64,000 nucleotides of DNA from a virus, in IMG/VR virus record IMGVR_UViG_3300044633_000899, positions 87,306-151,305 of that record; one strand, 5' to 3'. This document shows, in pieces, positions 1 to 64,000 of this stretch (within the stretch, counting starts at the first letter, position 1; the number at the start of each line of letters is the position of its first letter). The notes under the pieces were generated by a model. It made no database searches, was not told where the DNA came from, and saw nothing but the letters and a program-made list of their open reading frames with translations. The position numbers were made by a program, and so were the translations under genes.

Positions 1-2
1 TA

Positions 3-50
3 TCAAATGAAGATGAATTATTAATTAAACAAATAACAGATAAATTATGA
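3..50 (+). CDS. C-terminal end of an upstream gene (partial)
   Basis: An open frame enters from the left edge and stops at TGA 48-50, giving about 15 residues ending KQITDKL. The stop overlaps the ATG of the next gene as ATGA, the same coupling used by the following genes, so this is probably the tail of a real gene. Nothing can be said about function. Confidence 0.5.
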   Translation, partial: SNEDELLIKQITDKL

Positions 51-289
51 AAAACGCAGCTAAAGAGATTATTTATGGTGTCTGTGATAAGACAAACAAA
101 AATGATTCGTATTTTGGGTTCTTTAAAAATCTTGAAGACGCACAAAAAGAAATATTAATACAAGCAAATAGATTAAAGGAAGATCTTGGGATTATGGATA
201 TCACCATTAAAAATGATAGAGCATTTAAAACAATAGATGAGCGAGAAGAAGAGTTATTAATTGTTATACACCAATACGTTTTAAGATGA
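47..289 (+). CDS. Hypothetical protein, 80 aa
   Basis: I do not recognise this protein. It is a small soluble protein with mixed charge, overlapping by ATGA both the frame before it and the gene after it (286). It looks like one cistron of a translationally coupled run of small early-type phage genes. No signal peptide, membrane segment or metal-binding motif is visible. Confidence 0.7.
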   Translation: MKNAAKEIIYGVCDKTNKNDSYFGFFKNLEDAQKEILIQANRLKEDLGIMDITIKNDRAFKTIDEREEELLIVIHQYVLR

Positions 290-483
290 AAGTAAATTAT
301 ATTGAATTTATCTCCAAAAATATATTTTGGTACTCACTTATGGTGTTTTTCAATAAATCATTTAACCCAACTGACTGGTGGATGTATCAATATTTTTGGG
401 GTGGGGCCTTGTTTGTTATATTTGAATTTTTTATATTTAGTTCAAGTCTAAAAGAAATTAATACTGAAGAAAATGGGAATTAA
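286..483 (+). CDS. Small membrane protein, 65 aa
   Basis: The protein has one clear hydrophobic aromatic segment at about residues 36-52 (GGALFVIFEFFIF) and a second weaker hydrophobic stretch near residues 13-22, so one or two membrane passes are likely. It overlaps the previous gene by ATGA and the next gene by 11 bp, which places it in the same coupled operon. Family not recognised. Confidence 0.65.
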   Translation: MKVNYIEFISKNIFWYSLMVFFNKSFNPTDWWMYQYFWGGALFVIFEFFIFSSSLKEINTEENGN

Positions 484-1480
484 AAAATTAAAAAAAGAAA
501 ATGATTTCTTAAATATATCAATAATTGATATGTTAGGAAAGTTAGATACTAGTAAAACTAAAAAATACACACAATTTTTAGTTAAGATGGTAAACAAAGA
601 TCGTAAAAATTTTGATGACGATCTTCTCCCAGACATATCAGGTCGTGAAAGTAGTCCTTTAACACAAACTTTACCACGGGATTCATACACTAATAATATG
701 ATTAGAAATTTTCTTGACTATACTATCCAATATGAAAACTCAAAAATTTTTGTTGAATTTACAAAATTAATGGAAAAGGGTTTAGTTGACGAAAATGATA
801 TTAGTAAGTATGACTCTTGGGATATGTTACACGAACAAACTTTTAAGGCAAAAAACCGAGAGATTTTAAAAAACTCAAAAAAAGTAATTCATACAATATA
901 TGAAGATGATGATTATTTAATTTTCAAACCACTAACATATTTAACATCGGTAACATATGGATACCAAACAAAGTGGTGTACAGCAATGATTGATAATCCA
1001 AATTATTTTTATAACCATTCTCTTGGTGTTTTGATTTATTTGATTGACAAAAAAAATACGAAAAAATTTGCCTTCCATAAATCAATTAGTTACCCTGGGC
1101 ATTACTTTGTAGACTCACCAGATTCTGAAATGATTAAAACATATAATGAAAGTGATAAACAAATTGATACTTTTCAAACGGGGTTACCATATGACATTAT
1201 AAAAATTGTTAGTGATAATATTTCTGACGAAGGTAATTATAAATTATTTTCTGAGGATGAGTTAACAGAAATGAGGAAACATACTCAAATACCTGGAGAA
1301 AATATACGCAGAGGATTGAAAGTAGTTTCTAATAGACCTTTAGATCGTTATTTTGGTGATGAAGTACAATATGATGATGATGAATCAGTACCAGTACCAA
1401 TGTCAGCACAAATTTCCTATGATGAATCACTAGTACCATTATCAGAACAATTTCCTTATTTGGATGATGAATTACCTTAA
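473..1480 (+). CDS. Phage protein with WCT-motif domain, 335 aa
   Basis: The central part (about residues 140-215) carries the pattern TKWCTA, then a Tyr/His stretch, then GVLIYLIDKK and KKFAFH. This pattern recurs in many uncharacterised phage proteins as a compact domain around a WC[TI] motif; a related version (CQWCI) is in the protein at 10116. The C-terminal 40 residues are acidic and Pro/Ser-rich, including two similar segments (DESVPVPMSAQ and DESLVPLSEQ). The catalytic or structural role of this domain family is not known to me. The start overlaps the preceding gene and lies in the same operon. Confidence 0.75.
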   Translation: MGIKKLKKENDFLNISIIDMLGKLDTSKTKKYTQFLVKMVNKDRKNFDDDLLPDISGRESSPLTQTLPRDSYTNNMIRNFLDYTIQYENSKIFVEFTKLMEKGLVDENDISKYDSWDMLHEQTFKAKNREILKNSKKVIHTIYEDDDYLIFKPLTYLTSVTYGYQTKWCTAMIDNPNYFYNHSLGVLIYLIDKKNTKKFAFHKSISYPGHYFVDSPDSEMIKTYNESDKQIDTFQTGLPYDIIKIVSDNISDEGNYKLFSEDELTEMRKHTQIPGENIRRGLKVVSNRPLDRYFGDEVQYDDDESVPVPMSAQISYDESLVPLSEQFPYLDDELP

Positions 1481-1486
1481 AATTAA

Positions 1487-1522
1487 TTGACATAGAAAAA
1501 ACTGAAATGTACGTTAGATTTG
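1487..1522 (+). promoter_or_regulatory. Host-type promoter for the AAA+ ATPase gene
   Basis: TTGACA at 1487-1492 is followed by TAGATTTG at 1515-1522. This matches the Bacteroidetes sigma-ABfr layout (TTTG/TTG near -33, TAnnTTTG near -7). It sits in the 84-bp gap before the ATPase gene. Confidence 0.6.
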
Positions 1523-1564
1523 CGGCAACGATTAAAGAATGATTAGAAATTAAAAATATTTAAT

Positions 1565-2506
1565 ATGAACAATAAAAAATTACAAAAAATAACCGATGCT
1601 CTTAATGATAATCTTGTTGACGAAACAATACAAGATTTAGACTCGCCTTCTTGTTGGAGTAGTTTAAAGAACGATGAATACGCACCAGCATACTCAACGA
1701 TTGAACAAGTACCGGCTGGTATTTATGAGGTCGCTTGGAATTCCTCATTATCCAATTACACATTAAAAAAACAACCATTTAAAACAGATGAGTTGTATCA
1801 GTTACCATCACCAGAAATTATTGATATTTTAACAGATATTGATAATTTCTGGGAACGACAACATAAGTATAAACAATATGGTTTTATACATAAACGAGGT
1901 ATTTTAATGTATGGTGATCCTGGATGTGGTAAATCGGGTATAATCCAATTAATATTACAAAAATTAATTGAAAGAAACGGTATCGTAATAAACATCAAAG
2001 ATCAAGAAGACATTGAAATGTTCTCATCATTTATTGGTACATTTCGTAAAGTTGAACCAAATAGATTTATTGTTGTAATATTGGAAGATATTGATTCAAT
2101 CGCGGGAGAATATACACATCAAACGTCAAGATTGTTAAATATATTGGATGGTGTAAAACAAATTGAAGGTGTTGTATATATCGCAACGACAAATTATCCA
2201 GAGAAACTCCAGGAAAGGATTACAAATAGACCTTCTCGTTTTGATAGACGATACAAAGTTGAATTACCAAACTCAGAAATTAGACGTGCTTACATTAAGT
2301 ATAAGTTAACCAATAACGATATTGAGGGTATCAATATTGAAGAGTGGGTTGAAAAAACTGAAGGGATGTCATTATCACATCTAAAAGAAGTTATCATTTC
2401 TGTTATAGTTATGGGCCGAACATTTGAGGAAACAATTGGTAATTTAGAAGAATTATCAGAACGACCAAGAATTAAAGGATCTGGAAATGTTGGTTTTGGA
2501 AAATAA
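1565..2506 (+). CDS. AAA+ ATPase, 313 aa
   Basis: A single AAA+ module. Walker A is GDPGCGKSG (about residues 117-125), Walker B is VVILEDIDS (170-178), sensor 1 is ATTN (207-210), and an arginine-finger region RPSRFDR lies at 222-228. This set resembles the FtsH/BCS1/RuBisCO-activase side of the superfamily. There is no protease or helicase domain, and the N-terminal 100 residues are unlike anything I recognise. Such stand-alone AAA+ proteins occur in many large phages, where substrate and partner are usually unknown; a remodelling or chaperone role is inferred only from the fold. It has its own host-type promoter and is followed by a pair of palindromes. Confidence 0.9.
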   Translation: MNNKKLQKITDALNDNLVDETIQDLDSPSCWSSLKNDEYAPAYSTIEQVPAGIYEVAWNSSLSNYTLKKQPFKTDELYQLPSPEIIDILTDIDNFWERQHKYKQYGFIHKRGILMYGDPGCGKSGIIQLILQKLIERNGIVINIKDQEDIEMFSSFIGTFRKVEPNRFIVVILEDIDSIAGEYTHQTSRLLNILDGVKQIEGVVYIATTNYPEKLQERITNRPSRFDRRYKVELPNSEIRRAYIKYKLTNNDIEGINIEEWVEKTEGMSLSHLKEVIISVIVMGRTFEETIGNLEELSERPRIKGSGNVGFGK

Positions 2507-2549
2507 GTCTGGAGACTTATAATCGTGAAAAATAAGTCTGGAGACTTAT
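2503..2549 (+). repeat. Tandem pair of identical 18-bp palindromes
   Basis: Two copies of ATAAGTCTGGAGACTTAT lie at 2503-2520 and 2532-2549. Each is an 8-bp perfect inverted repeat around GG. The first overlaps the stop codon of the AAA+ gene. There is no U-run right after the first, so they look more like protein-binding sites or RNA processing hairpins than ordinary terminators; the second is followed by an A-run. Confidence 0.85.
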
Positions 2550-2577
2550 AAAAAAAATTACTGAAAAAACAACAAAA

Positions 2578-2811
2578 ATGGAAAAGGATATTACATTAGG
2601 TCAGTTACTACGAGGTAAATCATCTGGTAAGTTTGTTAATAATAATGGTGAATATTGTACCGTGTTAAGATATTACATAGGGAACAAACAAAAATTTCAA
2701 GTAATTTTTAGTGAGAACTTATATAGTTTAGCAACAAGAGCTGTGATTAATTCAACATCCGAAAAAAAAATAATTAAATTATTGACGACTGAAAACTTTA
2801 TGTTAGTATAA
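2578..2811 (+). CDS. Hypothetical protein, 77 aa
   Basis: Small basic protein starting just after the palindrome pair. No motif recognised. The ATG directly follows an A-rich stretch, as is usual for Bacteroidetes-type initiation without Shine-Dalgarno. It probably reads on from the AAA+ transcript. Confidence 0.65.
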   Translation: MEKDITLGQLLRGKSSGKFVNNNGEYCTVLRYYIGNKQKFQVIFSENLYSLATRAVINSTSEKKIIKLLTTENFMLV

Positions 2812-2835
2812 GTTATTAACTTTTTTGAAAAAAAA

Positions 2836-2866
2836 TAGGATAATTAAAAAACTATATATACATTCG
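2836..2866 (+). promoter_or_regulatory. Probable host-type promoter
   Basis: The sequence TACATTCG at 2859-2866 fits the TAnnTTTG -7 box with one change, in an AT-rich gap 27 bp before the next start codon. The -33 element is weak. Confidence 0.4.
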
Positions 2867-2892
2867 TGAAATAAATTTTAAAACAATATATT

Positions 2893-3189
2893 ATGACTTC
2901 AAAATTTTATTCAAACAACAACAAAGGATTCCAAATGACATTTGGGAATGGTTGGTCAATTAGTGTTCAATTTGGTTATGGTAATTATTGTCAAAATAAT
3001 CACCACCCAATGGGTTTTTATTTCAGTAAAAATCAAGATACAACCACATCAGAAGATGCTGAAATTGCAATTTGGGATAAAGATGGGAATTGGTACAATT
3101 TCGGAAATGACACTGTTAAAGGTTATTGTTCGGCAGATGATGTTGCTGGATGGATAAATAAAGTTTCTAACTTCACACAAGTAATTTAA
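2893..3189 (+). CDS. Conserved phage-type hypothetical protein, 98 aa
   Basis: Aromatic- and glycine-rich protein with the pattern NGWSISVQFGYGNYC near residues 19-33 and AIWDKDGNWYNF near 60-71. It looks like a small beta-rich domain, and similar sequences with NGW..SVQ.G.GNYC occur in many phages without known function. It opens a new transcription unit preceded by a host-type -7 box and continues into the coupled genes downstream. Confidence 0.75.
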   Translation: MTSKFYSNNNKGFQMTFGNGWSISVQFGYGNYCQNNHHPMGFYFSKNQDTTTSEDAEIAIWDKDGNWYNFGNDTVKGYCSADDVAGWINKVSNFTQVI

Positions 3190-3203
3190 GAAAAACAATA
3201 AAT

Positions 3204-3368
3204 ATGGGAATAAGTCAAATTATAATGTTAGTATTATTAGGTATAAATCTATTATTAGGTGCAAACGAACACGGAAAAGAAAAAACAGGTAATCACAATT
3301 TTTGGTTATCAGCAATTAGTGTTGGTTTGTATTTAACACTTTTAATAACCGGGGGATTTTTTAAATGA
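3204..3368 (+). CDS. Small two-helix membrane protein, 54 aa
   Basis: A short frame from ATG 3204 to TGA 3366-3368 encodes two hydrophobic segments (SQIIMLVLLGINLLLG and FWLSAISVGLYLTLLITGG) separated by a short charged loop. Its stop overlaps the ATG of the next gene as ATGA, which supports it being translated. Family not recognised. Confidence 0.65.
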   Translation: MGISQIIMLVLLGINLLLGANEHGKEKTGNHNFWLSAISVGLYLTLLITGGFFK

Positions 3369-3550
3369 AAACTTATAAAAAAGTAATATGGGAATGTTTA
3401 TCTTGTAACAAACAACACGAATCATATTCACATAAAAGATGGGATATGCAAGTTTGTGAATGTGGTAAATCTGGTTATGATCTGGAAGAATTTTATTCAA
3501 GAACAATGGGTGAAATAAAAATTATTAAAGAAGAAGAATATCAAAAATGA
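3365..3550 (+). CDS. Small zinc-ribbon protein, 61 aa
   Basis: Two cysteine pairs, CLSC (about residues 11-14) and CECG (about 31-34), with a His/Arg-rich linker form a likely zinc ribbon. The rest is short and charged. It overlaps both neighbours by ATGA, so it is coupled to the membrane protein before it and the HAD-like protein after it. Nucleic-acid binding is possible but not shown. Confidence 0.7.
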   Translation: MKTYKKVIWECLSCNKQHESYSHKRWDMQVCECGKSGYDLEEFYSRTMGEIKIIKEEEYQK

Positions 3551-3957
3551 GACATCACGCAAATTTCTACACAAATAGACTAGTAACTGAGTGGTTAAAA
3601 AATGATAAAATCATAATTGCTTGTGATCTTGATGACACGATTATACCTTACAACGAAGAGATAAAAGACAATTGTAAAATAATGGTTGACTTAATTTTAG
3701 AGTGTCAAAAAGAGGGTATTATTTTTTTAATTAACACGGCAAGAAGTGAATATCAATTACAGAAAGCAAAAGAACAAGTTGAGGAATTAGGAATTGTGGT
3801 CCACGGAATTAATAAAATGCACGAAGGTTGGGATAAACCATATGGATTAAACGGAAAATTATATGCGAATATATTTCTTGATGATCGTGGGGGATTTTGG
3901 GAATGTTATTGGACTTTATCAAATGCTTTAACTATTGTTAAACAAAATAAAAATTAA
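3547..3957 (+). CDS. HAD-superfamily phosphatase-like protein, 136 aa
   Basis: Motif I is CDLDDTI (about residues 25-31), with the nucleophile and acid Asp as DxD. Motif II is LINTAR near residue 59, and the acidic motif IV is FLDDRGG near residue 118. Length fits a minimal cap-less HAD domain. Phage HAD proteins include 5'-nucleotidases and polynucleotide 3'-phosphatases; the substrate here is not readable from sequence. It overlaps the preceding zinc-ribbon gene by ATGA. Confidence 0.8.
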   Translation: MRHHANFYTNRLVTEWLKNDKIIIACDLDDTIIPYNEEIKDNCKIMVDLILECQKEGIIFLINTARSEYQLQKAKEQVEELGIVVHGINKMHEGWDKPYGLNGKLYANIFLDDRGGFWECYWTLSNALTIVKQNKN

Positions 3958-3967
3958 AAACATTATA

Positions 3968-4213
3968 ATGGATTTTAGACTTTTAATTGTAACTATTTGT
4001 GTTATTATAATTTCAACACTTGGTGTGATACACTGGCAAATTAAAGAAAGTGAGATTTGTGATGAATTAGTCATATTAAATGATGGGTCACAATTTGGAG
4101 CAACTTATGTTGGAACAAGTGATAATGGTTTATGTTACATAAAACAATGTAATGGGGAAATAATTGAGATACCAACAGCACACATTAAAATTATTAAACA
4201 TATTGAAAAATGA
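3968..4213 (+). CDS. Membrane-anchored small protein, 81 aa
   Basis: An N-terminal hydrophobic segment (LLIVTICVIIISTLGVI, residues 4-20) anchors a small domain rich in beta strands. I chose ATG 3968, which puts the anchor at the N-terminus; an upstream in-frame start at 3935 would overlap the HAD-like gene. The protein ends in an ATGA overlap with the next gene. Confidence 0.65.
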   Translation: MDFRLLIVTICVIIISTLGVIHWQIKESEICDELVILNDGSQFGATYVGTSDNGLCYIKQCNGEIIEIPTAHIKIIKHIEK

Positions 4214-4782
4214 GAAAAAATAATAATTATTTATCGGATCAAGAATTTGAGGATTTCCTTGAACATATTGGTGGGATTAAATCTGGATATAGAACAGATC
4301 TTGAACCGACAACAAAACGAGGTTCGGTTGGTGTTGAAAATGGATGGTTAGGAATATTACAACGTTTATTTGAAACACTAATTAAATTGGGTTGGAACAA
4401 AGAAGTTTTAAATATCAAGGAAAAATTTGGTGGTATGAGTATTTTTTTATCTGAAATACCAGAAAATTCACATAACTTTATAATTGAAGCCGAGCGACAA
4501 TCTTTTAGTGTCTGTGAAGTTTGTGGTGAACCAGGTGAACATCACAGAATAAATGGTTGGATATTTACATTATGTGATGAACATAGGGATGAAAAATTAT
4601 ATGTTGATTATGAAGGTAAAAAATATCTAAAAAAATTAAAAGAACCAGTTTTAAAGGGTGATATCTATTTCAACGCCTTAACAAATAAGATTGAAATATG
4701 TGATAAGGACAATTTTTTTGATCCTTGGTCACTAAAAGTTGTTGAGGTTTTAACAATAAACGATAGTGATAATGTAAATTAG
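4210..4782 (+). CDS. Conserved phage protein with Cys/His cluster, 190 aa
   Basis: The middle contains IKEKFGG (about residue 74), then CEVCGEPG (about 102-109) and CDEH (about 123-126), a probable zinc site. This IKEKFGG..CE.CG arrangement recurs in uncharacterised phage proteins. The C-terminal third is charged with no motif. ATGA coupling to the gene before it shows it is part of the same operon. Confidence 0.7.
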   Translation: MRKNNNYLSDQEFEDFLEHIGGIKSGYRTDLEPTTKRGSVGVENGWLGILQRLFETLIKLGWNKEVLNIKEKFGGMSIFLSEIPENSHNFIIEAERQSFSVCEVCGEPGEHHRINGWIFTLCDEHRDEKLYVDYEGKKYLKKLKEPVLKGDIYFNALTNKIEICDKDNFFDPWSLKVVEVLTINDSDNVN

Positions 4783-4923
4783 ATGTTAGGGTTGTTGTTT
4801 TTTTTCGTTGTGGTCTTTATATTTAGTTTTATATTCAAAGGAAAACGAATTACAGGTGAAACACACCCAATTTATATATTTTTTAGAAAAAAATATGGAA
4901 AAAAGAAAAAGGATACTGATTGA
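4783..4923 (+). CDS. Very small membrane protein, 46 aa
   Basis: ATG 4783 directly follows the preceding stop TAG. The product has one strongly hydrophobic N-terminal helix (LGLLFFFVVVFIFSFIF) and a very basic tail. It overlaps the start of the next gene (4895) in another frame. Short length lowers confidence, but spacing and composition fit a real small phage membrane protein. Confidence 0.55.
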   Translation: MLGLLFFFVVVFIFSFIFKGKRITGETHPIYIFFRKKYGKKKKDTD

Positions 4924-5209
4924 GAAGTTTTTAGATACACACGTTGGTTTTGATTTAATAAAAAATGAGGATGATCGTTCTATTGTTTTAACTCAAAAGA
5001 CGAAAAATAGAGAAACAGATTATTTTGTTTATAATAATGTAAATGACACATTAGTCGTCAATTATGATGTGGTTATTTTAACATTGTCCAGTGTTTTTAA
5101 TATTAAAGAAGGAATTGATGATGTTTATAATATTGTAAAAGATTGGGTTTTTACAAATTATAATATTAATGCACATACAATAATAGGGGCTATGATATGG
5201 AAAATGTAA
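4895..5209 (+). CDS. Hypothetical protein, 104 aa
   Basis: I use ATG 4895 because the upstream part of the open frame is occupied by the small membrane protein and looks non-native. The product starts MEKRKRILIEKFLDTHVG and has no recognised domain. It overlaps the next gene by 13 bp. Confidence 0.65.
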   Translation: MEKRKRILIEKFLDTHVGFDLIKNEDDRSIVLTQKTKNRETDYFVYNNVNDTLVVNYDVVILTLSSVFNIKEGIDDVYNIVKDWVFTNYNINAHTIIGAMIWKM

Positions 5210-5502
5210 TAATTAATAGTTTTAATGAACTATATAAGGGAAAAGAGTTTGTTTACGATGGTAAATACGGACGTGTATTTGGTGTTGTTGATTCTATATT
5301 TGTTTCTCAAACAATGATGTTTGACGAAAACCGTGAAAAATTATTAACTTATAAAGTTGATCATTCAGTAAAGGGAACACAGACAATGGAAAAACCAGAA
5401 TTAAAAGAGATGAAAGAATTTGTTGCAACACGTATGGAATTTCAGATACGTTCAACAAAGGGTGTATTATATGAATTTGATAAATGTTATATTATTATTT
5501 AA
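5197..5502 (+). CDS. Hypothetical protein, 101 aa
   Basis: Small soluble protein, probably beta-rich (KEFVYDGKYGRVFGVVDSIFVS), no known motif. It overlaps the upstream gene and is followed 3 bp later by the next, consistent with one operon. Confidence 0.65.
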   Translation: MENVIINSFNELYKGKEFVYDGKYGRVFGVVDSIFVSQTMMFDENREKLLTYKVDHSVKGTQTMEKPELKEMKEFVATRMEFQIRSTKGVLYEFDKCYIII

Positions 5503-5505
5503 GAT

Positions 5506-5784
5506 ATGGGAAAGAGACTTACATACCAAGAAAAGATTGATCAATCAGTAGTTGATTTAATTAACGAGATGTTTAAAATCGCTGGACATACGATTACATA
5601 TGAAGATATTAAAGACAGAAAAGATCCGTGGTTTAAAGAATATACGATGACCGAAAAACAATATGATAAATGGAAAAAATTTGGGGTTAAATATTTGATT
5701 AAAAAATTAGATATGACAGAGTTCAAAGCCCAAAAAGAAATGGCAATGTTTGGTTTGATGTATGGTCTTACATTTAGTGAATAG
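5506..5784 (+). CDS. Hypothetical protein, 92 aa
   Basis: Helical, lysine-rich protein with DPWFKEYTMTEKQYDKWKKFG near the middle, which resembles short phage proteins of unknown function. No catalytic motif is visible. Spacing to both neighbours is a few bases. Confidence 0.65.
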   Translation: MGKRLTYQEKIDQSVVDLINEMFKIAGHTITYEDIKDRKDPWFKEYTMTEKQYDKWKKFGVKYLIKKLDMTEFKAQKEMAMFGLMYGLTFSE

Positions 5785-5791
5785 TTTAATT

Positions 5792-6013
5792 ATGAAACAA
5801 CCAAAAGTAAAAATAATTGATAACAACCAAAAGGATTGTGGTGTTAGACCTATTAGATCTTCACACTGGGACAATAATGGTTTTTGTTGGGTTATAATGG
5901 TTGATTTTATGGGTGATAATAACTCAAACGAATATTTGGCGATGTATCAAGATACTGAGGGTAATTTCATAAGTTCAAATAAAAATTTAACAGGTAAAAT
6001 ACAATATGATTAG
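5792..6013 (+). CDS. Hypothetical protein, 73 aa
   Basis: ATG 5792 is preferred over an in-frame codon at 5762 inside the preceding gene. The product is small, aromatic and has an unrecognised fold (VRPIRSSHWDNNGFCWVIMV). It overlaps the next gene by 8 bp. Confidence 0.6.
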   Translation: MKQPKVKIIDNNQKDCGVRPIRSSHWDNNGFCWVIMVDFMGDNNSNEYLAMYQDTEGNFISSNKNLTGKIQYD

Positions 6014-6413
6014 TAGTATTATTGAACAATGGGAAAATAATAAATCCAAGTTAGAAAACTATTTTAGAACTACGGACCAATATGAGTATTGTGGTTACAA
6101 ACAAATCGTTGAGAAATTGTTTGAACTATGTATTACAAACGCGGACGAACATTGTGGATTTAATATTGAACGAATGATAGTTATTGATGATGGTGATTAC
6201 CAAGGAACAAAATTATTCATAATACCAAAAGATACATATCAACCATCCGTTGATGATTATATTACAACACATACGTATTACGGTAGTTGTTCTGGGTGTG
6301 ATACCTTACAATCTATTTGTGGATATGATTATGGTTTACCAACAGAAGAACAAGTTAAGTTATATATGACTTTAGCGTTACACTTGGTACAAAAACTTAG
6401 ATGGTTAGAATGA
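6006..6413 (+). CDS. Conserved phage protein, 135 aa
   Basis: Contains the pattern DDYITTHTYYGSCSGCDTLQ near residues 76-95, a Cys- and Tyr-rich signature that recurs in proteins of T4-like and other large phages, where its role is unknown. The protein is otherwise soluble and acidic. It closes the coupled early-type gene run, as the next gene has its own ATATTTAT box. Confidence 0.75.
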   Translation: MISSIIEQWENNKSKLENYFRTTDQYEYCGYKQIVEKLFELCITNADEHCGFNIERMIVIDDGDYQGTKLFIIPKDTYQPSVDDYITTHTYYGSCSGCDTLQSICGYDYGLPTEEQVKLYMTLALHLVQKLRWLE

Positions 6414-6430
6414 CAAAAGATATATAACCT

Positions 6431-6440
6431 ATATTTATAT
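6431..6440 (+). promoter_or_regulatory. ATATTTAT-type (probable late) promoter box
   Basis: ATATTTATAT ends four bases before the start codon at 6444. It is the first example in the window of the box found just upstream of about thirty genes, mainly those for proteins with shared N-terminal peptides. Confidence 0.6.
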
Positions 6441-6443
6441 GAT

Positions 6444-6821
6444 ATGGGAATGTATAACTTATCACCAGAGTTCATTAGGAGAATTGATTGGTCTAAAATT
6501 GACCAACACATCAATGATGTGATTGACTCTGAAATTAAGGTACTTAATCATACAACATCAACTAACGATCTTAAAACCTCCAAGAGTCATCTATATCATA
6601 TGATACTTAAAAAAGCCGCGGAAAATTTGGTATATACCGATGAATTTAGAAGTTTAACAGATAAACCCTGGGATTGGTATATAAAACATGTTGATACCCT
6701 AAAAGTATTTTTTAAAAACAAATATGGTAATTTAATAAGACGAAAGGTTAAAAAGGCTGTTGACACGCGATACAAATACCTTGATGATTATTATTGGGGA
6801 AAAACCACAGATATTAAGTAA
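6444..6821 (+). CDS. RRIDxSxID-family small protein, 125 aa
   Basis: The N-terminus reads FIRRIDWSKIDQHI, close to IIRRYDLSKID (15250) and LIRRIDLSTID (15602). The C-terminus is basic and aromatic. It is the first of a set of short paralogs spread through the window that share only this N-terminal motif and a helical C-terminal end. The function is unknown; expression from an ATATTTAT box and resemblance to the other leader-peptide families suggest a virion-packaged protein. Confidence 0.7.
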   Translation: MGMYNLSPEFIRRIDWSKIDQHINDVIDSEIKVLNHTTSTNDLKTSKSHLYHMILKKAAENLVYTDEFRSLTDKPWDWYIKHVDTLKVFFKNKYGNLIRRKVKKAVDTRYKYLDDYYWGKTTDIK

Positions 6822-6836
6822 TATTATTAAAAATCC

Positions 6837-6867
6837 TTGTATATTAGAGTATTAATTTATACATTTG
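6837..6867 (+). promoter_or_regulatory. Host-type promoter
   Basis: TTG at 6837-6839 and TACATTTG at 6860-6867 with 20 bp between them match the Bacteroidetes consensus. The next gene starts at 6896. Confidence 0.6.
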
Positions 6868-6895
6868 TACCATTCGGAACAAAATTATAGGTTAT

Positions 6896-7213
6896 ATGGA
6901 TAAATATGATATTGCATTACTTAGGAGATTGGTTATTATTGATGAATTGATTGATTCAAATTTAAATAGGAATAACAATAAAATAAAAATATTCTGTAAC
7001 ACAAATACTTTAACTCAGTTTATAGGATATGTGGTAGAGTATGTTAAAATTGAAATTATGAATACACATTTTAAGATACCACTTAGTATAATATTTTATG
7101 ATATCACTGATGAACATAAAGAACTTGATCTTAAAGTAACAGACTTTATAAAAAACAAATATAAGAACAAACTCAACGAATACTATCACAACGTTAATAT
7201 TGGTTTATATTAA
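6896..7213 (+). CDS. Hypothetical protein, 105 aa, possibly RR-family
   Basis: Starts MDKYDIALLRRLVIIDELID, which weakly echoes the LRR[IL]D motif of the neighbouring family. The C-terminal end (DFIKNKYKNKLNEYYH) is a basic amphipathic helix like the other members. It is preceded by a host-type promoter rather than the ATATTTAT box, which is a difference from its relatives. Confidence 0.6.
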   Translation: MDKYDIALLRRLVIIDELIDSNLNRNNNKIKIFCNTNTLTQFIGYVVEYVKIEIMNTHFKIPLSIIFYDITDEHKELDLKVTDFIKNKYKNKLNEYYHNVNIGLY

Positions 7214-7239
7214 ACCTAATTTGTTCTATATTTATAATT

Positions 7240-7755
7240 ATGAATATACAAAAATCCATAAGAAAAATATTACGGGAATATTTAGAAGAAGCAAGATTAT
7301 CTGACCTTTTACGTGTTACTGGTAATAAAAATGAATTACACAAACAGATTGAGAAAGAGATTTCAAAAGAATTTGAAATAGATAGAGAACTCCCAACACA
7401 ATTAACATTAAAAAAAAGGTATAATAATAAAAAAATAAAAGTATATTTTAATTATTATGATAATTTAAAACATAATTTAAAACAAAGAATTAAAGAAAGA
7501 ACAAGTTTCAAAAGTATTTCAGAGTTTGCCGAAATTATTACCGATGTTGTTAATTATGTTTTACCAGATGAACTTGGTGATAATATTAATCAAAATGGTA
7601 AATACGCGGTTAAGTTAATGGAAAGACAACTGACTATTATATTTTCTGTTAATTTAAACAACATCAAAGATAATCAAATACAGATTAATATCATCACAGT
7701 TTTATCAAAAACACAAATAGAAGAAAAAGATATAATACATTCTTTTATATATTAA
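7240..7755 (+). CDS. MNLQ-leader protein, 171 aa
   Basis: The N-terminus MNIQKSIRKILREYLEEA belongs to the shared leader type MNLQ..IRK.LREE, ending in the [IL]-x-E pattern. The body (residues 20-171) is a charged, probably mixed alpha/beta protein with no recognised domain. An ATATTTAT box lies at about 7227-7235. By comparison with T4 internal proteins, the leader may direct packing into the prohead and be removed; this is inference. Confidence 0.7.
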   Translation: MNIQKSIRKILREYLEEARLSDLLRVTGNKNELHKQIEKEISKEFEIDRELPTQLTLKKRYNNKKIKVYFNYYDNLKHNLKQRIKERTSFKSISEFAEIITDVVNYVLPDELGDNINQNGKYAVKLMERQLTIIFSVNLNNIKDNQIQINIITVLSKTQIEEKDIIHSFIY

Positions 7756-7778
7756 AATAGTAGTAACGAATTAATAAT

Positions 7779-8033
7779 ATGGTATTTAAAAACGAAGAGA
7801 AAGCAAAACAACTAATTGTGGAAATTGTATCAAGTGAATATGTAGACATTATTCCTGGTAAAGGGTTACATTTCAACGATGATATTGTTTATGATAAAAA
7901 CTTTTCACACATAACAAATGATGATGAATATTCATTAATTGAGGAAAAACTTAAATCAATTGTTAAGTTAATTAATGACGATCCAAATTTGGTACATAAA
8001 GATTTGGAAGACGAACTTTGGTATATGGTTTAA
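7779..8033 (+). CDS. Hypothetical protein, 84 aa
   Basis: Small acidic protein with no recognised family. Directly after its stop another frame stays open for about 30 more residues (to about 8137), so the gene could once have been longer and been cut by a frameshift. Confidence 0.55.
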   Translation: MVFKNEEKAKQLIVEIVSSEYVDIIPGKGLHFNDDIVYDKNFSHITNDDEYSLIEEKLKSIVKLINDDPNLVHKDLEDELWYMV

Positions 8034-8192
8034 TATTAAAAAAGACACGAAAAAGATTTGAGATAATTCATATACCAAATGGTTTAAGTACACTTGAATT
8101 AATAGAAAATCGTGATGACTGGGTAAATATAATAAAATAATCAATTTAGAAATAAGTTGAGGATTTTTATATTTGATATATATTTATATTAT
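8034..8192 (+). other. Intergenic stretch with possible frameshifted gene tail and duplicated leader
   Basis: Bases 8034-8137 can be read in a +1 frame relative to the preceding gene as ...FEIIHIPNGLSTLELIEN... up to a TAA, with no start codon. Bases 8145-8192 (TTAGAAATAAGTTGAGG, then ATTTTTAT, then an ATATTTAT box) are nearly repeated at 9748-9795 before the next MNLQ gene. Confidence 0.45.
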
Positions 8193-9743
8193 ATGAACCT
8201 ACAACAAACCATAAGAAAAATATTAAGAGAAGAATTTAAATCACATAATAACTTACAAGAAACTGTAAGAAAAGTATTAAGAGAAAAACTTAGACAAGAG
8301 AAAGTCGTGTTAAACGAACAGAAAATAAGTTTACCAATTATATTAAGAGATAGTTATACAGCACCAAAAGGTGATGGGGATGCTTTACACTCGTTTGAAA
8401 GACGTAAAAGTGATGGTTTTGGAGGAAAAATGACAACAAAGATTGATCAAAAATTAAAAGAGGTTTATGACTCGGGTATTAATCCAGATCTTGTTAGTTT
8501 AAAAATTGTTGTAGATTCATCACAATATAAAGTTACTTGGGAAGCAATAATTGATGAGAGTAAAGACGGTAAAGCATATATGGGTTCATCAACAAGAGGA
8601 TCCGCTGGTGGTGGTGCCGACAGAAGAGCCTTAGGTCAATTAGATAAATTAAAAAGACAACTCAGCAGAAATGGCGCTGAGGATATAACAGAAGTGTTAG
8701 ACTTTGTTAATCCAACAGGTGTCTATATTAGACAATATTTTTTTAAATATACATTACCAAAAAAATACCCACCATATACAACAAGTGGTGACTATGATAG
8801 AACCCAAAAACCTTCAATTATCAATTTAAGTCTTGATGACCCAAGTAGTCAAACTGAGTTGGCATCTAACACACAGTATTCTGTGTGTGTTGGTGACACA
8901 TACAAAAAAGGATGTAAAGATATTGGAACTAAGTATAATCGTCCAAATTATGACGGTATTATTTATAAAGTACAAGGTTGTATTGGGACAATTCAAGATG
9001 GGTTTTTTGGTAAAAAAACGGAAAAGAGTTTAAAAGAGAAATTTGGAAAAAGTGAATTTAAATTGTCGGATGTTGATACAATATGTAAAGATTCGGAAAC
9101 AGACAACATTAGTGGTTCACAAACTAATTTTAAAACTATCACTAAATTTATTATAGATAATTTTGAAGGTGGTTACTGGAATCCTTTTTGCAAACACCCA
9201 ACGAGTAGTATGGGAAAATCAACAGAAACAATGTTTGGTTTGGATAGGTATAATGGAAATATTGAAAGTAAACCTGATGGTAAAAAGTTTTTTGAAATTA
9301 TAGATAACGCAAAAACCGATGCGGGGGCAACATCTTCAGGAAGTGGAAAAAATATGACTTGGTCAAATATGTCAAAATTTTGTAAAACGTGGAAATGGTT
9401 ATATCGAGGTGGTGACAAAGAAGATGAACTTAAAGATTTAGCGGTAAACATTATGAAAACCGCTTACGACAGAAATATGTCAAATTATGTTAAATCTGAT
9501 AAAACAAGGGAAAAAATTGAAACAATTCCAGCGTTAACATTACATATGTCTTACGCTAGTTGGAACGGTCCTGGTTATTTTCAGACATTTGCAAAAGATT
9601 TAACAAACGCCGTTAATCAAGGTAAGTCCGATAAAGAATTAATTGATGTGGCACTTAAATCACGAACTGACGATCGTAGAATGAATAAACCAAAAGTTTT
9701 AGCTGCAATCTCAAAATTAAAAAATTCAAGTAATATTAGTTAA
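8193..9743 (+). CDS. Lysozyme-like virion protein with doubled MNLQ leader, 516 aa
   Basis: ATG 8193 is the start, as it sits behind the ATATTTAT box and opens the leader MNLQQTIRKILREE. A second copy (NLQETVRKVLREK) follows at once at residues 20-32, and then VVLNEQ at 39-43. Residues 252-298 resemble a peptidoglycan-binding unit (GTIQDGFFGKKTEKSLKEKFG). Residues 315-516 resemble phage lysozyme or transglycosylase domains, with a candidate catalytic Glu in DNFEGGYWNP (about E325) and a conserved LHMSYASWNGPGYFQ near 450-465. The likely role is peptidoglycan cleavage, either at entry if packaged or at lysis. The leader favours packaging. The exact glycosidase family is uncertain. Confidence 0.75.
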   Translation: MNLQQTIRKILREEFKSHNNLQETVRKVLREKLRQEKVVLNEQKISLPIILRDSYTAPKGDGDALHSFERRKSDGFGGKMTTKIDQKLKEVYDSGINPDLVSLKIVVDSSQYKVTWEAIIDESKDGKAYMGSSTRGSAGGGADRRALGQLDKLKRQLSRNGAEDITEVLDFVNPTGVYIRQYFFKYTLPKKYPPYTTSGDYDRTQKPSIINLSLDDPSSQTELASNTQYSVCVGDTYKKGCKDIGTKYNRPNYDGIIYKVQGCIGTIQDGFFGKKTEKSLKEKFGKSEFKLSDVDTICKDSETDNISGSQTNFKTITKFIIDNFEGGYWNPFCKHPTSSMGKSTETMFGLDRYNGNIESKPDGKKFFEIIDNAKTDAGATSSGSGKNMTWSNMSKFCKTWKWLYRGGDKEDELKDLAVNIMKTAYDRNMSNYVKSDKTREKIETIPALTLHMSYASWNGPGYFQTFAKDLTNAVNQGKSDKELIDVALKSRTDDRRMNKPKVLAAISKLKNSSNIS

Positions 9744-9795
9744 AGAATTTAGAAATAAGTTGGGGATTTTTATGTTCGGGATATATTTATAAGAT

Positions 9796-10113
9796 ATGAA
9801 CCTACAAGAACAAATATCAAGAATCCAGTCAATGATGGGGGTTAACGAATCATTTTTTGATTGGTTTAAATCGTCAGAAGAAAAACCAACTCAATCAGAA
9901 GAAAGATTTACCTGTGAAGATTGTGGTGAACAAAACTACAATATGTATATGGTTAATGATGATTTATGGGATAAATATGGTAATGAAAAAATGACTTTAT
10001 GTAAAAGTTGTTTGGAACAAAGAATGGGTAGAGAATTAACCAAAGATGATATCTCACAACATAAAGACGCATTGACAAATATTCATAATCCAGAATTAAA
10101 AAACTTTTACTGA
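9796..10113 (+). CDS. Leader-bearing zinc-ribbon protein, 105 aa
   Basis: Begins MNLQEQISRIQSMMGVNES, a variant leader that matches the internal segment EEINRIKEMMGIVLNEQ of the 30525 protein. The mature part has CEDCGEQN and CKSCLEQR, a four-cysteine zinc ribbon. An ATATTTAT box and the same 45-bp leader as at 8145 lie upstream. It is followed after 2 bp by the next MNLQ gene. Function unknown. Confidence 0.75.
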   Translation: MNLQEQISRIQSMMGVNESFFDWFKSSEEKPTQSEERFTCEDCGEQNYNMYMVNDDLWDKYGNEKMTLCKSCLEQRMGRELTKDDISQHKDALTNIHNPELKNFY

Positions 10114-10115
10114 TT

Positions 10116-11408
10116 ATGAACTTACAAGAGCACATACGAAAAGTATTAAAGGAAATTAGAGTACCAAGAGAAGAAAGGGTACAGTTATATAAGGACGATA
10201 ATATTATCGTTGTAGTTCCGTTAACACATAGAGCCTTACAGAAATATGCCCACAGATGTCAGTGGTGTATTAATGATGATAAGGATGAGTGGGAAGATTA
10301 CCATAAAGGATTACACGCGGTTATTATTCAAAGAAACCCCAAAAAAATAAAGATAGGGATCACAGGAAATCCAGTACCAACAGAAATTTTTATTATGGAT
10401 AGATGGGATGAAGGTGGTTACCGCTTTAAAGACGTTTGTGACATATTAAACCATAATTTCAAAGATGAGGTTGATATGAAAGATTATTATACGACAATAT
10501 TAAACGACATTAATAATTTTGGAACCAATATAGTTTATTATTCCCCTAGTAATGAGTTATATGATCAAGAAGATAATTATTTAGGTGGTTTTAATTATAA
10601 AATATCAGACATACCAAATGTCACACCAGAAGTAATTAAGATTATGGATGAATATTTAACAAAAGAAGAGTTTGAAAGACCGGACGCACCAAAAAGAAAT
10701 CAACAAGAACTTGATGAATACGCAAGAACATTAAAAAACGCAAGACAACAAGGTGTTGGATTAAGATTCCCAAAATCGGCAATAAAATCAAATCCATCAA
10801 GATTTAGACCATATAATAGAAAAGGTGTTAATGAGTCAGACCTTGAAACAAAACAGAATGATAAAAGGATTGTTTGTGAGAAATGCGGATGGTCGTGGGA
10901 TTTATCTGAAGGTGGTGATGATCCATATACGTGTCATAAGTGTGGAAACGAAAACCATAAATCTGAGTTAACGGAAAAGTGTTGGAAAGGTTACACCCAG
11001 AAAGGAATGAAAACAATGTTTGGTAAAAAATACCCTAATTGTGTTAAAAATAAAAAATCCAAAACGAACCTACAAGAATCCATAAGAAGAATAATACGGG
11101 AAGAAACCAAACTTAACCCAATGATTCTACGTAGAGTCCGACGCGATGATTTAGAAAGAGAATTTGAGGAGTCTTTAGACGATACATCAAATAGTGTATT
11201 TCATTTAATTAGAAATGGTGGGGGTATTATGGTTTTAGATAGATTTAAATATATTACGGTGTCAAGATTAATAGATGGAATCCATTATGAAATATATAGT
11301 ACAACACCAGAAGATTCAGAATGGTATGATGAAGTGTTTAATAGTTTAAAAGATTATTATACAGATAGAATTGAGGTTAGATATAAAAAATTAATGTCAG
11401 AAATATAA
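10116..11408 (+). CDS. Polyprotein-like MNLQ protein with WCI, zinc-ribbon and second leader, 430 aa
   Basis: Residues 1-13 are the leader MNLQEHIRKVLKE. A WC-motif domain follows (CQWCI at 48-52, similar in pattern to the 473 protein). Around residues 255-282 lies a zinc ribbon (CEKCGWSW...CHKCGNEN), followed by the conserved phage motif CWKGYTQKGMKTMFG and PNC. At residue 317 a complete second leader, TNLQESIRRIIREE, opens a further 100-residue domain that also has ILRR. The internal leader suggests the product is cut into at least two proteins, or that two genes fused. I find no frameshift or internal stop. Confidence 0.75.
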   Translation: MNLQEHIRKVLKEIRVPREERVQLYKDDNIIVVVPLTHRALQKYAHRCQWCINDDKDEWEDYHKGLHAVIIQRNPKKIKIGITGNPVPTEIFIMDRWDEGGYRFKDVCDILNHNFKDEVDMKDYYTTILNDINNFGTNIVYYSPSNELYDQEDNYLGGFNYKISDIPNVTPEVIKIMDEYLTKEEFERPDAPKRNQQELDEYARTLKNARQQGVGLRFPKSAIKSNPSRFRPYNRKGVNESDLETKQNDKRIVCEKCGWSWDLSEGGDDPYTCHKCGNENHKSELTEKCWKGYTQKGMKTMFGKKYPNCVKNKKSKTNLQESIRRIIREETKLNPMILRRVRRDDLEREFEESLDDTSNSVFHLIRNGGGIMVLDRFKYITVSRLIDGIHYEIYSTTPEDSEWYDEVFNSLKDYYTDRIEVRYKKLMSEI

Positions 11409-11412
11409 TAAG

Positions 11413-11442
11413 AACCTACAATAAAACATAAGAAAAATATTA
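11413..11442 (+). pseudogene. Vestigial MNLQ leader with in-frame stop
   Basis: The bases read AAC CTA CAA TAA AAC ATA AGA AAA ATA TTA, that is NLQ-stop-NIRKIL. This is the MNLQ leader at both codon and amino-acid level, but the ATG is missing and a TAA interrupts it. No downstream frame resembles the bodies of the other proteins, so it is a remnant of a lost or moved gene. Confidence 0.6.
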
Positions 11443-11453
11443 TTTCGTAAAAG

Positions 11454-11485
11454 TTTGGTGTTTTAAATATAAATACATATATTTG
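11454..11485 (+). promoter_or_regulatory. Host-type promoter abutting the start codon
   Basis: TTTG 11454-11457, 20 bp, TATATTTG 11478-11485, then only four bases before the ATG at 11490. This is an exact Bacteroidetes consensus and would give an mRNA with almost no 5' leader. Confidence 0.75.
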
Positions 11486-11489
11486 TCCT

Positions 11490-11903
11490 ATGAAAACAAA
11501 TAAGAACATAGCGGTTGTGGGAACACGTAACTTCACAGATAAAGATACCTTTAAAAGGATAATAAATGAGGTTATAACCATTGAAGGTATACCCAATAAA
11601 ATTGTATCTGGTGGTGCTATTGGTGCTGACACCTTAGCATTTGAATGGGCAATAGAAAATAGTACCGAGATTTTAGTGTTCAAACCAAGGTACGAGGACT
11701 TCCCCAAGAAAAAAAGATGGATGGCACCTAAAGAGAGAAATACGACAATCGTAGATAACTCAGACATAGTTTTGGCTTTTTGGGATATGGAATCTACTGG
11801 TACTAAAGATACAATCAACAAATCAATAAAAAAAGGAAAAAAGATATATTTATACAATATAAAAGAAAATAATGTATCTTTAATTGGTGATGAAATTGTA
11901 TGA
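11490..11903 (+). CDS. SLOG-family (YspA/DprA-like) nucleotide-binding protein, 137 aa
   Basis: Has the SLOG Rossmann-like signature: VVGTRNF at the N-terminus, VSGGAIGADTLAFEWA near residues 38-53, an RN..IV..SDIVLAFWD stretch near 86-100, and STGTKDTI near 103-110. These match the DUF2493/YspA group, which binds nucleotide-derived ligands. Phages often carry such proteins, with uncertain roles. It overlaps the phosphoribosyltransferase-like gene that follows, suggesting a joint role in nucleotide metabolism or signalling. Confidence 0.8.
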   Translation: MKTNKNIAVVGTRNFTDKDTFKRIINEVITIEGIPNKIVSGGAIGADTLAFEWAIENSTEILVFKPRYEDFPKKKRWMAPKERNTTIVDNSDIVLAFWDMESTGTKDTINKSIKKGKKIYLYNIKENNVSLIGDEIV

Positions 11904-12636
11904 TGTTTTTAAGAAATGTGTTTATGAGGGTATTCGTTACGATAGTGAGGAATACAAGATAGATTACGAAAAAGATTTGGTTGACGATTTGATTAGATTC
12001 AGTGATAAAATATCTTTTAAAAAGGATGAATACGGGAATGTGGTCATCATAGGTATTCCAATTAAAAAATCAGAACATAAAAATAAGTTGTTAAACGACA
12101 TTAAAAAGGGTATTAATATTAACCCAGAGGATCTTTCAACCATTATTGACAAGATAGTTACTAATTTAACCGAATATGTAAATTTGGACGATTTTGATTA
12201 TGTGGTTTCACCTAAAAGTTCCTCACTTTTAACAAAAAGTTTAATAGATAAACTAAATTCGTTGAGTAATAAACCAACCTTTATTAGTGATATGTTCTTA
12301 AAGAATGATATTGATAATATTTGGTTAGATATTGAGGCTGCGGAAAAAGAACTCAGCAATAAATTCTTAAAGAAATTGGTTAAGGATTTTGAACGATCCA
12401 AGGGGATTGAAGGTCAGTCAATGAAACTACAGCCCTTAACAAACTTTCAAAGGAAATATGTTAGGGATATGTTAAAAGTAAATCCAAAACATAATAATAT
12501 TCTTACAGATATGTTGGATAAAAACATATTAGTTATTGACGACATATTAACAACGGGAAAGACTTTGAACGATATTCGGGATACGTTATCTAAATTAAGT
12601 ACTGGACAAATAAAATTATTTACAATGTTTGGATGA
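11890..12636 (+). CDS. Phosphoribosyltransferase-like protein, 248 aa
   Basis: The C-terminal part contains ILVIDDILTTGKTLND (about residues 215-230), the PRPP-binding motif of type I phosphoribosyltransferases (hydrophobic-DD-hydrophobic-TTG). The upstream YVVSPKSSSLLTKSL is consistent with the flexible-loop side. It resembles ComF/Pur-type proteins in this motif, but the long N-terminal half is unfamiliar. ATG 11890 is chosen over an in-frame TTG at 11884. It overlaps the SLOG gene by 14 bp and the next MNLQ gene follows immediately. Confidence 0.7.
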   Translation: MKLYDVFKKCVYEGIRYDSEEYKIDYEKDLVDDLIRFSDKISFKKDEYGNVVIIGIPIKKSEHKNKLLNDIKKGININPEDLSTIIDKIVTNLTEYVNLDDFDYVVSPKSSSLLTKSLIDKLNSLSNKPTFISDMFLKNDIDNIWLDIEAAEKELSNKFLKKLVKDFERSKGIEGQSMKLQPLTNFQRKYVRDMLKVNPKHNNILTDMLDKNILVIDDILTTGKTLNDIRDTLSKLSTGQIKLFTMFG

Positions 12637-12637
12637 T

Positions 12638-13090
12638 ATGAATCTACAAGAATCCATAAGAAGAATATTACGGGAAGAAACAACACTCCAAAGTAGAGTA
12701 AACGAGTTGATTAACACAAAAGGGGTTGTTCTTGCATCAACAATGGTTGGTGGACTTGACACACTATCAAAGATATTAAACTTAGATTTAAATGATGTGG
12801 ACACACAAGAAAAATTAGTTAAAAACTTTATTAATTTTTATGATCTTAAAGAAGAAAGTATTATTATAGATTCTTTAGAAGTTAGGACAACGGTAAATAG
12901 GGGAAAGGTTATCAAAGTAAATGGAACGGTTAATGACGATTGGGAGAATTTTAGTTCGTGGTACGTTCTCCACATTTGTGGTGAGATGGAGAGATTTTTC
13001 CCATTTAACACTCAACCTTATGATCACTCTGTTTTTACCAATAGTGGTGTTAAAATATTCATAGAATCGGAATTTTTATACGAAGAATAG
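12638..13090 (+). CDS. MNLQ leader plus VGG-domain protein, 150 aa
   Basis: ATG 12638 overlaps the TGA of the preceding gene region and opens MNLQESIRRILREE. The mature part carries ASTMVGGLDTLSKIL near residues 32-46, placing it in the VGGxxNLxKI paralog family also found at 13119 (C-terminal), 19857, 24386, 29509 and 56847. Those relatives have quite different leaders, so leader and body move independently. Function unknown. Confidence 0.75.
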   Translation: MNLQESIRRILREETTLQSRVNELINTKGVVLASTMVGGLDTLSKILNLDLNDVDTQEKLVKNFINFYDLKEESIIIDSLEVRTTVNRGKVIKVNGTVNDDWENFSSWYVLHICGEMERFFPFNTQPYDHSVFTNSGVKIFIESEFLYEE

Positions 13091-13118
13091 AATAAGAAAA
13101 AATAGATATTTATAACAT

Positions 13119-14642
13119 ATGAACTTACAAAAATCCACAAGAATAATAAAAGAAGAATCTAAATTACCCATTAATATTTTGAGGAGGTTAGATTTATCGG
13201 TTGGATTATTTGATAGGATGAAAAAAGCGGCATTAATTAAATCAATTGATGGACCATTTAACGTTCATAATGTTGCAAGATATGCCGCGGAAGAAATTAT
13301 ACCTTGGCATGATGAGGATGGTAATGATTATGAGGATTTTGGTATTTGGGTTTACGATTTTAAAGATTTTTTAATTAACAAATATGGAGAACAGACCAAA
13401 GAATATATAAACAAAGTATATCCTCAAGGTGGTTTTAAGAGTGATGGTTATGATTATATTTTCTTGAAACATTCCGATATAAATGGTGGAAGTGGATTTA
13501 GTGAGAGTTATAATACTTGGGGTAATTTACTTTTAGGTCGTGGATGGCGGTTTCCATTGGATTGGTGGGAGATCAAAGCCGATTTGGATAAGATGGACGA
13601 GGGAAAAAAAATAATATTAAAACCAAACGACAAACATAATACTTATGGATATTATTTCTCAATTATAAAAAAGAATTCAAATGTACAAGAGACCATCAAA
13701 AAAACATTAAGGGAAGAACTGGAATCAAAATGGAATATAGGAAACAAACACGGAAACAAATATAATTATCAACACGGGTTTTGTCATTACTTTGCATATA
13801 ATATTATTGGTAAATTAAAAAAATTATATCCAGATAGAAATATTAGATATTACTTAATACTGGCCGATGAGGTTTATGATTTTGACGAGGGGGAAGTGGA
13901 GCAATCATATCTTGTTCACGCTTATATAAAGATTGATGATTTATATTTAGATTCAAATGGGTTTGCAACAGAAGAAGAAATAAAACAGAGAACCCAGGGT
14001 TGGTATGATAGACAATTAAACCAATTACCAGAAGATTATAGGATAGATATTTGGCACGATGAATATAATAAAATACCAAAATATTATTTTAATAACCAAT
14101 TCTGTAATGTAGGTACAATAAAAAAAGATGTAGAAAAATTCTTATCACATCCAGAGGTAAAAGAACTATTACAAATTATTGATAATAATCAACAGATAAA
14201 GGAGGGGTTACCAAACCGAACCAAAGAATTAATTTTAGATAAGATTAGGACAATGGGGTTTGACGATGCTGCAAGTATAGTTGGTGGAAAAGATAACCTT
14301 TCAAAAATAACTGGGATAAATACGTATGAAGAATATCTTAACTTGTTTAATGATCTTACTATTTCAACCAGTCAAGAAAAACCATATATAACATTATATA
14401 AGAATAACAAAGGTATAAATGTTTTCGTTAAGTATTATGAGGCTAAATCCAAAATGTCTTATATTTTTATTAATCACAACATACTTCAAAAACCACTTAG
14501 TGAATATAACATACAAAAAAGTAGAGTATTAAGAAAATGGTTAAAAAATACTTATGATATAGAAGTTAAAAATACGGATTTTTTACAAGCATACTACCCA
14601 GGTGAAGAAAATGCTGGGGGTTATTTAGAATATTTAACATAA
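13119..14642 (+). CDS. Polyprotein-like MNLQ protein with RR, Cys-His and VGG modules, 507 aa
   Basis: Residues 1-13 are an MNLQ-type leader (MNLQKSTRIIKEE) followed by ILRRLDLSVG, the RR-family motif. A second leader-like segment, NVQETIKKTLREE, lies at 188-200. Residues 201-350 contain HGFCHYFAYNIIGKL and LVHAYIKIDDLYLDSNG, whose Cys...His...Asp order could be a papain-like fold (inference). At 359-363 comes QIKEG, and residues 366-507 are a full VGG-domain (AASIVGGKDNLSKITGI). This is three modules separated by leader-type or [IL]-x-E sequences, as expected for a precursor cut by a prohead protease. An ATATTTAT box lies at about 13107-13114. Confidence 0.75.
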   Translation: MNLQKSTRIIKEESKLPINILRRLDLSVGLFDRMKKAALIKSIDGPFNVHNVARYAAEEIIPWHDEDGNDYEDFGIWVYDFKDFLINKYGEQTKEYINKVYPQGGFKSDGYDYIFLKHSDINGGSGFSESYNTWGNLLLGRGWRFPLDWWEIKADLDKMDEGKKIILKPNDKHNTYGYYFSIIKKNSNVQETIKKTLREELESKWNIGNKHGNKYNYQHGFCHYFAYNIIGKLKKLYPDRNIRYYLILADEVYDFDEGEVEQSYLVHAYIKIDDLYLDSNGFATEEEIKQRTQGWYDRQLNQLPEDYRIDIWHDEYNKIPKYYFNNQFCNVGTIKKDVEKFLSHPEVKELLQIIDNNQQIKEGLPNRTKELILDKIRTMGFDDAASIVGGKDNLSKITGINTYEEYLNLFNDLTISTSQEKPYITLYKNNKGINVFVKYYEAKSKMSYIFINHNILQKPLSEYNIQKSRVLRKWLKNTYDIEVKNTDFLQAYYPGEENAGGYLEYLT

Positions 14643-14644
14643 TA

Positions 14645-15151
14645 ATGAGAGAGAAACCAATTTTAACAAAAACAAATGTATTTTCCGATGATAGGGGAAC
14701 GTTTTTTCCTTTAGACCTTAAAGAACCTAGGTGGATACAAAGTAACGTCAGTATAAGTAAAAAATGGACACTTAGAGGATTACACCACCAGATTGGTAAC
14801 ACAGCACAAAGTAAGTTGGTAACGGTGATTAAAGGGGAGATTTTGGACTTTATCGTTGATTTAAGAAAGGAAAGTTTCGGAGACGTGTTTTTCTTTAGGA
14901 TGCAACCTGGGGATCAACTATACGTACCAAAAAGATTCGCACACGGATTCTTGGCACTTCAAGAAGATACAATTATCCAATACTTGGTGGATAATGATTA
15001 TTCACCAAAGACCGAAATGAGTTTTGACTGGAAATCAATACCAATGATTAAAGAATCAATATTAACTGAAGTTGGTGACAGTAATAATTTATATCTATCA
15101 CCCAAAGATATGTTAGGTGAACCACTTGACAAAAAATGGATGGAAGAATAA
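14645..15151 (+). CDS. rfbC: RmlC-like dTDP-4-dehydrorhamnose 3,5-epimerase family protein, 168 aa
   Basis: The cupin-type epimerase pattern is clear: SNVSISKKWTLRGLHHQ (about 35-51, with the active-site His pair region), KLVTVIKGEILDFIVDLRKES (about 57-77), and VPKRFAHGFLAL (about 97-108). Length is close to the family's roughly 180 residues. RmlC converts dTDP-4-keto-6-deoxyglucose to the rhamnose precursor. No other dTDP-rhamnose gene is here, but glycosyltransferases occur at 45.6-49.6 kb, so it may help decorate virion or host surface glycans. Substrate is inferred from family. Confidence 0.85.
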   Translation: MREKPILTKTNVFSDDRGTFFPLDLKEPRWIQSNVSISKKWTLRGLHHQIGNTAQSKLVTVIKGEILDFIVDLRKESFGDVFFFRMQPGDQLYVPKRFAHGFLALQEDTIIQYLVDNDYSPKTEMSFDWKSIPMIKESILTEVGDSNNLYLSPKDMLGEPLDKKWMEE

Positions 15152-15249
15152 ATATATTCAATGTGATCTCAACTTGTTCACCTCATAGTCCTACACTTCG
15201 TTTCGGAATTCGCCTCACAAATTTACATCACATTGATATTTATTAGTAT

Positions 15250-15573
15250 ATGGAATACAAAGATAAAATAAGAGTAAGGAAATACAAAGATATAATAAGA
15301 AGATACGATTTATCAAAGATTGACTATCAGTTTAAATTATTTTGTAGAAAATACTCACCTTGTCATTTTATTGATGAAGGATATAACTATTACTTCAAAG
15401 AAATGAAAAGAATGACTATCGGTACTATAATAACTAATATGTTATTCCAAGATTTAATAAGTGACGATGGAGATATAGCATCTAAAATGAAATTATTAAT
15501 AGATTATTATATTACTGAAGAATTATCAGAATATTGTGAAAGTTATTTTGATATAACGACAGAAAAATGTTAA
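15250..15573 (+). CDS. RRIDxSxID-family small protein, 107 aa
   Basis: Contains IIRRYDLSKIDYQFKLFCRKY, aligned with IRRIDLSTIDRIFKDLCRRY of the next gene; both share MIFQDLIS/MLFQDLISD and the acidic C-terminal helix ITEELSEYCESYF. A clear recent tandem duplication. A GATATTTATT box lies a few bases before the start. Confidence 0.75.
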   Translation: MEYKDKIRVRKYKDIIRRYDLSKIDYQFKLFCRKYSPCHFIDEGYNYYFKEMKRMTIGTIITNMLFQDLISDDGDIASKMKLLIDYYITEELSEYCESYFDITTEKC

Positions 15574-15601
15574 ATCCAACAACATTGATATTTATTAACA
15601 T

Positions 15602-15889
15602 ATGAAATACTTACCATTAATAAGAAGAATTGATTTATCAACAATTGATCGTATTTTTAAAGACCTTTGTCGTAGATACTTTGTGTGTGGTGATACATAT
15701 GAGGATTTTACTAAAGACATTGTAAGAATGACAGGTAATAGAATATTACAAACTATGATATTCCAAGATTTAATAAGTGATAATGAAGAACAATTATCTA
15801 AATTAAGACCAGAAATAGAATTCTATATTAAAGAAGAACTAGAAGATTATTTTAATGAATTTTGGGAAACAAGTAATAAGGATTGTTAA
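15602..15889 (+). CDS. RRIDxSxID-family small protein, 95 aa (tandem paralog)
   Basis: Starts MKYLPLIRRIDLSTID and aligns along its length with the preceding gene, including FQDLISD and IKEELEDYFNEFW. It also has its own GATATTTATT box (about 15588). No catalytic motif is seen; the two proteins are acidic and probably all-helical. Confidence 0.75.
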   Translation: MKYLPLIRRIDLSTIDRIFKDLCRRYFVCGDTYEDFTKDIVRMTGNRILQTMIFQDLISDNEEQLSKLRPEIEFYIKEELEDYFNEFWETSNKDC

Positions 15890-16565
15890 CCCCCCAATCT
15901 TACTACCAGTCTTATACCATTTAACACTACCACATAACACTACCATTTAATAAGCCAGTTATGGTACACATTTAAGTAACACGTTATTGTATAATGATGA
16001 GGTGTTTTAAATTATATTCATTTAGATATAATTGATTATAAATGAGATGAATTATATGGTAAAACATATATGGTATTATATTAAGTTAATTTGTGATGGG
16101 GATTACTAAATATATCACCATAGTTAGGTTTCACCTGGTTTAATTGATATAAATTATAATCCCACATTCTACCACTGACTTTACTATGTGTTCATTATTG
16201 TGTATCATTTAAGGGTCAAAAGGTTAAAGGAAACCCCTTACGGGTCGTTGAAGAAATGATGATAAAGTGAACTACTAACAACATAAATGTCTTCTCGGGC
16301 CTCTGAAACCTAATTGTACATTTTTAGCGGGGAAATAGGTATAGTAATAAAAAGTGGTCATACAACACTCACAGAGGGGGTTATATTGGTCACAAGGTAT
16401 CAGGAAGGACAATTTTGTATTACTGGTGTGGGAGAAAGTGGGAATGAATTGTGGTAAAAAGTGGGAGATATTACGGTGGGGGGGATTGTGTAGTCCTTAA
16501 CGATCACCTGACATTTTGACATTTTCAAGTAAATTGATAAAAAGTTATTAACAAAAAATGATTAT
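15890..16565 (+). other. 676-bp region without a credible gene
   Basis: All frames are interrupted and base composition changes from AT-rich coding DNA to runs of C or G and many short repeats of CACTACC/CATTTAAC type. Several short inverted repeats can be seen (for example CCCCTTACGGGTCG near 16235). It could hold a structured RNA or decayed DNA; I see no tRNA signature or clear promoter. Confidence 0.4.
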
Positions 16566-16862
16566 ATGGAATCTGTATTAGACATTTTCAACCCCCAACT
16601 TACCAGATCTGGTAGTACTATAAGTGTGACATATTGTCACGGTGAGTATAGTGGAGTTTGTATTTACGAGGAGAGGATCCTTAGGGGACCAAAGTTAACA
16701 CAAAATATTGTTATTTTGGTAAGTTGTGAGATGGGTGATGTTATTGAGTGGTTGTACCGAGAGGGTAAGATTTTTGGTTCTGGAGATATGGAATGGGTTA
16801 ATCGTGAGATTCGGGATCATTCTTTGAGTTTGGTTGATTGTCATCGGACATCATCCAGATAA
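16566..16862 (+). CDS. Hypothetical protein, 98 aa
   Basis: An ATG frame with no recognised domain. Codon use is richer in G than its neighbours. It lies between non-coding stretches, so it may be a recent acquisition or a weakly supported gene. Confidence 0.5.
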   Translation: MESVLDIFNPQLTRSGSTISVTYCHGEYSGVCIYEERILRGPKLTQNIVILVSCEMGDVIEWLYREGKIFGSGDMEWVNREIRDHSLSLVDCHRTSSR

Positions 16863-16905
16863 ATGTGTAGACTAAAATAAAAGATATAATAAAATCGTAC
16901 ATTAT

Positions 16906-17070
16906 ATGTTTTTTTATAAATATGTGTATATTTATAAAAGAGTTCATTTCCCCCACGTTGGGGATTGGTTGTCCAAAGTCCTGGTGACTTGTAAAGTTCA
17001 AGATGAATTTAACAACTTTAAAATATATCTTCACAACGGTGAGGGAAATGTGTTTATCTCCTTGATTTAA
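16906..17070 (+). CDS. Possible small protein, 54 aa
   Basis: ATG 16906 to TAA 17068-17070 encodes a plausible peptide with YIYKRVHFPHVGDWLSKVL and IYLHNGEGNVFISL. No family is recognised and there is no supporting overlap with a neighbour. An ATATTTATA box lies inside the first codons, so expression could instead start further in. Confidence 0.35.
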   Translation: MFFYKYVYIYKRVHFPHVGDWLSKVLVTCKVQDEFNNFKIYLHNGEGNVFISLI

Positions 17071-17103
17071 TTATCTTGGGGGTTTTCTTGTGGAATGATA
17101 ATT

Positions 17104-17490
17104 TTATTCGTATGTTATTTCCACAACGACCCCATCATTATCAATCACATCAAATAAATGTGTCTTCTTCTTTTTGATGGGGATAAACAAGATATCATAT
17201 TTACCTTTAAATCTTACTATAACACCAATGTTTACCATACCTTTTGTTTCAGATTTAAATGAATCAAAGACTACCGGATTGTTCCCCCAATAAATAACCA
17301 TAGATGTTGTGTCAACCCCATTGGCGTCAATTACGGAACGATACCTTGTGATGGCCTCTTGTTCTGTATTAACTGTGGTTGAGAAAGAACCATCATCAAA
17401 CACATCAAATCCTGACATTCCCATTAATTGACCAAACGATGTTATGCTAATCATTAACATTAATCCAAACACTACTACCTTACTTTTCAT
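17104..17490 (-). CDS. Exported protein, 128 aa
   Basis: The N-terminus MKSKVVVFGLMLMISITSFGQ is a Sec signal peptide whose end (SFGQ) is the form typical of Bacteroidetes signal peptides. The mature part of about 107 residues is of unknown fold. It lies downstream of two minus-strand tRNAs. A periplasmic, outer-membrane or secreted location in the infected cell is likely. Confidence 0.7.
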   Translation of the reverse strand: MKSKVVVFGLMLMISITSFGQLMGMSGFDVFDDGSFSTTVNTEQEAITRYRSVIDANGVDTTSMVIYWGNNPVVFDSFKSETKGMVNIGVIVRFKGKYDILFIPIKKKKTHLFDVIDNDGVVVEITYE

Positions 17491-17542
17491 ATGTATAATT
17501 TAAATGATCCCCACGTTATTGGTTGGGGGATAAAACCATTGT

Positions 17543-17612
17543 AGTCCCACCGGGAATCGAACCCGACTTTCCAGGATGAAAACCTGACGACCTAACCGAT
17601 AGTCGATGGGAC
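17543..17612 (-). tRNA. tRNA-Glu(TTC)
   Basis: On the minus strand, acceptor GTCCCAT pairs with GTGGGAC, the anticodon stem TCAGG/CCTGG encloses loop TTTTCAT giving anticodon TTC, and the T arm is CGGG-TTCGATT-CCCG. CCA is not encoded. Canonical 70-nt structure. Confidence 0.9.
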
Positions 17613-17688
17613 CATAATAAAAGAGTCAATGTACAGTATCTACAATTTCCTTTTCATACATTTGTTATGCGAAACTTTCACTCTTCAT

Positions 17689-17796
17689 TAGTCAGGACAG
17701 GATTCAAACCTGTATGTTAATACCAAAGCTCCACGATATTAACCATTACTTTATAGGAACTTTCTAATGTGCGTCTACCAATTCCGCCACCTGACT
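17689..17796 (-). tRNA. tRNA-Leu-like gene with expanded anticodon region, 108 nt
   Basis: On the minus strand, the acceptor AGTCAGG/CCTGACT, the leucine-type D region TGGCGGAATTGGTAGACGC and the T arm ACAGG-TTTGAAT-CCTGT are all clear. The anticodon arm is not: CATTA and TAATG can pair but enclose 16 nt instead of 7, and the variable arm (GTTAATA...TATTAAC) is also long. I cannot assign an anticodon. It may carry a small insertion, need processing, or be non-functional. Confidence 0.65.
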
Positions 17797-17803
17797 ATAT
17801 TAA

Positions 17804-17947
17804 CTACCTATTGTAATCAATTAAAAAGACCCCCACAATAACCGACATAATCCCCAACCCAATAATACCATTGACAAATAACAAGGGGGAAACAATACCA
17901 ACCAAACCAAAACCAATGATATCAATTACCAAATTATTTCTTCTCAT
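17804..17947 (-). CDS. Small membrane protein, 47 aa
   Basis: ATG at 17945-17947 encodes MRRNNLVIDIIGFGLVG followed by a second hydrophobic run ending VGVFLIDYNR: two short membrane helices. A host-type -7 box TATCTTTG (minus strand, 17963-17970) precedes it. An earlier in-frame start exists but would overlap the promoter. It may be cotranscribed with the two tRNAs. Confidence 0.6.
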   Translation of the reverse strand: MRRNNLVIDIIGFGLVGIVSPLLFVNGIIGLGIMSVIVGVFLIDYNR

Positions 17948-18018
17948 ATATAAAACTTTCAACAAAGATATATAAAATATTTGATTTACCAAAGATATTT
18001 ATAAATAAATTATTAATA

Positions 18019-18489
18019 ATGGAAAAATCAAAGTTAGAAACACTACCAGACAAACAATTAATACAATACCTAAAGTATCTACTAAAGATAATAAGTGATG
18101 ATTACATACTACCCACATTAAATAGTTTCTATACATTGTTTGATGACCACGAACTATACGGTAAAGCCAAAGCCCCAATTGGGGGATCCTTATCCAGGTT
18201 GGATATTGAATACATATACTGGATACTAAAACATAATGACATTGATGAGACCAATGAACTAACAAGACCAAACATAGTAATGAAAGAAGTAACTCACATT
18301 GAAGAATATAATGCAATACACACAATGCAAAGATCAACTTCATTACCAACATACGTAAACAAAGATATGACACCCCAATACTTAAACAACCTGGCATTTA
18401 ACGATGACATTGATGTATTCCAGTGGGATGATATAACAACCAACGTAAGTGATGACTTTGATCTTATACAAAATTACTTCATAGTATAA
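18019..18489 (+). CDS. Hypothetical protein, 156 aa
   Basis: A soluble acidic protein starting MEKSKLETLPDKQLIQYLKY. No domain is recognised. It is preceded by GATATTTATAAAT (about 17995-18007), the ATATTTAT-type box, and lies divergently from the small membrane protein gene. Confidence 0.65.
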   Translation: MEKSKLETLPDKQLIQYLKYLLKIISDDYILPTLNSFYTLFDDHELYGKAKAPIGGSLSRLDIEYIYWILKHNDIDETNELTRPNIVMKEVTHIEEYNAIHTMQRSTSLPTYVNKDMTPQYLNNLAFNDDIDVFQWDDITTNVSDDFDLIQNYFIV

Positions 18490-18691
18490 TTAATACCTAT
18501 ACCCCCTTATCTCATTATGATCCCCCTGGAATGGGGGTGTATGACAATATGACCCCCCCGCCCCTCCCGTATCCCCCCCATATATGACATTTTGACACCC
18601 AAAAAGGGGGCTCAGAGGTAAAGATAACATATTCGTAAAAAATTTTCTGGGAAAAATTTCCCAATTTTTGGGAGTATGATTTTTGTTTTTA
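18490..18691 (+). other. 202-bp intergenic region with C-rich runs and AT box
   Basis: Contains CCCCCTGGAATGGGGGT, a hairpin at about 18522-18538 that may end the 18019 transcript, long C runs, and at 18637-18658 one copy of the A6T4CTGGG repeat that recurs at 19166. No open frame is credible here. Confidence 0.5.
18637..18658 (+). repeat. 22-bp direct repeat, copy 1, flanking HNH gene
   Basis: Core AAAATTTTCTGGGAAAAATT, identical over 22 bp to 19166-19187. The two copies bracket the HNH endonuclease gene. They may mark the ends of an inserted unit, or be regulatory boxes that happen to flank it. Confidence 0.7.
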
Positions 18692-19192
18692 TTATAAGTT
18701 ATTTCTTTTTTGGTTTATTTTATCATACTTTTCTTGTATACGTAAATCATTTTGACTAAGTGTCCTTTTTAGTTTATTGATTCTAGATTTTATTTTTTCT
18801 TCTTTTGATTTGGGGGGTGTTTTTTGTTTATACCCTACTGATTTTATTTTTGTGGTTCTATGTACTTCAGTATGACAATTCACACAGAGGGTAATTAAAT
18901 CCGAATTTCTATATTCCCAAGGTGGAACACCCCCAACTTTATATATTAAATGGTGTACTTGTAGGTTATGTTTTAACCCGCAATGTTGACAAGTGTGGTT
19001 ATCTCTTTTAAGAATTATAAGACGTTTACGTTTCCATCTATCATCTAATAGTAGTTCGGCATATTGTTGTTTTCTATTCACATTCAAAGAATAGAAAATA
19101 ATTTTAACATAAAAAAGTATTTTCCAGAAACACGACCGTATATTTAAGGTTAAGTCAAAATCTAAAAAAAATTTTCTGGGAAAAATTGACAT
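18692..19192 (-). CDS. HNH endonuclease, up to 166 aa
   Basis: A complete HNH domain: CQHCG (first Cys pair), LQVHHLIYK (HH), PWEYRNSDLITLCVNCHTEVHR (N, second Cys pair, final H). The C-terminal 50 residues are strongly basic (DNA-binding). This is the form of free-standing homing endonucleases in phages. The ATG at 19192 lies inside the 22-bp repeat; a TTG at 19087 is an alternative start nearer the domain. Neighbouring repeats support mobility. Confidence 0.85.
   Translation of the reverse strand: MSIFPRKFFLDFDLTLNIRSCFWKILFYVKIIFYSLNVNRKQQYAELLLDDRWKRKRLIILKRDNHTCQHCGLKHNLQVHHLIYKVGGVPPWEYRNSDLITLCVNCHTEVHRTTKIKSVGYKQKTPPKSKEEKIKSRINKLKRTLSQNDLRIQEKYDKINQKRNNL
19166..19187 (+). repeat. 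22-bp direct repeat, copy 2, flanking HNH gene
   Basis: Identical 22-bp match to 18637-18658. It overlaps the 5' end of the longest HNH reading frame, which argues that the true start is downstream. Confidence 0.7.
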
Positions 19193-19231
19193 TAATTTTA
19201 AATAGTATTATCATTAAATAAAATTTTAATT

Positions 19232-19699
19232 ATGGAATACAGTGAAGATAAAATAAATGATGGTTGGCGGACAGTACACAATAAATTAGGAATGACAATA
19301 TATTGGGATATCCAGAGTCTAAAAAAAAGATTCAAAAATGAAGAACCATTAAAATTAAAAATGGAATCAATGACAGATTCACTTATTAATCGACTTATAA
19401 AAAACCCAAAGATTGATTATTTTAGTGAAGACTTTATGTCTTACTACAATACAGACCCAACATTCTACAAAAAACTTATTACTGACGAATATATTAGAGA
19501 ATATGAAAATAAATTCCACTTATTATATGATTTCCATAATGAATTGGAAACCCATAAAAACAATATTGAAGTTATTTTGAAAAGAATCAAAACTAAAAAA
19601 GATAAAACAGAAGAAGATTACAAATATGTTGAGTTTTTAAAAGATTACATTTTAACAATAAAAGAAAAGTTTTCAGACAAAATAAATGACCTAGTTTAA
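19232..19699 (+). CDS. Hypothetical protein, 155 aa
   Basis: A charged, largely helical protein (C-terminal third probably coiled coil, with ILKRIKTKKDKTEEDYKYVEF). No known family. It ends at a strong terminator. Confidence 0.65.
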   Translation: MEYSEDKINDGWRTVHNKLGMTIYWDIQSLKKRFKNEEPLKLKMESMTDSLINRLIKNPKIDYFSEDFMSYYNTDPTFYKKLITDEYIREYENKFHLLYDFHNELETHKNNIEVILKRIKTKKDKTEEDYKYVEFLKDYILTIKEKFSDKINDLV

Positions 19700-19711
19700 A
19701 GTTAATTAACC

Positions 19712-19738
19712 CCCCCACCTCATCAAGTGGGGTTTTTT
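19712..19738 (+). terminator. Rho-independent terminator
   Basis: CCCCAC at 19713-19718 pairs with GTGGGG at 19727-19732 and is followed by six T. Confidence 0.85.
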
Positions 19739-19856
19739 ATTTCCCTATAAACACAACCCCCCCCTTTCTAGAATAACTCCAATTTCTAAAAAAAAATTTT
19801 TGGTATATAAGCCCCACCTCATCAATAGATTTTCACATCAACATATATTTATTAAT

Positions 19857-20255
19857 ATGAAAATTATTATTACTGAAGACCAACATAACAAATTAAAAGA
19901 TAATTTAATGAAACTTATTAATCGTTCCGAATTTAGTGTTGGGGTTAAAGCGGTTGGTGGTTTAAAGAACTTGATTAAAATTTTATATGATGGTGATTAT
20001 AATTCATTTGTTAAATATGTGTCTGATGATTTAATTTACAACACACATAAAGTTAGACATCATTATTTTTTATTTGATTGTAACATCTCTATCTTTTTAG
20101 ATCATTCAGAGAGATATAACCCTGTTTTTAGTTTTAGACCTAGTTGTTTTAATAGTGTTATGCGGGAGAAATATGGTGTGGACGATAAATATATTTCTTC
20201 CATATGGAAACAATATTCAAACTATGTTATTAATAGGTATTTAAAAGAGAATTAA
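19857..20255 (+). CDS. MKIIITE-leader VGG-domain protein, 132 aa
   Basis: ATG 19857 follows a CATATATTTATT box and opens MKIIITEDQHNKLKDNLMK, the third leader type. The body has SVGVKAVGGLKNLIKILYDGDYNSFVKYV, the VGGxxNLxKI paralog signature, shared with 12638, 13119, 24386, 29509 and 56847. The longer frame starting at 19800 contains the promoter and is rejected. Confidence 0.75.
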   Translation: MKIIITEDQHNKLKDNLMKLINRSEFSVGVKAVGGLKNLIKILYDGDYNSFVKYVSDDLIYNTHKVRHHYFLFDCNISIFLDHSERYNPVFSFRPSCFNSVMREKYGVDDKYISSIWKQYSNYVINRYLKEN

Positions 20256-20374
20256 TTTTTATTTCCCTATAAACACGACCCCCTCTTTTTATAAGGGTCA
20301 ATTCCTCAAAAAAAATTTTTGATATTTTTTGGTTAAAATTTGATATTTTAATTTTTTATAATTACATTTACATT

Positions 20375-21310
20375 ATGAATAAAATAATGTCTGTAAGAAT
20401 TATTATTAATATGCGTGACTTAAAACGTATAAAAGGTTCATTCAAGAAAAACTTTAACAATATTAATCTGTCTTTAGATATTTTAAAAGGTTTGCCATTT
20501 TTAGAGGAAGATACTAAAAATCGTATAGAGAATGGATTATTACCACAACCAGGTAAAATCTTTGAAACTATGGTAACCCAACAAATTGCAAACATATTAG
20601 AATGTAAATATGTTGGTAATGGTTGGTATCGTGGTGAGGATTATTCTCTATATCAAGATGGTGGATCAAATAAATCCGACTTAACCATATATAATCATCT
20701 AAATGGTATATCATATAGAATAGAGATAAAGGAAAGTTTGTCATATGTAAAAACTTGTGGGTTCACCTATGACGATGATGGGGGCATACTTGAATGTACC
20801 TCAAGAGATTTGGTTTTCAATAACTATGTTAAGTCTTTATTTAATGGTGGTGTTTTGTCTGACTATAACATATTGGATAATTTGGGTGTTAATAAGAGAT
20901 ATGAACTTAATGTTGGTATTGATAACATTACAACAACCAGATTTGATTACATTATATCACACAACGGTGACGGTGTATTAAATGTTATGACGATTGATGA
21001 GTATAATAGTAACCATTCATTTTTAATTGAAGTTAGAAGTTGTAGTAGAAACACCAAAAAAGTATTTACCCCAAATAAATTGGATATTATTGATGATTTC
21101 TTATATTTGAATGTTGACGAAGTTTCTGAGATGAAACAGAGGGGTGGTAACAAATCATCAAGATATAAATACATAACAAAAAACACCACATTTTCATTTA
21201 AAAAAAATAATATTGAGATGTTGGGTAATAATAACTTTCGTATTCACATTGGTAATGTTAATCAACACGTTGGGGATGTGTCTATAATCCAAAAACCGTT
21301 ATTTGTGTAA
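20375..21310 (+). CDS. Probable type II restriction endonuclease (PD-(D/E)XK), 311 aa
   Basis: The region GKIFETMVTQQIANIL (about 60-75) is followed by GGSNKSDLTIYN (97-107) and YRIEIKES (114-121). Glu64, Asp102 and Glu117-x-Lys119 fit the PD-(D/E)XK nuclease core. The gene converges on an adenine methyltransferase, overlapping it by 12 bp at the 3' ends, which is strong context for a restriction-modification pair. Target site unknown. An alternative ATG at 20411 is possible. It could also be a solitary nuclease acting on host DNA, but then the methyltransferase neighbour would be a coincidence. Confidence 0.75.
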   Translation: MNKIMSVRIIINMRDLKRIKGSFKKNFNNINLSLDILKGLPFLEEDTKNRIENGLLPQPGKIFETMVTQQIANILECKYVGNGWYRGEDYSLYQDGGSNKSDLTIYNHLNGISYRIEIKESLSYVKTCGFTYDDDGGILECTSRDLVFNNYVKSLFNGGVLSDYNILDNLGVNKRYELNVGIDNITTTRFDYIISHNGDGVLNVMTIDEYNSNHSFLIEVRSCSRNTKKVFTPNKLDIIDDFLYLNVDEVSEMKQRGGNKSSRYKYITKNTTFSFKKNNIEMLGNNNFRIHIGNVNQHVGDVSIIQKPLFV

Positions 21311-22468
21311 CCACAATAAATCAACATCAATAAATAAATCATTTAATTTAGACACCAGTTCCATTGGGTGTTTAATATTCTCTTGTTTTTTTCCCGCGTT
21401 CATCTTATATACTTTATTGATATTTTCACTTTCCAGTATTTCTTGAATTAACGACATATCAACTGGTACGTCAATCCAGGGTAATGATAATAAAGTCTTT
21501 TTGGTTAACGTCATTGAACTGTCGGATGTTCTCCACCACCAATATAAGTATGTACTATTTAATAGAATTAATGCTTTGTGGTAAGTCTCAAAATCCTTTA
21601 AATATATTACAATTTGACCAGACCTATCTAATTTTTTTGTTGATGCTGAAATAAAATATCTTGGTGTACTTGTAATATACAAGGGATAATCTGTTATTTC
21701 TGTTGTATATTTTGATAATGTATCATTATGTATATATTTTGTTGTGTTCGGAGATGTTTTATAAAAAATTTCTTTTGTAAATAAACCATCATCAAGTTTA
21801 TCATCAAGAGATAATATCATTTTATCCCTCTGGTTACTTTGCCATCTAATTTGTGTTGTTGTTTTTCTATTATTGTCTGTGTTATGAGCTATGATTATTG
21901 ATACCCTAACTGTTGCGTCATCAAAAATATGTCCTGGTATGTTATCAAAATGATATGTTGTTAGTGATGAATATGTTAATAAACCTTCTCGTGTTTTTTT
22001 AAAATCCCTACCATTTGAAAATGACATTGGGTTTATACTAATAAATCCCCTTGCTTTTTGAATCACCTCATCTAAAAAATATGCGTACATATCATTGTCC
22101 ATATATTTGAAATATGGGGGGTTCATTATTACGTAGTCATAATCAATTGTTAATGTTAAAAAATCCTCATTGTAACTACTTGGTACCACACCAAACTTTT
22201 CCATAAAATTGTTTAATGCAATGGCTAACTGATATTCATCTTTCTCATTAATTATTAACCTATTTTTAATAAAATCAATCGGATCTTCTTGTATTGAGGC
22301 CAAAAGAATTGATAAAACACCCAAACCACAACAAGGATCAAACCATATTCCTTTACCATCATCAAACACTTTGGTTTTATTCACCATAAATAACGCAATA
22401 TCTTCTGGTGTGTGAAAAATTCCCTCCTTCTTCTTCTTTTCTTGGTCGTACGGATTGATAAAATTCAT
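21299..22468 (-). CDS. N6-adenine DNA methyltransferase, 389 aa
   Basis: Motif X-like FHTPEDIALFMVN (18-30), the SAM-binding motif I FDPCCGLG (43-50) and catalytic motif IV NPPYF (116-120) are all present, giving the gamma-type order of type II adenine methyltransferases (TaqI/Eco57I-like). The C-terminal half would hold target recognition (YPLYITSTPRYFIS, WWWRTSDSSMTL). It faces the endonuclease gene tail to tail. In a phage this could protect phage DNA, destroy competitor or host DNA together with its partner, or both. Confidence 0.9.
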   Translation of the reverse strand: MNFINPYDQEKKKKEGIFHTPEDIALFMVNKTKVFDDGKGIWFDPCCGLGVLSILLASIQEDPIDFIKNRLIINEKDEYQLAIALNNFMEKFGVVPSSYNEDFLTLTIDYDYVIMNPPYFKYMDNDMYAYFLDEVIQKARGFISINPMSFSNGRDFKKTREGLLTYSSLTTYHFDNIPGHIFDDATVRVSIIIAHNTDNNRKTTTQIRWQSNQRDKMILSLDDKLDDGLFTKEIFYKTSPNTTKYIHNDTLSKYTTEITDYPLYITSTPRYFISASTKKLDRSGQIVIYLKDFETYHKALILLNSTYLYWWWRTSDSSMTLTKKTLLSLPWIDVPVDMSLIQEILESENINKVYKMNAGKKQENIKHPMELVSKLNDLFIDVDLLWLHK

Positions 22469-22621
22469 ATCATTAATAATACATCTTTTTTTCTATTATG
22501 TAAACGTCTTGAACCATAGAACTTTGTTATCCCATTCTAAAACACGACGCCTTCTTTTTATAAATAGAAAATTCTAAAAAAAAAATTTTGATAATTTTCT
22601 TGGAAAAACCGAAATTATTTA

Positions 22622-22629
22622 TATCTTTG
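22622..22629 (+). promoter_or_regulatory. Host-type -7 box
   Basis: TATCTTTG fits TAnnTTTG and lies 21 bp before the ATG at 22651. The -33 region is inside an AT box repeat shared with 19.1, 19.8 and 20.3 kb. Confidence 0.5.
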
Positions 22630-22650
22630 TTTATCATTAATCTAAAAACT

Positions 22651-22869
22651 ATGAAAAACTTTTTTATTTATCAGATTTATTTTATTTTAAACCTTCTTGT
22701 TTTAAAATTATTCATTGGGTTTCTTATTACCTATTTTATTGGTGGTAGTTATCTTTATGTCATTATGTGTTCGCTTGTTATTGCGATGGATTTGGATGAT
22801 ATGATTGATCGTCAACGAAACTTTGATAGATATTATCCCCACTTCAGTAATAAGTGGTTGTATTTTTAA
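22651..22869 (+). CDS. Small membrane protein, 72 aa
   Basis: ATG 22651, behind the -7 box, gives a protein with two hydrophobic segments (IYQIYFILNLLVLKLFIGF and GGSYLYVIMCSLVIAM) and a charged C-terminus with DLDDMIDRQRNFDRYY. Unknown family. Confidence 0.65.
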   Translation: MKNFFIYQIYFILNLLVLKLFIGFLITYFIGGSYLYVIMCSLVIAMDLDDMIDRQRNFDRYYPHFSNKWLYF

Positions 22870-22874
22870 CCATT

Positions 22875-22908
22875 AATCCCCATTTTCTAATAAGAATTTG
22901 GGGTTTTT
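22875..22908 (+). terminator. Rho-independent terminator
   Basis: ATCCCCATT...AATTTGGGGT stem followed by five T. Confidence 0.75.
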
Positions 22909-22945
22909 ATTTTTTGATATATTTATTAAATAAAACAAAGAATTT

Positions 22946-23323
22946 ATGAAAAAAGTAATAAGATTAACAGAATCTGATTTAACAAGAATTGTTAAACGAG
23001 TAATTAAAGAAAATAGATTGACCTCTCCACCGAATGAAAATGTCCGAAAATTAATGTCATTACTTACCAAGAATAACTTAATTGATCTTGAATATGTTAA
23101 TGTGTATCAAGATTATATTGAGGTTTATAAAATAATTGGTTGCGACTCAGGTTATTTTATGGACAACTTTATTCGTCTTCATCCGGAAGATATTGATAAT
23201 GATGTTGTTTATGTTGATGGTGAACATTATGGGGAAGAAATTGATGAAGAGGAGTATGAGGAGGTTTTGGAATATATTATAGAAAATTGGGAACCATTAC
23301 TAAATCTTGAGTTTGTTGAGTAA
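22946..23323 (+). CDS. LTESDL-leader protein, 125 aa
   Basis: Starts MKKVIRLTESDLTRIVKR followed by VIKE and then Asn, the most conserved leader type. The body is acidic (ends EEEYEEVLEYIIENWEPLLN) and has no known domain. A GATATATTTATT box lies upstream. With 23437, 23807, 25355, 27589, 29941 and 57377 it shares only the first 22 or so residues, in codons as well as amino acids. Confidence 0.75.
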   Translation: MKKVIRLTESDLTRIVKRVIKENRLTSPPNENVRKLMSLLTKNNLIDLEYVNVYQDYIEVYKIIGCDSGYFMDNFIRLHPEDIDNDVVYVDGEHYGEEIDEEEYEEVLEYIIENWEPLLNLEFVE

Positions 23324-23436
23324 TTTAAAACACTTTATTTACCCCCACTTCAGTAATAAGTGGTTATATTTTTAATTTTTTTCAGAAAGTTCGGTTTTTT
23401 TATTAATGTATATATTTATATATAAATAAAAATATT

Positions 23437-23691
23437 ATGAAAAGAATAATTAGACTAACAGAATCCGATTTAACTAGGATTATTAAAAGAACCATTATAG
23501 AGATGGAGGAAGATGACGACGAAGTTATTGTAAATGTTAACGACATCGCAAAAGAAGACATGGCCTGTTTTAATGATGTTGCAACACCTTCAGGAATGAA
23601 CGGAGGAAAATATAAGAGAAAAAAGAAAGGTTGTCAAACTAAAACAAGATATAAAAGTAAAACAAAATATTACGGAAACAATAGATTCTAA
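23437..23691 (+). CDS. LTESDL-leader small basic-tailed protein, 84 aa
   Basis: The leader MKRIIRLTESDLTRIIKR runs into an acidic stretch (EMEEDDDEVIVNVND) and then a strongly basic Gly/Lys/Arg/Tyr tail (GGKYKRKKKGCQTKTRYKSK). The basic tail would suit DNA binding inside a packed head; this is inference. A TATATATTTATATAT box precedes it. Confidence 0.75.
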   Translation: MKRIIRLTESDLTRIIKRTIIEMEEDDDEVIVNVNDIAKEDMACFNDVATPSGMNGGKYKRKKKGCQTKTRYKSKTKYYGNNRF

Positions 23692-23701
23692 ATTAACCAT
23701 T

Positions 23702-23736
23702 AAACCCCATTTTAGAAATAATTTGGGGTTTTTTAT
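23702..23736 (+). terminator. Rho-independent terminator
   Basis: AAACCCCAT...ATTTGGGGTT stem followed by T-rich tail. Confidence 0.75.
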
Positions 23737-23737
23737 T

Positions 23738-23806
23738 TTTCTTCCTTTCTGATTGGGTGTGTTAACCGAAATTCGTTTTTTTTGTTTTATATGATATTTA
23801 TTGTAT
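23738..23806 (+). repeat. Leader repeat TTCTTCCTTTCTGATTGG, copy 1
   Basis: The sequence CTTCCTTTCTGATTGGG, followed by GTTAAC and an ATATTTAT box, precedes an LTESDL gene. Near-identical copies lie at 25289 and 27516 before two more LTESDL genes, so promoter and leader peptide appear to have duplicated together. Confidence 0.65.
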
Positions 23807-24196
23807 ATGAAAAAAATTGTAAAACTAACCGAATCAGATTTAACAAGAATTGTTAAACGAGTACTTAAAGAGGAAGTTACCGAGACCAATATTCTTCACT
23901 GGGAGTTACCAAAAAAATTAGTTAAAGAGCTTGAGGATAGAGTACCAGATGGACTGAAATTATATAGGGATAATGATATTGTTTATGTTCAGGAACTTTG
24001 GTTTGATACAAGAAAAATTATTTTTGCTCTTTACACACAAGAGCAATTTGGTGTTGAGATAAATTATGATGACTCATTTGATGTTCCGTCAGGTTATAAT
24101 GGGTATTATAGTGTTGATTTTGATAGTGTATCAAAAGACCTCAAAATTTTTATTTTAAGGAGATTAGAACATAACTATATTAGATATTTATTATAA
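23807..24196 (+). CDS. LTESDL-leader protein, 129 aa
   Basis: ATG 23807, behind GATATTTATT, opens MKKIVKLTESDLTRIVKR and VLKEE. The body is unrecognised, beta-rich then helical (LKIFILRRLEHNYIRYLL at the end). It is followed after 1 bp by a MKIIITE-type gene, so leader types mix within one operon. Confidence 0.75.
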   Translation: MKKIVKLTESDLTRIVKRVLKEEVTETNILHWELPKKLVKELEDRVPDGLKLYRDNDIVYVQELWFDTRKIIFALYTQEQFGVEINYDDSFDVPSGYNGYYSVDFDSVSKDLKIFILRRLEHNYIRYLL

Positions 24197-24197
24197 T

Positions 24198-24389
24198 ATG
24201 AAAATCATTATAACGGAACAACAATACAAATACATATCAGAAATGATTAAACTTGACATTAAAGTTGGGGATGTGATTATGGGTGGTAAATTTAAAAACA
24301 AAAAGATTGTTGTTAAAACCATTGGTAAAAATGATAAGGGGGATATTACAATTAATGGTAAACCACTATTAAGATTTAGACTATTATGA
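24198..24389 (+). CDS. MKIIITE-leader small protein, 63 aa
   Basis: Leader MKIIITEQQYKYISEM, then a small basic beta-rich part (VGDVIMGGKFKNKKIVVK). That pattern resembles a short SH3-like strand set. Its stop overlaps the next ATG. Confidence 0.7.
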   Translation: MKIIITEQQYKYISEMIKLDIKVGDVIMGGKFKNKKIVVKTIGKNDKGDITINGKPLLRFRLL

Positions 24390-24856
24390 AAAAAATTATT
24401 ATTACAGAAGAACAAAAGGAAACCTTGGTTGATAAATTATTATATATGATTGACCTTCACGGTTTTGATGTTGCGGTATCCACCGTTGGGTCGGTTAAAA
24501 ACTTGGTTAAAGTGATTGGTAAAGATAATTTTGAAACCGTTTTAATTGACCGTAAATTTGATCCAAATGAAATTAAACTGGTAACATCAACTTATGATGT
24601 TCCGGATACTTTCACTAGATTTGGTGGTGTTGACCGTAATAAATTACTTAGGTTTCTCAATAGGTTTGGTCCAATGTATCTACTCACTATTGGTGATGAT
24701 AGTGTCTTATACCAAAACCAAGATGATACCGAATATTTCACAACAGCATTTGGGTTTTCACCAATGGAACGAACCCTTGACAGAGTTGGGTTAACCAAAC
24801 TGAAAATTAAAGATGTTATAACCATATTTGACGATAAAATTGATGAACAATATTAA
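24386..24856 (+). CDS. MKKIIITE-leader VGG-domain protein, 156 aa
   Basis: Leader MKKIIITEEQKETLVDKL, body with HGFDVAVSTVGSVKNLVKVIG (about 26-46). It belongs to the VGGxxNLxKI family, with the second Gly changed to Ser. ATGA overlap with the preceding gene. Confidence 0.75.
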   Translation: MKKIIITEEQKETLVDKLLYMIDLHGFDVAVSTVGSVKNLVKVIGKDNFETVLIDRKFDPNEIKLVTSTYDVPDTFTRFGGVDRNKLLRFLNRFGPMYLLTIGDDSVLYQNQDDTEYFTTAFGFSPMERTLDRVGLTKLKIKDVITIFDDKIDEQY

Positions 24857-24865
24857 ATTTTTTTA

Positions 24866-24898
24866 AACCCCATTCCTAATAAGAACTTGGGGTTTTTT
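24866..24898 (+). terminator. Rho-independent terminator
   Basis: AAACCCCATTCCTAATAAG...TTGGGGTTTTTT forms a stem of CCCCA/TGGGG plus flanks with a T run. Confidence 0.75.
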
Positions 24899-24921
24899 GT
24901 TTTCCCATATATTTATTTAAT

Positions 24922-25287
24922 ATGAAATTTATTATATCAGAATCTCAATATGAAAGATTATTTGGTGAACTTCCACTTTCTCTTAAAAGAAGGATAACTC
25001 GGAGTGACCTAGAATTTTTGGATGGTGAGTTGGTCTATTATATTGCAAATACCCGGCCTATGAATAAATTTGAAGACTTCTTAGAACATGTCATCAATAA
25101 CCTTCTATATGAATTTATTATGAATATTAAAAGTGATGAGATTGATGTTGATGAGGATGATGAATACATTGAGACCAGCCGAGATAAAGTTATGGGTGTA
25201 TATTGGCAAATAAAACCATTTCTTGAAAAAAGATATAATGATTGGATACATAGGGCTTGGGAAAAAAAGAAAAGTCTATTTTTATAA
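24922..25287 (+). CDS. MKFIISE-leader protein, 121 aa
   Basis: Leader MKFIISESQYERLFGE of the MKIIITE type. The body is acidic in the middle (DEIDVDEDDEYIE) and ends in an amphipathic basic helix. Unknown function. A CATATATTTATTT box precedes the start. Confidence 0.7.
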   Translation: MKFIISESQYERLFGELPLSLKRRITRSDLEFLDGELVYYIANTRPMNKFEDFLEHVINNLLYEFIMNIKSDEIDVDEDDEYIETSRDKVMGVYWQIKPFLEKRYNDWIHRAWEKKKSLFL

Positions 25288-25288
25288 A

Positions 25289-25354
25289 ATTCTTCCTTTC
25301 TGATTGGACGTTTTAACAAAAAAAATATGTTATATATTTATATATAAAACCAGT
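25289..25354 (+). repeat. Leader repeat TTCTTCCTTTCTGATTGG, copy 2
   Basis: ATTCTTCCTTTCTGATTGG, then ACGTTTTAAC, an A run, ATATG and TATATATTTATATATAAA. Nearly the whole block is repeated at 27516-27588. Confidence 0.8.
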
Positions 25355-27136
25355 ATGAAAAAAATAATTAGATTAACAGAATTGGATTTGGTATCAACGA
25401 TAAATAAAATTATCACTGAACATAAATTTATTACTGAAATAGGTGATTTACAATCACCATATGAAAAATTAATGACTTGCAAATTCACATCTGATGGTAA
25501 ACATGTTGTTTATGAAGGTAAAGCATACTCAACAATAAATGGGAACGAAGTCTTAATTAATGAAAATTGGAGTTTGAGTGATATATTACATACTGGTGCG
25601 GATCTTTTATCTGCTGGTATGGATTTTGTAATCCCAGGTTCTGGTGCTGTTATTGATGTTTTAAATGCACTTAGTTATATTATTGAAGCACAATTTAAAT
25701 CTGAAAAAGAAAGAGATTCACTATATATTATGGCGGCAATAACATTCGCTTTTGTTATATTGCCTGGACCATTACAAGCAATTGCAATACCACTTAAACG
25801 AGCAGTTAAGACTGGTGTTGGTTTGGCGTCAAAAATTGTTGTTAAGGGTTTAAAAATTGTTGGTGGAATTTTGGATACAATATTACTTAAATTACCAAGT
25901 AAAATAAAATCTGCATTACAATCAACTTTGGCAAAAAAGATTCTCGGTAGATTTAGAGGTAAAATTACTGGATTTATTGATAAGTTTACATCAAGGATTA
26001 AACAAATATTATCAACAATTACAGGTAAAACCGGTAAGAAGGGTGTTGAAAATTCAGTAAATGTTAGTTCCGATCAATTTAAAAAAATGTTTGATATTGA
26101 TAGAACTCTTGGTAAATATGGTTTCAAGGAAACTCCTGAAACAATAAACGCAACATTAAAAAATGTTAACTTTACCAAAGATGGAATAAAAGTTGTTAAT
26201 AAAACAACACACAGTCAAGGTCAAGAAGCGTTTTCGGCGGTATTACCTAATAATGTGAGAATGATATTTTATAATAGTAGTAAAGGCTGGATTCCAATAA
26301 AAGGATATAATGGAAAAAAAGCAATACAAATGACAGATATAGACTCAAAGTATGTTAAAGATTTAATATCGGTTTTGAACCGTGAGGGACTGAGTGGGTT
26401 AGGTAAACAAGTTGGTAAACAAGTTGGTAAAAATACCATTACTCCTGTTGCGATACAAGCAGCAAAAAACTTTTTTAGTAGAATACCAAAAATTTCACAA
26501 GGAGCAAAAGTTTTAAGAAAAGCGGGCTTTGCTAAAGGTTATACGTATAAATATATGGGTCCTAAAGGTCCTTTAAAGGGAACAATTTCGGAAATAACGG
26601 ACAGTGGCGTTAAGATATTATTTGAGAAAAACGGTAGGAAATTCACAACAATGGTTCCTGTTGAAACCTTCATTAATAAGGCTGTGGGTGCACCTTGGTT
26701 GAGAAGAGGGTGGGGAGTAACAGTTCCGTTGTTTGTTAAAAGATTTAGTGATATGTTATTAGCTGACGGATCAAATATTGATTATAATAAGTTAGATTCT
26801 ATTCCAGATTTAGATCCCAAACAAACATCATCAGAAACAGAAACTTTTTTACAAGGTGAAGTTGCGGAGTATGAAGGTGAAAGTGATTACACAGTAAATA
26901 CAAACGTCCAAAATATCCAAAACGCATTACTAGCATTAGGATATCAATTACCTAATGCAGGTGCTGATGGTAAATTTGGTCCAGAAACAAAAACTGCTTT
27001 AGAGAAATTCCAAAAGGATAATGGTTTAACAACATCCGTAGGAAAAATGGATAGATTAACAACTAAAAAATTGGCGGAAAAATTAAAGGGTAAAAACCTT
27101 GAACCCGATTTACAAAATAATTTAAACAAAATGTAA
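25355..27136 (+). CDS. LTESDL-leader internal-virion-like protein with peptidoglycan-binding domain, 593 aa
   Basis: ATG 25355 opens MKKIIRLTELDLVSTINK ending IITE. A glycine/hydrophobic region follows (about 70-180, including DFVIPGSGAVIDVLNALSYI and MAAITFAFVILPGPLQAIAI), long enough to span membranes. The middle is basic. Near the C-terminus (about 525-580) is a PG_binding_1-like repeat: VQNIQNALLALGYQLPNAGA, FGPETKTALEKFQKDNG. A packaged protein with both membrane-active and cell-wall-binding parts suits a DNA-ejection role like the inner proteins of N4, T7 or phiKZ; this is inference from architecture. The start at 25304 is rejected because it reads through the promoter. Confidence 0.75.
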   Translation: MKKIIRLTELDLVSTINKIITEHKFITEIGDLQSPYEKLMTCKFTSDGKHVVYEGKAYSTINGNEVLINENWSLSDILHTGADLLSAGMDFVIPGSGAVIDVLNALSYIIEAQFKSEKERDSLYIMAAITFAFVILPGPLQAIAIPLKRAVKTGVGLASKIVVKGLKIVGGILDTILLKLPSKIKSALQSTLAKKILGRFRGKITGFIDKFTSRIKQILSTITGKTGKKGVENSVNVSSDQFKKMFDIDRTLGKYGFKETPETINATLKNVNFTKDGIKVVNKTTHSQGQEAFSAVLPNNVRMIFYNSSKGWIPIKGYNGKKAIQMTDIDSKYVKDLISVLNREGLSGLGKQVGKQVGKNTITPVAIQAAKNFFSRIPKISQGAKVLRKAGFAKGYTYKYMGPKGPLKGTISEITDSGVKILFEKNGRKFTTMVPVETFINKAVGAPWLRRGWGVTVPLFVKRFSDMLLADGSNIDYNKLDSIPDLDPKQTSSETETFLQGEVAEYEGESDYTVNTNVQNIQNALLALGYQLPNAGADGKFGPETKTALEKFQKDNGLTTSVGKMDRLTTKKLAEKLKGKNLEPDLQNNLNKM

Positions 27137-27144
27137 ATACCAAC

Positions 27145-27170
27145 CACACCTCATCAAGTGGGGTTTTTTA
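27145..27170 (+). terminator. Rho-independent terminator
   Basis: ACCACACCTCATCAAGTGGGGT: CCAC(A)C pairs with GTGGGG and is followed by six T. Confidence 0.7.
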
Positions 27171-27199
27171 TTTTGTAATTTTTTCATATATTTATTACA

Positions 27200-27514
27200 A
27201 TGAAAAATATAAACCAATTATTTCGTAGAAACCCCGGACTACTTGATGAACCTGAAGTAAAACAATTAATTGAATACACCCAGGATCTTGAAGGTCAAGT
27301 TATGGAAAATAAAGTTGATGATGATTATAACAAAGAACATATGTTAAAATCAATGTTATCAGATATTCTATTAAGTTGTAGAGAATATGAAGAGAATAAA
27401 CTTCTACAAGACCGTTACCCAGATTTATATAAGAATCTTGATCCAGACACTTTGGTTAAGAACTTAATGGTTTATATTTTGGATATGAACCGTAAAAATA
27501 ATTTAAAACTATGA
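27200..27514 (+). CDS. Hypothetical protein, 104 aa
   Basis: Starts MKNINQLFRRNPGLLDEPE, helical and acidic throughout, with a Cys-containing SMLSDILLSCREYEE segment. A CATATATTTATTA box precedes it. It may be a distant RR-family member, but the match is weak. Confidence 0.65.
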   Translation: MKNINQLFRRNPGLLDEPEVKQLIEYTQDLEGQVMENKVDDDYNKEHMLKSMLSDILLSCREYEENKLLQDRYPDLYKNLDPDTLVKNLMVYILDMNRKNNLKL

Positions 27515-27515
27515 A

Positions 27516-27588
27516 AAAAATTCTTCCTTTCTGATTGGACGTTTTAACAAAAAAAATATGTTATATATATTTATATATAAACATCAAT
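27516..27588 (+). repeat. Leader repeat TTCTTCCTTTCTGATTGG, copy 3
   Basis: Copy nearly identical to 25289-25354, including the ATATATTTATATATAAAC box. Confidence 0.8.
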
Positions 27589-27819
27589 ATGAAAAGAATA
27601 ATAAAACTAACAGAGTCTGATGTAACAAGAATTGTTAACAAAATTATAACCGAATCTGAAACAACAGAAATGATGGCACACACTCAAAAATCGTTAAGAC
27701 ATGAGGCCGTTTTTTTATTAAAAAATTTAGGGTTAAAAACTGAAGATGAAACCGTCAGTGATGTTACAGATATAATTAAATTCATAATACAAAAATATGG
27801 TGGTAAGGTTTTAGATTAA
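27589..27819 (+). CDS. LTESDV-leader small protein, 76 aa
   Basis: ATG 27589 opens MKRIIKLTESDVTRIVNK with IITE, then about 55 residues of helical mature part. Unknown function. The start at 27535 is rejected because the promoter lies inside that extension. Confidence 0.7.
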   Translation: MKRIIKLTESDVTRIVNKIITESETTEMMAHTQKSLRHEAVFLLKNLGLKTEDETVSDVTDIIKFIIQKYGGKVLD

Positions 27820-27859
27820 TTACCATTTCCTTTTTTTATAATATGTTTATATATAAATT

Positions 27860-28039
27860 ATGGATAATCAAGAAAAAGCACAAAAGTATAATCAACTTAT
27901 GTATGTTTATACAAAAATACAAAACCAAATTTCATCAATTAAAGGTGAATCATTAGAGTTAAACAATGTACAACTCAGAGAAATTAGTTTATTGGAAAAT
28001 AAACTAAGAACCATAATGGAAGAAGCATCACGTTTATAA
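27860..28039 (+). CDS. Short coiled-coil protein, 59 aa
   Basis: ATG 27860 to TAA 28037-28039. The product (MDNQEKAQKYNQLMYVY, later LREISLLENKLRTIMEE) has regular heptad-like spacing of Leu/Ile and is likely a coiled coil. A TATTTATATAT-like box precedes it and a terminator follows, supporting a real single-gene unit. Confidence 0.65.
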   Translation: MDNQEKAQKYNQLMYVYTKIQNQISSIKGESLELNNVQLREISLLENKLRTIMEEASRL

Positions 28040-28044
28040 TTAAA

Positions 28045-28076
28045 GAACTCACAATTAATTTGTGAGTTTTTTTGTT
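28045..28076 (+). terminator. Rho-independent terminator
   Basis: AACTCACAATTAATTTGTGAGTT is a near-perfect inverted repeat followed by a T run. Confidence 0.85.
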
Positions 28077-28094
28077 TAATAACTATTTATGTTT

Positions 28095-28394
28095 ATGGCA
28101 AAAGAACTTATTAGACGACATAGACAAATTAAAGATGAACTCATTTTTTTATTATCTGATAATGGACTTGTCTCGTCGTTTAATTTGGGTGATAGAGACG
28201 CTATGACTGATTTTAGGTATATTATGTCAAACATTGTTGCAAGTAAAATTGTGTCCATTGAATTTCCAGATAATTCAAATTTACCTGGTAATTATGTTAT
28301 GCTTAGAAATCAAATCGCAAATTATATTAGGAATGAATTTTATGATGAACTTAATTCAACGTTTAAAAAAACAAAATTCCAATCTGATAATTAA
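28095..28394 (+). CDS. RR-family small protein, 99 aa
   Basis: Starts MAKELIRRHRQIKDELIF; the LIRR motif and the terminal helix NYIRNEFYDELNSTF align with the RR-family at 15250 and 15602. ACTATTTATG lies directly before the start. ATG 28089 is an alternative start two codons earlier. It converges on the minus-strand gene, overlapping by 4 bp. Confidence 0.65.
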   Translation: MAKELIRRHRQIKDELIFLLSDNGLVSSFNLGDRDAMTDFRYIMSNIVASKIVSIEFPDNSNLPGNYVMLRNQIANYIRNEFYDELNSTFKKTKFQSDN

Positions 28395-29155
28395 TTAATA
28401 TTAAGTTCTTTTATCTTATCAAGATCAACAACTGGAATCCATTTGGAAATACCAAGTGTTGGTGAATCTTTATCTTCAGCCCATTTTAAGTAAAATTCAA
28501 AATTACTACTTTCTCTAAAATCTTCTTCATCCCAAAGATCAAATTTTGAGTAACGCATATTAGGGTTAATTGTTTTATAATATCTATCCATAAAATCTCT
28601 CAAATCATAGTCAAGTTTATTTATTTCATCATAAAAAACTGAATCGGTATATGTAAATAAATAATGATTTTTATCATTCAACAAATCTAATAGATGGTCT
28701 TTATGTTGATAATCACTATCATAATGTGTGTTTGTAAATTTATAAAATTTATATAAATCAAAAACAATATCAAAACTTAATAAAGTACCATATTTTTTTA
28801 ATGACTCAAGTTTTGGTATAATATCAATAATAAACGGATAACGACCTTTTAATGTTTTAAATAACATATAAAACCCAATATCCTTTTTTTCCTTCGGCAT
28901 TTTGTCGTAAGTAGATTCGTTAATGGTTTCTGAAACGTCATCATCAATATCCATATCACCAATTAATACCACATTTGATTTTAAATTATCTTTCCAGTTA
29001 TTAAAGTCGTCTTCAGATTTAAACTCTTTAATTATTGATTTATAAAATTCACCATTCTCATCTTGAACCTTTAGTGCTAACCCTTTTTTTATGTTTGTAG
29101 ATTCTTTTAACATTATTCGTGTCATTTGATCTTCAGTAATAAGGTATTTTTTCAT
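28391..29155 (-). CDS. MKKYLITE-leader protein, 254 aa
   Basis: Leader MKKYLITEDQMTRIMLKES, related to MKKFLITEEEKSRILGMHK at 51881. The body is acidic, unrecognised and probably alpha/beta. On the minus strand a GATATTTATTTATAAAG box precedes the start. It shows that the leader family is also encoded on the other strand. Confidence 0.7.
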   Translation of the reverse strand: MKKYLITEDQMTRIMLKESTNIKKGLALKVQDENGEFYKSIIKEFKSEDDFNNWKDNLKSNVVLIGDMDIDDDVSETINESTYDKMPKEKKDIGFYMLFKTLKGRYPFIIDIIPKLESLKKYGTLLSFDIVFDLYKFYKFTNTHYDSDYQHKDHLLDLLNDKNHYLFTYTDSVFYDEINKLDYDLRDFMDRYYKTINPNMRYSKFDLWDEEDFRESSNFEFYLKWAEDKDSPTLGISKWIPVVDLDKIKELNIN

Positions 29156-29215
29156 TTTTTATTTCTTTATAAATAAATATCAATAAATTATGTTATGTAA
29201 ATATATTTATAGGAT

Positions 29216-29509
29216 ATGACTAAAGAAGAATTAAAACGATTAAGACGTATTCACGAGGTTAGAGACACAATTGAATTTCAGATGGAAATTCAGGATCCTT
29301 GTAATTTTGAGGATGGTGATGAGTATGCTGACTTTTGTATTGGTGAGGGTATTAGTTTTTTTTATGGTGATGAAGGTTACGAAAGAACTGATGATACTTT
29401 TAATGACGAAACTGAAGACTATCTACGTGATTATATAACCGAGATGATGTATGCCGAATACTTTGATGAATTGGTTACACTTTGGGATGAAAATAATGAT
29501 GAGTGTTAA
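29216..29509 (+). CDS. RR-family acidic small protein, 97 aa
   Basis: Starts MTKEELKRLRRIHEVRD; the C-terminal DYITEMMYAEYFDELVTLW matches the end of the other RR-family members (ITEELSEYCESYF). Very acidic middle. An ATATATTTATAGG box precedes it and its stop overlaps the next ATG (TAATG). Confidence 0.65.
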   Translation: MTKEELKRLRRIHEVRDTIEFQMEIQDPCNFEDGDEYADFCIGEGISFFYGDEGYERTDDTFNDETEDYLRDYITEMMYAEYFDELVTLWDENNDEC

Positions 29510-29934
29510 TGAAAATAATAATAACTGAAAACCAGTATAATATAATTAAAGAAAATATTTCTTTAAAGAAAAAACTACTTAACGTGGTTAAAGAGTATGG
29601 GTTTGATACGGGTATTATTATCACTAGATCAGCCGATAAATTAAAGGAGTTAGCATTTAACAATGATCCGATGGAGTTTTTAAATATATATAACGATTTA
29701 AAGTCCGTTCAAAGTAAAGAGAGTTCAGATTGGGTTTTATTTTCAAATAAGAAAGATGAAAAATTTATCTTTTACTCAGTGTCAAAAAATATCGCGTATA
29801 TTGATTATATTAAAATCTGGTCAATCTTGGAGGACGAATTTAAATTAACTTACATTGAAACTGAAGACTTGACGCAAAAATGGTTATCAACCACTTACGG
29901 ATTAACTGGTGTTAAAACAGCACAAATAACATAA
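29509..29934 (+). CDS. MKIIITE-leader VGG-family protein, 141 aa
   Basis: ATG 29509 overlaps the preceding stop. Leader MKIIITENQYNIIKEN, body with EYGFDTGIIITRSADKLKEL in place of VGGxxNLxKI and NDPMEFLNIYNDLKSVQ aligned with YENYLKLFDNLKMTE of the 56847 protein. A diverged member of the VGG family. Confidence 0.7.
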   Translation: MKIIITENQYNIIKENISLKKKLLNVVKEYGFDTGIIITRSADKLKELAFNNDPMEFLNIYNDLKSVQSKESSDWVLFSNKKDEKFIFYSVSKNIAYIDYIKIWSILEDEFKLTYIETEDLTQKWLSTTYGLTGVKTAQIT

Positions 29935-29940
29935 TAAGAT

Positions 29941-30483
29941 ATGAAAAAAACTATTAAATTAACAGAATCTGAATTAAAAACTGTAATAACAAAAATTATT
30001 GAGCAGGCCGCTGGTTATGATGATTTCCAGGTAATGAATCACCACGGAAGAATATCATTGAGAGTGTTAATAACGACTTTGTCTGATTTATTAAGTGTCT
30101 TCAGATCAATTATGAATATCATTGATTCTGAATCACTTGAATATAATACAATTGTAGGTCTATTATATAAAGCAATTGGCATTATAACAGACATTAATAG
30201 TGTTATGGGTGTTGTCTTTAAAGATTTCACTGATAGAGATGTTGTTAGAAAGGGAAAACTATTGGGTAGAGCACTAGAATCTTATCAGGAAAAACTAATT
30301 ACGTTTATGGATATGGGTGAAGAATTAGTAACTAAAGATATGTTACTAACTAAACTGGTTGAGCTAACAGATATTGTGACAATAAAAACCAAAGAATATG
30401 CTATTGAGTTAACAAATTATCAAAAACGATTTAAATCTAGAATTGATTTTGGTAAAGATGAACCCAAGGGTAGTTTTAACTAA
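29941..30483 (+). CDS. LTESEL-leader protein, 180 aa
   Basis: Leader MKKTIKLTESELKTVITK with IIEQ and Ala-Ala next. The body is all-helical (VLITTLSDLLSVFRSIMNII and repeated amphipathic helices), with no recognised family. Confidence 0.7.
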   Translation: MKKTIKLTESELKTVITKIIEQAAGYDDFQVMNHHGRISLRVLITTLSDLLSVFRSIMNIIDSESLEYNTIVGLLYKAIGIITDINSVMGVVFKDFTDRDVVRKGKLLGRALESYQEKLITFMDMGEELVTKDMLLTKLVELTDIVTIKTKEYAIELTNYQKRFKSRIDFGKDEPKGSFN

Positions 30484-30524
30484 GTTTTTTTTGAATTAGG
30501 GTATATTTATAAAAAAAGAATATT

Positions 30525-31796
30525 ATGGACTTAAAGAAATTATTATTAAGTGAAGGTCAACGTACTAATACAAGAAAAGGTTTGACTAAAAACCTTATGG
30601 AACAGGTTAGTTCTGAATCACAATTTAAATTATCCGAAACAATAACCTTAAAGTCAGCCCAAGCTGCTGGTCAGGATGAATTGAAGTTGTTCAAGGGGGC
30701 TTTGTTCAAAGTAGGAAAAAATAGAATTTTAGTTTCTAATACAAAATACCAAATGGTTAAATCAGATAATGGTAATCCAACAACAGGTACGATAGAAGGA
30801 ACAGTACATTATAATTGTAAAGCTGGTAAATTTTATATACCTGGAAAACAAAATACTTATTATAATAAAAACTATGATAATATAAGACCAGATTTTAAGA
30901 AATTCTGTGCTGTTGCTAAACAAACTAAATCAATTGGTGGTGGTGGTAATAAAGTAAATGATCAAAAATTAAATGATTACCCTTGTGTTACAAAATTATT
31001 AAAAGACGGGAAAGGTAAAGTTTTTGATCAAGAAACGTCAGGTGTAAACCCTATAAAAGACGGTAGTCAATATATTAGTTTTGGTACTTTTCCAAACGAG
31101 ATCAAATTTTTTAACAATGGTCGTTATTACAACGATAAAACCAATAAAGGGGGTGATTATCATTGTGATGGTAATAAAATAATATGGTCTAAAAAACAAA
31201 CAACACCAGAACGTACACCAGGTAGTGGTGGTGCACCAACTACACAATCTCAAACACCAACATTAATTAAACAAATACAAAAAACAATTGGTGTTACAGA
31301 AACTGGTAAACTTACCGATACTGAAATTCAAACAATATATGATAAGTTAAATCCGTCAGAACAACAAGTTCCAACACCTAGTAACACATCAGATAATCAA
31401 GCACTAAAAAAGGCACTTGGTGGTAGTTTGGACGCAAAACCATTTGCGTTTGATTATAAAAAGAAGATGGTTAGTGAAGAAATCAATAGAATTAAAGAAA
31501 TGATGGGTATTGTTTTAAATGAACAAACGACAACACCAACAGAACAACCAGAAAAGACACCAACAAAAAAATTACAAGAATTATTAAATACTAAATTTAG
31601 TGCAGGTTTAACTGTTGATGGTAAAATGGGACCAAAAACGGCTCAAGCGATTATAAATGCGTTAGGTAAAGCAACTGTAACAACACCGACACCAAGTTCC
31701 ACAAATCAAACGTCAAGTGGTACACCAGTAGATACTAAACCAACTGATAATACGTCATTAGGAACTCCTGAACAAGAGACGTTTACAACATTTTAA
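30525..31796 (+). CDS. Leader-bearing peptidoglycan-binding protein, 423 aa
   Basis: The N-terminus MDLKKLLLSEGQRTNTRK leads to NLMEQ near residue 27. A central Cys-containing, Gly/Asn-rich part is followed by a Thr/Pro linker. An internal segment SEEINRIKEMMGIVLNEQ (about 322-339) matches the leader of 9796, and then TPTKKLQELLNTKFSAGLTV, MGPKTAQAIINALGK (about 350-385) is a PG_binding_1-like domain. The tail is Thr/Ser/Pro-rich. The internal leader-like segment before the cell-wall domain suggests processing. A GTATATTTATAAAA box precedes the gene. Confidence 0.75.
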   Translation: MDLKKLLLSEGQRTNTRKGLTKNLMEQVSSESQFKLSETITLKSAQAAGQDELKLFKGALFKVGKNRILVSNTKYQMVKSDNGNPTTGTIEGTVHYNCKAGKFYIPGKQNTYYNKNYDNIRPDFKKFCAVAKQTKSIGGGGNKVNDQKLNDYPCVTKLLKDGKGKVFDQETSGVNPIKDGSQYISFGTFPNEIKFFNNGRYYNDKTNKGGDYHCDGNKIIWSKKQTTPERTPGSGGAPTTQSQTPTLIKQIQKTIGVTETGKLTDTEIQTIYDKLNPSEQQVPTPSNTSDNQALKKALGGSLDAKPFAFDYKKKMVSEEINRIKEMMGIVLNEQTTTPTEQPEKTPTKKLQELLNTKFSAGLTVDGKMGPKTAQAIINALGKATVTTPTPSSTNQTSSGTPVDTKPTDNTSLGTPEQETFTTF

Positions 31797-31798
31797 AA

Positions 31799-31826
31799 AA
31801 TGGGGATTATGAAATCCCCATTACTT
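31799..31826. terminator. Bidirectional terminator
   Basis: AAAATGGGGATTATGAAATCCCCATT lies between convergent genes; the stem TGGGGATT/AATCCCCA can act in both directions. Confidence 0.7.
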
Positions 31827-32232
31827 CTAATTCAAAAATTAACTTCTCACCAGCTAAAGGATGATTTGCATCAATCACAACTGATTCGTCTTTAATTTCC
31901 AAAACTTTAACTAACGCTGGACCTTCAGGACCAAATGTTTGTAAAAGCATACCAACCTCAACATTTTCAGGTACGTTTGTTTTTACAACGTCAAGAATTA
32001 ATTCCTCATTTCTTTCACCATACGCTTCTCTAGGATCAATCTCAACGGTTTTTTTATCACCAACCATCATTCCAATTAGTCCTGTTTCAAAACCAGGGAT
32101 TAATTGTCCTTCACCTAATTTAGCGTTCAAAGGTTCTCTACCTTCTAATAATGAAGAATCAAATACGGATCCGTCAGTTAATTTTCCTGTGTAATTCACA
32201 ACTACACTACTACTTTCTGTTACTTTACTCAT
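31807..32232 (-). CDS. FKBP/SlyD-type peptidyl-prolyl isomerase, 141 aa
   Basis: The FKBP signature VVNYTGKLTDGSVFDSS (about 11-27), GQLIPGFETGLIGMMVGDKK (about 42-61) and the SlyD-type insert-in-flap region (REAYGERNEELI, then YVVxANHPLAG-like VVIDANHPLAGE) are present. This is the short SlyD/FkpB layout without the His-rich tail. It would speed proline isomerisation during folding of phage or host proteins; phage-borne copies are uncommon. Confidence 0.9.
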   Translation of the reverse strand: MSKVTESSSVVVNYTGKLTDGSVFDSSLLEGREPLNAKLGEGQLIPGFETGLIGMMVGDKKTVEIDPREAYGERNEELILDVVKTNVPENVEVGMLLQTFGPEGPALVKVLEIKDESVVIDANHPLAGEKLIFELEVMGIS

Positions 32233-32297
32233 TTTCTTTTGTTTTGTGAAATCATAATTTATTTTTTCTGTGTTGTCAAATATTTATATCAAAAAAA

Positions 32298-32513
32298 ATG
32301 AAATTTGTAAAATACCTCATCATACAATTAATGAACAAGTATGGTTCATTTATATGGTTTGGTACACATTTATCAATGACACAAACAAATTGGCATTACT
32401 TACTAGAAACTTTTTTATGTATTATTGCTAACTTTTTAATTATTTTTTCGTTATACTTACAATATAAAGATGAACAATATGAAAAACTACAAAAAACTAA
32501 CAATTCCCAATGA
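32298..32513 (+). CDS. Small membrane protein, 71 aa
   Basis: One membrane helix (LLETFLCIIANFLIIFSLYL, about 35-54) with a charged tail. It overlaps the following gene by about 35 bp. Unknown family. A ATATTTATATC box precedes it. Confidence 0.6.
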   Translation: MKFVKYLIIQLMNKYGSFIWFGTHLSMTQTNWHYLLETFLCIIANFLIIFSLYLQYKDEQYEKLQKTNNSQ

Positions 32514-33069
32514 ACCAATTTGGGATAGAAAAACACCATTAGCATGGTTAAGACGAAATGTTCACTGGCGGATTAGGTATTTCATCGTCGGTTGTAAGAA
32601 CGTTGTTAGATGGTTTCCAACAATATTTAAAGATAGAAACTGGGATGGTTGGTTTATATATACAATACTACAAAAAAAAATTGAATACCAAAGAGAAGAA
32701 ATAATCTATACGAATAGACACGTTGATGTTGATCGTGATAATCGTGATATGACAATCGTTCTTAATCTACTTGAACGAGTTAAAGAAGACTATTATGGTA
32801 TTGAGTATATTGATTATTATACAAGTAATTACCGTTTTGAACCTATTGAAGGTAAAAAAGAATTATATTCATTAGAAGAAGATTTAATTTCTGAGAGATA
32901 TGATGAATTTTTAAAGAAATACCCATCAACAGTTCGTAAGGTTTTAAAAAAGAAAGGTGATTTAGATAAAAAAATATTATGTCATCACGTTGCACAATAT
33001 AATCAAGAAAAAGCACATAACCTATTATTTAAAATCCTAAATGAACGAATGGAATGGTGGTGGGACTAA
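32479..33069 (+). CDS. Conserved phage hypothetical protein, 196 aa
   Basis: Contains the aromatic segment WFPTIFKDRNWDGWFIYTILQKKI (residues about 40-63, quoted only in parts: DRNWDGWFIYTILQKK), a pattern seen in phage proteins with RxWD..FIY..L..KL. An in-frame ATG at 32470 is an alternative start. The terminal EWWWD abuts the convergent minus-strand gene. Confidence 0.65.
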   Translation: MKNYKKLTIPNEPIWDRKTPLAWLRRNVHWRIRYFIVGCKNVVRWFPTIFKDRNWDGWFIYTILQKKIEYQREEIIYTNRHVDVDRDNRDMTIVLNLLERVKEDYYGIEYIDYYTSNYRFEPIEGKKELYSLEEDLISERYDEFLKKYPSTVRKVLKKKGDLDKKILCHHVAQYNQEKAHNLLFKILNERMEWWWD

Positions 33070-33344
33070 GGTATTAGGTCAAAGGATGAGGAAATTGTTA
33101 GTTGGGTTTTATCCCCAACCACAGACCAAGCACTAACGACTAAAGTTTCTAAACCAATAGGGTATAAATCCACGATGTAATTTGGTTCTGAAACAAATAA
33201 TGTTAAATTAATTGTTGTTGCTTTATTACTTCTAACATAAAACAAATTTGTTATAACAACATATGACCCCTCACCAAACATTTTATGTAGTTCTTTTTTT
33301 AACACGGTGTCAAAGAACAATTGAAGATATTTTTTTCGTACCAT
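33066..33344 (-). CDS. Hypothetical protein, 92 aa
   Basis: Minus-strand frame with no recognised motif (includes FVSEPNYIVDLYPIGLETLV, a pattern of a small beta-rich domain). It converges with the preceding gene, overlapping by 4 bp. Confidence 0.55.
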   Translation of the reverse strand: MVRKKYLQLFFDTVLKKELHKMFGEGSYVVITNLFYVRSNKATTINLTLFVSEPNYIVDLYPIGLETLVVSAWSVVGDKTQLTISSSFDLIP

Positions 33345-33393
33345 TTAATAAAATATAATTGATTTTTAAAACATTTCAAGGTAATATTTATAT

Positions 33394-33990
33394 ATGATGA
33401 AACATACATTAACTATATTATTAATTTTATTTAATTTGTACACATTTGGACAATGTAATGGTACAACGTCTTTTACATTAACACCACAACCAGTGAATAA
33501 CACCTATCAATCAGGTCAAACCGTCACTATGTGTTTTACAATGAATGGCTATACACAAGCAGGGACAAATTGGTTTGAAGGTTTTGACCTTAACTTGGGT
33601 GTTGGTTGGCAAAGTGTGTCACCACAAACAACACCAGCAAACTGTGGTGGTAATAACAGTGGTGGACAATGGGTATGGAGAACCTCCGTGACATCAACGA
33701 CAACACCAATTACAACTGTTGGTCCTGGTTATTTCTTTGATTTAAACAACGATGGTAATCCAGGTAATGATTTTGGTGATTCAGGATCTTGTATTTGGTC
33801 GTTTTGTGTTACATTAGTTGTTGCAAACACTTGTACAACACAAAGTTTATTAATCCAAGTAACACCAGGTTCCGATGGTGTATGGGGAAGTTACAATAGT
33901 TCATCGTGTGATAATGTTACACCAATAAATGTCTTTAACGGAACAATAAACTCGGTACCAATAACACTTGGGCCAATAACACATAATTAA
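33394..33990 (+). CDS. Secreted protein, 198 aa (first gene of exported trio)
   Basis: Signal peptide MMKHTLTILLILFNLYTFGQ, cut after the Bacteroidetes-type FGQ. The mature part is Thr/Gly/Asn/Cys-rich with SGQTVTMCFTMNGYTQAGTN and WSFCVTLVVANTC, resembling Ig-like or cohesin-like domains of Bacteroidetes surface proteins. A strong AATATTTATATATG box overlaps the start. Linked 2 bp downstream to another exported protein. Confidence 0.8.
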   Translation: MMKHTLTILLILFNLYTFGQCNGTTSFTLTPQPVNNTYQSGQTVTMCFTMNGYTQAGTNWFEGFDLNLGVGWQSVSPQTTPANCGGNNSGGQWVWRTSVTSTTTPITTVGPGYFFDLNNDGNPGNDFGDSGSCIWSFCVTLVVANTCTTQSLLIQVTPGSDGVWGSYNSSSCDNVTPINVFNGTINSVPITLGPITHN

Positions 33991-33992
33991 TT

Positions 33993-34571
33993 ATGAAAAA
34001 ACTATTAGTATTTTTAATGATAATGATATCGGGAATAGCATTATCACAATCAACGGTAAACCCAGACACAGTTTGTTATCAATCAACAGCGTTATCAACG
34101 TATTCCGTACCAAATATTGGTGCTGGAACATACACTTGGACTGTAACAACACCGGGGGTAATAACAAGTGGGCAAGGAACAAGTACAATTTCTGTTAATT
34201 GGTCTACAGCAGCACCTGGATTAATACCAAATGGTGTTTCTGTGACGTATTCATCACCACCACCAGCCAATTGTCCAGCAACACCTGTTACTCTAAACGT
34301 TTTAATCTATAATATTACACCAACAATAACACAAATTGGCCCTTTTTGTGAGTCAGATCCTTGTGTTACATTAAATGGAACACCAATTGGTGGTGTTTTT
34401 AGTGGTGTTGGGGTCAATGGTACACAGTTTTGTCCTGATTTAGTTGCTAATGGTACAAATAATACCTCAACAATAACATATACAATAACATCTGGTGGTT
34501 GTACATTCTCAACACAATCAACTGTTGGGGTTTATGGTACGCCATCATTATCACCAATACAACATAACTAA
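33993..34571 (+). CDS. Secreted Ig/PKD-like protein, 192 aa (second gene of trio)
   Basis: Signal peptide MKKLLVFLMIMISGIALSQ. The mature part has the PKD/Ig-like pattern of Bacteroidetes adhesins (GAGTYTWTVTTPGVITSG, VTYSSPP, GVFSGVGVNG). It overlaps the next gene by one base. No sorting domain is present in this protein, so it may act together with the CHU_C protein encoded next. Confidence 0.8.
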   Translation: MKKLLVFLMIMISGIALSQSTVNPDTVCYQSTALSTYSVPNIGAGTYTWTVTTPGVITSGQGTSTISVNWSTAAPGLIPNGVSVTYSSPPPANCPATPVTLNVLIYNITPTITQIGPFCESDPCVTLNGTPIGGVFSGVGVNGTQFCPDLVANGTNNTSTITYTITSGGCTFSTQSTVGVYGTPSLSPIQHN

Positions 34572-35134
34572 TGAAACTCATTATTTTTATATTATTCTTT
34601 TGTTCATTTACCTTATTAGGGCAACAAACCTTTGAATTATGTCCTGGTGAGTTAAAAACTGTTAGTTATTTCTCAGAAACTAATAGTATTGGTATAAATA
34701 TATGGTCAGTTAACGGATTAACATACATTGGAGACACCTTAGTATACAGTTTTAATCAACCAGGTGTGTATAATATTGATTTAGTTAGGGAAAATGTACT
34801 ATGTAGGACTGAAGAGTCGTACAATGTCACAATAACACCCTGTATTGGGGTCATTTATTGGATTCCAAACGCATTTACACCAGATAATAACGAATTTAAT
34901 CAAACATTTAGACCTATTTTTAATGATGGGATAGATATTGATGGTTTTTCGTTCACTATTTATAACAGATGGGGTCAATTAATCTGGGAAACAGAGGATT
35001 TGAACGTAAATTGGGATGGAACATACAATAATACTATATGTTCGGATGGTATTTATATCTGGAATCTTAAATTTAACGTAAAAAACAACGATGAAAAGAG
35101 AAATGACCACGGACATATTGTAATAATACGTTAA
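34571..35134 (+). CDS. Exported protein with type IX secretion (CHU_C, type B) sorting domain, 187 aa
   Basis: Signal peptide MKLIIFILFFCSFTLLGQ, a short Ig-like part (residues 20-92), then residues about 97-187 form a gliding-motility C-terminal domain: IPNAFTPDNNEFNQTF, FTIYNRWGQLIWET, WDGTYNN, GIYIWNLKF. In Bacteroidetes this domain directs proteins out through the type IX secretion system. In a phage it means either a virion protein that mimics host surface adhesins, or a protein exported by the infected cell. With its two neighbours it forms a clear exported operon. This is the main support for a T9SS-bearing flavobacterial host. Confidence 0.9.
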   Translation: MKLIIFILFFCSFTLLGQQTFELCPGELKTVSYFSETNSIGINIWSVNGLTYIGDTLVYSFNQPGVYNIDLVRENVLCRTEESYNVTITPCIGVIYWIPNAFTPDNNEFNQTFRPIFNDGIDIDGFSFTIYNRWGQLIWETEDLNVNWDGTYNNTICSDGIYIWNLKFNVKNNDEKRNDHGHIVIIR

Positions 35135-35186
35135 AAGTTGACATTTACTCAATTTTTACCTATTTTTTAATAAAAAAGTAATAATT

Positions 35187-35405
35187 ATGGCAGTTTTAAT
35201 CGTTTTATGTGTGTTTATGGTAATTTTAATAGGTATGTCAGTGGTTTTTTACCTATGGTGGAAGAAATATGGTAAAAAAATCTTTGATATGGTCATAAAT
35301 CTTAAAAATATCCAAAAAAATACAATGAATACCTTTGATTCTTCTCATTTTAATCAAGAAATGGAAAGAATTAAGAAAATTATGGATAAATATCAGAAAA
35401 AATAG
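35187..35405 (+). CDS. Membrane protein with C-terminal helix, 72 aa
   Basis: One N-terminal membrane helix (VLIVLCVFMVILIGMSVVFYL), then a basic linker and a C-terminal amphipathic segment FNQEMERIKKIMDK. That end resembles INRIKEMMG and IKRIQNLL segments of other proteins here. It overlaps the convergent gene by 13 bp. Confidence 0.65.
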   Translation: MAVLIVLCVFMVILIGMSVVFYLWWKKYGKKIFDMVINLKNIQKNTMNTFDSSHFNQEMERIKKIMDKYQKK

Positions 35406-35836
35406 TCGTTTTCAGTGTCAATTTCTTCAATTCTAACGATTTTTACGTTTTTTCCGTTGTTTTTGACTGTAATTTCTCTTTCGTGAGGGTAAAGTATGTT
35501 ATTTTCTATGGTTTCAGACACATTTATTTCATTTTTAGGGATTTTTACCGTAATTATGAAGTATTTTTCACCAAAACCAGTCAAATATGAGTGATTTCTT
35601 AACAAATCATCCTTATTTTCACCAAAATGTGACCCAATTTCCTTTAAATTGATATCTTTTTCATCATCAACACGTAAAATTCGGTAACCTTTAACGATTT
35701 CTGGTAGGTTTTTTAACCTATTTATGTGGTATTTTAACTCTTTTTGAGCCTCTTTTTCACTAAAATCCATCGTTTTTAGTGCCGAAATAAGGGTTTCTCT
35801 ATTAATAATTTCACTTAAAACAGGTAGTAACTTCAT
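35393..35836 (-). CDS. Conserved phage protein, 147 aa, possible ADP-ribosyltransferase-like fold
   Basis: Contains YRILRVDDEKDINLKEIGSH, LTGFGEKYFIITVKIP and ETIENNILYPHEREITVK. The order R..V...IG..., then E[RE]EI near the end is seen in several phage proteins suspected to be ADP-ribosyltransferases with an E-x-E pair; the match here is weak and I infer it only cautiously. No signal peptide. Confidence 0.6.
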   Translation of the reverse strand: MKLLPVLSEIINRETLISALKTMDFSEKEAQKELKYHINRLKNLPEIVKGYRILRVDDEKDINLKEIGSHFGENKDDLLRNHSYLTGFGEKYFIITVKIPKNEINVSETIENNILYPHEREITVKNNGKNVKIVRIEEIDTENDYFF

Positions 35837-35853
35837 AATATTAAATATAATGA

Positions 35854-36009
35854 TTAAACGGTTTTCTTTAATTGTTTAATTTCAACCTCATATGGTCCTG
35901 TATTTGTTTTATAATTATCATATTTCCAAATCATAATACAATCAGTCATCACATATGTTCGTTCAAACTTCTTTTGTTCTATTGTTTTTTTAGTTTTTTT
36001 ATCGTTCAT
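35854..36009 (-). CDS. Small basic protein, 51 aa
   Basis: ATG at 36007-36009 preceded four bases earlier by TATATTTG (minus strand, 36014-36021), an exact host -7 box. The product starts MNDKKTKKTIEQKKFERTYV and has no known motif. Promoter placement supports translation. Confidence 0.6.
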   Translation of the reverse strand: MNDKKTKKTIEQKKFERTYVMTDCIMIWKYDNYKTNTGPYEVEIKQLKKTV

Positions 36010-36031
36010 AGTACAAATATAGTAAAAAAAA

Positions 36032-36053
36032 TAAAACCCCTCTTATGGAGGGG
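36032..36053. terminator. Hairpin, probable terminator
   Basis: ACCCCTCTTATGGAGGGGAGT: CCCCTC/GAGGGG with a 4-nt loop, flanked by A and T runs, between minus-strand genes. Confidence 0.6.
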
Positions 36054-36072
36054 AGTAAAATTTAATAAAATG

Positions 36073-36306
36073 TTAATCTTGTGACTCTTTTGTGTCGTCT
36101 TTAAAGAAATTTGTCAGAAATTTACCGACTACACCAAAAACGATTGAGGATACAATCATAATTTTTAATTCGCCAGTACTGAAAATTTCCTTTAGACTGT
36201 CATATTGCCAAATACCACCAATTGCAATAACTGTTGCTACAGCCAATAAAGAGTCTCCTAACCTTCTCCATTTTTTTGGAGTTGGAGTCCAATAATTCTT
36301 CATCAT
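36073..36306 (-). CDS. Holin-like small membrane protein, about 77 aa
   Basis: Begins (M)MKNYWTPTPKKWRRLGDSLL with two membrane helices (LLAVATVIAIGGIW and IMIVSSIVFGVVGKFL). The TPKKWR.LGD start recurs in small membrane proteins of large phages, some labelled holins. The longer frame to 36375 includes the ATATTTAT box and is rejected. Function as holin is only suggested by size and topology; a second candidate lies at 53961. Confidence 0.65.
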   Translation of the reverse strand: MMKNYWTPTPKKWRRLGDSLLAVATVIAIGGIWQYDSLKEIFSTGELKIMIVSSIVFGVVGKFLTNFFKDDTKESQD

Positions 36307-36402
36307 ATTTTTATTTATAAATAGTTTGAAAATAAAAAAGGGACAGTAGCGAATTGTCCCCTTTAACATTACCATAACCAGTAATGGTCCTAAGCAAAAT
36401 TA

Positions 36403-36933
36403 TTATTGTCCTTTGACTAAATTAATACATTGTTTTAAATATTCTTTTGTTCTTGGTGATGGTGTAAATTCGTCATCCTTTGTTTGTAGATTTAAAACAC
36501 GTTCAATATCTTTAACTAATTCTGTACCATGCTCATTTTCCTTATATAACTCAGTAACTTTATCCATCGCCTTACGACATTCATTTGTTGTTTCGTCATA
36601 ATAGTGTTTATTTCTAAAACGATTTAAACCATTCATCATTTCGTAAGCCAAATGTGATCCACCATCTTTTATATCTTTAAATAATCTTACATTATTTAAT
36701 ATACCTAAAGTATCAACCATTGAGTTAACACCACTTCTTCTTTTTGTCACACCTGGACCATATTTAATATATTCATCTGCAAACCCAACAATTTCTGTTA
36801 AGGGTACAACGTTTTCAGGTAAACATCTTGGTTGTACATCTGTTTTTTTAGGTGATTTTTTTTCTGATTGTTCGGATAAAACTTTACCAATAATTCTATT
36901 AATATCACTCTCGTTTAATCTATATTTTTTCAT
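36403..36933 (-). CDS. MKKYRLNESDI-leader protein, 176 aa
   Basis: Leader MKKYRLNESDINRIIGKV ending LSEQ, then a basic linker and a Cys-containing helical body. It belongs to the LTESDL leader type and is on the minus strand. No domain recognised. Confidence 0.7.
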   Translation of the reverse strand: MKKYRLNESDINRIIGKVLSEQSEKKSPKKTDVQPRCLPENVVPLTEIVGFADEYIKYGPGVTKRRSGVNSMVDTLGILNNVRLFKDIKDGGSHLAYEMMNGLNRFRNKHYYDETTNECRKAMDKVTELYKENEHGTELVKDIERVLNLQTKDDEFTPSPRTKEYLKQCINLVKGQ

Positions 36934-37000
36934 AGTAATAATTTAATATGTTTGTTTATTCTACTTTTAAATGTATTTATATTAATAAATATCTGTTATT

Positions 37001-37615
37001 ATGAGAATTTTAGAAAATATTATTAAAAGAGTTATAAAGGAAGAACTTAGCCCAAAATTAACATTATTAGAAAATGTTGGAATATCGGATAATTTAAAAT
37101 ATCATATTGATAATAATATTAATCTTTCTGAAACTATCTTTAGAGTTTATTCTGATTCTTATTTTAGTTTAATAAATGAAGTTAGAGAGTTGTATTTTAA
37201 TGATCAGATTAGAGTCCCTAATCGTGATCTTTGGATTATTGAAAGTGATTTAGGTAAATCAGTAATACTTGAAGATGGTAGAAAGATCTGGTTAGACGTA
37301 CCATTTGAAATTGATGAACAATTGAATGAGGCAAAACATAGAGGTAGGGATGTCAAACTAAATAAACCTTTTAGAACACCAGGTGGGTCTAAGAAATTTG
37401 CTGTTTACGTTAAAACACCTAGAGGAACAATAAAAAAAGTAACATTTGGTGACCCAAATTTAAGAGTTAGAAACGCTAACAAAAAAGCCGCAAAATCATT
37501 TAGGGCTAGACATAAATGTGACCAGAAAAAAGACAGAACAACCGCAGGATACTGGTCGTGTAATGTGGGTAGATATGCTAAGTCACTTGGGATTGTATCT
37601 AAGAACAAATGGTAG
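37001..37615 (+). CDS. Phage structural-type protein with SFRARH..YWSC motif, 204 aa
   Basis: The N-terminus MRILENIIKRVIKEEL is leader-like (KRVIKEE). Residues about 110-204 contain LNKPFRTPGGSKKFAVYVK, VTFGDPN, AAKSFRARHKCDQ and AGYWSCNVGRYA. The conserved set KPxR...KKF.VYVK...FGDPN...SFRARH.C...YWSC is found in proteins of T4-like marine phages near head genes; its precise role is unknown to me. Together with the leader, this favours a head-associated protein. Confidence 0.75.
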   Translation: MRILENIIKRVIKEELSPKLTLLENVGISDNLKYHIDNNINLSETIFRVYSDSYFSLINEVRELYFNDQIRVPNRDLWIIESDLGKSVILEDGRKIWLDVPFEIDEQLNEAKHRGRDVKLNKPFRTPGGSKKFAVYVKTPRGTIKKVTFGDPNLRVRNANKKAAKSFRARHKCDQKKDRTTAGYWSCNVGRYAKSLGIVSKNKW

Positions 37616-37654
37616 TGATAAAATCAAATAATTTTTTTTTCAAAAAAATGTAAT

Positions 37655-37936
37655 ATGAACGAAAATTTTCCGTTTAAGGAGATAAATAGGAATGGTATAA
37701 AAAAAAGAACATTTGACGAATCTATTGATGATCACGAATTAAAATGGCATTTTGATGCTAAAGATAGAAAAGTTAAAATTCTTGAATCAGATGGTTGGCA
37801 AATCCAAATGGATAATCAACTACCGAAAATATTAAGTGAGGGTGATACTTTATTTATACCGAAAGGTGTATATCATAGGGTTATTAAAGGTAATGGTAAA
37901 CTTGTTATTTTAATTAAAGAAAATGAAAACAGATAA
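37655..37936 (+). CDS. Small cupin-like protein, 93 aa
   Basis: Single-domain cupin pattern: WHFDAKDRKVKIL, GWQIQMDNQLPK, EGDTLFIPKGVYHRVIKG. The last His is the typical cupin motif 2 ligand. Similar short cupins are common in T4-like cyanophages. It may bind a metal or small ligand; activity unknown. It overlaps the next gene by 14 bp. Confidence 0.75.
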   Translation: MNENFPFKEINRNGIKKRTFDESIDDHELKWHFDAKDRKVKILESDGWQIQMDNQLPKILSEGDTLFIPKGVYHRVIKGNGKLVILIKENENR

Positions 37937-38273
37937 TTTGGTTGTAAAAAATTTTGATTATTATGAAGAAATAATTAATAAATTTTTAGAAAATAACAAC
38001 TTAGGTATTAATGATGATAATTTTATCGGATTTAAAGTAATTGTTGGTTCACAATATGATGAAATGTCTATTAAGTTGACTGGTGTGTTTAAAGATGTAT
38101 TTAATGAGAAATCCTCAGATACTGCGATGCGTAAAGGTAATGAAGTAAAAAATCTTCTGCACTCTGTGTTCCCATTCACAAAAAATTCTAGAATAAATTG
38201 TAATGCGACATCAACAATCACTCATTATAAAAAATCTTCAGAATGGGAACGAAAGTACCTTAAAGAGTTTTAA
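37923..38273 (+). CDS. Hypothetical protein, 116 aa
   Basis: No recognised family. Contains YEEIINKFLENNNLGI and GFKVIVGSQYDEMSIKLTG. Overlaps the cupin gene in front and converges on the GMP reductase-like gene with a 4-bp overlap. Confidence 0.6.
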   Translation: MKTDNLVVKNFDYYEEIINKFLENNNLGINDDNFIGFKVIVGSQYDEMSIKLTGVFKDVFNEKSSDTAMRKGNEVKNLLHSVFPFTKNSRINCNATSTITHYKKSSEWERKYLKEF

Positions 38274-39235
38274 TCGTTTAATACATACTCAACAGTACAA
38301 AAACAGTCAATTGTATTTGGGTTGCCCCCAGCGTAGGATATGGCACTCTGTATTGATTCTTCAATTTCTGTTAACTTATTAAAAATTGAAACTTCTTTAC
38401 AAGGTACTAATTTTTTAATCCCCTCAATTCTATTTGTTTTACCCAATTGTGATGATGATGCGCTACCCCAAAACTCCTTATGACAATCTCCATATATTGC
38501 GTTCTTAACCCTTTTACCTGGTGATTCATTGTATCCTGCTAACATACCACCAACCATAACCATTGATGCACCAAGAACAAGACTTTTAATGATATCACAA
38601 TGTTCTTTTATTGAGCCATCAGCGATAATTGGTTTTTTAGCAACCTTAACACAATCTGAAATCATTGCCGCTTGCCACCCACGATTACCAAAACCAGTTG
38701 AGTGGTATGTTGTACACGCGGATCCACCACCAATACCACACTTAACCGCATCACATCCCCAAGATTCTAAATCTATAACGGCATCAGGTGTACAAATATT
38801 TCCACCAATTAAAAACACATTTTGTATTTTGTTTTTAATATATTTAACCATTTTCATCATTTTAATTGAGTGTCCGTGTGCAATGTCAATTGTGATATAA
38901 TCTGGTATTAAATTTTTACTGACTAACTCATCAATTAACAAATATGAATCATCATTAACACCAACTGATATTGACGAAATTAAATTCAGACTATTCATTT
39001 TCTCAACAAACGAAACAACATCAATATCAAATCTATGTAAAATATAAAAATAACCAGATTTCGCCAATTCAACCGCTAATTCAATGTTAAGTATACTTTC
39101 CATATTTGCAGGTACGATGGGTAATTTAAACTTATGTTTACCAAATACACAACTAGCATCACACTCAGTTCTACTTTCAATACTACTGAATTGTGGTAAT
39201 AAAGTAATGTTATCAAAATCAAATTTTCTTTTCAT
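38270..39235 (-). CDS. guaC: GMP reductase/IMP dehydrogenase-family enzyme, 321 aa
   Basis: TIM-barrel IMPDH/GMPR pattern: FDFDNITLLPQ at the N-terminus, VPANMES (about 41-47), IDIAHGHS (116-123), the active-site loop KCGIGGGSACTT with the catalytic Cys at about 174, IIADGSIKEHCDI and VMVGGMLAG. There are no CBS domains and length is near that of GMP reductase (about 345) rather than IMPDH (about 490). It would convert GMP to IMP, shifting purine pools, though reverse direction as a short IMPDH cannot be excluded. The usual GPGSxCTTR is changed to GGGSACTTY. A phage purine enzyme next to no other purine gene is unusual. Confidence 0.85.
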   Translation of the reverse strand: MKRKFDFDNITLLPQFSSIESRTECDASCVFGKHKFKLPIVPANMESILNIELAVELAKSGYFYILHRFDIDVVSFVEKMNSLNLISSISVGVNDDSYLLIDELVSKNLIPDYITIDIAHGHSIKMMKMVKYIKNKIQNVFLIGGNICTPDAVIDLESWGCDAVKCGIGGGSACTTYHSTGFGNRGWQAAMISDCVKVAKKPIIADGSIKEHCDIIKSLVLGASMVMVGGMLAGYNESPGKRVKNAIYGDCHKEFWGSASSSQLGKTNRIEGIKKLVPCKEVSIFNKLTEIEESIQSAISYAGGNPNTIDCFCTVEYVLND

Positions 39236-39299
39236 ATTTTGTTTTTTATTAAAATAATAACTATATTTTGTTTTATAGTCAAATATGATATTTATTGAT

Positions 39300-39890
39300 A
39301 TGGGAAATTTATTATTGGAAAATAAAAAACGAAGAAATGTTATTAGAACATTAGTAAGAGATATTATAACAGTGTTTAAAAGTGAGGATGAAGGTGAGTA
39401 TTATTTACCCAATTATCTTGATAATGAAGATTTTTATAATTTTTTAGATTTTAACCACGACTTAACAATTGAATTAAATTTAGTTGAAGATGAGTCGTTA
39501 GATAGTTTTAAACTTGATGCTTGGTTATGGGGTAACGAGGATGTTATTGAAGTTGTTATCACATATAACCCAAATACAAAAAACAACATTACTTTTAAAT
39601 TAATTGGTGAACTAAATGAGGTGATTGGTCACGAAATTAGACATATTGATCAAAAATATAGAAATTTATTTGATATTAATGTTCCAGAAGAAGAAAATCC
39701 GTATAAATACTATACACAACCACACGAAATTGATGCGCAAGTATTTGGTTTTAAACGATTGTCAAAACTAACTAAACGACCATTTGAGGTTGTGGTTAAA
39801 GAATGGTTTGACACACACGAAGATGTACATAAATTGAGTGTGGATGAGGTTAATGACGTTATTTCTAAATTATTAAATTATAAAAAATAA
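39300..39890 (+). CDS. Zincin-type metallopeptidase-like protein, 196 aa
   Basis: VIGHEIRHIDQKYRN contains HEIRH (about 111-115), an HExxH zinc site, and PHEIDAQVFGF (about 141-151) supplies a likely third ligand Glu. ATG 39300 follows a GATATTTATT box; the frame extends upstream to 39285 but that would include the box. The N-terminus MGNLLLENKKRRNVIRTLV may be a leader. Substrate unknown; peptidoglycan or protein processing in the virion is possible. Confidence 0.75.
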   Translation: MGNLLLENKKRRNVIRTLVRDIITVFKSEDEGEYYLPNYLDNEDFYNFLDFNHDLTIELNLVEDESLDSFKLDAWLWGNEDVIEVVITYNPNTKNNITFKLIGELNEVIGHEIRHIDQKYRNLFDINVPEEENPYKYYTQPHEIDAQVFGFKRLSKLTKRPFEVVVKEWFDTHEDVHKLSVDEVNDVISKLLNYKK

Positions 39891-40514
39891 TTATTCCCCA
39901 TTAAATCGTTTTAACATTAACGCAATTAGATTTTTTAGTGTTACAACAAAGTATTTTATTGGTACGTAAGCCGCAACCCTAATAACTAATTCTTTAATAG
40001 ATAAGTTTGTTGGATTACCCATAATAAAATTAAATAACTCAGGTAATACTGGAATTAAGAGTGTAAAAGCCAAGACATTTATAACAGATGTTGTGGGTAC
40101 CGCAAAACTTTCAATAAATTTAATAAAAACCTTTTTAAACTCTTTAGTTTTTTGGATCATATCGTCATAAACGTCTTTTAATCCACGTTTTTTTAATTCA
40201 GCAATAATTAACTTTAGATTTTTTTGATTCGCAAAATAGAATGTAAATACTATCCCCGCTGTCAATAATGAAATATCACTTGAGGTTAATCCTTCGTATT
40301 TCCCTTGTAGGTAACTCATTATTGGCATTGCTAAACCTGCAATTGTTAAACCCCAAGTTAATGAAAATTCAAAATCTAAACTTAACTCTTTTTTTAAATC
40401 ATTTTTAACTTTTTTAAAGAATTCAGACATCTCTTTAAACTTACTCTCAACCTCATTTGACGAATTTTCTAACAATATTTTTTTATATTGTGATTCTGTT
40501 ATAATAATCTTCAT
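39891..40514 (-). CDS. MKIIITE-leader membrane protein, 207 aa
   Basis: ATG at 40514 (minus strand) opens MKIIITESQYKKILLENSS. The rest has four or so membrane helices (LTWGLTIAGLAMPIM, LLTAGIVFTFYFA, TSVINVLAFTLLIPVL, YVPIKYFVVTLKNLIALML). A packaged membrane protein could form part of an ejection channel; inference. It is divergent from 40545 with back-to-back TATTTAT boxes between them. Confidence 0.7.
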   Translation of the reverse strand: MKIIITESQYKKILLENSSNEVESKFKEMSEFFKKVKNDLKKELSLDFEFSLTWGLTIAGLAMPIMSYLQGKYEGLTSSDISLLTAGIVFTFYFANQKNLKLIIAELKKRGLKDVYDDMIQKTKEFKKVFIKFIESFAVPTTSVINVLAFTLLIPVLPELFNFIMGNPTNLSIKELVIRVAAYVPIKYFVVTLKNLIALMLKRFNGE

Positions 40515-40544
40515 ATAAATAAATATTACGATATATTTATTTAT
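40515..40544. promoter_or_regulatory. Divergent pair of ATATTTAT-type boxes
   Basis: The 30-bp gap reads ATAAATAAATATTAC on the left (AATATTTATTTAT on the minus strand) and GATATATTTATTTAT on the right, so each of the two divergent genes has the box at the same distance from its start. Confidence 0.65.
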
Positions 40545-40853
40545 ATGAAAAAGAAAAATAATATGGTTCAGAATGCCCCACTCCAATCTGGGGATAAGGT
40601 GGTTTGTTTGCGTATGGATGACGCATTTTCACCAATAACACCTGGGATGCCTGGTGTTGTTAAAAATGTCGATAACATTAGTGATGTTATCATCTATAAT
40701 GTTGATTGGAAAAATGGTTCAAAATTATCATTGGTTGATGGTTATGACAAATGGGTTAAAATTGAAAGCGAACCCGAAACTGAAGAGCCGTTAAATGAAT
40801 CTAAAATCGTTTTGGTAAGAACCAAATACGATATTTTAAATAAAAATTATTAA
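40545..40853 (+). CDS. Small SH3/KOW-like protein, 102 aa
   Basis: The middle contains SGDKVVCLRMDDAFSPITPG and MPGVVKNVDN, the layout of a short SH3-like barrel (sGdkV...pG..G.V), then a charged tail ending NESKIVLVRTKYD. No enzyme motif. Such phage proteins are mostly uncharacterised. Confidence 0.65.
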   Translation: MKKKNNMVQNAPLQSGDKVVCLRMDDAFSPITPGMPGVVKNVDNISDVIIYNVDWKNGSKLSLVDGYDKWVKIESEPETEEPLNESKIVLVRTKYDILNKNY

Positions 40854-40866
40854 AAACAGAAAAAAA

Positions 40867-41415
40867 ATGAATCAATATTTTTTTAAAATGAATCAAGCCG
40901 AGAAGAATAATATCTTGGATCAACATAAGAAGATTTATGATGGTTATGTTACACAATATGGACAAGGTTCAAACGAACAACCATTATATGTACAAAGTTA
41001 TGCAAATGACACTGAAGGTTTGGTGGTAACCAACAAGGGTGTTGTGAAACCTTATACCAATATGGGAATAAATGAATCACATTCAATGTTAGATAAAATT
41101 GCGGACGGACCAACAGATTTAAAAAACGGTACTGTTGATTTAGATGACGAATACCCATCACCAAATGATAGTGAGTTTGACTTTATTTCGTTAGGTGCTG
41201 TTGATGATGATGAATGTATTGATTGTGAAGACGAAATACCATTTGATATTAGTGAAGAGGGTGTTCCGGAATTTAATTATATTAAAGATGATCTACTTGA
41301 GTTTGAAGGTGAGATTGATCCAGAATTGATGGATGAAATCCCAGTTGATTTACAAGAAGAGTTTACACAAAAATTAAATGAGTCTTTAAATATGTTTAAA
41401 AGAATTATTAAATAA
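40867..41415 (+). CDS. Acidic phage protein with QAEKNNILDQHKKIYDGY start, 182 aa
   Basis: Begins with KMNQAEKNNILDQHKKIYDGY, a leader-like helix, followed by a Gln/Asn-rich strand region. Residues 70-165 are very acidic. The end LNESLNMFKRIIK again resembles the amphipathic basic helices. Stop and next start overlap (TAATGG). Confidence 0.65.
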   Translation: MNQYFFKMNQAEKNNILDQHKKIYDGYVTQYGQGSNEQPLYVQSYANDTEGLVVTNKGVVKPYTNMGINESHSMLDKIADGPTDLKNGTVDLDDEYPSPNDSEFDFISLGAVDDDECIDCEDEIPFDISEEGVPEFNYIKDDLLEFEGEIDPELMDEIPVDLQEEFTQKLNESLNMFKRIIK

Positions 41416-41723
41416 TGGAAATTATAGAGATTGTATCATACTATGTGTATGAAGACAAAAGAAGGGTTGATGTTACTTTTAGACTAACAATTGATTCTGA
41501 CGATGAAGTTAGAAATGATATTGTTTGTTTAGACGAATCTGAAGAGTATGGTTACAACTTAATTGAAGATGATTTTGAAATTTTAGATTTATTAGATGAT
41601 GAAAACGAAGATGATGTTTTTGATGATGACTTTCAGACAATTGATGAAGAACTATTAGTTGAGTTTTTAAATGAGTACTATATTGTGAATCCGAATAAAT
41701 TACCATCGGTTGAACCTTTTTAG
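41415..41723 (+). CDS. Very acidic small protein, 102 aa
   Basis: Long acidic run (DDENEDDVFDDDFQTIDEE) after a short beta-like N-terminus. Could mimic DNA or act as a scaffold or inhibitor; unknown. Coupled to the gene before it. Confidence 0.6.
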   Translation: MEIIEIVSYYVYEDKRRVDVTFRLTIDSDDEVRNDIVCLDESEEYGYNLIEDDFEILDLLDDENEDDVFDDDFQTIDEELLVEFLNEYYIVNPNKLPSVEPF

Positions 41724-41752
41724 TACTTTACAATATTTATAAATAAAAGAAT

Positions 41753-41986
41753 ATGTATAGCGTTGACGAATTAATCGGTTTTATGGAAAAATTCACATTT
41801 AAATCAAATAACAGTGAATTAGGAGAACAAGACGACGCAGCACCATCTGGTGGTGAGGGTGGTTATCCTACTGTTACAAAATGGGAAACAGGTTTAACTA
41901 GAGGTTTAGCAAATACTATCGATGATAAAGTAACTTGGAAATCGTTATATACGACCGCAAGAGGTAAAGGGAATACATTAATATGA
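41753..41986 (+). CDS. Small virion-type protein, 77 aa
   Basis: MYSVDELIGFMEKFTFKS start, then a Gly/Pro-rich stretch and a Thr/Trp part (GYPTVTKWETGLTRGLANTI). It opens the operon of large internal-virion-like proteins behind an AATATTTATAAATA box and overlaps the next gene by ATGA. Confidence 0.65.
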   Translation: MYSVDELIGFMEKFTFKSNNSELGEQDDAAPSGGEGGYPTVTKWETGLTRGLANTIDDKVTWKSLYTTARGKGNTLI

Positions 41987-43233
41987 AAAAAAAATTATAC
42001 CATATTGACAATACTGAAATAAGTAGGATTCTTGAGATGCACAAAACCGCAACAAAGAAACAATACTTAAAAGAAAGTGTTAATCTTGATGATTCAAAAA
42101 ATAGTGACAATGTTATTATTACAGATTGGTTATCACCTGATGAGAGATATGTTATTTTCTTAGATGAGTTATTTGATTTAAATGAGAAAAAAAGTTATGG
42201 AAATATCTGGGAAGATGTCTCCAATTTAGTTGTATTTTTAGAACATACATATAGAACATCAAACCTAAATGAAACAATTAAAGAACACGCAGCAAACACT
42301 TTCAGTAAGTTTCTTCTAACAGAAGGTAAACTTGATTTAACACAACACAAAAACGTTATTAAAGAAATATTGATTAATGAATCAATGTTAGGTGACGTTT
42401 GGCAAGGTGCTAAAGATTGGGGATCCGATTTTGTACAAAGTACAAAAAAAGGAATAACTGATTTTGGTAAAGACGTTTGGCAAGGTGCTAAAAAAATTGG
42501 TGGGGCAGTGTTAAGTGGTGATGTTCAAGAAATCATAAACTTATTAAAGAAAGGAACATTATATGTTGCAAGAAAAATTAGACAGGCTGTCTATAGTGAA
42601 GCAGGACTTATTATTGATACTATATTGATTGTAAGTGGTGTTGGTAAGGTTGCACAATTTATCGTTTGGGCGATAGTTGTTGCATTAGACATATATGAAT
42701 TTACAACTGGTGATTACGAAACAGATGATCCGACTTGGTTACGAGCGTTGTTTTTTGTTGTTGATGTTATGGGTATGGTTTTCGCTGGGGTTGCCGCAAA
42801 AGCCGGTCGTGTCGCAATCAAAACCGCAACCGCTGGTGCTAGAACTATTGAGGCCGCGGCACAAAAAATCGCAAAATCACCTGCAGCAACAAAGGTTGTT
42901 CAGGCTGGTGCTGAAGCAATACCTAAAGCCGCAACACAAATGGAAAAAGCATCAAGTAGATTAGGTAGTGGTAAGATTGGTACTTGGTTTAAAGGTATTT
43001 TATCAAAAATGGGTGGATTTTTTAAATATTTAGGTGAAACCTTAGCGAAATTATTATCATTTAAAACATTAAAGGCTGGGGCGAAAACAGCGGTTGTTGT
43101 TGGTGGTATTGGTACTGCCGCACACACATATAAAAATTATCAAGAAAAAAATAAACCATCAGACTTAGCGACCAAAGATATTGAAAGTCTTACGGGTGGT
43201 AATACAAAGGCTGATTACTCAGAATTTATATAA
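41983..43233 (+). CDS. Internal-virion/ejection-like membrane protein, 416 aa
   Basis: Leader-like start MKKKLYHIDNTEISRILEMH with a later LKES, and another NESML at about 130. Repeated WQGAKDWG/WQGAKKIGG units (about 135-175) lead to hydrophobic helices (LIIDTILIVSGVGKVAQFIV and FFVVDVMGMVFAGVAAKAG) and an Ala/Lys-rich amphipathic region. This resembles membrane-active ejection proteins. No peptidoglycan domain. It is followed 3 bp later by the next large gene. Confidence 0.7.
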   Translation: MKKKLYHIDNTEISRILEMHKTATKKQYLKESVNLDDSKNSDNVIITDWLSPDERYVIFLDELFDLNEKKSYGNIWEDVSNLVVFLEHTYRTSNLNETIKEHAANTFSKFLLTEGKLDLTQHKNVIKEILINESMLGDVWQGAKDWGSDFVQSTKKGITDFGKDVWQGAKKIGGAVLSGDVQEIINLLKKGTLYVARKIRQAVYSEAGLIIDTILIVSGVGKVAQFIVWAIVVALDIYEFTTGDYETDDPTWLRALFFVVDVMGMVFAGVAAKAGRVAIKTATAGARTIEAAAQKIAKSPAATKVVQAGAEAIPKAATQMEKASSRLGSGKIGTWFKGILSKMGGFFKYLGETLAKLLSFKTLKAGAKTAVVVGGIGTAAHTYKNYQEKNKPSDLATKDIESLTGGNTKADYSEFI

Positions 43234-43236
43234 ATT

Positions 43237-44403
43237 ATGGAAAAGAAATTAATACTAGAAGATATCCAAAGAATTATGTTGTTATCAAATTACAATATGG
43301 ATATGACGTTATCTGAAAATACAACGATATTAGAACAAAGAACACTTTATAGTGATGTCCTTAAAGCCTTTAGTAAAGATGGTGCAGTTGTTAAAGAATT
43401 AACGTTATTAATGAAGGACGCGAAGTTTATGAACGAACTTAAAGGTGGTAAACTTTTTGATAAAGCAGGTAAAGAACTACGAACATTTCAAGATGTGGTT
43501 GGTGCTGCTAAAAGAGGTACAATTACCGAAAAAGAGTTAGCTAGATTTAATTGGGCGGTATTCAAATCAACGCCGAATAAAGCGATAAGAATTGAGTTGG
43601 CTAAAGATATTGTTAAAAGTGATTCATTTATTAGTAAATATGGTAAAATGACACCAACAGAGGCTAAAAATGAACTATTGAAACAAGGGCTTGATAAGAA
43701 GGACGCACAAAGATTGGCAACAGCGTATCGTGATTCTAAATCAAATACTACGCGTGTCCAACAAACGTTAGATGACTTGGCGAGTGCTGATGAGATATTA
43801 AAATTGAAAGAAGTGGAAGCCGCAAAAAAAGTGAAAGAAGCGGAAATTTTAGGACAAGATATTAAAATCGCTGAAAATAAAAAATTAGTTGATGAACGTA
43901 AATTAGAACTAGCAAAAATAAAAGATTCATCACCAAGTACTGTTAAATTATTTCTTAAAACAAATGGTGTTGTACGATTTGTCAAAAATTTAGGAAAATG
44001 GGTAATTGGTAATAAATGGTTTTGGATTTTAGGTGGTGGTACATTAGCGGGTTATTGGTTGTGGAGAAACTGGGCTAAAGTACAAGGTTATGTTGAAGAT
44101 TTACTTGATCCGTGGGATGAAACTAGTGAAGACGATGATGATACTGAAACACCTAGAGTGCCTGGTGGTGGTAAAGATGAAATAAAACCTATCGTCTATA
44201 AAAATTGTTCACCAAATGGACCATTCAAAAAAGGATGTAAAGATTATCTTGGTGGTGATAAAGAAATTACAGCATTACAACAAGTATTAGGATTACCAAC
44301 GACTGGTGAATTTGATACAACATTAGAGAACGAAGTTGTTGCAAGATATGGTAGCGACACATTAACTCGTGATGAACTTGATAGTATTTCAGGTATTGTA
44401 TAA
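43237..44403 (+). CDS. Internal-virion-like protein with membrane helix and peptidoglycan-binding-like end, 388 aa
   Basis: Starts MEKKLILEDIQRIMLLSNYN, with TILEQ near residue 38 as a possible cleavage site. Residues 180-235 are a charged coiled coil (KLKEVEAAKKVKEAEILGQD). A single membrane helix with Trp (WFWILGGGTLAGYWLWRNW) lies at about 266-284. The C-terminal 70 residues (CSPNGPFKKGCKDYLGGD, LQQVLGLPTTGEFDTTLEN) resemble the KKGCKD/PG-binding part of the 8193 lysozyme-like protein. Likely to act at the envelope during entry; inference. Confidence 0.7.
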   Translation: MEKKLILEDIQRIMLLSNYNMDMTLSENTTILEQRTLYSDVLKAFSKDGAVVKELTLLMKDAKFMNELKGGKLFDKAGKELRTFQDVVGAAKRGTITEKELARFNWAVFKSTPNKAIRIELAKDIVKSDSFISKYGKMTPTEAKNELLKQGLDKKDAQRLATAYRDSKSNTTRVQQTLDDLASADEILKLKEVEAAKKVKEAEILGQDIKIAENKKLVDERKLELAKIKDSSPSTVKLFLKTNGVVRFVKNLGKWVIGNKWFWILGGGTLAGYWLWRNWAKVQGYVEDLLDPWDETSEDDDDTETPRVPGGGKDEIKPIVYKNCSPNGPFKKGCKDYLGGDKEITALQQVLGLPTTGEFDTTLENEVVARYGSDTLTRDELDSISGIV

Positions 44404-44419
44404 AAAAAAATAAAAAAAG

Positions 44420-45505
44420 ATGAAAAATATAGATTTAAACATAAAAAGAATGTTATCACTACTTGAATCAAAGATGGGTGATGTTAAACCATTAATCAAT
44501 GAACAATTTGATCCTACAAGTTTATTACCGAAAAAAGATTGGATATCAACTAAAAGTACTGAAGATTGGTTGAAGTGGATTAAAGATAAAGGTTGTATAA
44601 CCAGTAGACCTGGTGGTGCAGAATCAAAAATTGAAATAACCACAACCACAACTAAAAAATTACCAGGTACTAATTCTAATGAACCATTTATTAAAGTTAC
44701 GAAGTTTAAACCGATAAATAAACGCGGCCAAGAGGTGATGTATAATTTATATATTCTTGGAAAAAAGAGTCTTGAAGGTAAAGAAGGTTACTTTAAATTG
44801 TTTTACCAAAGGGAAGGTGATAAAGCCAATCAATACCTTGAGGGTCAATTAGATTGTAGTGTACAATACAACCCTGAAACAACAAGTGTTGCTAGTGAAG
44901 TTAGTAATGTAAATACTGAAGACGAAGTTAATCAATTCTTAAAAACAAATGGTTACACTCGTCAACTAGAACCTGGTGATAATGATCAACAACGTTCACA
45001 AACAACAGTTAAAAAACTTTGTAATGAAACACCAGGGTTGTGTTCAGGTATATTAAAACAATATGCTGACGGATCACAAGGTAATAAACCGATATATCCT
45101 ATGACAAATAAACAAAGGGATGAGGCGGTAAAATCTGGGTATATTAAAGATGTTGATCGTGTGAAAGAAAGACAAACTGCTTTTAACATAAAACGAGGTA
45201 TTAAAAAAATTAATAAAGAAAATTTTACTAACCAATCTTGTAAAACAGCGATAATAACGCTGGATCAATGTAATACAAAGGAAGAGTCTTGTGGTGATGT
45301 TGTGAAAATAAACCCAAGACTACAAAATATGGGACCAAACGAAGCAAGATTGTGGTTATCAAACCATATTAAATTATGTAGAAAAAATAATATGTACAAT
45401 AAAAAACAACTTGCAGACGTAAACGATCTTCAACTTGAGCAAACAATAGGAAAAAACATTAGAGAAAGTTTAAAAGAACTTAATTTAATAAATAAGATAG
45501 GTTGA
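44420..45505 (+). CDS. LLESxxGDVKP-leader protein, 361 aa
   Basis: The first 30 residues, with IKRMLSLLESKMGDVKPLI ending NEQ, match the start of the 61066 protein (FNRLLESELGNVKPIVEA), a further leader type. The body is Cys-containing and basic with CSVQYNPETTSVASEV and a C-terminal LWLSNHIKLCRKNN. No domain recognised. It ends a four-gene operon of probable internal virion proteins and is followed by a strong terminator. Confidence 0.7.
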   Translation: MKNIDLNIKRMLSLLESKMGDVKPLINEQFDPTSLLPKKDWISTKSTEDWLKWIKDKGCITSRPGGAESKIEITTTTTKKLPGTNSNEPFIKVTKFKPINKRGQEVMYNLYILGKKSLEGKEGYFKLFYQREGDKANQYLEGQLDCSVQYNPETTSVASEVSNVNTEDEVNQFLKTNGYTRQLEPGDNDQQRSQTTVKKLCNETPGLCSGILKQYADGSQGNKPIYPMTNKQRDEAVKSGYIKDVDRVKERQTAFNIKRGIKKINKENFTNQSCKTAIITLDQCNTKEESCGDVVKINPRLQNMGPNEARLWLSNHIKLCRKNNMYNKKQLADVNDLQLEQTIGKNIRESLKELNLINKIG

Positions 45506-45632
45506 TGTCTTAAAAATACTTACGAGGTGTAGTTACCTTGTAAGGATAAACCTTACAAAAGAAGGGGGTGTTCAGTTATCTAGCAAAATAGGAACTTCGG
45601 TTCCTATTTTGTTTTTTGGTCTATTTATATGT
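45506..45632 (+). other. Intergenic hairpins before the glycosyltransferase cluster
   Basis: TTGTAAGG and CCTTACAA at 45538-45545 and 45551-45558 form one hairpin; a second, stronger one follows and acts as terminator. Bases 45618-45632 hold the next CTATTTATAT box. No open frame. Confidence 0.6.
45584..45617 (+). terminator. Strong rho-independent terminator with UUCG loop
   Basis: CAAAATAGGAAC / TTCG / GTTCCTATTTTG is a perfect 12-bp stem capped by a TTCG tetraloop, followed by six T. Confidence 0.95.
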
Positions 45633-46511
45633 ATGAAGATAGCGGTTTGTGTTCATTTATATCATATTGATATGTGGGATGAAATTAAAAAATATTTAGA
45701 TAATTTAAATCGTGATTATTTATTATTTGTTAATCTTCCAGTAAAAGATGAAAGAAACATACCTTATAATTTTGACTGGGAGTTTTATTTCTCTTATTAC
45801 GATGATCTGAAAAAAACCAACAAAAACACATACGAAAAAGCAATTAATCATTATTTAAAACACGGTGAAAAAGAAGGTAGGTTTTATTCAAAGGGTAATT
45901 TAGAAATTATTAGTAAATTGAAAAAATACAAATCAGATGTTAACATATTACTTTCACCAAATAAAGGTGTTGATGTTGGTGGTTTTTTATACACATATAA
46001 AAAAGTACCTAAAGATGTTGACTTAATTTTAAAAATACACACAAAGGCTGGTTTGGGGAGTATTGATAACCCATCTTTAGTTTCAAAACGAATTGGAAAA
46101 GAAGACGCTAATAAAGTTGGTACTAAATGGTTTAATGATTTAATGAATGGTGTTTTAAAAAATGAAACACAAGTTAATTCTATACTCAAAGAATTTAAAG
46201 ATAATAAAATGTGTGGTATGGTAGGGTTTAGGAAATATGAAAATTTTAATATAAATTTAAACGAAATGGAAAAAATATTTCCAATTTTAGGTATACCAAC
46301 CCATTTGAACACAACTAAATTTGTTGGGGGGACTATATTTTGGGTTAGGGGTGAGATTCTTAAAAAATATTTAACTGACGACACTATTGAAATGTTACTT
46401 AACATTTTACCCCAAGGTTACGTTTTTGAACCATCACCAAATCACGCAATGGAAAGAATTTTTGGGTCTATGGTTTATAATGAAAACCAAGAACTTTTAA
46501 TTATAGATTAA
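45633..46511 (+). CDS. RgpF-like glycosyltransferase, 292 aa
   Basis: ATG 45633 opens MKIAVCVHLYHIDMWDEIKK. The segment NKGVDVGGFLYTYKKVP with VDLILKIHTKAGLGS is the rhamnan-synthesis F (RgpF) signature (N.G.D.GGFL and LKIHTK). These enzymes add rhamnose or related sugars to polysaccharide. First gene of a three-gene glycosyltransferase cluster; RmlC at 14645 could supply the sugar nucleotide step. Confidence 0.8.
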   Translation: MKIAVCVHLYHIDMWDEIKKYLDNLNRDYLLFVNLPVKDERNIPYNFDWEFYFSYYDDLKKTNKNTYEKAINHYLKHGEKEGRFYSKGNLEIISKLKKYKSDVNILLSPNKGVDVGGFLYTYKKVPKDVDLILKIHTKAGLGSIDNPSLVSKRIGKEDANKVGTKWFNDLMNGVLKNETQVNSILKEFKDNKMCGMVGFRKYENFNINLNEMEKIFPILGIPTHLNTTKFVGGTIFWVRGEILKKYLTDDTIEMLLNILPQGYVFEPSPNHAMERIFGSMVYNENQELLIID

Positions 46512-47112
46512 TACCCCATACAGATCTAGTACCTCTGATTTTTAAGTCAACAAGGTCTTCAATTTGTACACCACATAATTGGTTTGTTTGATTATTGTTA
46601 TAAATGTCTATCATCGCATCAATACAAGGTGCCCCATGTTTTTTGAAAGGTTTGTATTTTAGATACTCACTTTTTTTTATTAGCATACAATATGGGTGTA
46701 CATAACTATATATAAAATTATTAGGGTTTTCTTCTTTTTTTTGCCACATTTCGTGTCCAGTTGAGTCAACCATTATTAATTTACCTGTTGCATATCCTTT
46801 AAAATTATCAAAAAGATGTTCAATAACATTATTTTTTAATGAAACATCACTGTCCAGTATTAATTGATATTCATAATTTGAGTTTTTTATCGCATAATCC
46901 ATCCCAGGCCCGTGATGGATATTATAACCAAATCTTTTTACGTTAAAATTTTTATCATCATTTTCAAGATTCTCAAAGTATTTTACATTATTATCACTTC
47001 CATCTATAATTTGATATGTTAAGTCTGGATAAAAATTCCTAACAGATTTATATTGATTGTAAATTAAATCTGGAGTTTTATAGTGTACTGATATAATTTC
47101 TATGTTTTGCAT
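46501..47112 (-). CDS. GT-A family glycosyltransferase, 203 aa
   Basis: ATG at 47112 opens MQNIEIISVHYKTPDLIYNQ. GYNIHHGPGMDYAIKNS and QLILDSDVSLKNN (a DxD metal site) mark a family-2-like glycosyltransferase. It is shorter than usual. On the minus strand, with a TATTTATAA box directly before the start (minus strand), and shares its 35-bp upstream region with the divergent 47142 gene. Confidence 0.75.
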   Translation of the reverse strand: MQNIEIISVHYKTPDLIYNQYKSVRNFYPDLTYQIIDGSDNNVKYFENLENDDKNFNVKRFGYNIHHGPGMDYAIKNSNYEYQLILDSDVSLKNNVIEHLFDNFKGYATGKLIMVDSTGHEMWQKKEENPNNFIYSYVHPYCMLIKKSEYLKYKPFKKHGAPCIDAMIDIYNNNQTNQLCGVQIEDLVDLKIRGTRSVWGINL

Positions 47113-47141
47113 ATTTATAAATAATAAATAATAAAAAAGTT

Positions 47142-49610
47142 TTGAGTAAACAATCAATTAATTCTTTATCTTGTGAGTTTAGTTATGAATTAATCAGTGT
47201 ATTACCATATGCTTATAATTTGTATTTAAAAGGTCAATTAGATAAAACAATTTCTGGTTATGATACAAAATGTTTTTATTTTTTTAGTCCAGATCATACT
47301 GAAACTAAAGTAGAAAGATCCTGGGATAGTGTATTAGAATTACAAAAAAAAAATTTCCCAAATATTAATATACATAGAAAAGAATTAGATTGGGAATTCT
47401 TTTCACCACCACCTTTAAAAGAACATTATTTAGATAAATCAATTTCATTTGAAAAGGAGACTATTGTTATTTTCAATAGATATAACAATGAATGGGGTAG
47501 AAAACCAATAAATTTTTTAGATTATAAAACATTAGATAATTTATTTAATCTTTTAAGTCAGAAATATCAGATAGTTTATTTAAATCTAAATCACGATAAT
47601 CGGTACTTTGATCATTTACCCCCACTTGAGTTCAATGATAAAACAGTTTTAGAAAAATACCCAGAAATTTTAACCTTTGAGAAATTACAATCTTTATACC
47701 CATCATTAACTATAAATGAAATACAATGTAGGATTTTTTCAAAATGTTCTAAATATATATCATCAAATGGTGGTCAATTAGTTCTATCAGCATATTTTGG
47801 TGGTGAAAATATAATCTTTTCAAAAGAAACAAGAGAATTAAATCCAAATGTTAATTCTTTTTATAGGTGGTATGATAAATTTGGTGATGGACAATTTCAC
47901 CACATAAATAATTATGACGATTTAATTAAATTGGTTACTGAAAAATGGGTAGAGGAGAAACCATTAATAAACATTTTAATAAGAACTTCAAATAGACCTA
48001 ATTTTTTTAAAAATTGTGTTGATTCAATCTATAAACAAACTTATAAAAACTGGAAAATAATTGTTGGTGTTGACGATTCTAAAAGTATCGGTTACGTTGA
48101 ACCCGAAAAATGTAAAATTGTAAAATATAATTATGAAAATTATGTTTATCCAAAAAAACCAAATAACCCAAAGTATGGTGTTGAATTTAAATATAATTTA
48201 TACATTAATGAGTTGTATCATTATGTAAAAAATGGTTATTGTCTAATTTTAGATGATGATAATATTTTATCAAAAAATAATTCATTAGAAATAATGACAT
48301 CACAATTAGAAAATCAAGAAACTTTAGTCTTTTGGAAAGTTGGATTTTACAATAGGGAAGTTCCGTCAAATAATAATTTTGGGTTACCACCAAAATTATT
48401 AGATATTGATTCTGCGGGATTTTTATTCCCAATAACAAAAAAAGTAGATTGGGAACCATTTAAAAGGGGTGACTTTAGAGTTGCAGAAAAACTTTATGAT
48501 GTAATACCAAATAAAAAATATATAAACGATGTCCTTACAAAAACACAAAGGAATAATGAAGGTGGGAATGGTAAAAGAGATGATTTAAATTTTGATTTAT
48601 CAATAATAATACCCACTTATAAAAACACCGAATATATTGATGAATGTATTAATTCAATATTGGAATCTAGTGAAAACTTAAATGTTGAACTACTAATTGG
48701 TATTGACGCTTGTGAAGAAACATTAAATCATATTAAAGCAAAAAATTACCCAGATTTCATTAAGTTTTATTATTTTAATGAAAACGTTGGTCCATATTTA
48801 ATAAAAAATAGTTTAGTTAAGATAACAAACTCAGACAACATTTTATTTTTTGATTCTGACGATATTATGTTAAAACCGACATTAAACACCATAGTAACGA
48901 ATATTCAAAAATATGATTGTGTTAGGTTAAAATTACAAAATTATACAAACGGTACAATAACAAAGAACAACGTTAATTATGGTGAGGGTGTGTTTGCGAT
49001 TAATAAACAATTGTTTTTATCAATGAATGGTTTTGAACCTTGGCGCGTTGCCGCCGATTCGGATTTTATGGGACGATTATACAATAAACGACCAAGAATT
49101 TTTCACATACCAGAGGTTTCGTTTTATTACAGACAACACCCAACAAGTTTAACTAAAAGAAGTGATACAGGAATGTCATCACAATTAAGATCCGGATATC
49201 ATAAACTTAGTAAAAACAAAAAAGGATCCGAAAATCCTGATGTTTTACATATTGCCAATTTCACACAAATAACAATAGATACTTATGAAATACCAAAAGA
49301 ATTTGATTATAATAATATTGTTAGAAGAGAAAAGTTAGATTCAGTATTAAACCCAACACCAAGGAAAACGATTGAGAAACCCCAGAAAAAACAGTTCTCA
49401 GAACCAACAACAACAAGACTTGATGAATTATTTAAAAACACATCAAACCCAGCAAGAGTTATTAAAACGAAAAAACCAGAAAATAGACAAGAACTTATTG
49501 ACTTAAAAAATAACACAACAAAAAAAACAATAAGCGAATTGTTCCCAAAAAAACCAAACTATAAGGACGGAAAAAATTTCATTAATATTGGTGGTAAGTT
49601 TACAAATTAG
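47142..49610 (+). CDS. Large multi-domain glycosyltransferase, 822 aa
   Basis: Three parts. Residues 1-270 contain a putative sugar-binding or transferase domain (ELISVLPYAYNLYLKGQL, ISSNGGQLVLSAYFGGENI). Residues about 275-470 are a GT2 domain (INILIRTSNRPNFFKNCVDS, LILDDDN). Residues about 485-720 are a second GT2 domain (LSIIIPTYKNTEYIDECINS, ILFFDSDDIM, FYYRQHPTSL). The last 80 residues are a Lys/Pro/Thr-rich tail with repeated RLDELFKN and ISELFPKKP motifs. The start is TTG 47142: a CATATTTATAA box lies just upstream and no suitable ATG follows. Likely builds or modifies surface or virion glycans. Confidence 0.85.
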   Translation: MSKQSINSLSCEFSYELISVLPYAYNLYLKGQLDKTISGYDTKCFYFFSPDHTETKVERSWDSVLELQKKNFPNINIHRKELDWEFFSPPPLKEHYLDKSISFEKETIVIFNRYNNEWGRKPINFLDYKTLDNLFNLLSQKYQIVYLNLNHDNRYFDHLPPLEFNDKTVLEKYPEILTFEKLQSLYPSLTINEIQCRIFSKCSKYISSNGGQLVLSAYFGGENIIFSKETRELNPNVNSFYRWYDKFGDGQFHHINNYDDLIKLVTEKWVEEKPLINILIRTSNRPNFFKNCVDSIYKQTYKNWKIIVGVDDSKSIGYVEPEKCKIVKYNYENYVYPKKPNNPKYGVEFKYNLYINELYHYVKNGYCLILDDDNILSKNNSLEIMTSQLENQETLVFWKVGFYNREVPSNNNFGLPPKLLDIDSAGFLFPITKKVDWEPFKRGDFRVAEKLYDVIPNKKYINDVLTKTQRNNEGGNGKRDDLNFDLSIIIPTYKNTEYIDECINSILESSENLNVELLIGIDACEETLNHIKAKNYPDFIKFYYFNENVGPYLIKNSLVKITNSDNILFFDSDDIMLKPTLNTIVTNIQKYDCVRLKLQNYTNGTITKNNVNYGEGVFAINKQLFLSMNGFEPWRVAADSDFMGRLYNKRPRIFHIPEVSFYYRQHPTSLTKRSDTGMSSQLRSGYHKLSKNKKGSENPDVLHIANFTQITIDTYEIPKEFDYNNIVRREKLDSVLNPTPRKTIEKPQKKQFSEPTTTRLDELFKNTSNPARVIKTKKPENRQELIDLKNNTTKKTISELFPKKPNYKDGKNFINIGGKFTN

Positions 49611-49661
49611 AATTTGACAAATTAAAAACAAATTATTACATTTTAAATAAACTTAGAAAAT

Positions 49662-49841
49662 ATGTATGTAATTGTTAAACACATTAAAAACAAAAAAACA
49701 AAAAAGACCTTACCCGTTATCTTAATTGACAGTCAATCAGAGATTTTGGAGTTTGATACTGAACAAGAAGCGTCAGATCTTTGTGTGATTTTAAATGCAA
49801 ATACTGACTCTGGGTATTTATACACAATCAAAAAAGTGTAA
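49662..49841 (+). CDS. Hypothetical protein, 59 aa
   Basis: ATG 49662 to TAA 49839-49841. Product starts MYVIVKHIKNKKTKKTLPVI with ILEFDTEQEASDLCVILNAN, a pattern seen in small phage proteins of unknown function. Good codon use and isolation from other frames support it. Confidence 0.65.
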   Translation: MYVIVKHIKNKKTKKTLPVILIDSQSEILEFDTEQEASDLCVILNANTDSGYLYTIKKV

Positions 49842-49874
49842 ATATTTGTTAAAATTTAATTTTTTTTCATAAAG

Positions 49875-49908
49875 TTGATCTATAATCCAAATATTATATA
49901 TACATTTG
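49875..49908 (+). promoter_or_regulatory. Host-type promoter
   Basis: TTG at 49875-49877 and TACATTTG at 49901-49908 precede the exported protein gene at 49939. Confidence 0.6.
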
Positions 49909-49938
49909 TATTGTTAATCATTTAAACATTTAGAAATT

Positions 49939-50637
49939 ATGAAAAATTTATTATTGAGTGCAGTTGGTATCTTAGCGATTTTTTGTTTCGTTGTAAATCA
50001 AGACGTAAGAACCGGAGTTATTGATGAGGTAAAAAATATCAAATCAGACAATACAACAGAAGTTACTAACGAAACTTCAAATGAGACTGTAGATATGTCT
50101 AACTATTCACAGGAAGCACAAGATTATTTTGATGAGATTTGCAGAGGTAGTGAATTTGGTGGTGGTAGTTCAATATCAAAGTGGAGAAGTGATGTTAAGA
50201 TCTTTGTCATAGGTGACAAAAGAGAATATTTGATGGATGAGTTAAGAAGTATTGTAAGTGAGTTAAACGAATATGTTGACCCAATTAACATTAAAATTGT
50301 TAACTCGCGTTCTGAAGCAAACTATACTATCTTATTTGGGTCTGCACAAGAATATATTCGCCTTGAGCCTATTGCCAAAGATTATGTTGGTGGAAATTGG
50401 GGTTTATTTGTTGTGAATGGTGGAAATACAATAAACAATGGAACAATGTATGTTGATATTTTTAGAACTGAATCAATTACAGCACAAAAACACTTATTAC
50501 GTGAAGAATTAACACAATCATTAGGGTTTAAAAAAGATTCATACACACACCCAGAAAGTATGTTTTACCAAGAGTGGTCTGAAACAACTGAGTACTCACC
50601 AATTGATGTTGAAATCATAAAAATGTTATACAATTAA
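49939..50637 (+). CDS. Exported DUF2927-like protein, 232 aa
   Basis: N-terminal signal or anchor sequence (MKNLLLSAVGILAIFCFVV), then a linker. Residues about 80-232 contain VKIFVIGDKREYLMDELRSI and HLLREELTQSLGFKKDSYTH, matching the DUF2927 family, whose HxxxEExxQSLG segment resembles a degenerate metalloprotease site. Probably periplasmic. Host-type promoter upstream; starts the operon that leads to smpB. Confidence 0.8.
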   Translation: MKNLLLSAVGILAIFCFVVNQDVRTGVIDEVKNIKSDNTTEVTNETSNETVDMSNYSQEAQDYFDEICRGSEFGGGSSISKWRSDVKIFVIGDKREYLMDELRSIVSELNEYVDPINIKIVNSRSEANYTILFGSAQEYIRLEPIAKDYVGGNWGLFVVNGGNTINNGTMYVDIFRTESITAQKHLLREELTQSLGFKKDSYTHPESMFYQEWSETTEYSPIDVEIIKMLYN

Positions 50638-50639
50638 TT

Positions 50640-50735
50640 ATGGAAGATGTGTTTGATGAAATCCATTGGGAATTTGTAAACTCTGAGGATTTTATATATT
50701 TCGTTAAATGGATGTCAGAACTAAAAATTAAATAA
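50640..50735 (+). CDS. Very small protein, 31 aa
   Basis: ATG 50640 starts just after the previous stop and TAA 50733-50735 ends one base before the next ATG. The peptide (MEDVFDEIHWEFVNSEDFIY) is acidic-aromatic. Tight packing between genes supports translation; short size keeps confidence modest. Confidence 0.5.
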   Translation: MEDVFDEIHWEFVNSEDFIYFVKWMSELKIK

Positions 50736-50736
50736 T

Positions 50737-50943
50737 ATGGAAGAAAAAACAAAAAGCACTAATTTAGGATTCTTGGGGATATTATTCTTTATATTTCTAA
50801 TCTTAAAATTGACTAATCATATTAATTGGTCTTGGTGGTGGGTAACAAGCCCCTTATGGGGTCCATTCGTAATTTTTATTATTGTTTTTGTTGGTATGTT
50901 TTTAGTTTTATTTTTTAAAAAAAAATATGGAAATAACAAATAA
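50737..50943 (+). CDS. Small two-helix membrane protein, 68 aa
   Basis: Pattern LFFIFLILKLTNHINWSWWWV then TSPLWGPFVIFIIVF: two helices with NH.I.WSWWWV..PLW.P between them. This is the small phage/bacterial membrane family often labelled transmembrane Fragile-X-F; function unknown. Overlaps smpB by 17 bp. Confidence 0.8.
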   Translation: MEEKTKSTNLGFLGILFFIFLILKLTNHINWSWWWVTSPLWGPFVIFIIVFVGMFLVLFFKKKYGNNK

Positions 50944-51337
50944 AAAGGTAAGGTTTGAATATGAGATTATTGAAAAATACACTTGTGGCGTTGTTTTAAT
51001 GGGTGTTGAGGTTAAAGCAATAAGAGATGGTAAAGTAAGTATTGTTGATACATTTTGTTATATAAAGGATAACGAAATGTTTGTTAAGAATATTAATATC
51101 ACAACCTCTGATGATATTAGAACAATTAAATTGTTGTTAAATAAAAAAGAAATTAGGGATATTAGTAAAAGTTTAGATAAAGGACTAACTATTGTTCCTT
51201 ATAGATTATTCACCAACGATCGTGGTTTGATTAAAGTTGAGATTATTATTGGTAGAGGTAAAAAACTATTTGATAAGCGTGAAACAATAAAAAAACGAGA
51301 TCAAGAGCGTGATATGTTAAAAAATGTTAAAAATTAA
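50927..51337 (+). CDS. smpB: SsrA-binding protein SmpB, 136 aa
   Basis: Clear SmpB: NKKVRFEYEIIEKYTCGVVL (residues 5-24), GVEVKAIRDGKVSIVDTFCY (about 27-46), the KLLLNKKEIRDISKSLDKGL stretch (about 66-85), TIVPYRLFTNDRGLIKVEI (about 86-104) and the closing GRGKKLFDKRETIKKRDQER. It is slightly shorter than cellular SmpB (about 150) and has a brief C-terminal tail, the part that enters the ribosomal mRNA channel. SmpB delivers tmRNA to stalled ribosomes. The phage also encodes tmRNA at 58647-59040, so both parts of trans-translation are present. Confidence 0.97.
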   Translation: MEITNKKVRFEYEIIEKYTCGVVLMGVEVKAIRDGKVSIVDTFCYIKDNEMFVKNINITTSDDIRTIKLLLNKKEIRDISKSLDKGLTIVPYRLFTNDRGLIKVEIIIGRGKKLFDKRETIKKRDQERDMLKNVKN

Positions 51338-51357
51338 TTTTGTATTAGTAAAATATT

Positions 51358-51365
51358 TATCTTTG
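51358..51365 (+). promoter_or_regulatory. Host-type -7 box
   Basis: TATCTTTG, with TTTTG about 20 bp upstream near 51338, 29 bp before the next start codon. Confidence 0.55.
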
Positions 51366-51394
51366 ATGTATTAATAATTTAAAAACCAAACATT

Positions 51395-51847
51395 ATGAAA
51401 AGTCTAATTTTTGTTATCGCAATGTTCTTTGTGAGTTTTGTAAACTCACAAGTATATACAATAACTACACAGGAGGGTAATTCTGTTGTTATGATTGGTG
51501 AAAATGATTACAAGGTTGTTATGAAAAAACCTCACGGCGGATCAATCACTGAAGTATTGAATGCTAAGTATGTTATTAACCTAAACAAAAAGACCTCAAC
51601 GTTCTATGACGAAGGTAAGTTGATTAGTGTTTTACCATTTGATGAGGTTACTGTTGAAGATGGTGTGTATACAATTAAACTTACTGATTACGCACCATCA
51701 AATCCTAATATTACATATAAGACAATGATGGTTCTTAATACAAACAAGGGTGTTGAAAACTTAATCTGGACTTACTATAATGAACAAAGAAATTTTACAT
51801 TAGTTCAAATATTAAGTAAGTACCACGTAAATAAAACTTCTAAATAA
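51395..51847 (+). CDS. Exported protein, 150 aa
   Basis: Signal peptide MKSLIFVIAMFFVSFVNSQ of Bacteroidetes form. The mature part (130 residues) is beta-rich with no recognised domain. Own host-type promoter and a terminator behind it make it a single-gene unit. Confidence 0.7.
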   Translation: MKSLIFVIAMFFVSFVNSQVYTITTQEGNSVVMIGENDYKVVMKKPHGGSITEVLNAKYVINLNKKTSTFYDEGKLISVLPFDEVTVEDGVYTIKLTDYAPSNPNITYKTMMVLNTNKGVENLIWTYYNEQRNFTLVQILSKYHVNKTSK

Positions 51848-51851
51848 TTAA

Positions 51852-51880
51852 AAACCCCCAGTTTAAATTGGGGGTTTTTT
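51852..51880. terminator. Bidirectional terminator
   Basis: AAACCCCCAGTTTAAATTGGGGGTTT between convergent genes, followed by a T run on both strands. Confidence 0.9.
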
Positions 51881-52387
51881 TTATTTTAATGAATCTGCCG
51901 CTGTTCTGATTTGTTTTGACATCATCGTATTGATACCATTCAATTCAGCCCTATCTGTTGTACTAATCCCAAATTTTGACGGGTCAGCGTTGACAACACT
52001 ATCTGTTTTAAAAGGTTGACCTGGACGATAAACTAAGTTATCCACAGATGGTGTGTTTATAAATTCAACACTGTAATATGTACCATTTTTATCACTAAGT
52101 TTTGTAATAACCGCCTTAACATCAGTATCGATTGAACTCATACCTACACTAGTACCATTTTTAGCAATAATAAACTCTTTTTTGATGGCCTGTTGTGATG
52201 GTACCGCTGGTGGTTGTGTTGTTTGTGTAGTCGTTGTCGGTGCCGCCGCCGCTGGAGCAGGAGTTGCTGGTGCAGGTGCTGGTGCCGCAGGAGTTGCTTG
52301 TTCACCTAAAAATTCTCTAGCAATCGCACTTTTGTGCATACCAAGTATTCTTGATTTTTCTTCTTCTGTTATTAAAAATTTTTTCAT
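51881..52387 (-). CDS. MKKFLITE-leader protein with Ala/Pro linker, 168 aa
   Basis: Leader MKKFLITEEEKSRILGMHKS followed by FLGEQ (about 27-31), a probable cleavage point. A long Ala/Pro/Thr linker (32-65) leads to a C-terminal domain with KKEFIIAKNGTSVGMSSIDT. Linkers of this kind are usual in virion proteins. TATTTATAA lies before the start on the minus strand. Confidence 0.75.
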   Translation of the reverse strand: MKKFLITEEEKSRILGMHKSAIAREFLGEQATPAAPAPAPATPAPAAAAPTTTTQTTQPPAVPSQQAIKKEFIIAKNGTSVGMSSIDTDVKAVITKLSDKNGTYYSVEFINTPSVDNLVYRPGQPFKTDSVVNADPSKFGISTTDRAELNGINTMMSKQIRTAADSLK

Positions 52388-52431
52388 TATTTATAAGTTT
52401 ACATATAAATATTAGAAATATTCAAAAAAAA

Positions 52432-52495
52432 TTTGACTGTTCGGAAAATTCTTCATAAATTTGTAAAAGAATTAAGAAACGAAGGTTCTTTGACA
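52432..52495 (+). promoter_or_regulatory. Host-type promoter and boxA-like element of tRNA array
   Basis: TTTG 52432-52435, 20 bp, TAAATTTG 52456-52463, then GTTCTTTGACA at 52485-52495, followed by TATTG. This order (promoter, boxA, TATTG) resembles leaders of Bacteroidetes rRNA operons. The same set precedes the large RNA (55.9 kb) and tmRNA (59.07 kb). Confidence 0.7.
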
Positions 52496-52517
52496 TATTG
52501 ATAAAGATTAAATTGTT

Positions 52518-52599
52518 AATCAAGTAATACGTAATGTGGAAGAGGTTTATCACACCCTATATGGTTGTATCGTCACAGGTTCGAATCCTGTCTTGATTA
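52518..52599 (+). tRNA. tRNA-like gene, anticodon uncertain, 82 nt
   Basis: Acceptor AATCAAG pairs with CTTGATT and the T arm ACAGG-TTCGAAT-CCTGT is perfect. The interior is 50 nt, longer than normal. The best anticodon stem (ACACC/GTTGT, one mismatch) would give anticodon ATA, which is unusual; the D arm is poorly formed. It may be a diverged tRNA or a tRNA-like processing element. Confidence 0.55.
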
Positions 52600-52765
52600 C
52601 GGTGAGCAACACGGTGGCTTCGTGTTAAAAGGATGAATAACGTGCCAGTGATGACCAATGGGATTGTTTGAAATAATAACAATGTACGTTTCACAAAAAG
52701 AGCCCTCATCAGGAAGGAAAGTCCGCAACTAAACCTACTTAGACTTTGTAAGGCAAAGTCAAATT
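52600..52765 (+). ncRNA. Structured spacer RNA between tRNAs
   Basis: Contains hairpins such as GACTTTG-TAAGG-CAAAGTC (about 52742-52760) and repeats GGTGAGCAACAC, a phrase echoed as GGTGAATAACAC at 52963 and GGTGAGTAAC at 53264. It holds GGAAGGAAAGTCCGCAAC, reminiscent of part of RNase P RNA, but the rest does not fit. No reading frame. Confidence 0.35.
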
Positions 52766-52836
52766 GCGAGGGGGAGGTAGAGTATCTCACCGGTCTCATA
52801 AGCCGGGTTAACTTGGTGCGATTCCAGGCCTACGCA
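52766..52836 (+). tRNA. tRNA-Met(CAT)
   Basis: Anticodon stem CCGGT/GCCGG with loop CTCATAA gives CAT. D stem GAGG/TCTC, T arm CTTGG-TGCGATT-CCAGG, acceptor GCGAGGG/CCTACGC with one mismatch. T loop departs from TTCGAAT. CCA is not encoded. Elongator, initiator or Ile2 type cannot be told apart. Confidence 0.75.
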
Positions 52837-52912
52837 ACAAATAAGGAAGTATATGAGAGTCCTGAATTGTACACAAAAGATCCCTATTGACAACTTGGAA
52901 AGACAAGTAAAT

Positions 52913-53009
52913 AGTCAAGTGGCGGAATTGGTAGACGCTGGGATTTAAAAATCCTTGAGGTACGGTGAATAACACGTATCTTGTGAAGGTTCGGATCCTT
53001 CCTTGACTA
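52913..53009 (+). tRNA. tRNA-Leu(TAA), 97 nt
   Basis: Acceptor AGTCAAG/CTTGACT, leucine D region TGGCGGAATTGGTAGACGC, anticodon region GGGATTTAAAAATCC giving TAA, long variable arm, T arm GAAGG-TTCGGAT-CCTTC. The variable arm (GGTACGGTGAATAACACGTATC) is longer than usual, similar to the minus-strand Leu-like gene at 17689. Confidence 0.8.
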
Positions 53010-53333
53010 CAGCGGTTACTTGATTCCTGGTAGTACAGTAACAACCATTGGGGAATTCGGGATATCCCACGAATGGGGGCGTAAGATAAGTGATACTTAC
53101 AATAATGGAGTGCCAAAGACACAAGAAACGAGACATATGGGTAATCATATGTTAGCATCAAATCTCCACTTTTTTTAAAAATTATGGCAACAATATTGTT
53201 AATGTCATTTATATTACTTATGTTTATCATAAGAAAGAGACGATAAACTTCAGTACCTGTACAGCGGTGAGTAACGGGTTAAATTATATACAATTCCTCG
53301 GTGCTGGGAGTAGAATGCTGAAGAGTTGTTGTT
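53010..53333 (+). ncRNA. Spacer RNA with hairpins, between tRNAs
   Basis: Includes GGGATATCCC palindrome (about 53059-53068), TAAGTGATACTTA (about 53087-53099), and CATATGGGTAATCATATG (about 53134-53151). Apart from a 20-codon frame at 53184 it is non-coding. It probably remains part of one long precursor with the tRNAs. Confidence 0.35.
53184..53246 (+). CDS. Possible 20-residue hydrophobic microprotein
   Basis: ATG 53184 encodes MATILLMSFILLMFIIRKRR, a single membrane helix with a positive end, inside the tRNA array. The composition is that of a type I toxin-like or small membrane peptide, but an accidental frame cannot be excluded. Confidence 0.35.
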   Translation: MATILLMSFILLMFIIRKRR

Positions 53334-53416
53334 TGTTAGGAGTGTAAAAAGCATCGGTGCCGAATCCTTTCGTTAAGAAAGGTTGCTCATTGTGGGTTCG
53401 AATCCCACCCTAACAT
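53334..53416 (+). tRNA. tRNA-like gene, anticodon GTT or TTA, 83 nt
   Basis: Acceptor TGTTAGG/CCTAACA and T arm GTGGG-TTCGAAT-CCCAC are perfect. The hairpin CCTTT-CGTTAAG-AAAGG is in the anticodon position: read by position it gives TTA (a UAA reader) but without the universal U33; read by similarity to tRNA-Asn it gives GTT with one base missing. Since genes here end in UAA, a working ochre suppressor is unlikely. Confidence 0.55.
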
Positions 53417-53443
53417 CAAATATTAAACATTAAATAATAAATT

Positions 53444-53722
53444 ATGAAAAAGAAAGAACAAAAATCGTTAGATGAAATTATGGATTGGTTTGATTTTGAG
53501 AAAGTAGCGAAAACAATGGAAGCCTTAAATTGGAAATGGGTTAGTGCTGAAGACGATGTACCCACAATTGGTGAAATTCGTACTGAAGCAAGACGATTAT
53601 TAACTCAAGCGATAACAGAAAGAATTACAATCGGAACAGGTGGTTTTAAAGCATCATACAATCATAAATATAAACACCTAACACTTGAATTTATTGTAAG
53701 TGAGTGGGATTGTGAGATTTAA
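53444..53722 (+). CDS. Conserved phage protein, 92 aa
   Basis: Starts MKKKEQKSLDEIMDWFDFEK. The stretch WKWVSAEDDVPTIGEIRTEA and ISTGGFKA-like IGTGGFKASYN are shared by small phage proteins of unknown function. Immediately downstream of the tRNA array. Confidence 0.7.
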   Translation: MKKKEQKSLDEIMDWFDFEKVAKTMEALNWKWVSAEDDVPTIGEIRTEARRLLTQAITERITIGTGGFKASYNHKYKHLTLEFIVSEWDCEI

Positions 53723-53731
53723 TCTTTATCA

Positions 53732-53906
53732 ATATTTATAACAACCCTTCTGTGGATAGGATCCATAGGTCAAGTACCAGAAACACTTCCCTTTAGATCA
53801 GTGCACCAGTTTTGGTCTTTTCGGTATTGGGAAATTGGGTTTCCCATATAACCAGTATCACACCCCAGCAAGACCGATTGATCACCGGAAACTACTGGGG
53901 TTTTTT
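53732..53906 (+). ncRNA. Small structured RNA behind an ATATTTAT box, about 165 nt
   Basis: ATATTTATA at 53732-53740 is followed by no reading frame but by hairpins (TGGGAAA/TTTCCCA at 53828-53846) and a terminator, ACCCCAG/CTGGGGT with a T run (53862-53906). A late promoter, structured body and terminator with no gene make a late small RNA likely. Role unknown. Confidence 0.6.
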
Positions 53907-53960
53907 ATTTTTCTGTAATTTCGTGATATTTATTATAAAATAAACCATAATAAAAATTTT

Positions 53961-54137
53961 ATGAAATTAAATAAAGAACAGGTAATGGGTATTGTTAGAC
54001 ACGCGTTAACTTTCATCGGCGGTATTGTTGTTATGAAAGGATTGGTTGATGAAACAGTTATCACTGAAGTAATTGGTGGTGTGATGACGTTAGTTGGTAC
54101 AATATGGTCAATATTAGATAAAAAAGAAATTGTCTAA
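53961..54137 (+). CDS. Holin-like protein, 58 aa
   Basis: ATG 53961 to TAA 54135-54137, behind a GATATTTATT box. MKLNKEQVMGIVRHALTFIG starts a first helix (HALTFIGGIVVMKGLV), and a second (VIGGVMTLVGTIWSIL) ends in KKEIV. This two-helix layout, with the RHALT..GG..V..G and GG...L.G..WS phrases, is common in small phage holins and holin-like proteins. The M15 peptidase two genes downstream supports a lysis role. Confidence 0.75.
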   Translation: MKLNKEQVMGIVRHALTFIGGIVVMKGLVDETVITEVIGGVMTLVGTIWSILDKKEIV

Positions 54138-54149
54138 TATTTTTTATTA

Positions 54150-54176
54150 AACCTCATCATTTATGGTGGGGTTTTT
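54150..54176 (+). terminator. Probable terminator
   Basis: AAACCTCATCATTTATGGTGGGGTTTTT: ACCTCA(T) pairs with (T)GGTGGGGT including one G-T, followed by five T. Confidence 0.65.
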
Positions 54177-54208
54177 CAATAATAAAGTATTTATAAAATA
54201 AAAATTGT

Positions 54209-54820
54209 ATGAATGGTTGGGTTGAGTTAAGTATCGCCTTTGTTACTGGTGTGTTAGGTCCATTATCGGTAATTTGGTTAAAAAATTTTTTAGATAAAAG
54301 AAAGAAAAAACCAGATATGGTTATGGATACACTTCGTGTTAGTGAATTAGTAACAACTAGAATTGAACATATTAAAGACGAATTTAAAGCCGATCGTGTT
54401 TGGATAACCCAATTTCATAATGGTGGTAACTTTTATCCGACGGGTAAATCAATGGCGAAATTCTCTGTTATGTACGAAACTGTTGATATTGGGGTTAATT
54501 CAATACAAACAAATTTTCACAACATACCTGTAAATTTATTTTCAAAATCTATTAATCAGTTGTTGGTAAATGATGTTATTGAAATTCCTGATTTTAAGGA
54601 TGAGAGTGTTGCAACATATGGTTTAAAATATATTGCGGAAGATACTGGATGTAGATCTGAATATTTATTTTCAATAAAAACAATTGACGGTAGATTTATT
54701 GGAACGTTAGGTCTTGATTATACAAAAAGAAAAACTAAATTAGATATGGAATCTATTAATCACCTCCAAGTACACGCTTCATCGTTAGGTGGTGTATTAA
54801 TGACACATTTAAATCAATAA
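54209..54820 (+). CDS. Membrane-anchored GAF-like protein, 203 aa
   Basis: One N-terminal helix (LSIAFVTGVLGPLSVIWL), a basic stretch, then a domain with DRVWITQFHNGGNFYPTG and TIDGRFIGTLGLDYTKRK, which follows the GAF/PAS-like order. Such proteins sit next to lysis genes in some phages and may sense or gate; function unproven. AGTATTTATAAAAT box upstream. Confidence 0.65.
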   Translation: MNGWVELSIAFVTGVLGPLSVIWLKNFLDKRKKKPDMVMDTLRVSELVTTRIEHIKDEFKADRVWITQFHNGGNFYPTGKSMAKFSVMYETVDIGVNSIQTNFHNIPVNLFSKSINQLLVNDVIEIPDFKDESVATYGLKYIAEDTGCRSEYLFSIKTIDGRFIGTLGLDYTKRKTKLDMESINHLQVHASSLGGVLMTHLNQ

Positions 54821-54830
54821 TTATAAAATA

Positions 54831-55610
54831 ATGGGTTTTACTTCAGATAAAAAAAAGGAACTAATGGAAATTGATAGATTATTTGAATCTATTAATGAAT
54901 TTTCGTTAAGAAAACAAATATTAAATGAATTTAACAGAACTCAAGTACCTGGTATGGGTAAAAATCTGACATACATTGACGGTATTGCTGGTTCTAAACC
55001 ATCAATAGATTTACCAAAAGTAAACAAAGACTTATTAAAAGATATTAATACCGCAGCTGAAAAATCTGGTGTTGAAGTTTCAATAACTACGGCAAAAACA
55101 GGACATAGACCTGGTACTAGGCATGAAAAATATGAGGCTGTTGACATTGCTGTTGTTAATGATAAAGGATTTCCAGATGAAAAAATGGCAATTAAGAATG
55201 GAATTCACGACGATATTAAACGATTTGTTGATGCGTTAATTACTTTAGGTTATAAAAAGAATATTGAGTCTGGTAATGATAAATCAGTATTAACGTTTGG
55301 GTTTCCTGGACATCATCACCATATCCACGTTTCTAGAAAATTTGGCGCTGGACAAAGTACACCTTCGGATACAGAACAAATAGATACTAGTCATTTAACA
55401 CAACAAGATTTTGACGATTTAGAAACTGTTGCTGATAAAACAAATATGGACTTTGATGAGTTATTACGTAGAGCCAGTACGGGTGAAAAAGTTGACGTAC
55501 AAGACTGGGTAAAACAAAATTTTAGTTTTCTTAACGAAAATAAAAAAATAAAAAAACGAAGTTTAAAAACTCAAGAAAATATCAATAGAATTAAAAATTT
55601 GTTAAAATAA
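54831..55610 (+). CDS. M15-type peptidase (endolysin-like), 259 aa
   Basis: Residues about 78-170 match the D-Ala-D-Ala/L-Ala-D-Glu peptidase family M15: TGHRPGTRHEKYEAVDIAVV gives His98 and Asp105, and GHHHHIHVSR gives the last zinc His (161-166). An N-terminal leader-like helix (LFESINEFSLRKQILNEF, with [IL]NE) and a C-terminal QENINRIKNLLK, similar to leader segments elsewhere, surround it. This suggests a virion-borne or lysis peptidoglycan peptidase. Confidence 0.85.
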   Translation: MGFTSDKKKELMEIDRLFESINEFSLRKQILNEFNRTQVPGMGKNLTYIDGIAGSKPSIDLPKVNKDLLKDINTAAEKSGVEVSITTAKTGHRPGTRHEKYEAVDIAVVNDKGFPDEKMAIKNGIHDDIKRFVDALITLGYKKNIESGNDKSVLTFGFPGHHHHIHVSRKFGAGQSTPSDTEQIDTSHLTQQDFDDLETVADKTNMDFDELLRRASTGEKVDVQDWVKQNFSFLNENKKIKKRSLKTQENINRIKNLLK

Positions 55611-55621
55611 CAAGAAATTCC

Positions 55622-55652
55622 TTGACCAATCCAAATTAAATAACTAAGTTTG
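55622..55652 (+). promoter_or_regulatory. Host-type promoter
   Basis: TTGACC 55622-55627 and TAAGTTTG 55645-55652 before the small gene at 55677. Confidence 0.6.
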
Positions 55653-55676
55653 TAATGTATTTAAAAAACAAACATT

Positions 55677-55826
55677 ATGAACGAAATTGAAAATGAAGTT
55701 GTTGAGGTTGAAATCTACGGATACATCAACAATAAAGGACAAAAGGTTTTTACACCTAATTTTGAATTTGCCAAAATTATGGCAACTAAAAATGGTGACG
55801 AAGAAGTTTTTGTAGAAAAAAACTAA
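55677..55826 (+). CDS. Small acidic protein, 49 aa
   Basis: ATG 55677 to TAA 55824-55826. MNEIENEVVEVEIYGYINNK with FEFAKIMATKNGDEEV; no known family. It has its own host-type promoter, which supports expression. Confidence 0.6.
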   Translation: MNEIENEVVEVEIYGYINNKGQKVFTPNFEFAKIMATKNGDEEVFVEKN

Positions 55827-55844
55827 AAAAAGTTCACAAAATAC

Positions 55845-55914
55845 TTGACAAATCAAAATAAATGTCGTAATTTTGTAAAACAATTCGGAAACGTCCGAAA
55901 AAGTTCTTTGAAAA
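55845..55914 (+). promoter_or_regulatory. Host-type promoter, hairpin and boxA-like element of large RNA
   Basis: TTGACA 55845-55850, TAATTTTG 55868-55875, the hairpin TTCGGA-AACG-TCCGAA at 55884-55899, then GTTCTTTGAAAA at 55903-55914. Same plan as at 52432 and, on the minus strand, 59061. Confidence 0.7.
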
Positions 55915-56778
55915 TTGATTATCCATTCAGGAGTAAGTAATGAAACTGATAAAGATATTGGGCGGTATATAGTCCATAAAATAAACTGGGAAACCAGGAT
56001 AAAGTGAACCTTTGTGTAAGTGGTTTGCGGTTTATTAAATCTTCGGGTTTGATGAACTTGAGTATACAAGCGGGATACCGTTTAACCTTTAGTACCGAGG
56101 GCAACGCTGTAGGGAAAGTGGTTAAATGATTGGGCGATGTGGGTCGTCTGATTGAAGTGGGAACACTAATAGGAATAACCCGTAGGAATATTGCAAAAAA
56201 TAGAGTTATCCAATTTTATTATTGCGTTTTCCAATATCATAGGAAACTTAAAACCGAAAGGTATGTTGATGTACAGGTGGTGCTGTTATTAACCTTGATT
56301 AAGCCTTACCAAGGGTTGAATCACGAAGTAATCTAAAAATATGAAGGTAGGGATATCTTAGAGAGTAGTTGAGTATTTTGTTGTTCAAAAGACGACGAAG
56401 CCCAAGACGGACCACTACTTTCAAAATCCACAACACAAAACTATGTTTTACAATAGGTATAAAAACTAAAAAAAAATATGGAAAAGTGTCCGTCAGATTT
56501 GATTGAAAGGTGATTCCTTAGTCGTGAGTTGTTCACGGCACACAAAGACCCCAAGTCTGAGTGTATTTTTATGAAAAACCTCTAATCTCGCAAAGATTAA
56601 CTGGAGTGGCATCTTCGGAGAGAGTTGAATAATAAGAGAGTAGATCAAATCTTAAAGAGTGGTTCACTTAAATAACCATCACTGAGAATTACTTCCCAAA
56701 AGGAAGTGGATACGAAGGGAAACAATAATCCTTCAAAAGATTTCTCACAACAACGTGTAATCTCAGCGTTTTTTTTTA
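55915..56778 (+). ncRNA. Large structured non-coding RNA, about 860 nt
   Basis: After the boxA element about 860 nt follow with no credible reading frame on either strand, higher GC than neighbours and many local inverted repeats (for example AACTGGGAAACCAGG near 56003 and TCGTGAGTTGTTCACGGCA near 56522). It ends near a U-run (56769-56777), and a terminator follows at 56793. It is not rRNA, tmRNA or a tRNA by any signature I can see. Size, phage context and proximity to tRNAs recall the giant ornate RNAs GOLLD and ROOL; identity is unproven. Confidence 0.65.
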
Positions 56779-56792
56779 TTATAAAAATATTG

Positions 56793-56826
56793 AAAGGGAC
56801 AGATATTATCTGATCCCTTTTTTTAT
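56793..56826 (+). terminator. Rho-independent terminator
   Basis: AAAGGGA-CAGATATTATCTGA-TCCCTTT with an inner CAGATA/TCTG pair and seven T. Confidence 0.9.
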
Positions 56827-56846
56827 GTTTAGACTATTTATAATTA

Positions 56847-57329
56847 ATGAAACGAATAATAAAGATTGATGAAAAGCAATTAAATAACATCGTAAAACGT
56901 GTTATAACAGAAGAAACTAATCGTGAGAAAATAGTTAACAAATTAGTTAGTCATATAAAATCTGGTAACTGGGAATTAGCAGCGTCAATTGTCGGTGGTG
57001 TTAAAAATTTAGTAAAAATTGTTTTTGATGGTAATTATGAAAATTATCTGAAACTATTTGATAATTTAAAAATGACCGAAGCCGAAAATTTAGATTCAAC
57101 CTATTTTATTGTTAACGAAGATGGTAAAACACTTATGCAGTACCAAAGTCGTTTAGGAGATCTTTATGTTGATGACGTTACATTTTATGACTTTTTTGTT
57201 GAGAACGATCTTGATGATTACGACATTACTAATCTGATCAGAAATTGGGTTAAGAAAAAGTTTGGTATTAATCACGTAGCAATTGATTTTACAGACTATT
57301 TTTCGGAAGATTATGATAATGACAATTAA
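56847..57329 (+). CDS. LTESDL-type leader plus VGG-domain protein, 160 aa
   Basis: Leader MKRIIKIDEKQLNNIVKR with VITEE, body WELAASIVGGVKNLVKIVFD (about 42-61) and NYENYLKLFDNLK. It is the clearest VGG-family member and has a different leader from 12638 (MNLQ) and 19857 (MKIIITE). ACTATTTATAA box before the start. Confidence 0.75.
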   Translation: MKRIIKIDEKQLNNIVKRVITEETNREKIVNKLVSHIKSGNWELAASIVGGVKNLVKIVFDGNYENYLKLFDNLKMTEAENLDSTYFIVNEDGKTLMQYQSRLGDLYVDDVTFYDFFVENDLDDYDITNLIRNWVKKKFGINHVAIDFTDYFSEDYDNDN

Positions 57330-57376
57330 TTTGTTTTTTTTTGTTTTAACATATATTTATTGTTAAATAAAAAATT

Positions 57377-57790
57377 ATGAAAAAAATAATAAGATTAACA
57401 GAATCAGATCTTACAAGAATTGTAAGACGCGTGATTAAAGAACAACAATCTGGTGGATACACTCAAAATGCAAAAACAGCAATTAAATTAATTGAGGATG
57501 GTATTGCGTATATAGGTGGTACAGATGAAAAGATGATCGCTAAAGGTGTTTACACAATAAAAACTAAAGAAGACTACCAGCACGTTTTAAAACACGCTAA
57601 GGCTAAAGGATTTAAAAGTGTTATGGCTTGGATTAATACTGATTGGGAGAACGTTGCTTCAGAAACGGATTTTGGGATTAATAGTGGTAATAGTAGTTTA
57701 ATTATTGATGTTGAACGACATTTAAAACAATTTAATCCATCAGAAGAAGGCTCAAAGGCTAGATTTATGGGATCATCAAATAATTATTAA
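57377..57790 (+). CDS. LTESDL-leader protein, 137 aa
   Basis: Leader MKKIIRLTESDLTRIVRR with VIKEQQ. The body has IKLIEDGIAYIGGTDEKMIA and KSVMAWINTDWENVAS, unrecognised. CATATATTTATTG box upstream. Confidence 0.75.
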   Translation: MKKIIRLTESDLTRIVRRVIKEQQSGGYTQNAKTAIKLIEDGIAYIGGTDEKMIAKGVYTIKTKEDYQHVLKHAKAKGFKSVMAWINTDWENVASETDFGINSGNSSLIIDVERHLKQFNPSEEGSKARFMGSSNNY

Positions 57791-57817
57791 TTATATACAA
57801 ACACATAAATTTAATAA

Positions 57818-57852
57818 AAAAAAGGATATTAGTTTAATATCCTTTTTTTTAT
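57818..57852. terminator. Bidirectional terminator
   Basis: AAAAAAAGGATATTAGTTTAATATCCTTTTTTT is a near-perfect inverted repeat between convergent genes. Confidence 0.95.
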
Positions 57853-58560
57853 TGTCAAATAAATTGAATAAAGTAACCCACAAACAAAACCCCCAATATG
57901 ACCAACTGATGAACCACTCCGATCAAAATCATATGGGAATAACGGTTCTAAAGTAAAGTACAAGATATAACTTGAAATAATATACAACAATATTATTTTT
58001 ATCTTTTTTAAGTTCTGTAAGTTAAAGAAGATGAACGCAGCAACAAATCCCAATAACGCACCAGACGCACCAACACCATAGTAGAATGTTTTGTTATAAT
58101 TACTGACCAATGTTTGTTGATTCTCATCTAAACAATCAAATGTGTCAGATTCCAATTTCTCAATAAAAATACCATTATCAATTAATACCTGTTTATAAAC
58201 TTTATTCTCATAATTTTTAAGCGTGTTGAAAGACATTACACAGAAAATACTAGATAAAACATACATTAAAACATAATTTTTTAATCCAAATTTATTTTCA
58301 AATGATACTGAAAAAAATAAAAGAAGAATTAAATTTACTGTAATATGTATTGGGTCGTATGTGTGTGTGAACATAAATGTAAACAACTGATAGAATTTGA
58401 ATTCACCAGAATGTGTTGGGTGAAACCCAAGAAGATTGTTTATATCAAATGAGAATATAAATAGAGAAGTACAACTTACCAAATAAAAGAATAAGTTGAT
58501 ACCAACCATAGTTTTTACACCAATTGGTAAATTTGTCAAGTATGTTTTTATTGTTTTCAT
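57829..58560 (-). CDS. Rhomboid-family intramembrane serine protease, 243 aa
   Basis: Six or more membrane helices. Catalytic Ser166 in GVGASGALLGF (GxSG), catalytic His221 in GSSVGHIGGFVCGLL, and HITVNLILL (His72/Asn76) in helix 2, all as in rhomboids. There is an insert of about 45 polar residues between helices 4 and 5. ATG 58560 follows the host -7 box TATATTTG by four bases; an upstream ATG at 58575 would place the promoter in the gene. Rhomboids cleave membrane proteins within the bilayer; a phage copy is rare and could act on host envelope proteins or on phage membrane proteins. Confidence 0.9.
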   Translation of the reverse strand: MKTIKTYLTNLPIGVKTMVGINLFFYLVSCTSLFIFSFDINNLLGFHPTHSGEFKFYQLFTFMFTHTYDPIHITVNLILLLFFSVSFENKFGLKNYVLMYVLSSIFCVMSFNTLKNYENKVYKQVLIDNGIFIEKLESDTFDCLDENQQTLVSNYNKTFYYGVGASGALLGFVAAFIFFNLQNLKKIKIILLYIISSYILYFTLEPLFPYDFDRSGSSVGHIGGFVCGLLYSIYLTIKKRILN

Positions 58561-58564
58561 ATTA

Positions 58565-58572
58565 CAAATATA
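58565..58572 (-). promoter_or_regulatory. Host-type -7 box abutting rhomboid start
   Basis: TATATTTG on the minus strand, four bases before the ATG at 58560. Confidence 0.65.
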
Positions 58573-58607
58573 CATTTTTTTTTAATACGTGAAACATTTT
58601 AACAAAA

Positions 58608-58640
58608 AAAAACCTCAACATAATTAAATGATGAGGTTTT
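58608..58640 (-). terminator. Terminator of tmRNA
   Basis: On the minus strand, AAAACCTCATCATTTAATTATG then TTGAGGTTTTTTTT: the CCTCA/TGAGG stem with a T run lies just behind the tmRNA 3' end. Confidence 0.85.
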
Positions 58641-58646
58641 AAGTTG

Positions 58647-59040
58647 TGGATCCGGAGGTAATCGAAACCTCGTCCAGCTCGTTTTGTCTAAAAGACGACT
58701 ACATGTTTAGGTTAATGTTTTCTAACATTCCAAAATATTTGATTTTTCACACCGATCAACAACGGTGACAGTTCTTACTGGGAACCATACCAGTTTTGTT
58801 CCTTTTCGGGTAGAAACCACACCTTTGTAAAGACTTCTGTTGCTAGGTTATATGTCCATCGACCCCCGTTTCCGTAATCTTCTTAAGCTACAGTAACTTC
58901 AGAACCTCTTACTAATCCAAGAGTTTCCATTTTGTTTAGCACATTGCCAGTTGTTTTTTGAATCAGTTTTTAACGAGATTAATTCAGTCCCGACATGCTT
59001 CTTTTATTCAACCAACGCCTGTCAAATCCAAGTCGGACCC
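58647..59040 (-). ncRNA. ssrA: Transfer-messenger RNA (tmRNA), 394 nt
   Basis: The 5' end GGGTCCGACTTGGATTTGAC is the classic tmRNA start (TGGATTxGAC). The 3' end GGACGAGGTTTCGATTACC then TCCGGATCCA closes the tRNA-like domain: GGGTCCG pairs with CGGATCC over 7 bp and the T arm is GAGGT-TTCGATT-ACCTC. A tag frame at 58948-58883 ends GSEVTVA followed by TAA; if translation resumes at GGC (58946-58948) the tag is about 21 residues. The Ala ending fits proteolytic tags but differs from the usual ALAA. CCA is not encoded. The promoter/boxA leader lies upstream and a terminator downstream. Confidence 0.95.
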
Positions 59041-59060
59041 ATTAGTTGTGAATATTTATT

Positions 59061-59094
59061 TTCAAAGAACTATTAATAAATATAAGCAAATATA
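59061..59094 (-). promoter_or_regulatory. Host-type promoter and boxA-like element of tmRNA
   Basis: On the minus strand TATATTTG (59087-59094) is followed by GTTCTTTGAA (59061-59070) and the tmRNA begins 20 nt later. Same pair of elements as at 52432-52495 and 55845-55914. Confidence 0.75.
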
Positions 59095-59160
59095 TATATA
59101 ATTAATTTAATAACCAAGAGATATTATATTTTTTTTTAAATTTTGTAATATTTATACCAT

Positions 59161-60213
59161 ATGGCCAGTGAAACATACGAATTTTTAAAAAATATATCAA
59201 TGGGTAAAGAGCACGATTATAGATGGTCATACCCAGATCCTTTAATATATGATATTGTCGCTAAAAACCCAGGTTCATCATCAAAGGTAGTAATTACATT
59301 TGATAAAGATGATGATTTTTTAGATATTTTAGGTATTGATGAATACGATCGGCATGGTTGGAATGACGCCTTTAGTGATTATCACGACAGAGATACCTGG
59401 AATGAACAAGAAGAGTGGACTGAGGGTTATATTTTACAGAGATTCAATGAAGTGAATCGTGAATTAGTTAATGAGATTATAAAATTAACTAACCCAGCCT
59501 TGGGATACGACTTTAATAATAATGAAGACCTACAAGAATTAGCGAAATATTTAAAAACCGCTTTTGATGATGAAATTGATTTGATTATTGGTGAGTATGG
59601 TGAGAGAGATGATGAATGTAGACGTAGAGGGTTTCGTGAAATGATTGAAGATGAAACAAAAAACCCTTTTAAAAAGTTTGGTGTTATGGAAGTATCTCAC
59701 GGTTATAAGTTTGAAACCACGGTTGCTATATTACTAACACTATATCGTATGGTAAAAACTGATGATGTTGATTTAAAAGGATTATTAACTTTAGTTTTTG
59801 AAAAATTTATCGACACACCATTTAGTTCTTGGTCAGATAAACATTATGACAATTATTGTGATGATTTTGATGAAGAAGGACTCCAAAAAGAAATTACATA
59901 TCAATTAGAAAAAATATTAGATAATATTAATGAAGATTCCGAGTCTTACGCAGATTTTAACGAATACAATGAATTATACTATACTGTTAAAAAGTTAGGT
60001 GGTTTTGAAAAAATGATTGATTTTCCAGATAAAAAAATTCAAGTTATCTTTACTGGTTTAGATCCCCAAACAAATGAATTAGAATTTAAATATTACACAC
60101 CATCAGGGTCTATGGAAAAACGAAGTGTAAAGTCTATTGATGAACTCAATTTATCCTTATATCAACCTGAATTATTTGAAAGTATAAAAAGAATTCAAAA
60201 TTTATTAGTGTAA
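59161..60213 (+). CDS. Hypothetical protein, 350 aa
   Basis: An acidic, mostly helical protein without a recognised domain (contains FETTVAILLTLYRMVKTDDV). It ends ELFESIKRIQNLLV, a C-terminal amphipathic helix like NINRIKNLLK at the end of the M15 peptidase. AATATTTATACC box directly upstream. Confidence 0.65.
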   Translation: MASETYEFLKNISMGKEHDYRWSYPDPLIYDIVAKNPGSSSKVVITFDKDDDFLDILGIDEYDRHGWNDAFSDYHDRDTWNEQEEWTEGYILQRFNEVNRELVNEIIKLTNPALGYDFNNNEDLQELAKYLKTAFDDEIDLIIGEYGERDDECRRRGFREMIEDETKNPFKKFGVMEVSHGYKFETTVAILLTLYRMVKTDDVDLKGLLTLVFEKFIDTPFSSWSDKHYDNYCDDFDEEGLQKEITYQLEKILDNINEDSESYADFNEYNELYYTVKKLGGFEKMIDFPDKKIQVIFTGLDPQTNELEFKYYTPSGSMEKRSVKSIDELNLSLYQPELFESIKRIQNLLV

Positions 60214-60229
60214 TTCAAAATATATTTCC

Positions 60230-60237
60230 TATATTTG
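60230..60237 (+). promoter_or_regulatory. Host-type -7 box abutting peptidase start
   Basis: TATATTTG three bases before the ATG at 60241; gives an almost leaderless mRNA. Confidence 0.65.
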
Positions 60238-60240
60238 CAT

Positions 60241-61026
60241 ATGGAAAGAAATTTTGAATTATTAAAAGACGTGTTATCAGTACCCACAAAAACATATAAT
60301 GAGGGATTGATGATTGATTTTATCACAAATTGGTTAACAGAAAACGAATTACCTTTTTATGTTGATCAAATGGGTAATATTTACACCACAAAACAAACTG
60401 ACGAAAACATTAACTACTTCCCTTGTGTTATTGCACATACGGACACTGTACATAACATAGATACAATCAACGTTATGGAAGAGATGTTACCAAACGCTCA
60501 AGGTGAGATTAAACTGTCGTTAAAAGCGTATAATAACAATGGTAACCCAACTGGAATTGGTGGTGATGATAAGTGTGGTGTTTATGGTTGTTTAGAACTC
60601 TTAAAAGAATTACCAAACGTTAAAGCAGCATTTTTTGTATCAGAAGAAACTGGTTGTAAGGGTTCGTCTAATGCGGATCCCCAATTTTTTGGTGATGTTG
60701 GTTATGTTATCCAATTTGATGCTCCAGAGAATAATATGATTTCTGAATATTTGATGGGAAAACCAATGTTTAATCGTGATTCAGAATTTTTTAATATTGG
60801 TGGTCGTTTATTATCTGAACATTTTCCTGCTGATACCCAATACCATAAACATCCATATACCGACATTTTCCCTTTAAATCAAAATTTTGGTTTATCTTGC
60901 TTCAACATCTCAATTGGGTATTATAATTACCACACAAGAAACGAATATGTTGTTGTGGATGATACTTACAATGGTATTAAGGTTGGTAAATTGATGATTG
61001 AGGAATTGGGTTATAATAAATATTAA
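60241..61026 (+). CDS. M20/PepT-like metallopeptidase, 262 aa
   Basis: Metal-ligand order of the M20 clan: AHTDTVH (His66, Asp68), GIGGDDKCGVYGCLELLK (Asp109/110), FVSEETGCKGS (Glu135/136), and a C-terminal His in GYYNYHTRNEYV. PepT-like tripeptidases share TGIGGDDKxG. It lacks the long dimerisation domain and is shorter than PepT (about 410). ATG 60241 is chosen, right behind the -7 box. A cytoplasmic aminopeptidase role, perhaps finishing peptides released by Clp or host proteases, is inference. Confidence 0.85.
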   Translation: MERNFELLKDVLSVPTKTYNEGLMIDFITNWLTENELPFYVDQMGNIYTTKQTDENINYFPCVIAHTDTVHNIDTINVMEEMLPNAQGEIKLSLKAYNNNGNPTGIGGDDKCGVYGCLELLKELPNVKAAFFVSEETGCKGSSNADPQFFGDVGYVIQFDAPENNMISEYLMGKPMFNRDSEFFNIGGRLLSEHFPADTQYHKHPYTDIFPLNQNFGLSCFNISIGYYNYHTRNEYVVVDDTYNGIKVGKLMIEELGYNKY

Positions 61027-61065
61027 TTTTTTTATACTTTAAAGTATTTATTATAAAATATAAAT

Positions 61066-61827
61066 ATGAAAAATATTAACGTTTATAAACAAAAATTTAA
61101 TAGATTATTAGAATCAGAATTGGGAAATGTTAAACCAATAGTTGAGGCTTTAGGTGGTGGTAGTGGCGATATGGATTCAATTACTTGGTTAAAAACAAGA
61201 TACCCTAATGGTATTCCTATGACAATACCAATAAAATCAAGTGGGAAAAACACATTCTCAAATGGTATTGACAAGATTAATCCTAACGACCCAAAAATAA
61301 AAGAAATTTCCGAATTAATTAAGAATTTATTAGCAACAAATACTGGTAAAATTGATGTAACGGTAAATGGTGGTGCGTCAGCTGTGGGTAAATCGGATAA
61401 CTATGACAACATAGCGTTGGCAACACGAAGACGAGATAATCTAATTAACTATCTTAGACAAACTTTTAATAGTAAAAGTTTAAATCTTATACCAGGTACT
61501 GTTAAAGAAGGTCAAGAAACAACTAAAAATAGCGATGCTGCTATGAAAGAACAATATGTTTCTGTTGAGGTTTCAGTACCACAAAAATTAAACTTACAAA
61601 TAAAAGGTGAGGTTGGTGACAACACAACCAGAGATAGAACAATATATCCGAAAAATAGCGGTGGTGGTGGAATTGATCCAGATCCTCTTGACCCAACCGT
61701 AAAATACGATTTAAAGATTTGTGTTACAATACCTAAAGGTCTTGAATCTCAATATGTCAAATTAATACGTCAATTTAAAAATCAATATGATTTAGTTAAA
61801 ATGGGTATTTCTAAAAAAACAATTTAA
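61066..61827 (+). CDS. LLESxxGNVKP-leader protein with OmpA-like domain, 253 aa
   Basis: The start (MKNINVYKQKFNRLLESELG, then NVKPIVEA) matches the leader of 44420. Residues about 95-165 include KIDVTVNGGASAVGKSDNYD and LATRRRDNLINYLRQTF, the OmpA C-terminal peptidoglycan-binding order (G.a...G....N..La..Ra.....L). A Gly linker and KICVTIPKGLESQYVKLIRQ follow. Probably a packaged cell-wall-binding protein. An AGTATTTATTATA box precedes it. Confidence 0.75.
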   Translation: MKNINVYKQKFNRLLESELGNVKPIVEALGGGSGDMDSITWLKTRYPNGIPMTIPIKSSGKNTFSNGIDKINPNDPKIKEISELIKNLLATNTGKIDVTVNGGASAVGKSDNYDNIALATRRRDNLINYLRQTFNSKSLNLIPGTVKEGQETTKNSDAAMKEQYVSVEVSVPQKLNLQIKGEVGDNTTRDRTIYPKNSGGGGIDPDPLDPTVKYDLKICVTIPKGLESQYVKLIRQFKNQYDLVKMGISKKTI

Positions 61828-61828
61828 A

Positions 61829-61864
61829 ATAAAGAAAAAGGGGGATTTAATCCTCCTTTTTCTT
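61829..61864. terminator. Bidirectional terminator
   Basis: AAAGAAAAAGGGGGATTTAATCCTCCTTTTTCTTT between convergent genes, overlapping the 3' end of the Clp gene. Confidence 0.9.
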
Positions 61865-64000
61865 TCTACCACCTTTTTTCTTTGGTTCTAATGTAATCCT
61901 CTCTTCTATTTCTATTATTTGATCATCACCTTCACCTTTAACAAATAACATATAGTCTTTTTCTTCTGTTACTTCATTTGTTAATATTTTTTCTGAAATC
62001 AAATCTTCTATTTTATCTTGGATTGCTCTTTTAATAGGTCTAGCACCATACTGTTCGTCAAAACCAACTTTTGATATATATTCAATTACTGAATCTTCAT
62101 ATGTTACGGTATATTTCATATTCTGAAGACGACTGATAAGTTTGTCAACTTCAAGTTTAACAATTTTATTTATATCGTCTTTCTTCAAGGGATTAAAAAC
62201 AATAACATCGTCAATTCTGTTTAAAAATTCAGGTGCGAAAAATTTACTCATTTCTTTTTTCAGAACTTCTCGTCTAAGTTCGTCTTGGATTGTGTCGCTA
62301 TTATTAGTTGTTTTAAATCCAACACCTGAACCAAAATCTTGTAATTTTCTAGCACCAATATTTGATGTCATAATAATTAAACAATTTTTAAAGTTAATTT
62401 TTCTACCTAAAGCATCCGTTAAGTGACCATCATCAAGAACTTGTAGTAAAGTTGAGAATATGTCTTTATGTGCTTTCTCAACCTCATCAAATAAAATAAC
62501 AGAATATGGTTTATTTTTAACTTGTTCTGTTAATTGACCCCCTTCTTCGTGACCAACATAACCAGGAGGTGAACCTATTAGTCTTGATATTGTATGTTTT
62601 TCTTGATATTCAGACATATCAATTCTAATTAAACTATCTTCACTACCAAATAGTTCTTTCGCTAATTGTTTTGCTAAAAATGACTTACCAACACCAGTAC
62701 TTCCTAACAATATGAAACTACCTAATGGTTTATTTGGGTCTTTAATACCAACTCTATTTCTTCTAATTGCTTTTGAGATTTTTTTAACGGCAACATCTTG
62801 ACCAATAACACGACTATTTAATGTATCCTCTAAATTAATCAATGAATTTTTTTCATCAATATTAATTTTACTAATCGGTATTTTTGTCATATTTGAAACA
62901 ACTTCGTATATCAAGTCTTCTGGGATACCACGTTTATTGTTTTTAAGATCATCATCAAACTTTTGTTTCTCATCTTCTAATTTAAGTAAAATATGTTTTT
63001 CACGATCACGAAGTTCTGCCGCCAATTCATATTTTTGTTTTTTAATAACTTCGGCTTTTTCTTGTTTAATGTCAATTGCATCTTGCTTTAATTGTTCAAT
63101 ATGTTCTGGTAATTTAATATCAATCTGCATTCTTGAACCAACCTCATCTAAAATATCAAATGCTTTATCTGGAAATTCACGATCAGTAATATAACGGTCA
63201 GCTAATTCAACACATAATAATAACGCTTCGTCAGTGTAATTTACCTTGTGATGTTCTTGGTATTTATCCTTACTTAATTTTAAAATCTGGAATGTTTCTT
63301 CCTTTGTTGATGGATCCACGATAACTTTTTGGAATCTACGTTCTAAAGCACCATCTTTCTCAAAGTGTTTTCTGTATTCATCTAATGTTGTCGCACCAAT
63401 ACACTGAATCTCACCCCTAGACAATGCTGGTTTAAAGATATTTGAAGCGTCCAAAGATCCCGAACTATTACCAGCGCCAACCATTGTGTGTATCTCATCA
63501 ATGAATATTATAATATTTGGGTTACTTTGTAATTCTTCAATAATAACCTTCATTCGTTCTTCAAACTGACCTCTATATTTTGTACCGGCAACAATTGAAT
63601 TAATATCTAACGAAACTATTTTCTTATCTGCTAAATTTTTAGGACATTCACCTTTATGAATCATCATTGCTAAACCTTCGGCAATGGCTGTTTTACCGCA
63701 ATTATGTGAAATAATGTTATTCGTTAAATATTTTCTTTCATTATCCAAAACTTCTAAATCATACGTGTTATGTACCCCAATGTCAGTTTTTTCAATAATA
63801 GAATATAAATTGTTATCATCACAATAAATAAAATCACCAATATTTATATTCTTTAATTTAACCCAAAACGAGTTATTTACATACTCGGCAGTTTCATTTA
63901 ACGTCGTTTCAGCAACCTCAACTAAATGATCTTCAGAACCAGAAAGTGAATAACCATTTGATAATTTTATTTCATAACAATTTTTATTTAGTTTTTTGTA
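61847..64000 (-). CDS. clpC: ClpC-like AAA+ unfoldase with intein (partial, N-terminus off the edge)
   Basis: After the intein the host protein resumes at Cys (63698-63700) with CGKTAIAEGLAMMIHKG, the second half of Walker A of the first AAA+ module. Walker B is IIIFIDEIHTMVGAG. A UVR-like segment (KKQKYELAAELRDREKHILL) lies between the modules, as in ClpC. The second module has GSTGVGKSFLAKQLAKELFG, VILFDEVEKAH, TSNIGA and the closing GARPIKRAIQDKIEDLI. The C-terminus is basic (KKKGGRKKKED). ClpC unfolds proteins for ClpP; no clpP is in the window. As it stands the gene continues past base 64000, so N-domain and first Walker A half are unseen. Confidence 0.93.
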   Translation of the reverse strand, partial: YKKLNKNCYEIKLSNGYSLSGSEDHLVEVAETTLNETAEYVNNSFWVKLKNINIGDFIYCDDNNLYSIIEKTDIGVHNTYDLEVLDNERKYLTNNIISHNCGKTAIAEGLAMMIHKGECPKNLADKKIVSLDINSIVAGTKYRGQFEERMKVIIEELQSNPNIIIFIDEIHTMVGAGNSSGSLDASNIFKPALSRGEIQCIGATTLDEYRKHFEKDGALERRFQKVIVDPSTKEETFQILKLSKDKYQEHHKVNYTDEALLLCVELADRYITDREFPDKAFDILDEVGSRMQIDIKLPEHIEQLKQDAIDIKQEKAEVIKKQKYELAAELRDREKHILLKLEDEKQKFDDDLKNNKRGIPEDLIYEVVSNMTKIPISKINIDEKNSLINLEDTLNSRVIGQDVAVKKISKAIRRNRVGIKDPNKPLGSFILLGSTGVGKSFLAKQLAKELFGSEDSLIRIDMSEYQEKHTISRLIGSPPGYVGHEEGGQLTEQVKNKPYSVILFDEVEKAHKDIFSTLLQVLDDGHLTDALGRKINFKNCLIIMTSNIGARKLQDFGSGVGFKTTNNSDTIQDELRREVLKKEMSKFFAPEFLNRIDDVIVFNPLKKDDINKIVKLEVDKLISRLQNMKYTVTYEDSVIEYISKVGFDEQYGARPIKRAIQDKIEDLISEKILTNEVTEEKDYMLFVKGEGDDQIIEIEERITLEPKKKGGRKKKED
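63701..64000 (-). other. C-terminal part of an intein inserted in Clp Walker A
   Basis: Translation of the minus strand from the edge gives NGYSLSGSEDHLVEVAE (block B, with the conserved His), then NIGDFIYCDD, VHNTYDLEVLDNERKYL (block F) and NNIISHN (block G) followed by Cys+1. Blocks B and F are about 55 residues apart with no LAGLIDADG or HNH motif between them, so it looks like a mini-intein; block A lies beyond the edge. Splicing would rebuild G-x-x-G-C-G-K-T. Confidence 0.92.

Follow-up and report, generated by a model that had tools for sequence, protein, structure and literature searches.

Interchangeable N-terminal leaders ending in glutamate as candidate capsid-targeting sequences on about 15% of genes in a T4-like jumbo phage

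The window, a stretch of 64,000 nucleotides corresponding to positions 87306–151305 of a 296,330-bp virus record, was described in a sequence-only reading as encoding about 30 proteins with unrelated bodies that begin with one of a few short peptides ending in glutamate. Are these peptides capsid-targeting leaders, as that reading proposed, or do they have another role or origin? By its sequence, the record is that of a T4-like tailed jumbo phage, the capsid protein of which has its nearest relatives in uncultured phages, a Microcystis phage and the cultured Flavobacterium phage immuto; the host is likely a member of the Bacteroidota. Capsid-targeting sequences (CTSs) of T4 are N-terminal propeptides of ~10–20 residues that are cut after the Glu of L/I-X-E by gp21, the same S77 protease that cuts the capsid protein (PMC9026906, PMC5694885, PMC9958956). 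The T4 motif had been given in the sequence-only reading as (L/I)-x-x-E-like and is corrected here to L/I-X-E (PMC9026906).

All N-termini listed initially were found, and the sharing is larger than was first stated (Table 1). Of the 360 ORFs in the whole genome that are 60 aa or longer, at least 56 have a shared or leader-like N-terminus, a few of them weak (e.g., 43237 and 30525); 30 are in the window, including the additional qualifying genes 30525, 37001, 41753, 41983 and 43237, and the search of the rest of the genome yielded further leader genes, as had been anticipated. The genes listed at 28391, 36403, 39891 and 51881 do carry leaders, but these positions are not gene starts: they are the 3′ ends of minus-strand genes with start codons at 29155, 36933, 40514 and 52387, respectively. 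Two assignments to the MNLQ class were revised, the leader of 13119 being degenerate (MNLQKSTRIIKEE) and that of 9796 (MNLQEQISRIQSMMGVNES) belonging to another class, RIxxMMG. Four leader classes, including the class MNLxExIxRIxxMMG added here, recur on ~450 distinct proteins in public viral contigs; the LLESxxGDVKP class consists of two proteins.

Table 1 Leader genes of the window and head genes of the phage. Coordinates are those of the window unless preceded by "genome"; a slash marks the predicted cleavage position.
Feature	Coordinates	Strand	Details
Leader gene	7240–7755	+	MNIQKSIRKILRE/Y, 171 aa
Leader gene	8193–9743	+	MNLQQTIRKILRE/E, 516 aa; no family match
Leader gene, RIxxMMG class	9796–10113	+	MNLQEQISRIQSMMGVNE/S, 105 aa
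Leader gene	10116–11408	+	MNLQEHIRKVLKE/I, 430 aa; several different leaders on body relatives
Leader gene	12638–13090	+	MNLQESIRRILRE/E, VGGL/VGSL body family
Leader gene	13119–14642	+	degenerate MNLQKSTRIIKE/E, 507 aa
Leader gene, MKIIITE class	19857–20255	+	VGGL body; no clear second site
Leader gene	22946–23323	+	MKKVIRLTESDLTRIVKRVIKE/N
Leader gene	23437–23691	+	MKRIIRLTESDLTRIIKRTIIE/M
Leader gene	23807–24196	+	MKKIVKLTESDLTRIVKRVLKE/E
Leader gene	24198–24389	+	MKIIITEQQYKYISE/M; near-identical copy in L315
Leader gene	24386–24856	+	MKKIIITEEQ on VGSV body; no clear second site
Leader gene	24922–25287	+	MKFIISESQYERLFGE/L; MNLQ leader on same body in L186
Leader gene	25355–27136	+	MKKIIRLTELDLVSTINKIITE/H, 593 aa, peptidoglycan-binding domain (endolysin-like)
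Leader gene	27589–27819	+	MKRIIKLTESDVTRIVNKIITE/S
Leader gene	28391–29155	-	MKKYLITEDQMTRIMLKE/S, 254 aa
Leader gene	29509–29934	+	MKIIITENQYNIIKE/N, VGSL-like body
Leader gene	29941–30483	+	MKKTIKLTESELKTVITKIIE/Q
Probable leader gene (weak)	30525–31796	+	MDLKKLLLSE/G, 423 aa, weak PG_binding_3 match
Leader gene	36403–36933	-	MKKYRLNESDINRIIGKVLSE/Q, 176 aa
Leader gene	37001–37615	+	MRILENIIKRVIKE/E, 204 aa
Leader gene	39891–40514	-	MKIIITESQYKKILLE/N, 207 aa
Leader gene with own leader	41753–41986	+	MYSVDELIGFMEKFTFKSNNSELGE/QDD
Leader-like gene	41983–43233	+	RILEMHK type, 416 aa
Leader-like gene	43237–44403	+	MEKKLILEDIQRIMLLSNYNMD..., 388 aa; weakest class
Leader gene	44420–45505	+	LLESxxGDVKPLINE/Q, 361 aa
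Leader gene	51881–52387	-	RILGMHK type, ...AREFLGE/Q, 168 aa; same leader at genome 279388
Leader gene	56847–57329	+	MKRIIKIDEKQLNNIVKRVITE/E, VGGV body
Leader gene	57377–57790	+	MKKIIRLTESDLTRIVRRVIKE/Q; leader protein-identical to genome 280211
Leader gene	61066–61827	+	LLESELGNVKPIVE/A, 253 aa
Conserved head-module protein	genome 157237		423 aa; immediately upstream of terminase gene
Terminase large subunit	genome 158586		
Portal-like protein	genome 162873		intein-like insert; by inspection and gene order
Head maturation protease	genome 167773–168498		
Scaffold-like acidic protein	genome 168922		
gp23-type capsid protein	genome 170515		

The N-termini resemble one another far more than other parts of the proteins do. 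When 22-residue segments were compared across the whole genome (ungapped BLOSUM62 score of at least 45), 195 protein pairs were obtained with N-terminal segments, compared with 24 for internal, 21 for C-terminal and 0 for shuffled N-terminal segments; 44 proteins have an N-terminal partner without having an internal one. The bodies are mostly unrelated: the leader proteins of this genome and of public contigs, 381 in all, are spread over 188 body clusters, and simple paralogy was rejected as the cause of leader sharing on this ground. Signal peptides were likewise rejected, the apparent ones (e.g., 17490-, 33394 and 51395) being hydrophobic and lacking the Glu site. A tblastn search of 50,697 phage records with the LTESDL leader gave no match, none of these records carrying the class closely.

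To avoid circularity in locating the end of the leaders, public viral contigs were scanned with DNA patterns that fixed the leader start only, and the downstream sequence was then read. In the LTESDL class (residues 1–12 fixed), Glu is at position 22 in 129 of 134 proteins and I, L or V at P3 in 133; the information content is 4.03 bits at E22, 1.36 at the next residue and less than 0.85 beyond, and several of the five exceptions have the motif about three residues later. The MNLQ class has E13 in 86 of 92 proteins, three of the remainder resembling chance hits. In the RIxxMMG class, [ILVM]-x-E is found at residues 15–21 in 117/124 proteins compared with 7/124 farther downstream, and in the MKII class [ILVMF]-x-E is found at residues 12–20 in 92/101, whereas 500 shuffles gave 40 on average and 56 at most. 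Each class also has an extra L/I-x-E at its start (LTE, ITE and LQE), and additional cleavage sites occur in giant phage propeptides (PMC5694885). A second L/I-x-E is not clear in three proteins of the MKIIITE type (19857 and 24386 of the window and 50379 of the genome), although their IITE would itself suit the motif. Such short motifs are common (1.4 L/I-x-E per 100 aa genome-wide), so single sites mean little alone.

The Glu is also the point at which leaders are exchanged. Nine body clusters among the 381 leader proteins mix leader classes. For instance, the LTESDL-led L127 (...VINE/NQEEVDRILDK) and the MKII-led L325 (...FLIE/NQEVVDRILDK) have bodies that align directly past the Glu, and the junction of window protein 41753 reads ...ELGE/QDDAAP here but MKIIISE...NIDE/QDATAG or ...QLDE/QGN in its relatives. 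One body family in this genome occurs with MKII, LTESDL-like and MNLQ leaders, and two of its paralogues have no leader. By these comparisons (the exchange at Glu, the leaderless paralogues and the head-module protein described below), leader and cargo are separable modules. A body-anchored search gave 63 distinct N-termini; [ILVMF]-x-E lies close to a possible start in 60 of them, and most have recognisable leaders of several classes. Because this loose motif is present in 105 of 294 non-leader genes, for which starts were chosen differently, we regard the search as supporting, not decisive.

Several features of the bodies were recorded alongside. A short Cys-rich module, CEKCGWSW...PYxCHKCGHDN, is present on many leader proteins (body-anchored matches L459–L538; window 10116–11408). 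A family of about ten paralogues with the VGSLDKTFEIF body exists with and without leader (genome 239200–242671, 78977, 166712, 283644, 49880 and 77055), and its AlphaFold model, with a mean pLDDT of 89.5, gave no significant match in the PDB. For the commonest cargo family, AlphaFold predicts a leader helix that passes into the body without a break; a Foldseek search of the PDB with this family gave no match below E 0.001.

The check set beforehand, a search of the genome for a prohead protease, did not refute the proposal: a gp21-family enzyme with both catalytic residues was found (Peptidase_S77, E = 5e-23; PHROG head maturation protease, 7e-43; T4 gp21 structure 5jbl, 4.5e-13). In the alignment with 5jbl, the ELNHP and SSRG motifs are intact, and His and Ser occupy positions that read Ala in the crystallised T4 gp21; we take these Ala residues to be engineered catalytic-site mutations. 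The protease is encoded in 20 of the 25 large leader-bearing contigs, and the remaining five are best read as fragments because they also lack the capsid gene. Since S77 proteases are general in T4-like phages, their co-occurrence with leaders is necessary but not distinctive.

Candidate substrates of this protease are found in the head module itself. The capsid protein reads ENQASFLINE/ATGEG, where LINE/A is invariant in 80 relatives and is IVSE/A in immuto; compared by eye rather than by a tool alignment, this site is likely the equivalent of the T4 gp23 maturation cut. The alignment of the conserved head-module protein with 13 orthologues revealed one invariant N-terminal Glu (14/14), preceded by I/L/V-x in nearly all, within N-terminal extensions of ~10–43 aa that are otherwise unrelated. 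The conserved body, A-P-I-x-Y-x-G-P-E-R-M, starts one residue past this Glu, and the P3–P1′ residues match the capsid site. The AlphaFold model has a short helix followed by low confidence at residues 16–21, around E19/A20. In both alignment and model, this N-terminus appears as expected of a removable propeptide. A Foldseek search with the head-module protein found no match in the PDB and one uncharacterised phage protein in BFVD. The density of L/I-x-E in the scaffold-like head-module ORFs 154580, 165992 and 168922 is 2.5–5.0 per 100 aa, compared with the average of 1.4. The portal-like ORF (genome 162873–165968; L015:11674–14769) is 1031 aa long and contains an apparent intein with an endonuclease-like region.

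Leader genes and head genes also have an upstream box in common. ATATTTAT is present within 60 bases upstream of 35 of 55 leader genes, 6 of 10 head genes and 31 of 289 other genes (Fisher p = 4e-16 for leader and 3.5e-4 for head genes, each versus other genes). The box lies on the sense strand, mostly 12–14 or 20–28 bases ahead of the start codon, and fits a putative late promoter common to both groups. The initial description of the box at nearly all leader genes was too strong, the counts being 19/30 in the window and 35/55 genome-wide, and about one third of leader genes lack it. The box often starts 12–14 bases before the start codon (e.g., 9796, 23807 and 24198); were it a -10-like element, this proximity would leave many transcripts with no or almost no 5′ untranslated leader.

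Most leader-protein bodies match nothing. The recognisable cargo in related contigs includes ART-PolyVal (L234), phage lysozyme, ECF-like sigma factors (L294 and L278), a DHH-like domain and HExxH metallopeptidase-like proteins; peptidoglycan-binding proteins are also among the recognisable cargo. The sigma factors were detected by phmmer with E. coli RpoE, in agreement with a Pfam sigma-70 match, and regular expressions found none. In no leader protein were several effector domains seen in one chain, most having no domain match. Some RIxxMMG-class leader proteins (L155, L161 and L186) have P-loop kinase-like motifs (GPPTVGKST and DGTSSAGKS). Ten large leaderless genes that were checked include those for RNR, a DnaB-like helicase, IMPDH, DNA methylases and a ClpB-like ATPase; a phage-encoded ClpB/ClpA-like AAA protein of 606 aa is located at window 61847–63667, on the minus strand. 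T4 Alt is an ADP-ribosyltransferase that is packaged and injected (PMC5512222). To call the cargo "injected effectors" is to generalise, since most of it lacks a recognisable function.

It is highly probable, in our view, that the leaders represent T4-type capsid-targeting sequences, cleavable and expanded to ~15% of genes. This interpretation, put forward in the sequence-only reading, draws support from the protease, the capsid site, the Glu boundary in several classes and the head-module protein. Also in its favour are the exchange of leaders at the Glu, the box in common with head genes and the effector-like domains of some cargo in related contigs, whereas RNR, the DnaB-like helicase, IMPDH and the DNA methylases have no leader. 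Points against it are the three MKIIITE-type proteins, the commonness of short L/I-x-E motifs, the leader genes that lack the box and the unbroken helix in the cargo model. Late in infection, each leader, as an amphipathic helix that is short and in most cases basic, would attach its cargo to the scaffold core of the prohead. The terminal [ILV]-x-E would next be cut after its Glu by the gp21-type protease, in the stage that also sees the capsid cut at LINE/A and the shredding of the scaffold; the freed cargo would remain in the head, to be ejected with the DNA and act in the next host. It is by analogy with T4 that we infer docking on the scaffold, cleavage, packaging into the virion and ejection.

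The leaders might instead target proteins to the head for assembly, as core proteins, rather than for injection, the cargo being mainly scaffold-like. We think this unlikely: one leader is indeed carried by the conserved head-module protein, and the scaffold-like ORFs of that module are rich in L/I-x-E, but the cargo is hugely diverse and several of its members are enzymatic or regulatory, unlike a core assembly set. Alternatively, the leaders could be uncut docking helices for the tail, neck, membrane or an intracellular phage compartment, with the Glu merely a part of the helix. Such helices would leave unexplained the exchange of leaders exactly at Glu between homologous bodies, the invariant Glu and conserved Ala of the head-module protein and the P3–P1 match to the capsid maturation site, and we judge them very unlikely despite the basic, amphipathic character of the leaders and the helix that runs on into the body in one AlphaFold model.

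The frequent occurrence of box and leader together would also suit duplication traces or a mobile 5′ cassette, comprising the promoter box and gene start, that was fused to genes by recombination and has no targeting function. The identity of synonymous codons among nine LTESDL leaders of this genome, somewhat above that expected from codon usage (0.654 versus 0.51), points the same way, two of the nine being near copies. At the DNA level, however, most leaders have drifted apart, whereas hundreds of contigs retain the peptide and, above all, its terminal Glu; a neutral element would neither keep the Glu nor end at a protease site, and we give this origin hardly any credence. Recombination may well be the route by which leaders spread, without explaining their retention. 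Capsid targeting explains the observations better than any rival tested.

Known systems share parts of this arrangement. T4 IPI, IPII, IPIII and processed Alt are similar in having a short N-terminal propeptide together with a homologous protease and capsid protein, although no homology of the peptides is claimed; T4 has a handful of tagged proteins and one leader class, whereas this phage has at least 56 such genes and several classes, and its leaders of ~13–22 aa, unlike those of T4, often contain an extra internal L/I-x-E (LTE, ITE or LQE). SPN3US and phiKZ likewise package many proteins with a jumbo genome, as predicted here, and their propeptides are removed after Glu by a gp21-like protease (PMC5694885), but at A-X-E in SPN3US and S-X-E in phiKZ rather than at an L/I-x-E-type motif. 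Eight head proteins of SPN3US were found to be cut, and three named propeptides comprise 124–127 residues, unlike the short leaders of this phage. Polyvalent proteins, which are predicted injected phage effectors (J Bacteriol 2017, PMC5512222), have the ART-PolyVal domain in common with the cargo but combine many domains per chain, in contrast to the single, mostly small proteins found here, each with a predicted cleavable leader. Freshwater Bacteroidetes bS21 phages are, in the available part of their description, large (up to 331 kb), with a single conserved module that groups TerL, portal, prohead protease and MCP, and that part makes no mention of N-terminal leaders (PMC9723584). We found no earlier description of such leaders in the open-access literature. 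The kind of system is known; to our knowledge, and within the literature searched, so many tagged genes, such a variety of leader classes and so free an exchange between them have not been described.

It appears fairly probable that T4-like jumbo phages of a large clade bear several interchangeable, sequence-readable packaging tags on ~15% of their genes and carry dozens of effectors per virion (ADP-ribosyltransferases, sigma factors, peptidases, lysins and many new families), with leader swapping recruiting new genes to the injected proteome. Phage proteins injected with the genome act ahead of phage gene expression, and few are known because they are found by virion proteomics, phage by phage. 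If the capsid-targeting reading is true, the sequence of uncultured jumbo phages would reveal their injected proteome, a place and time of action could be assigned to hundreds of small families as yet unknown, and chosen proteins could be loaded into large capsids by means of a natural, modular address tag. CTSs have been suggested to be the route by which T4-like phages recruit new head cargo (PMC9026906), a suggestion that the leaders, if true to appearance, render testable.

The cultured phage immuto (MW353175) has a leader of its own: two different proteins, at ~25061 and 111675, begin with one leader of ~24 residues, MKKQILSEQF[RK]RMQ[KF]LAGIITES, for which immuto itself was the sole tblastn match. 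Immuto also encodes a protein starting with MKKSQLRQIIKE/A.
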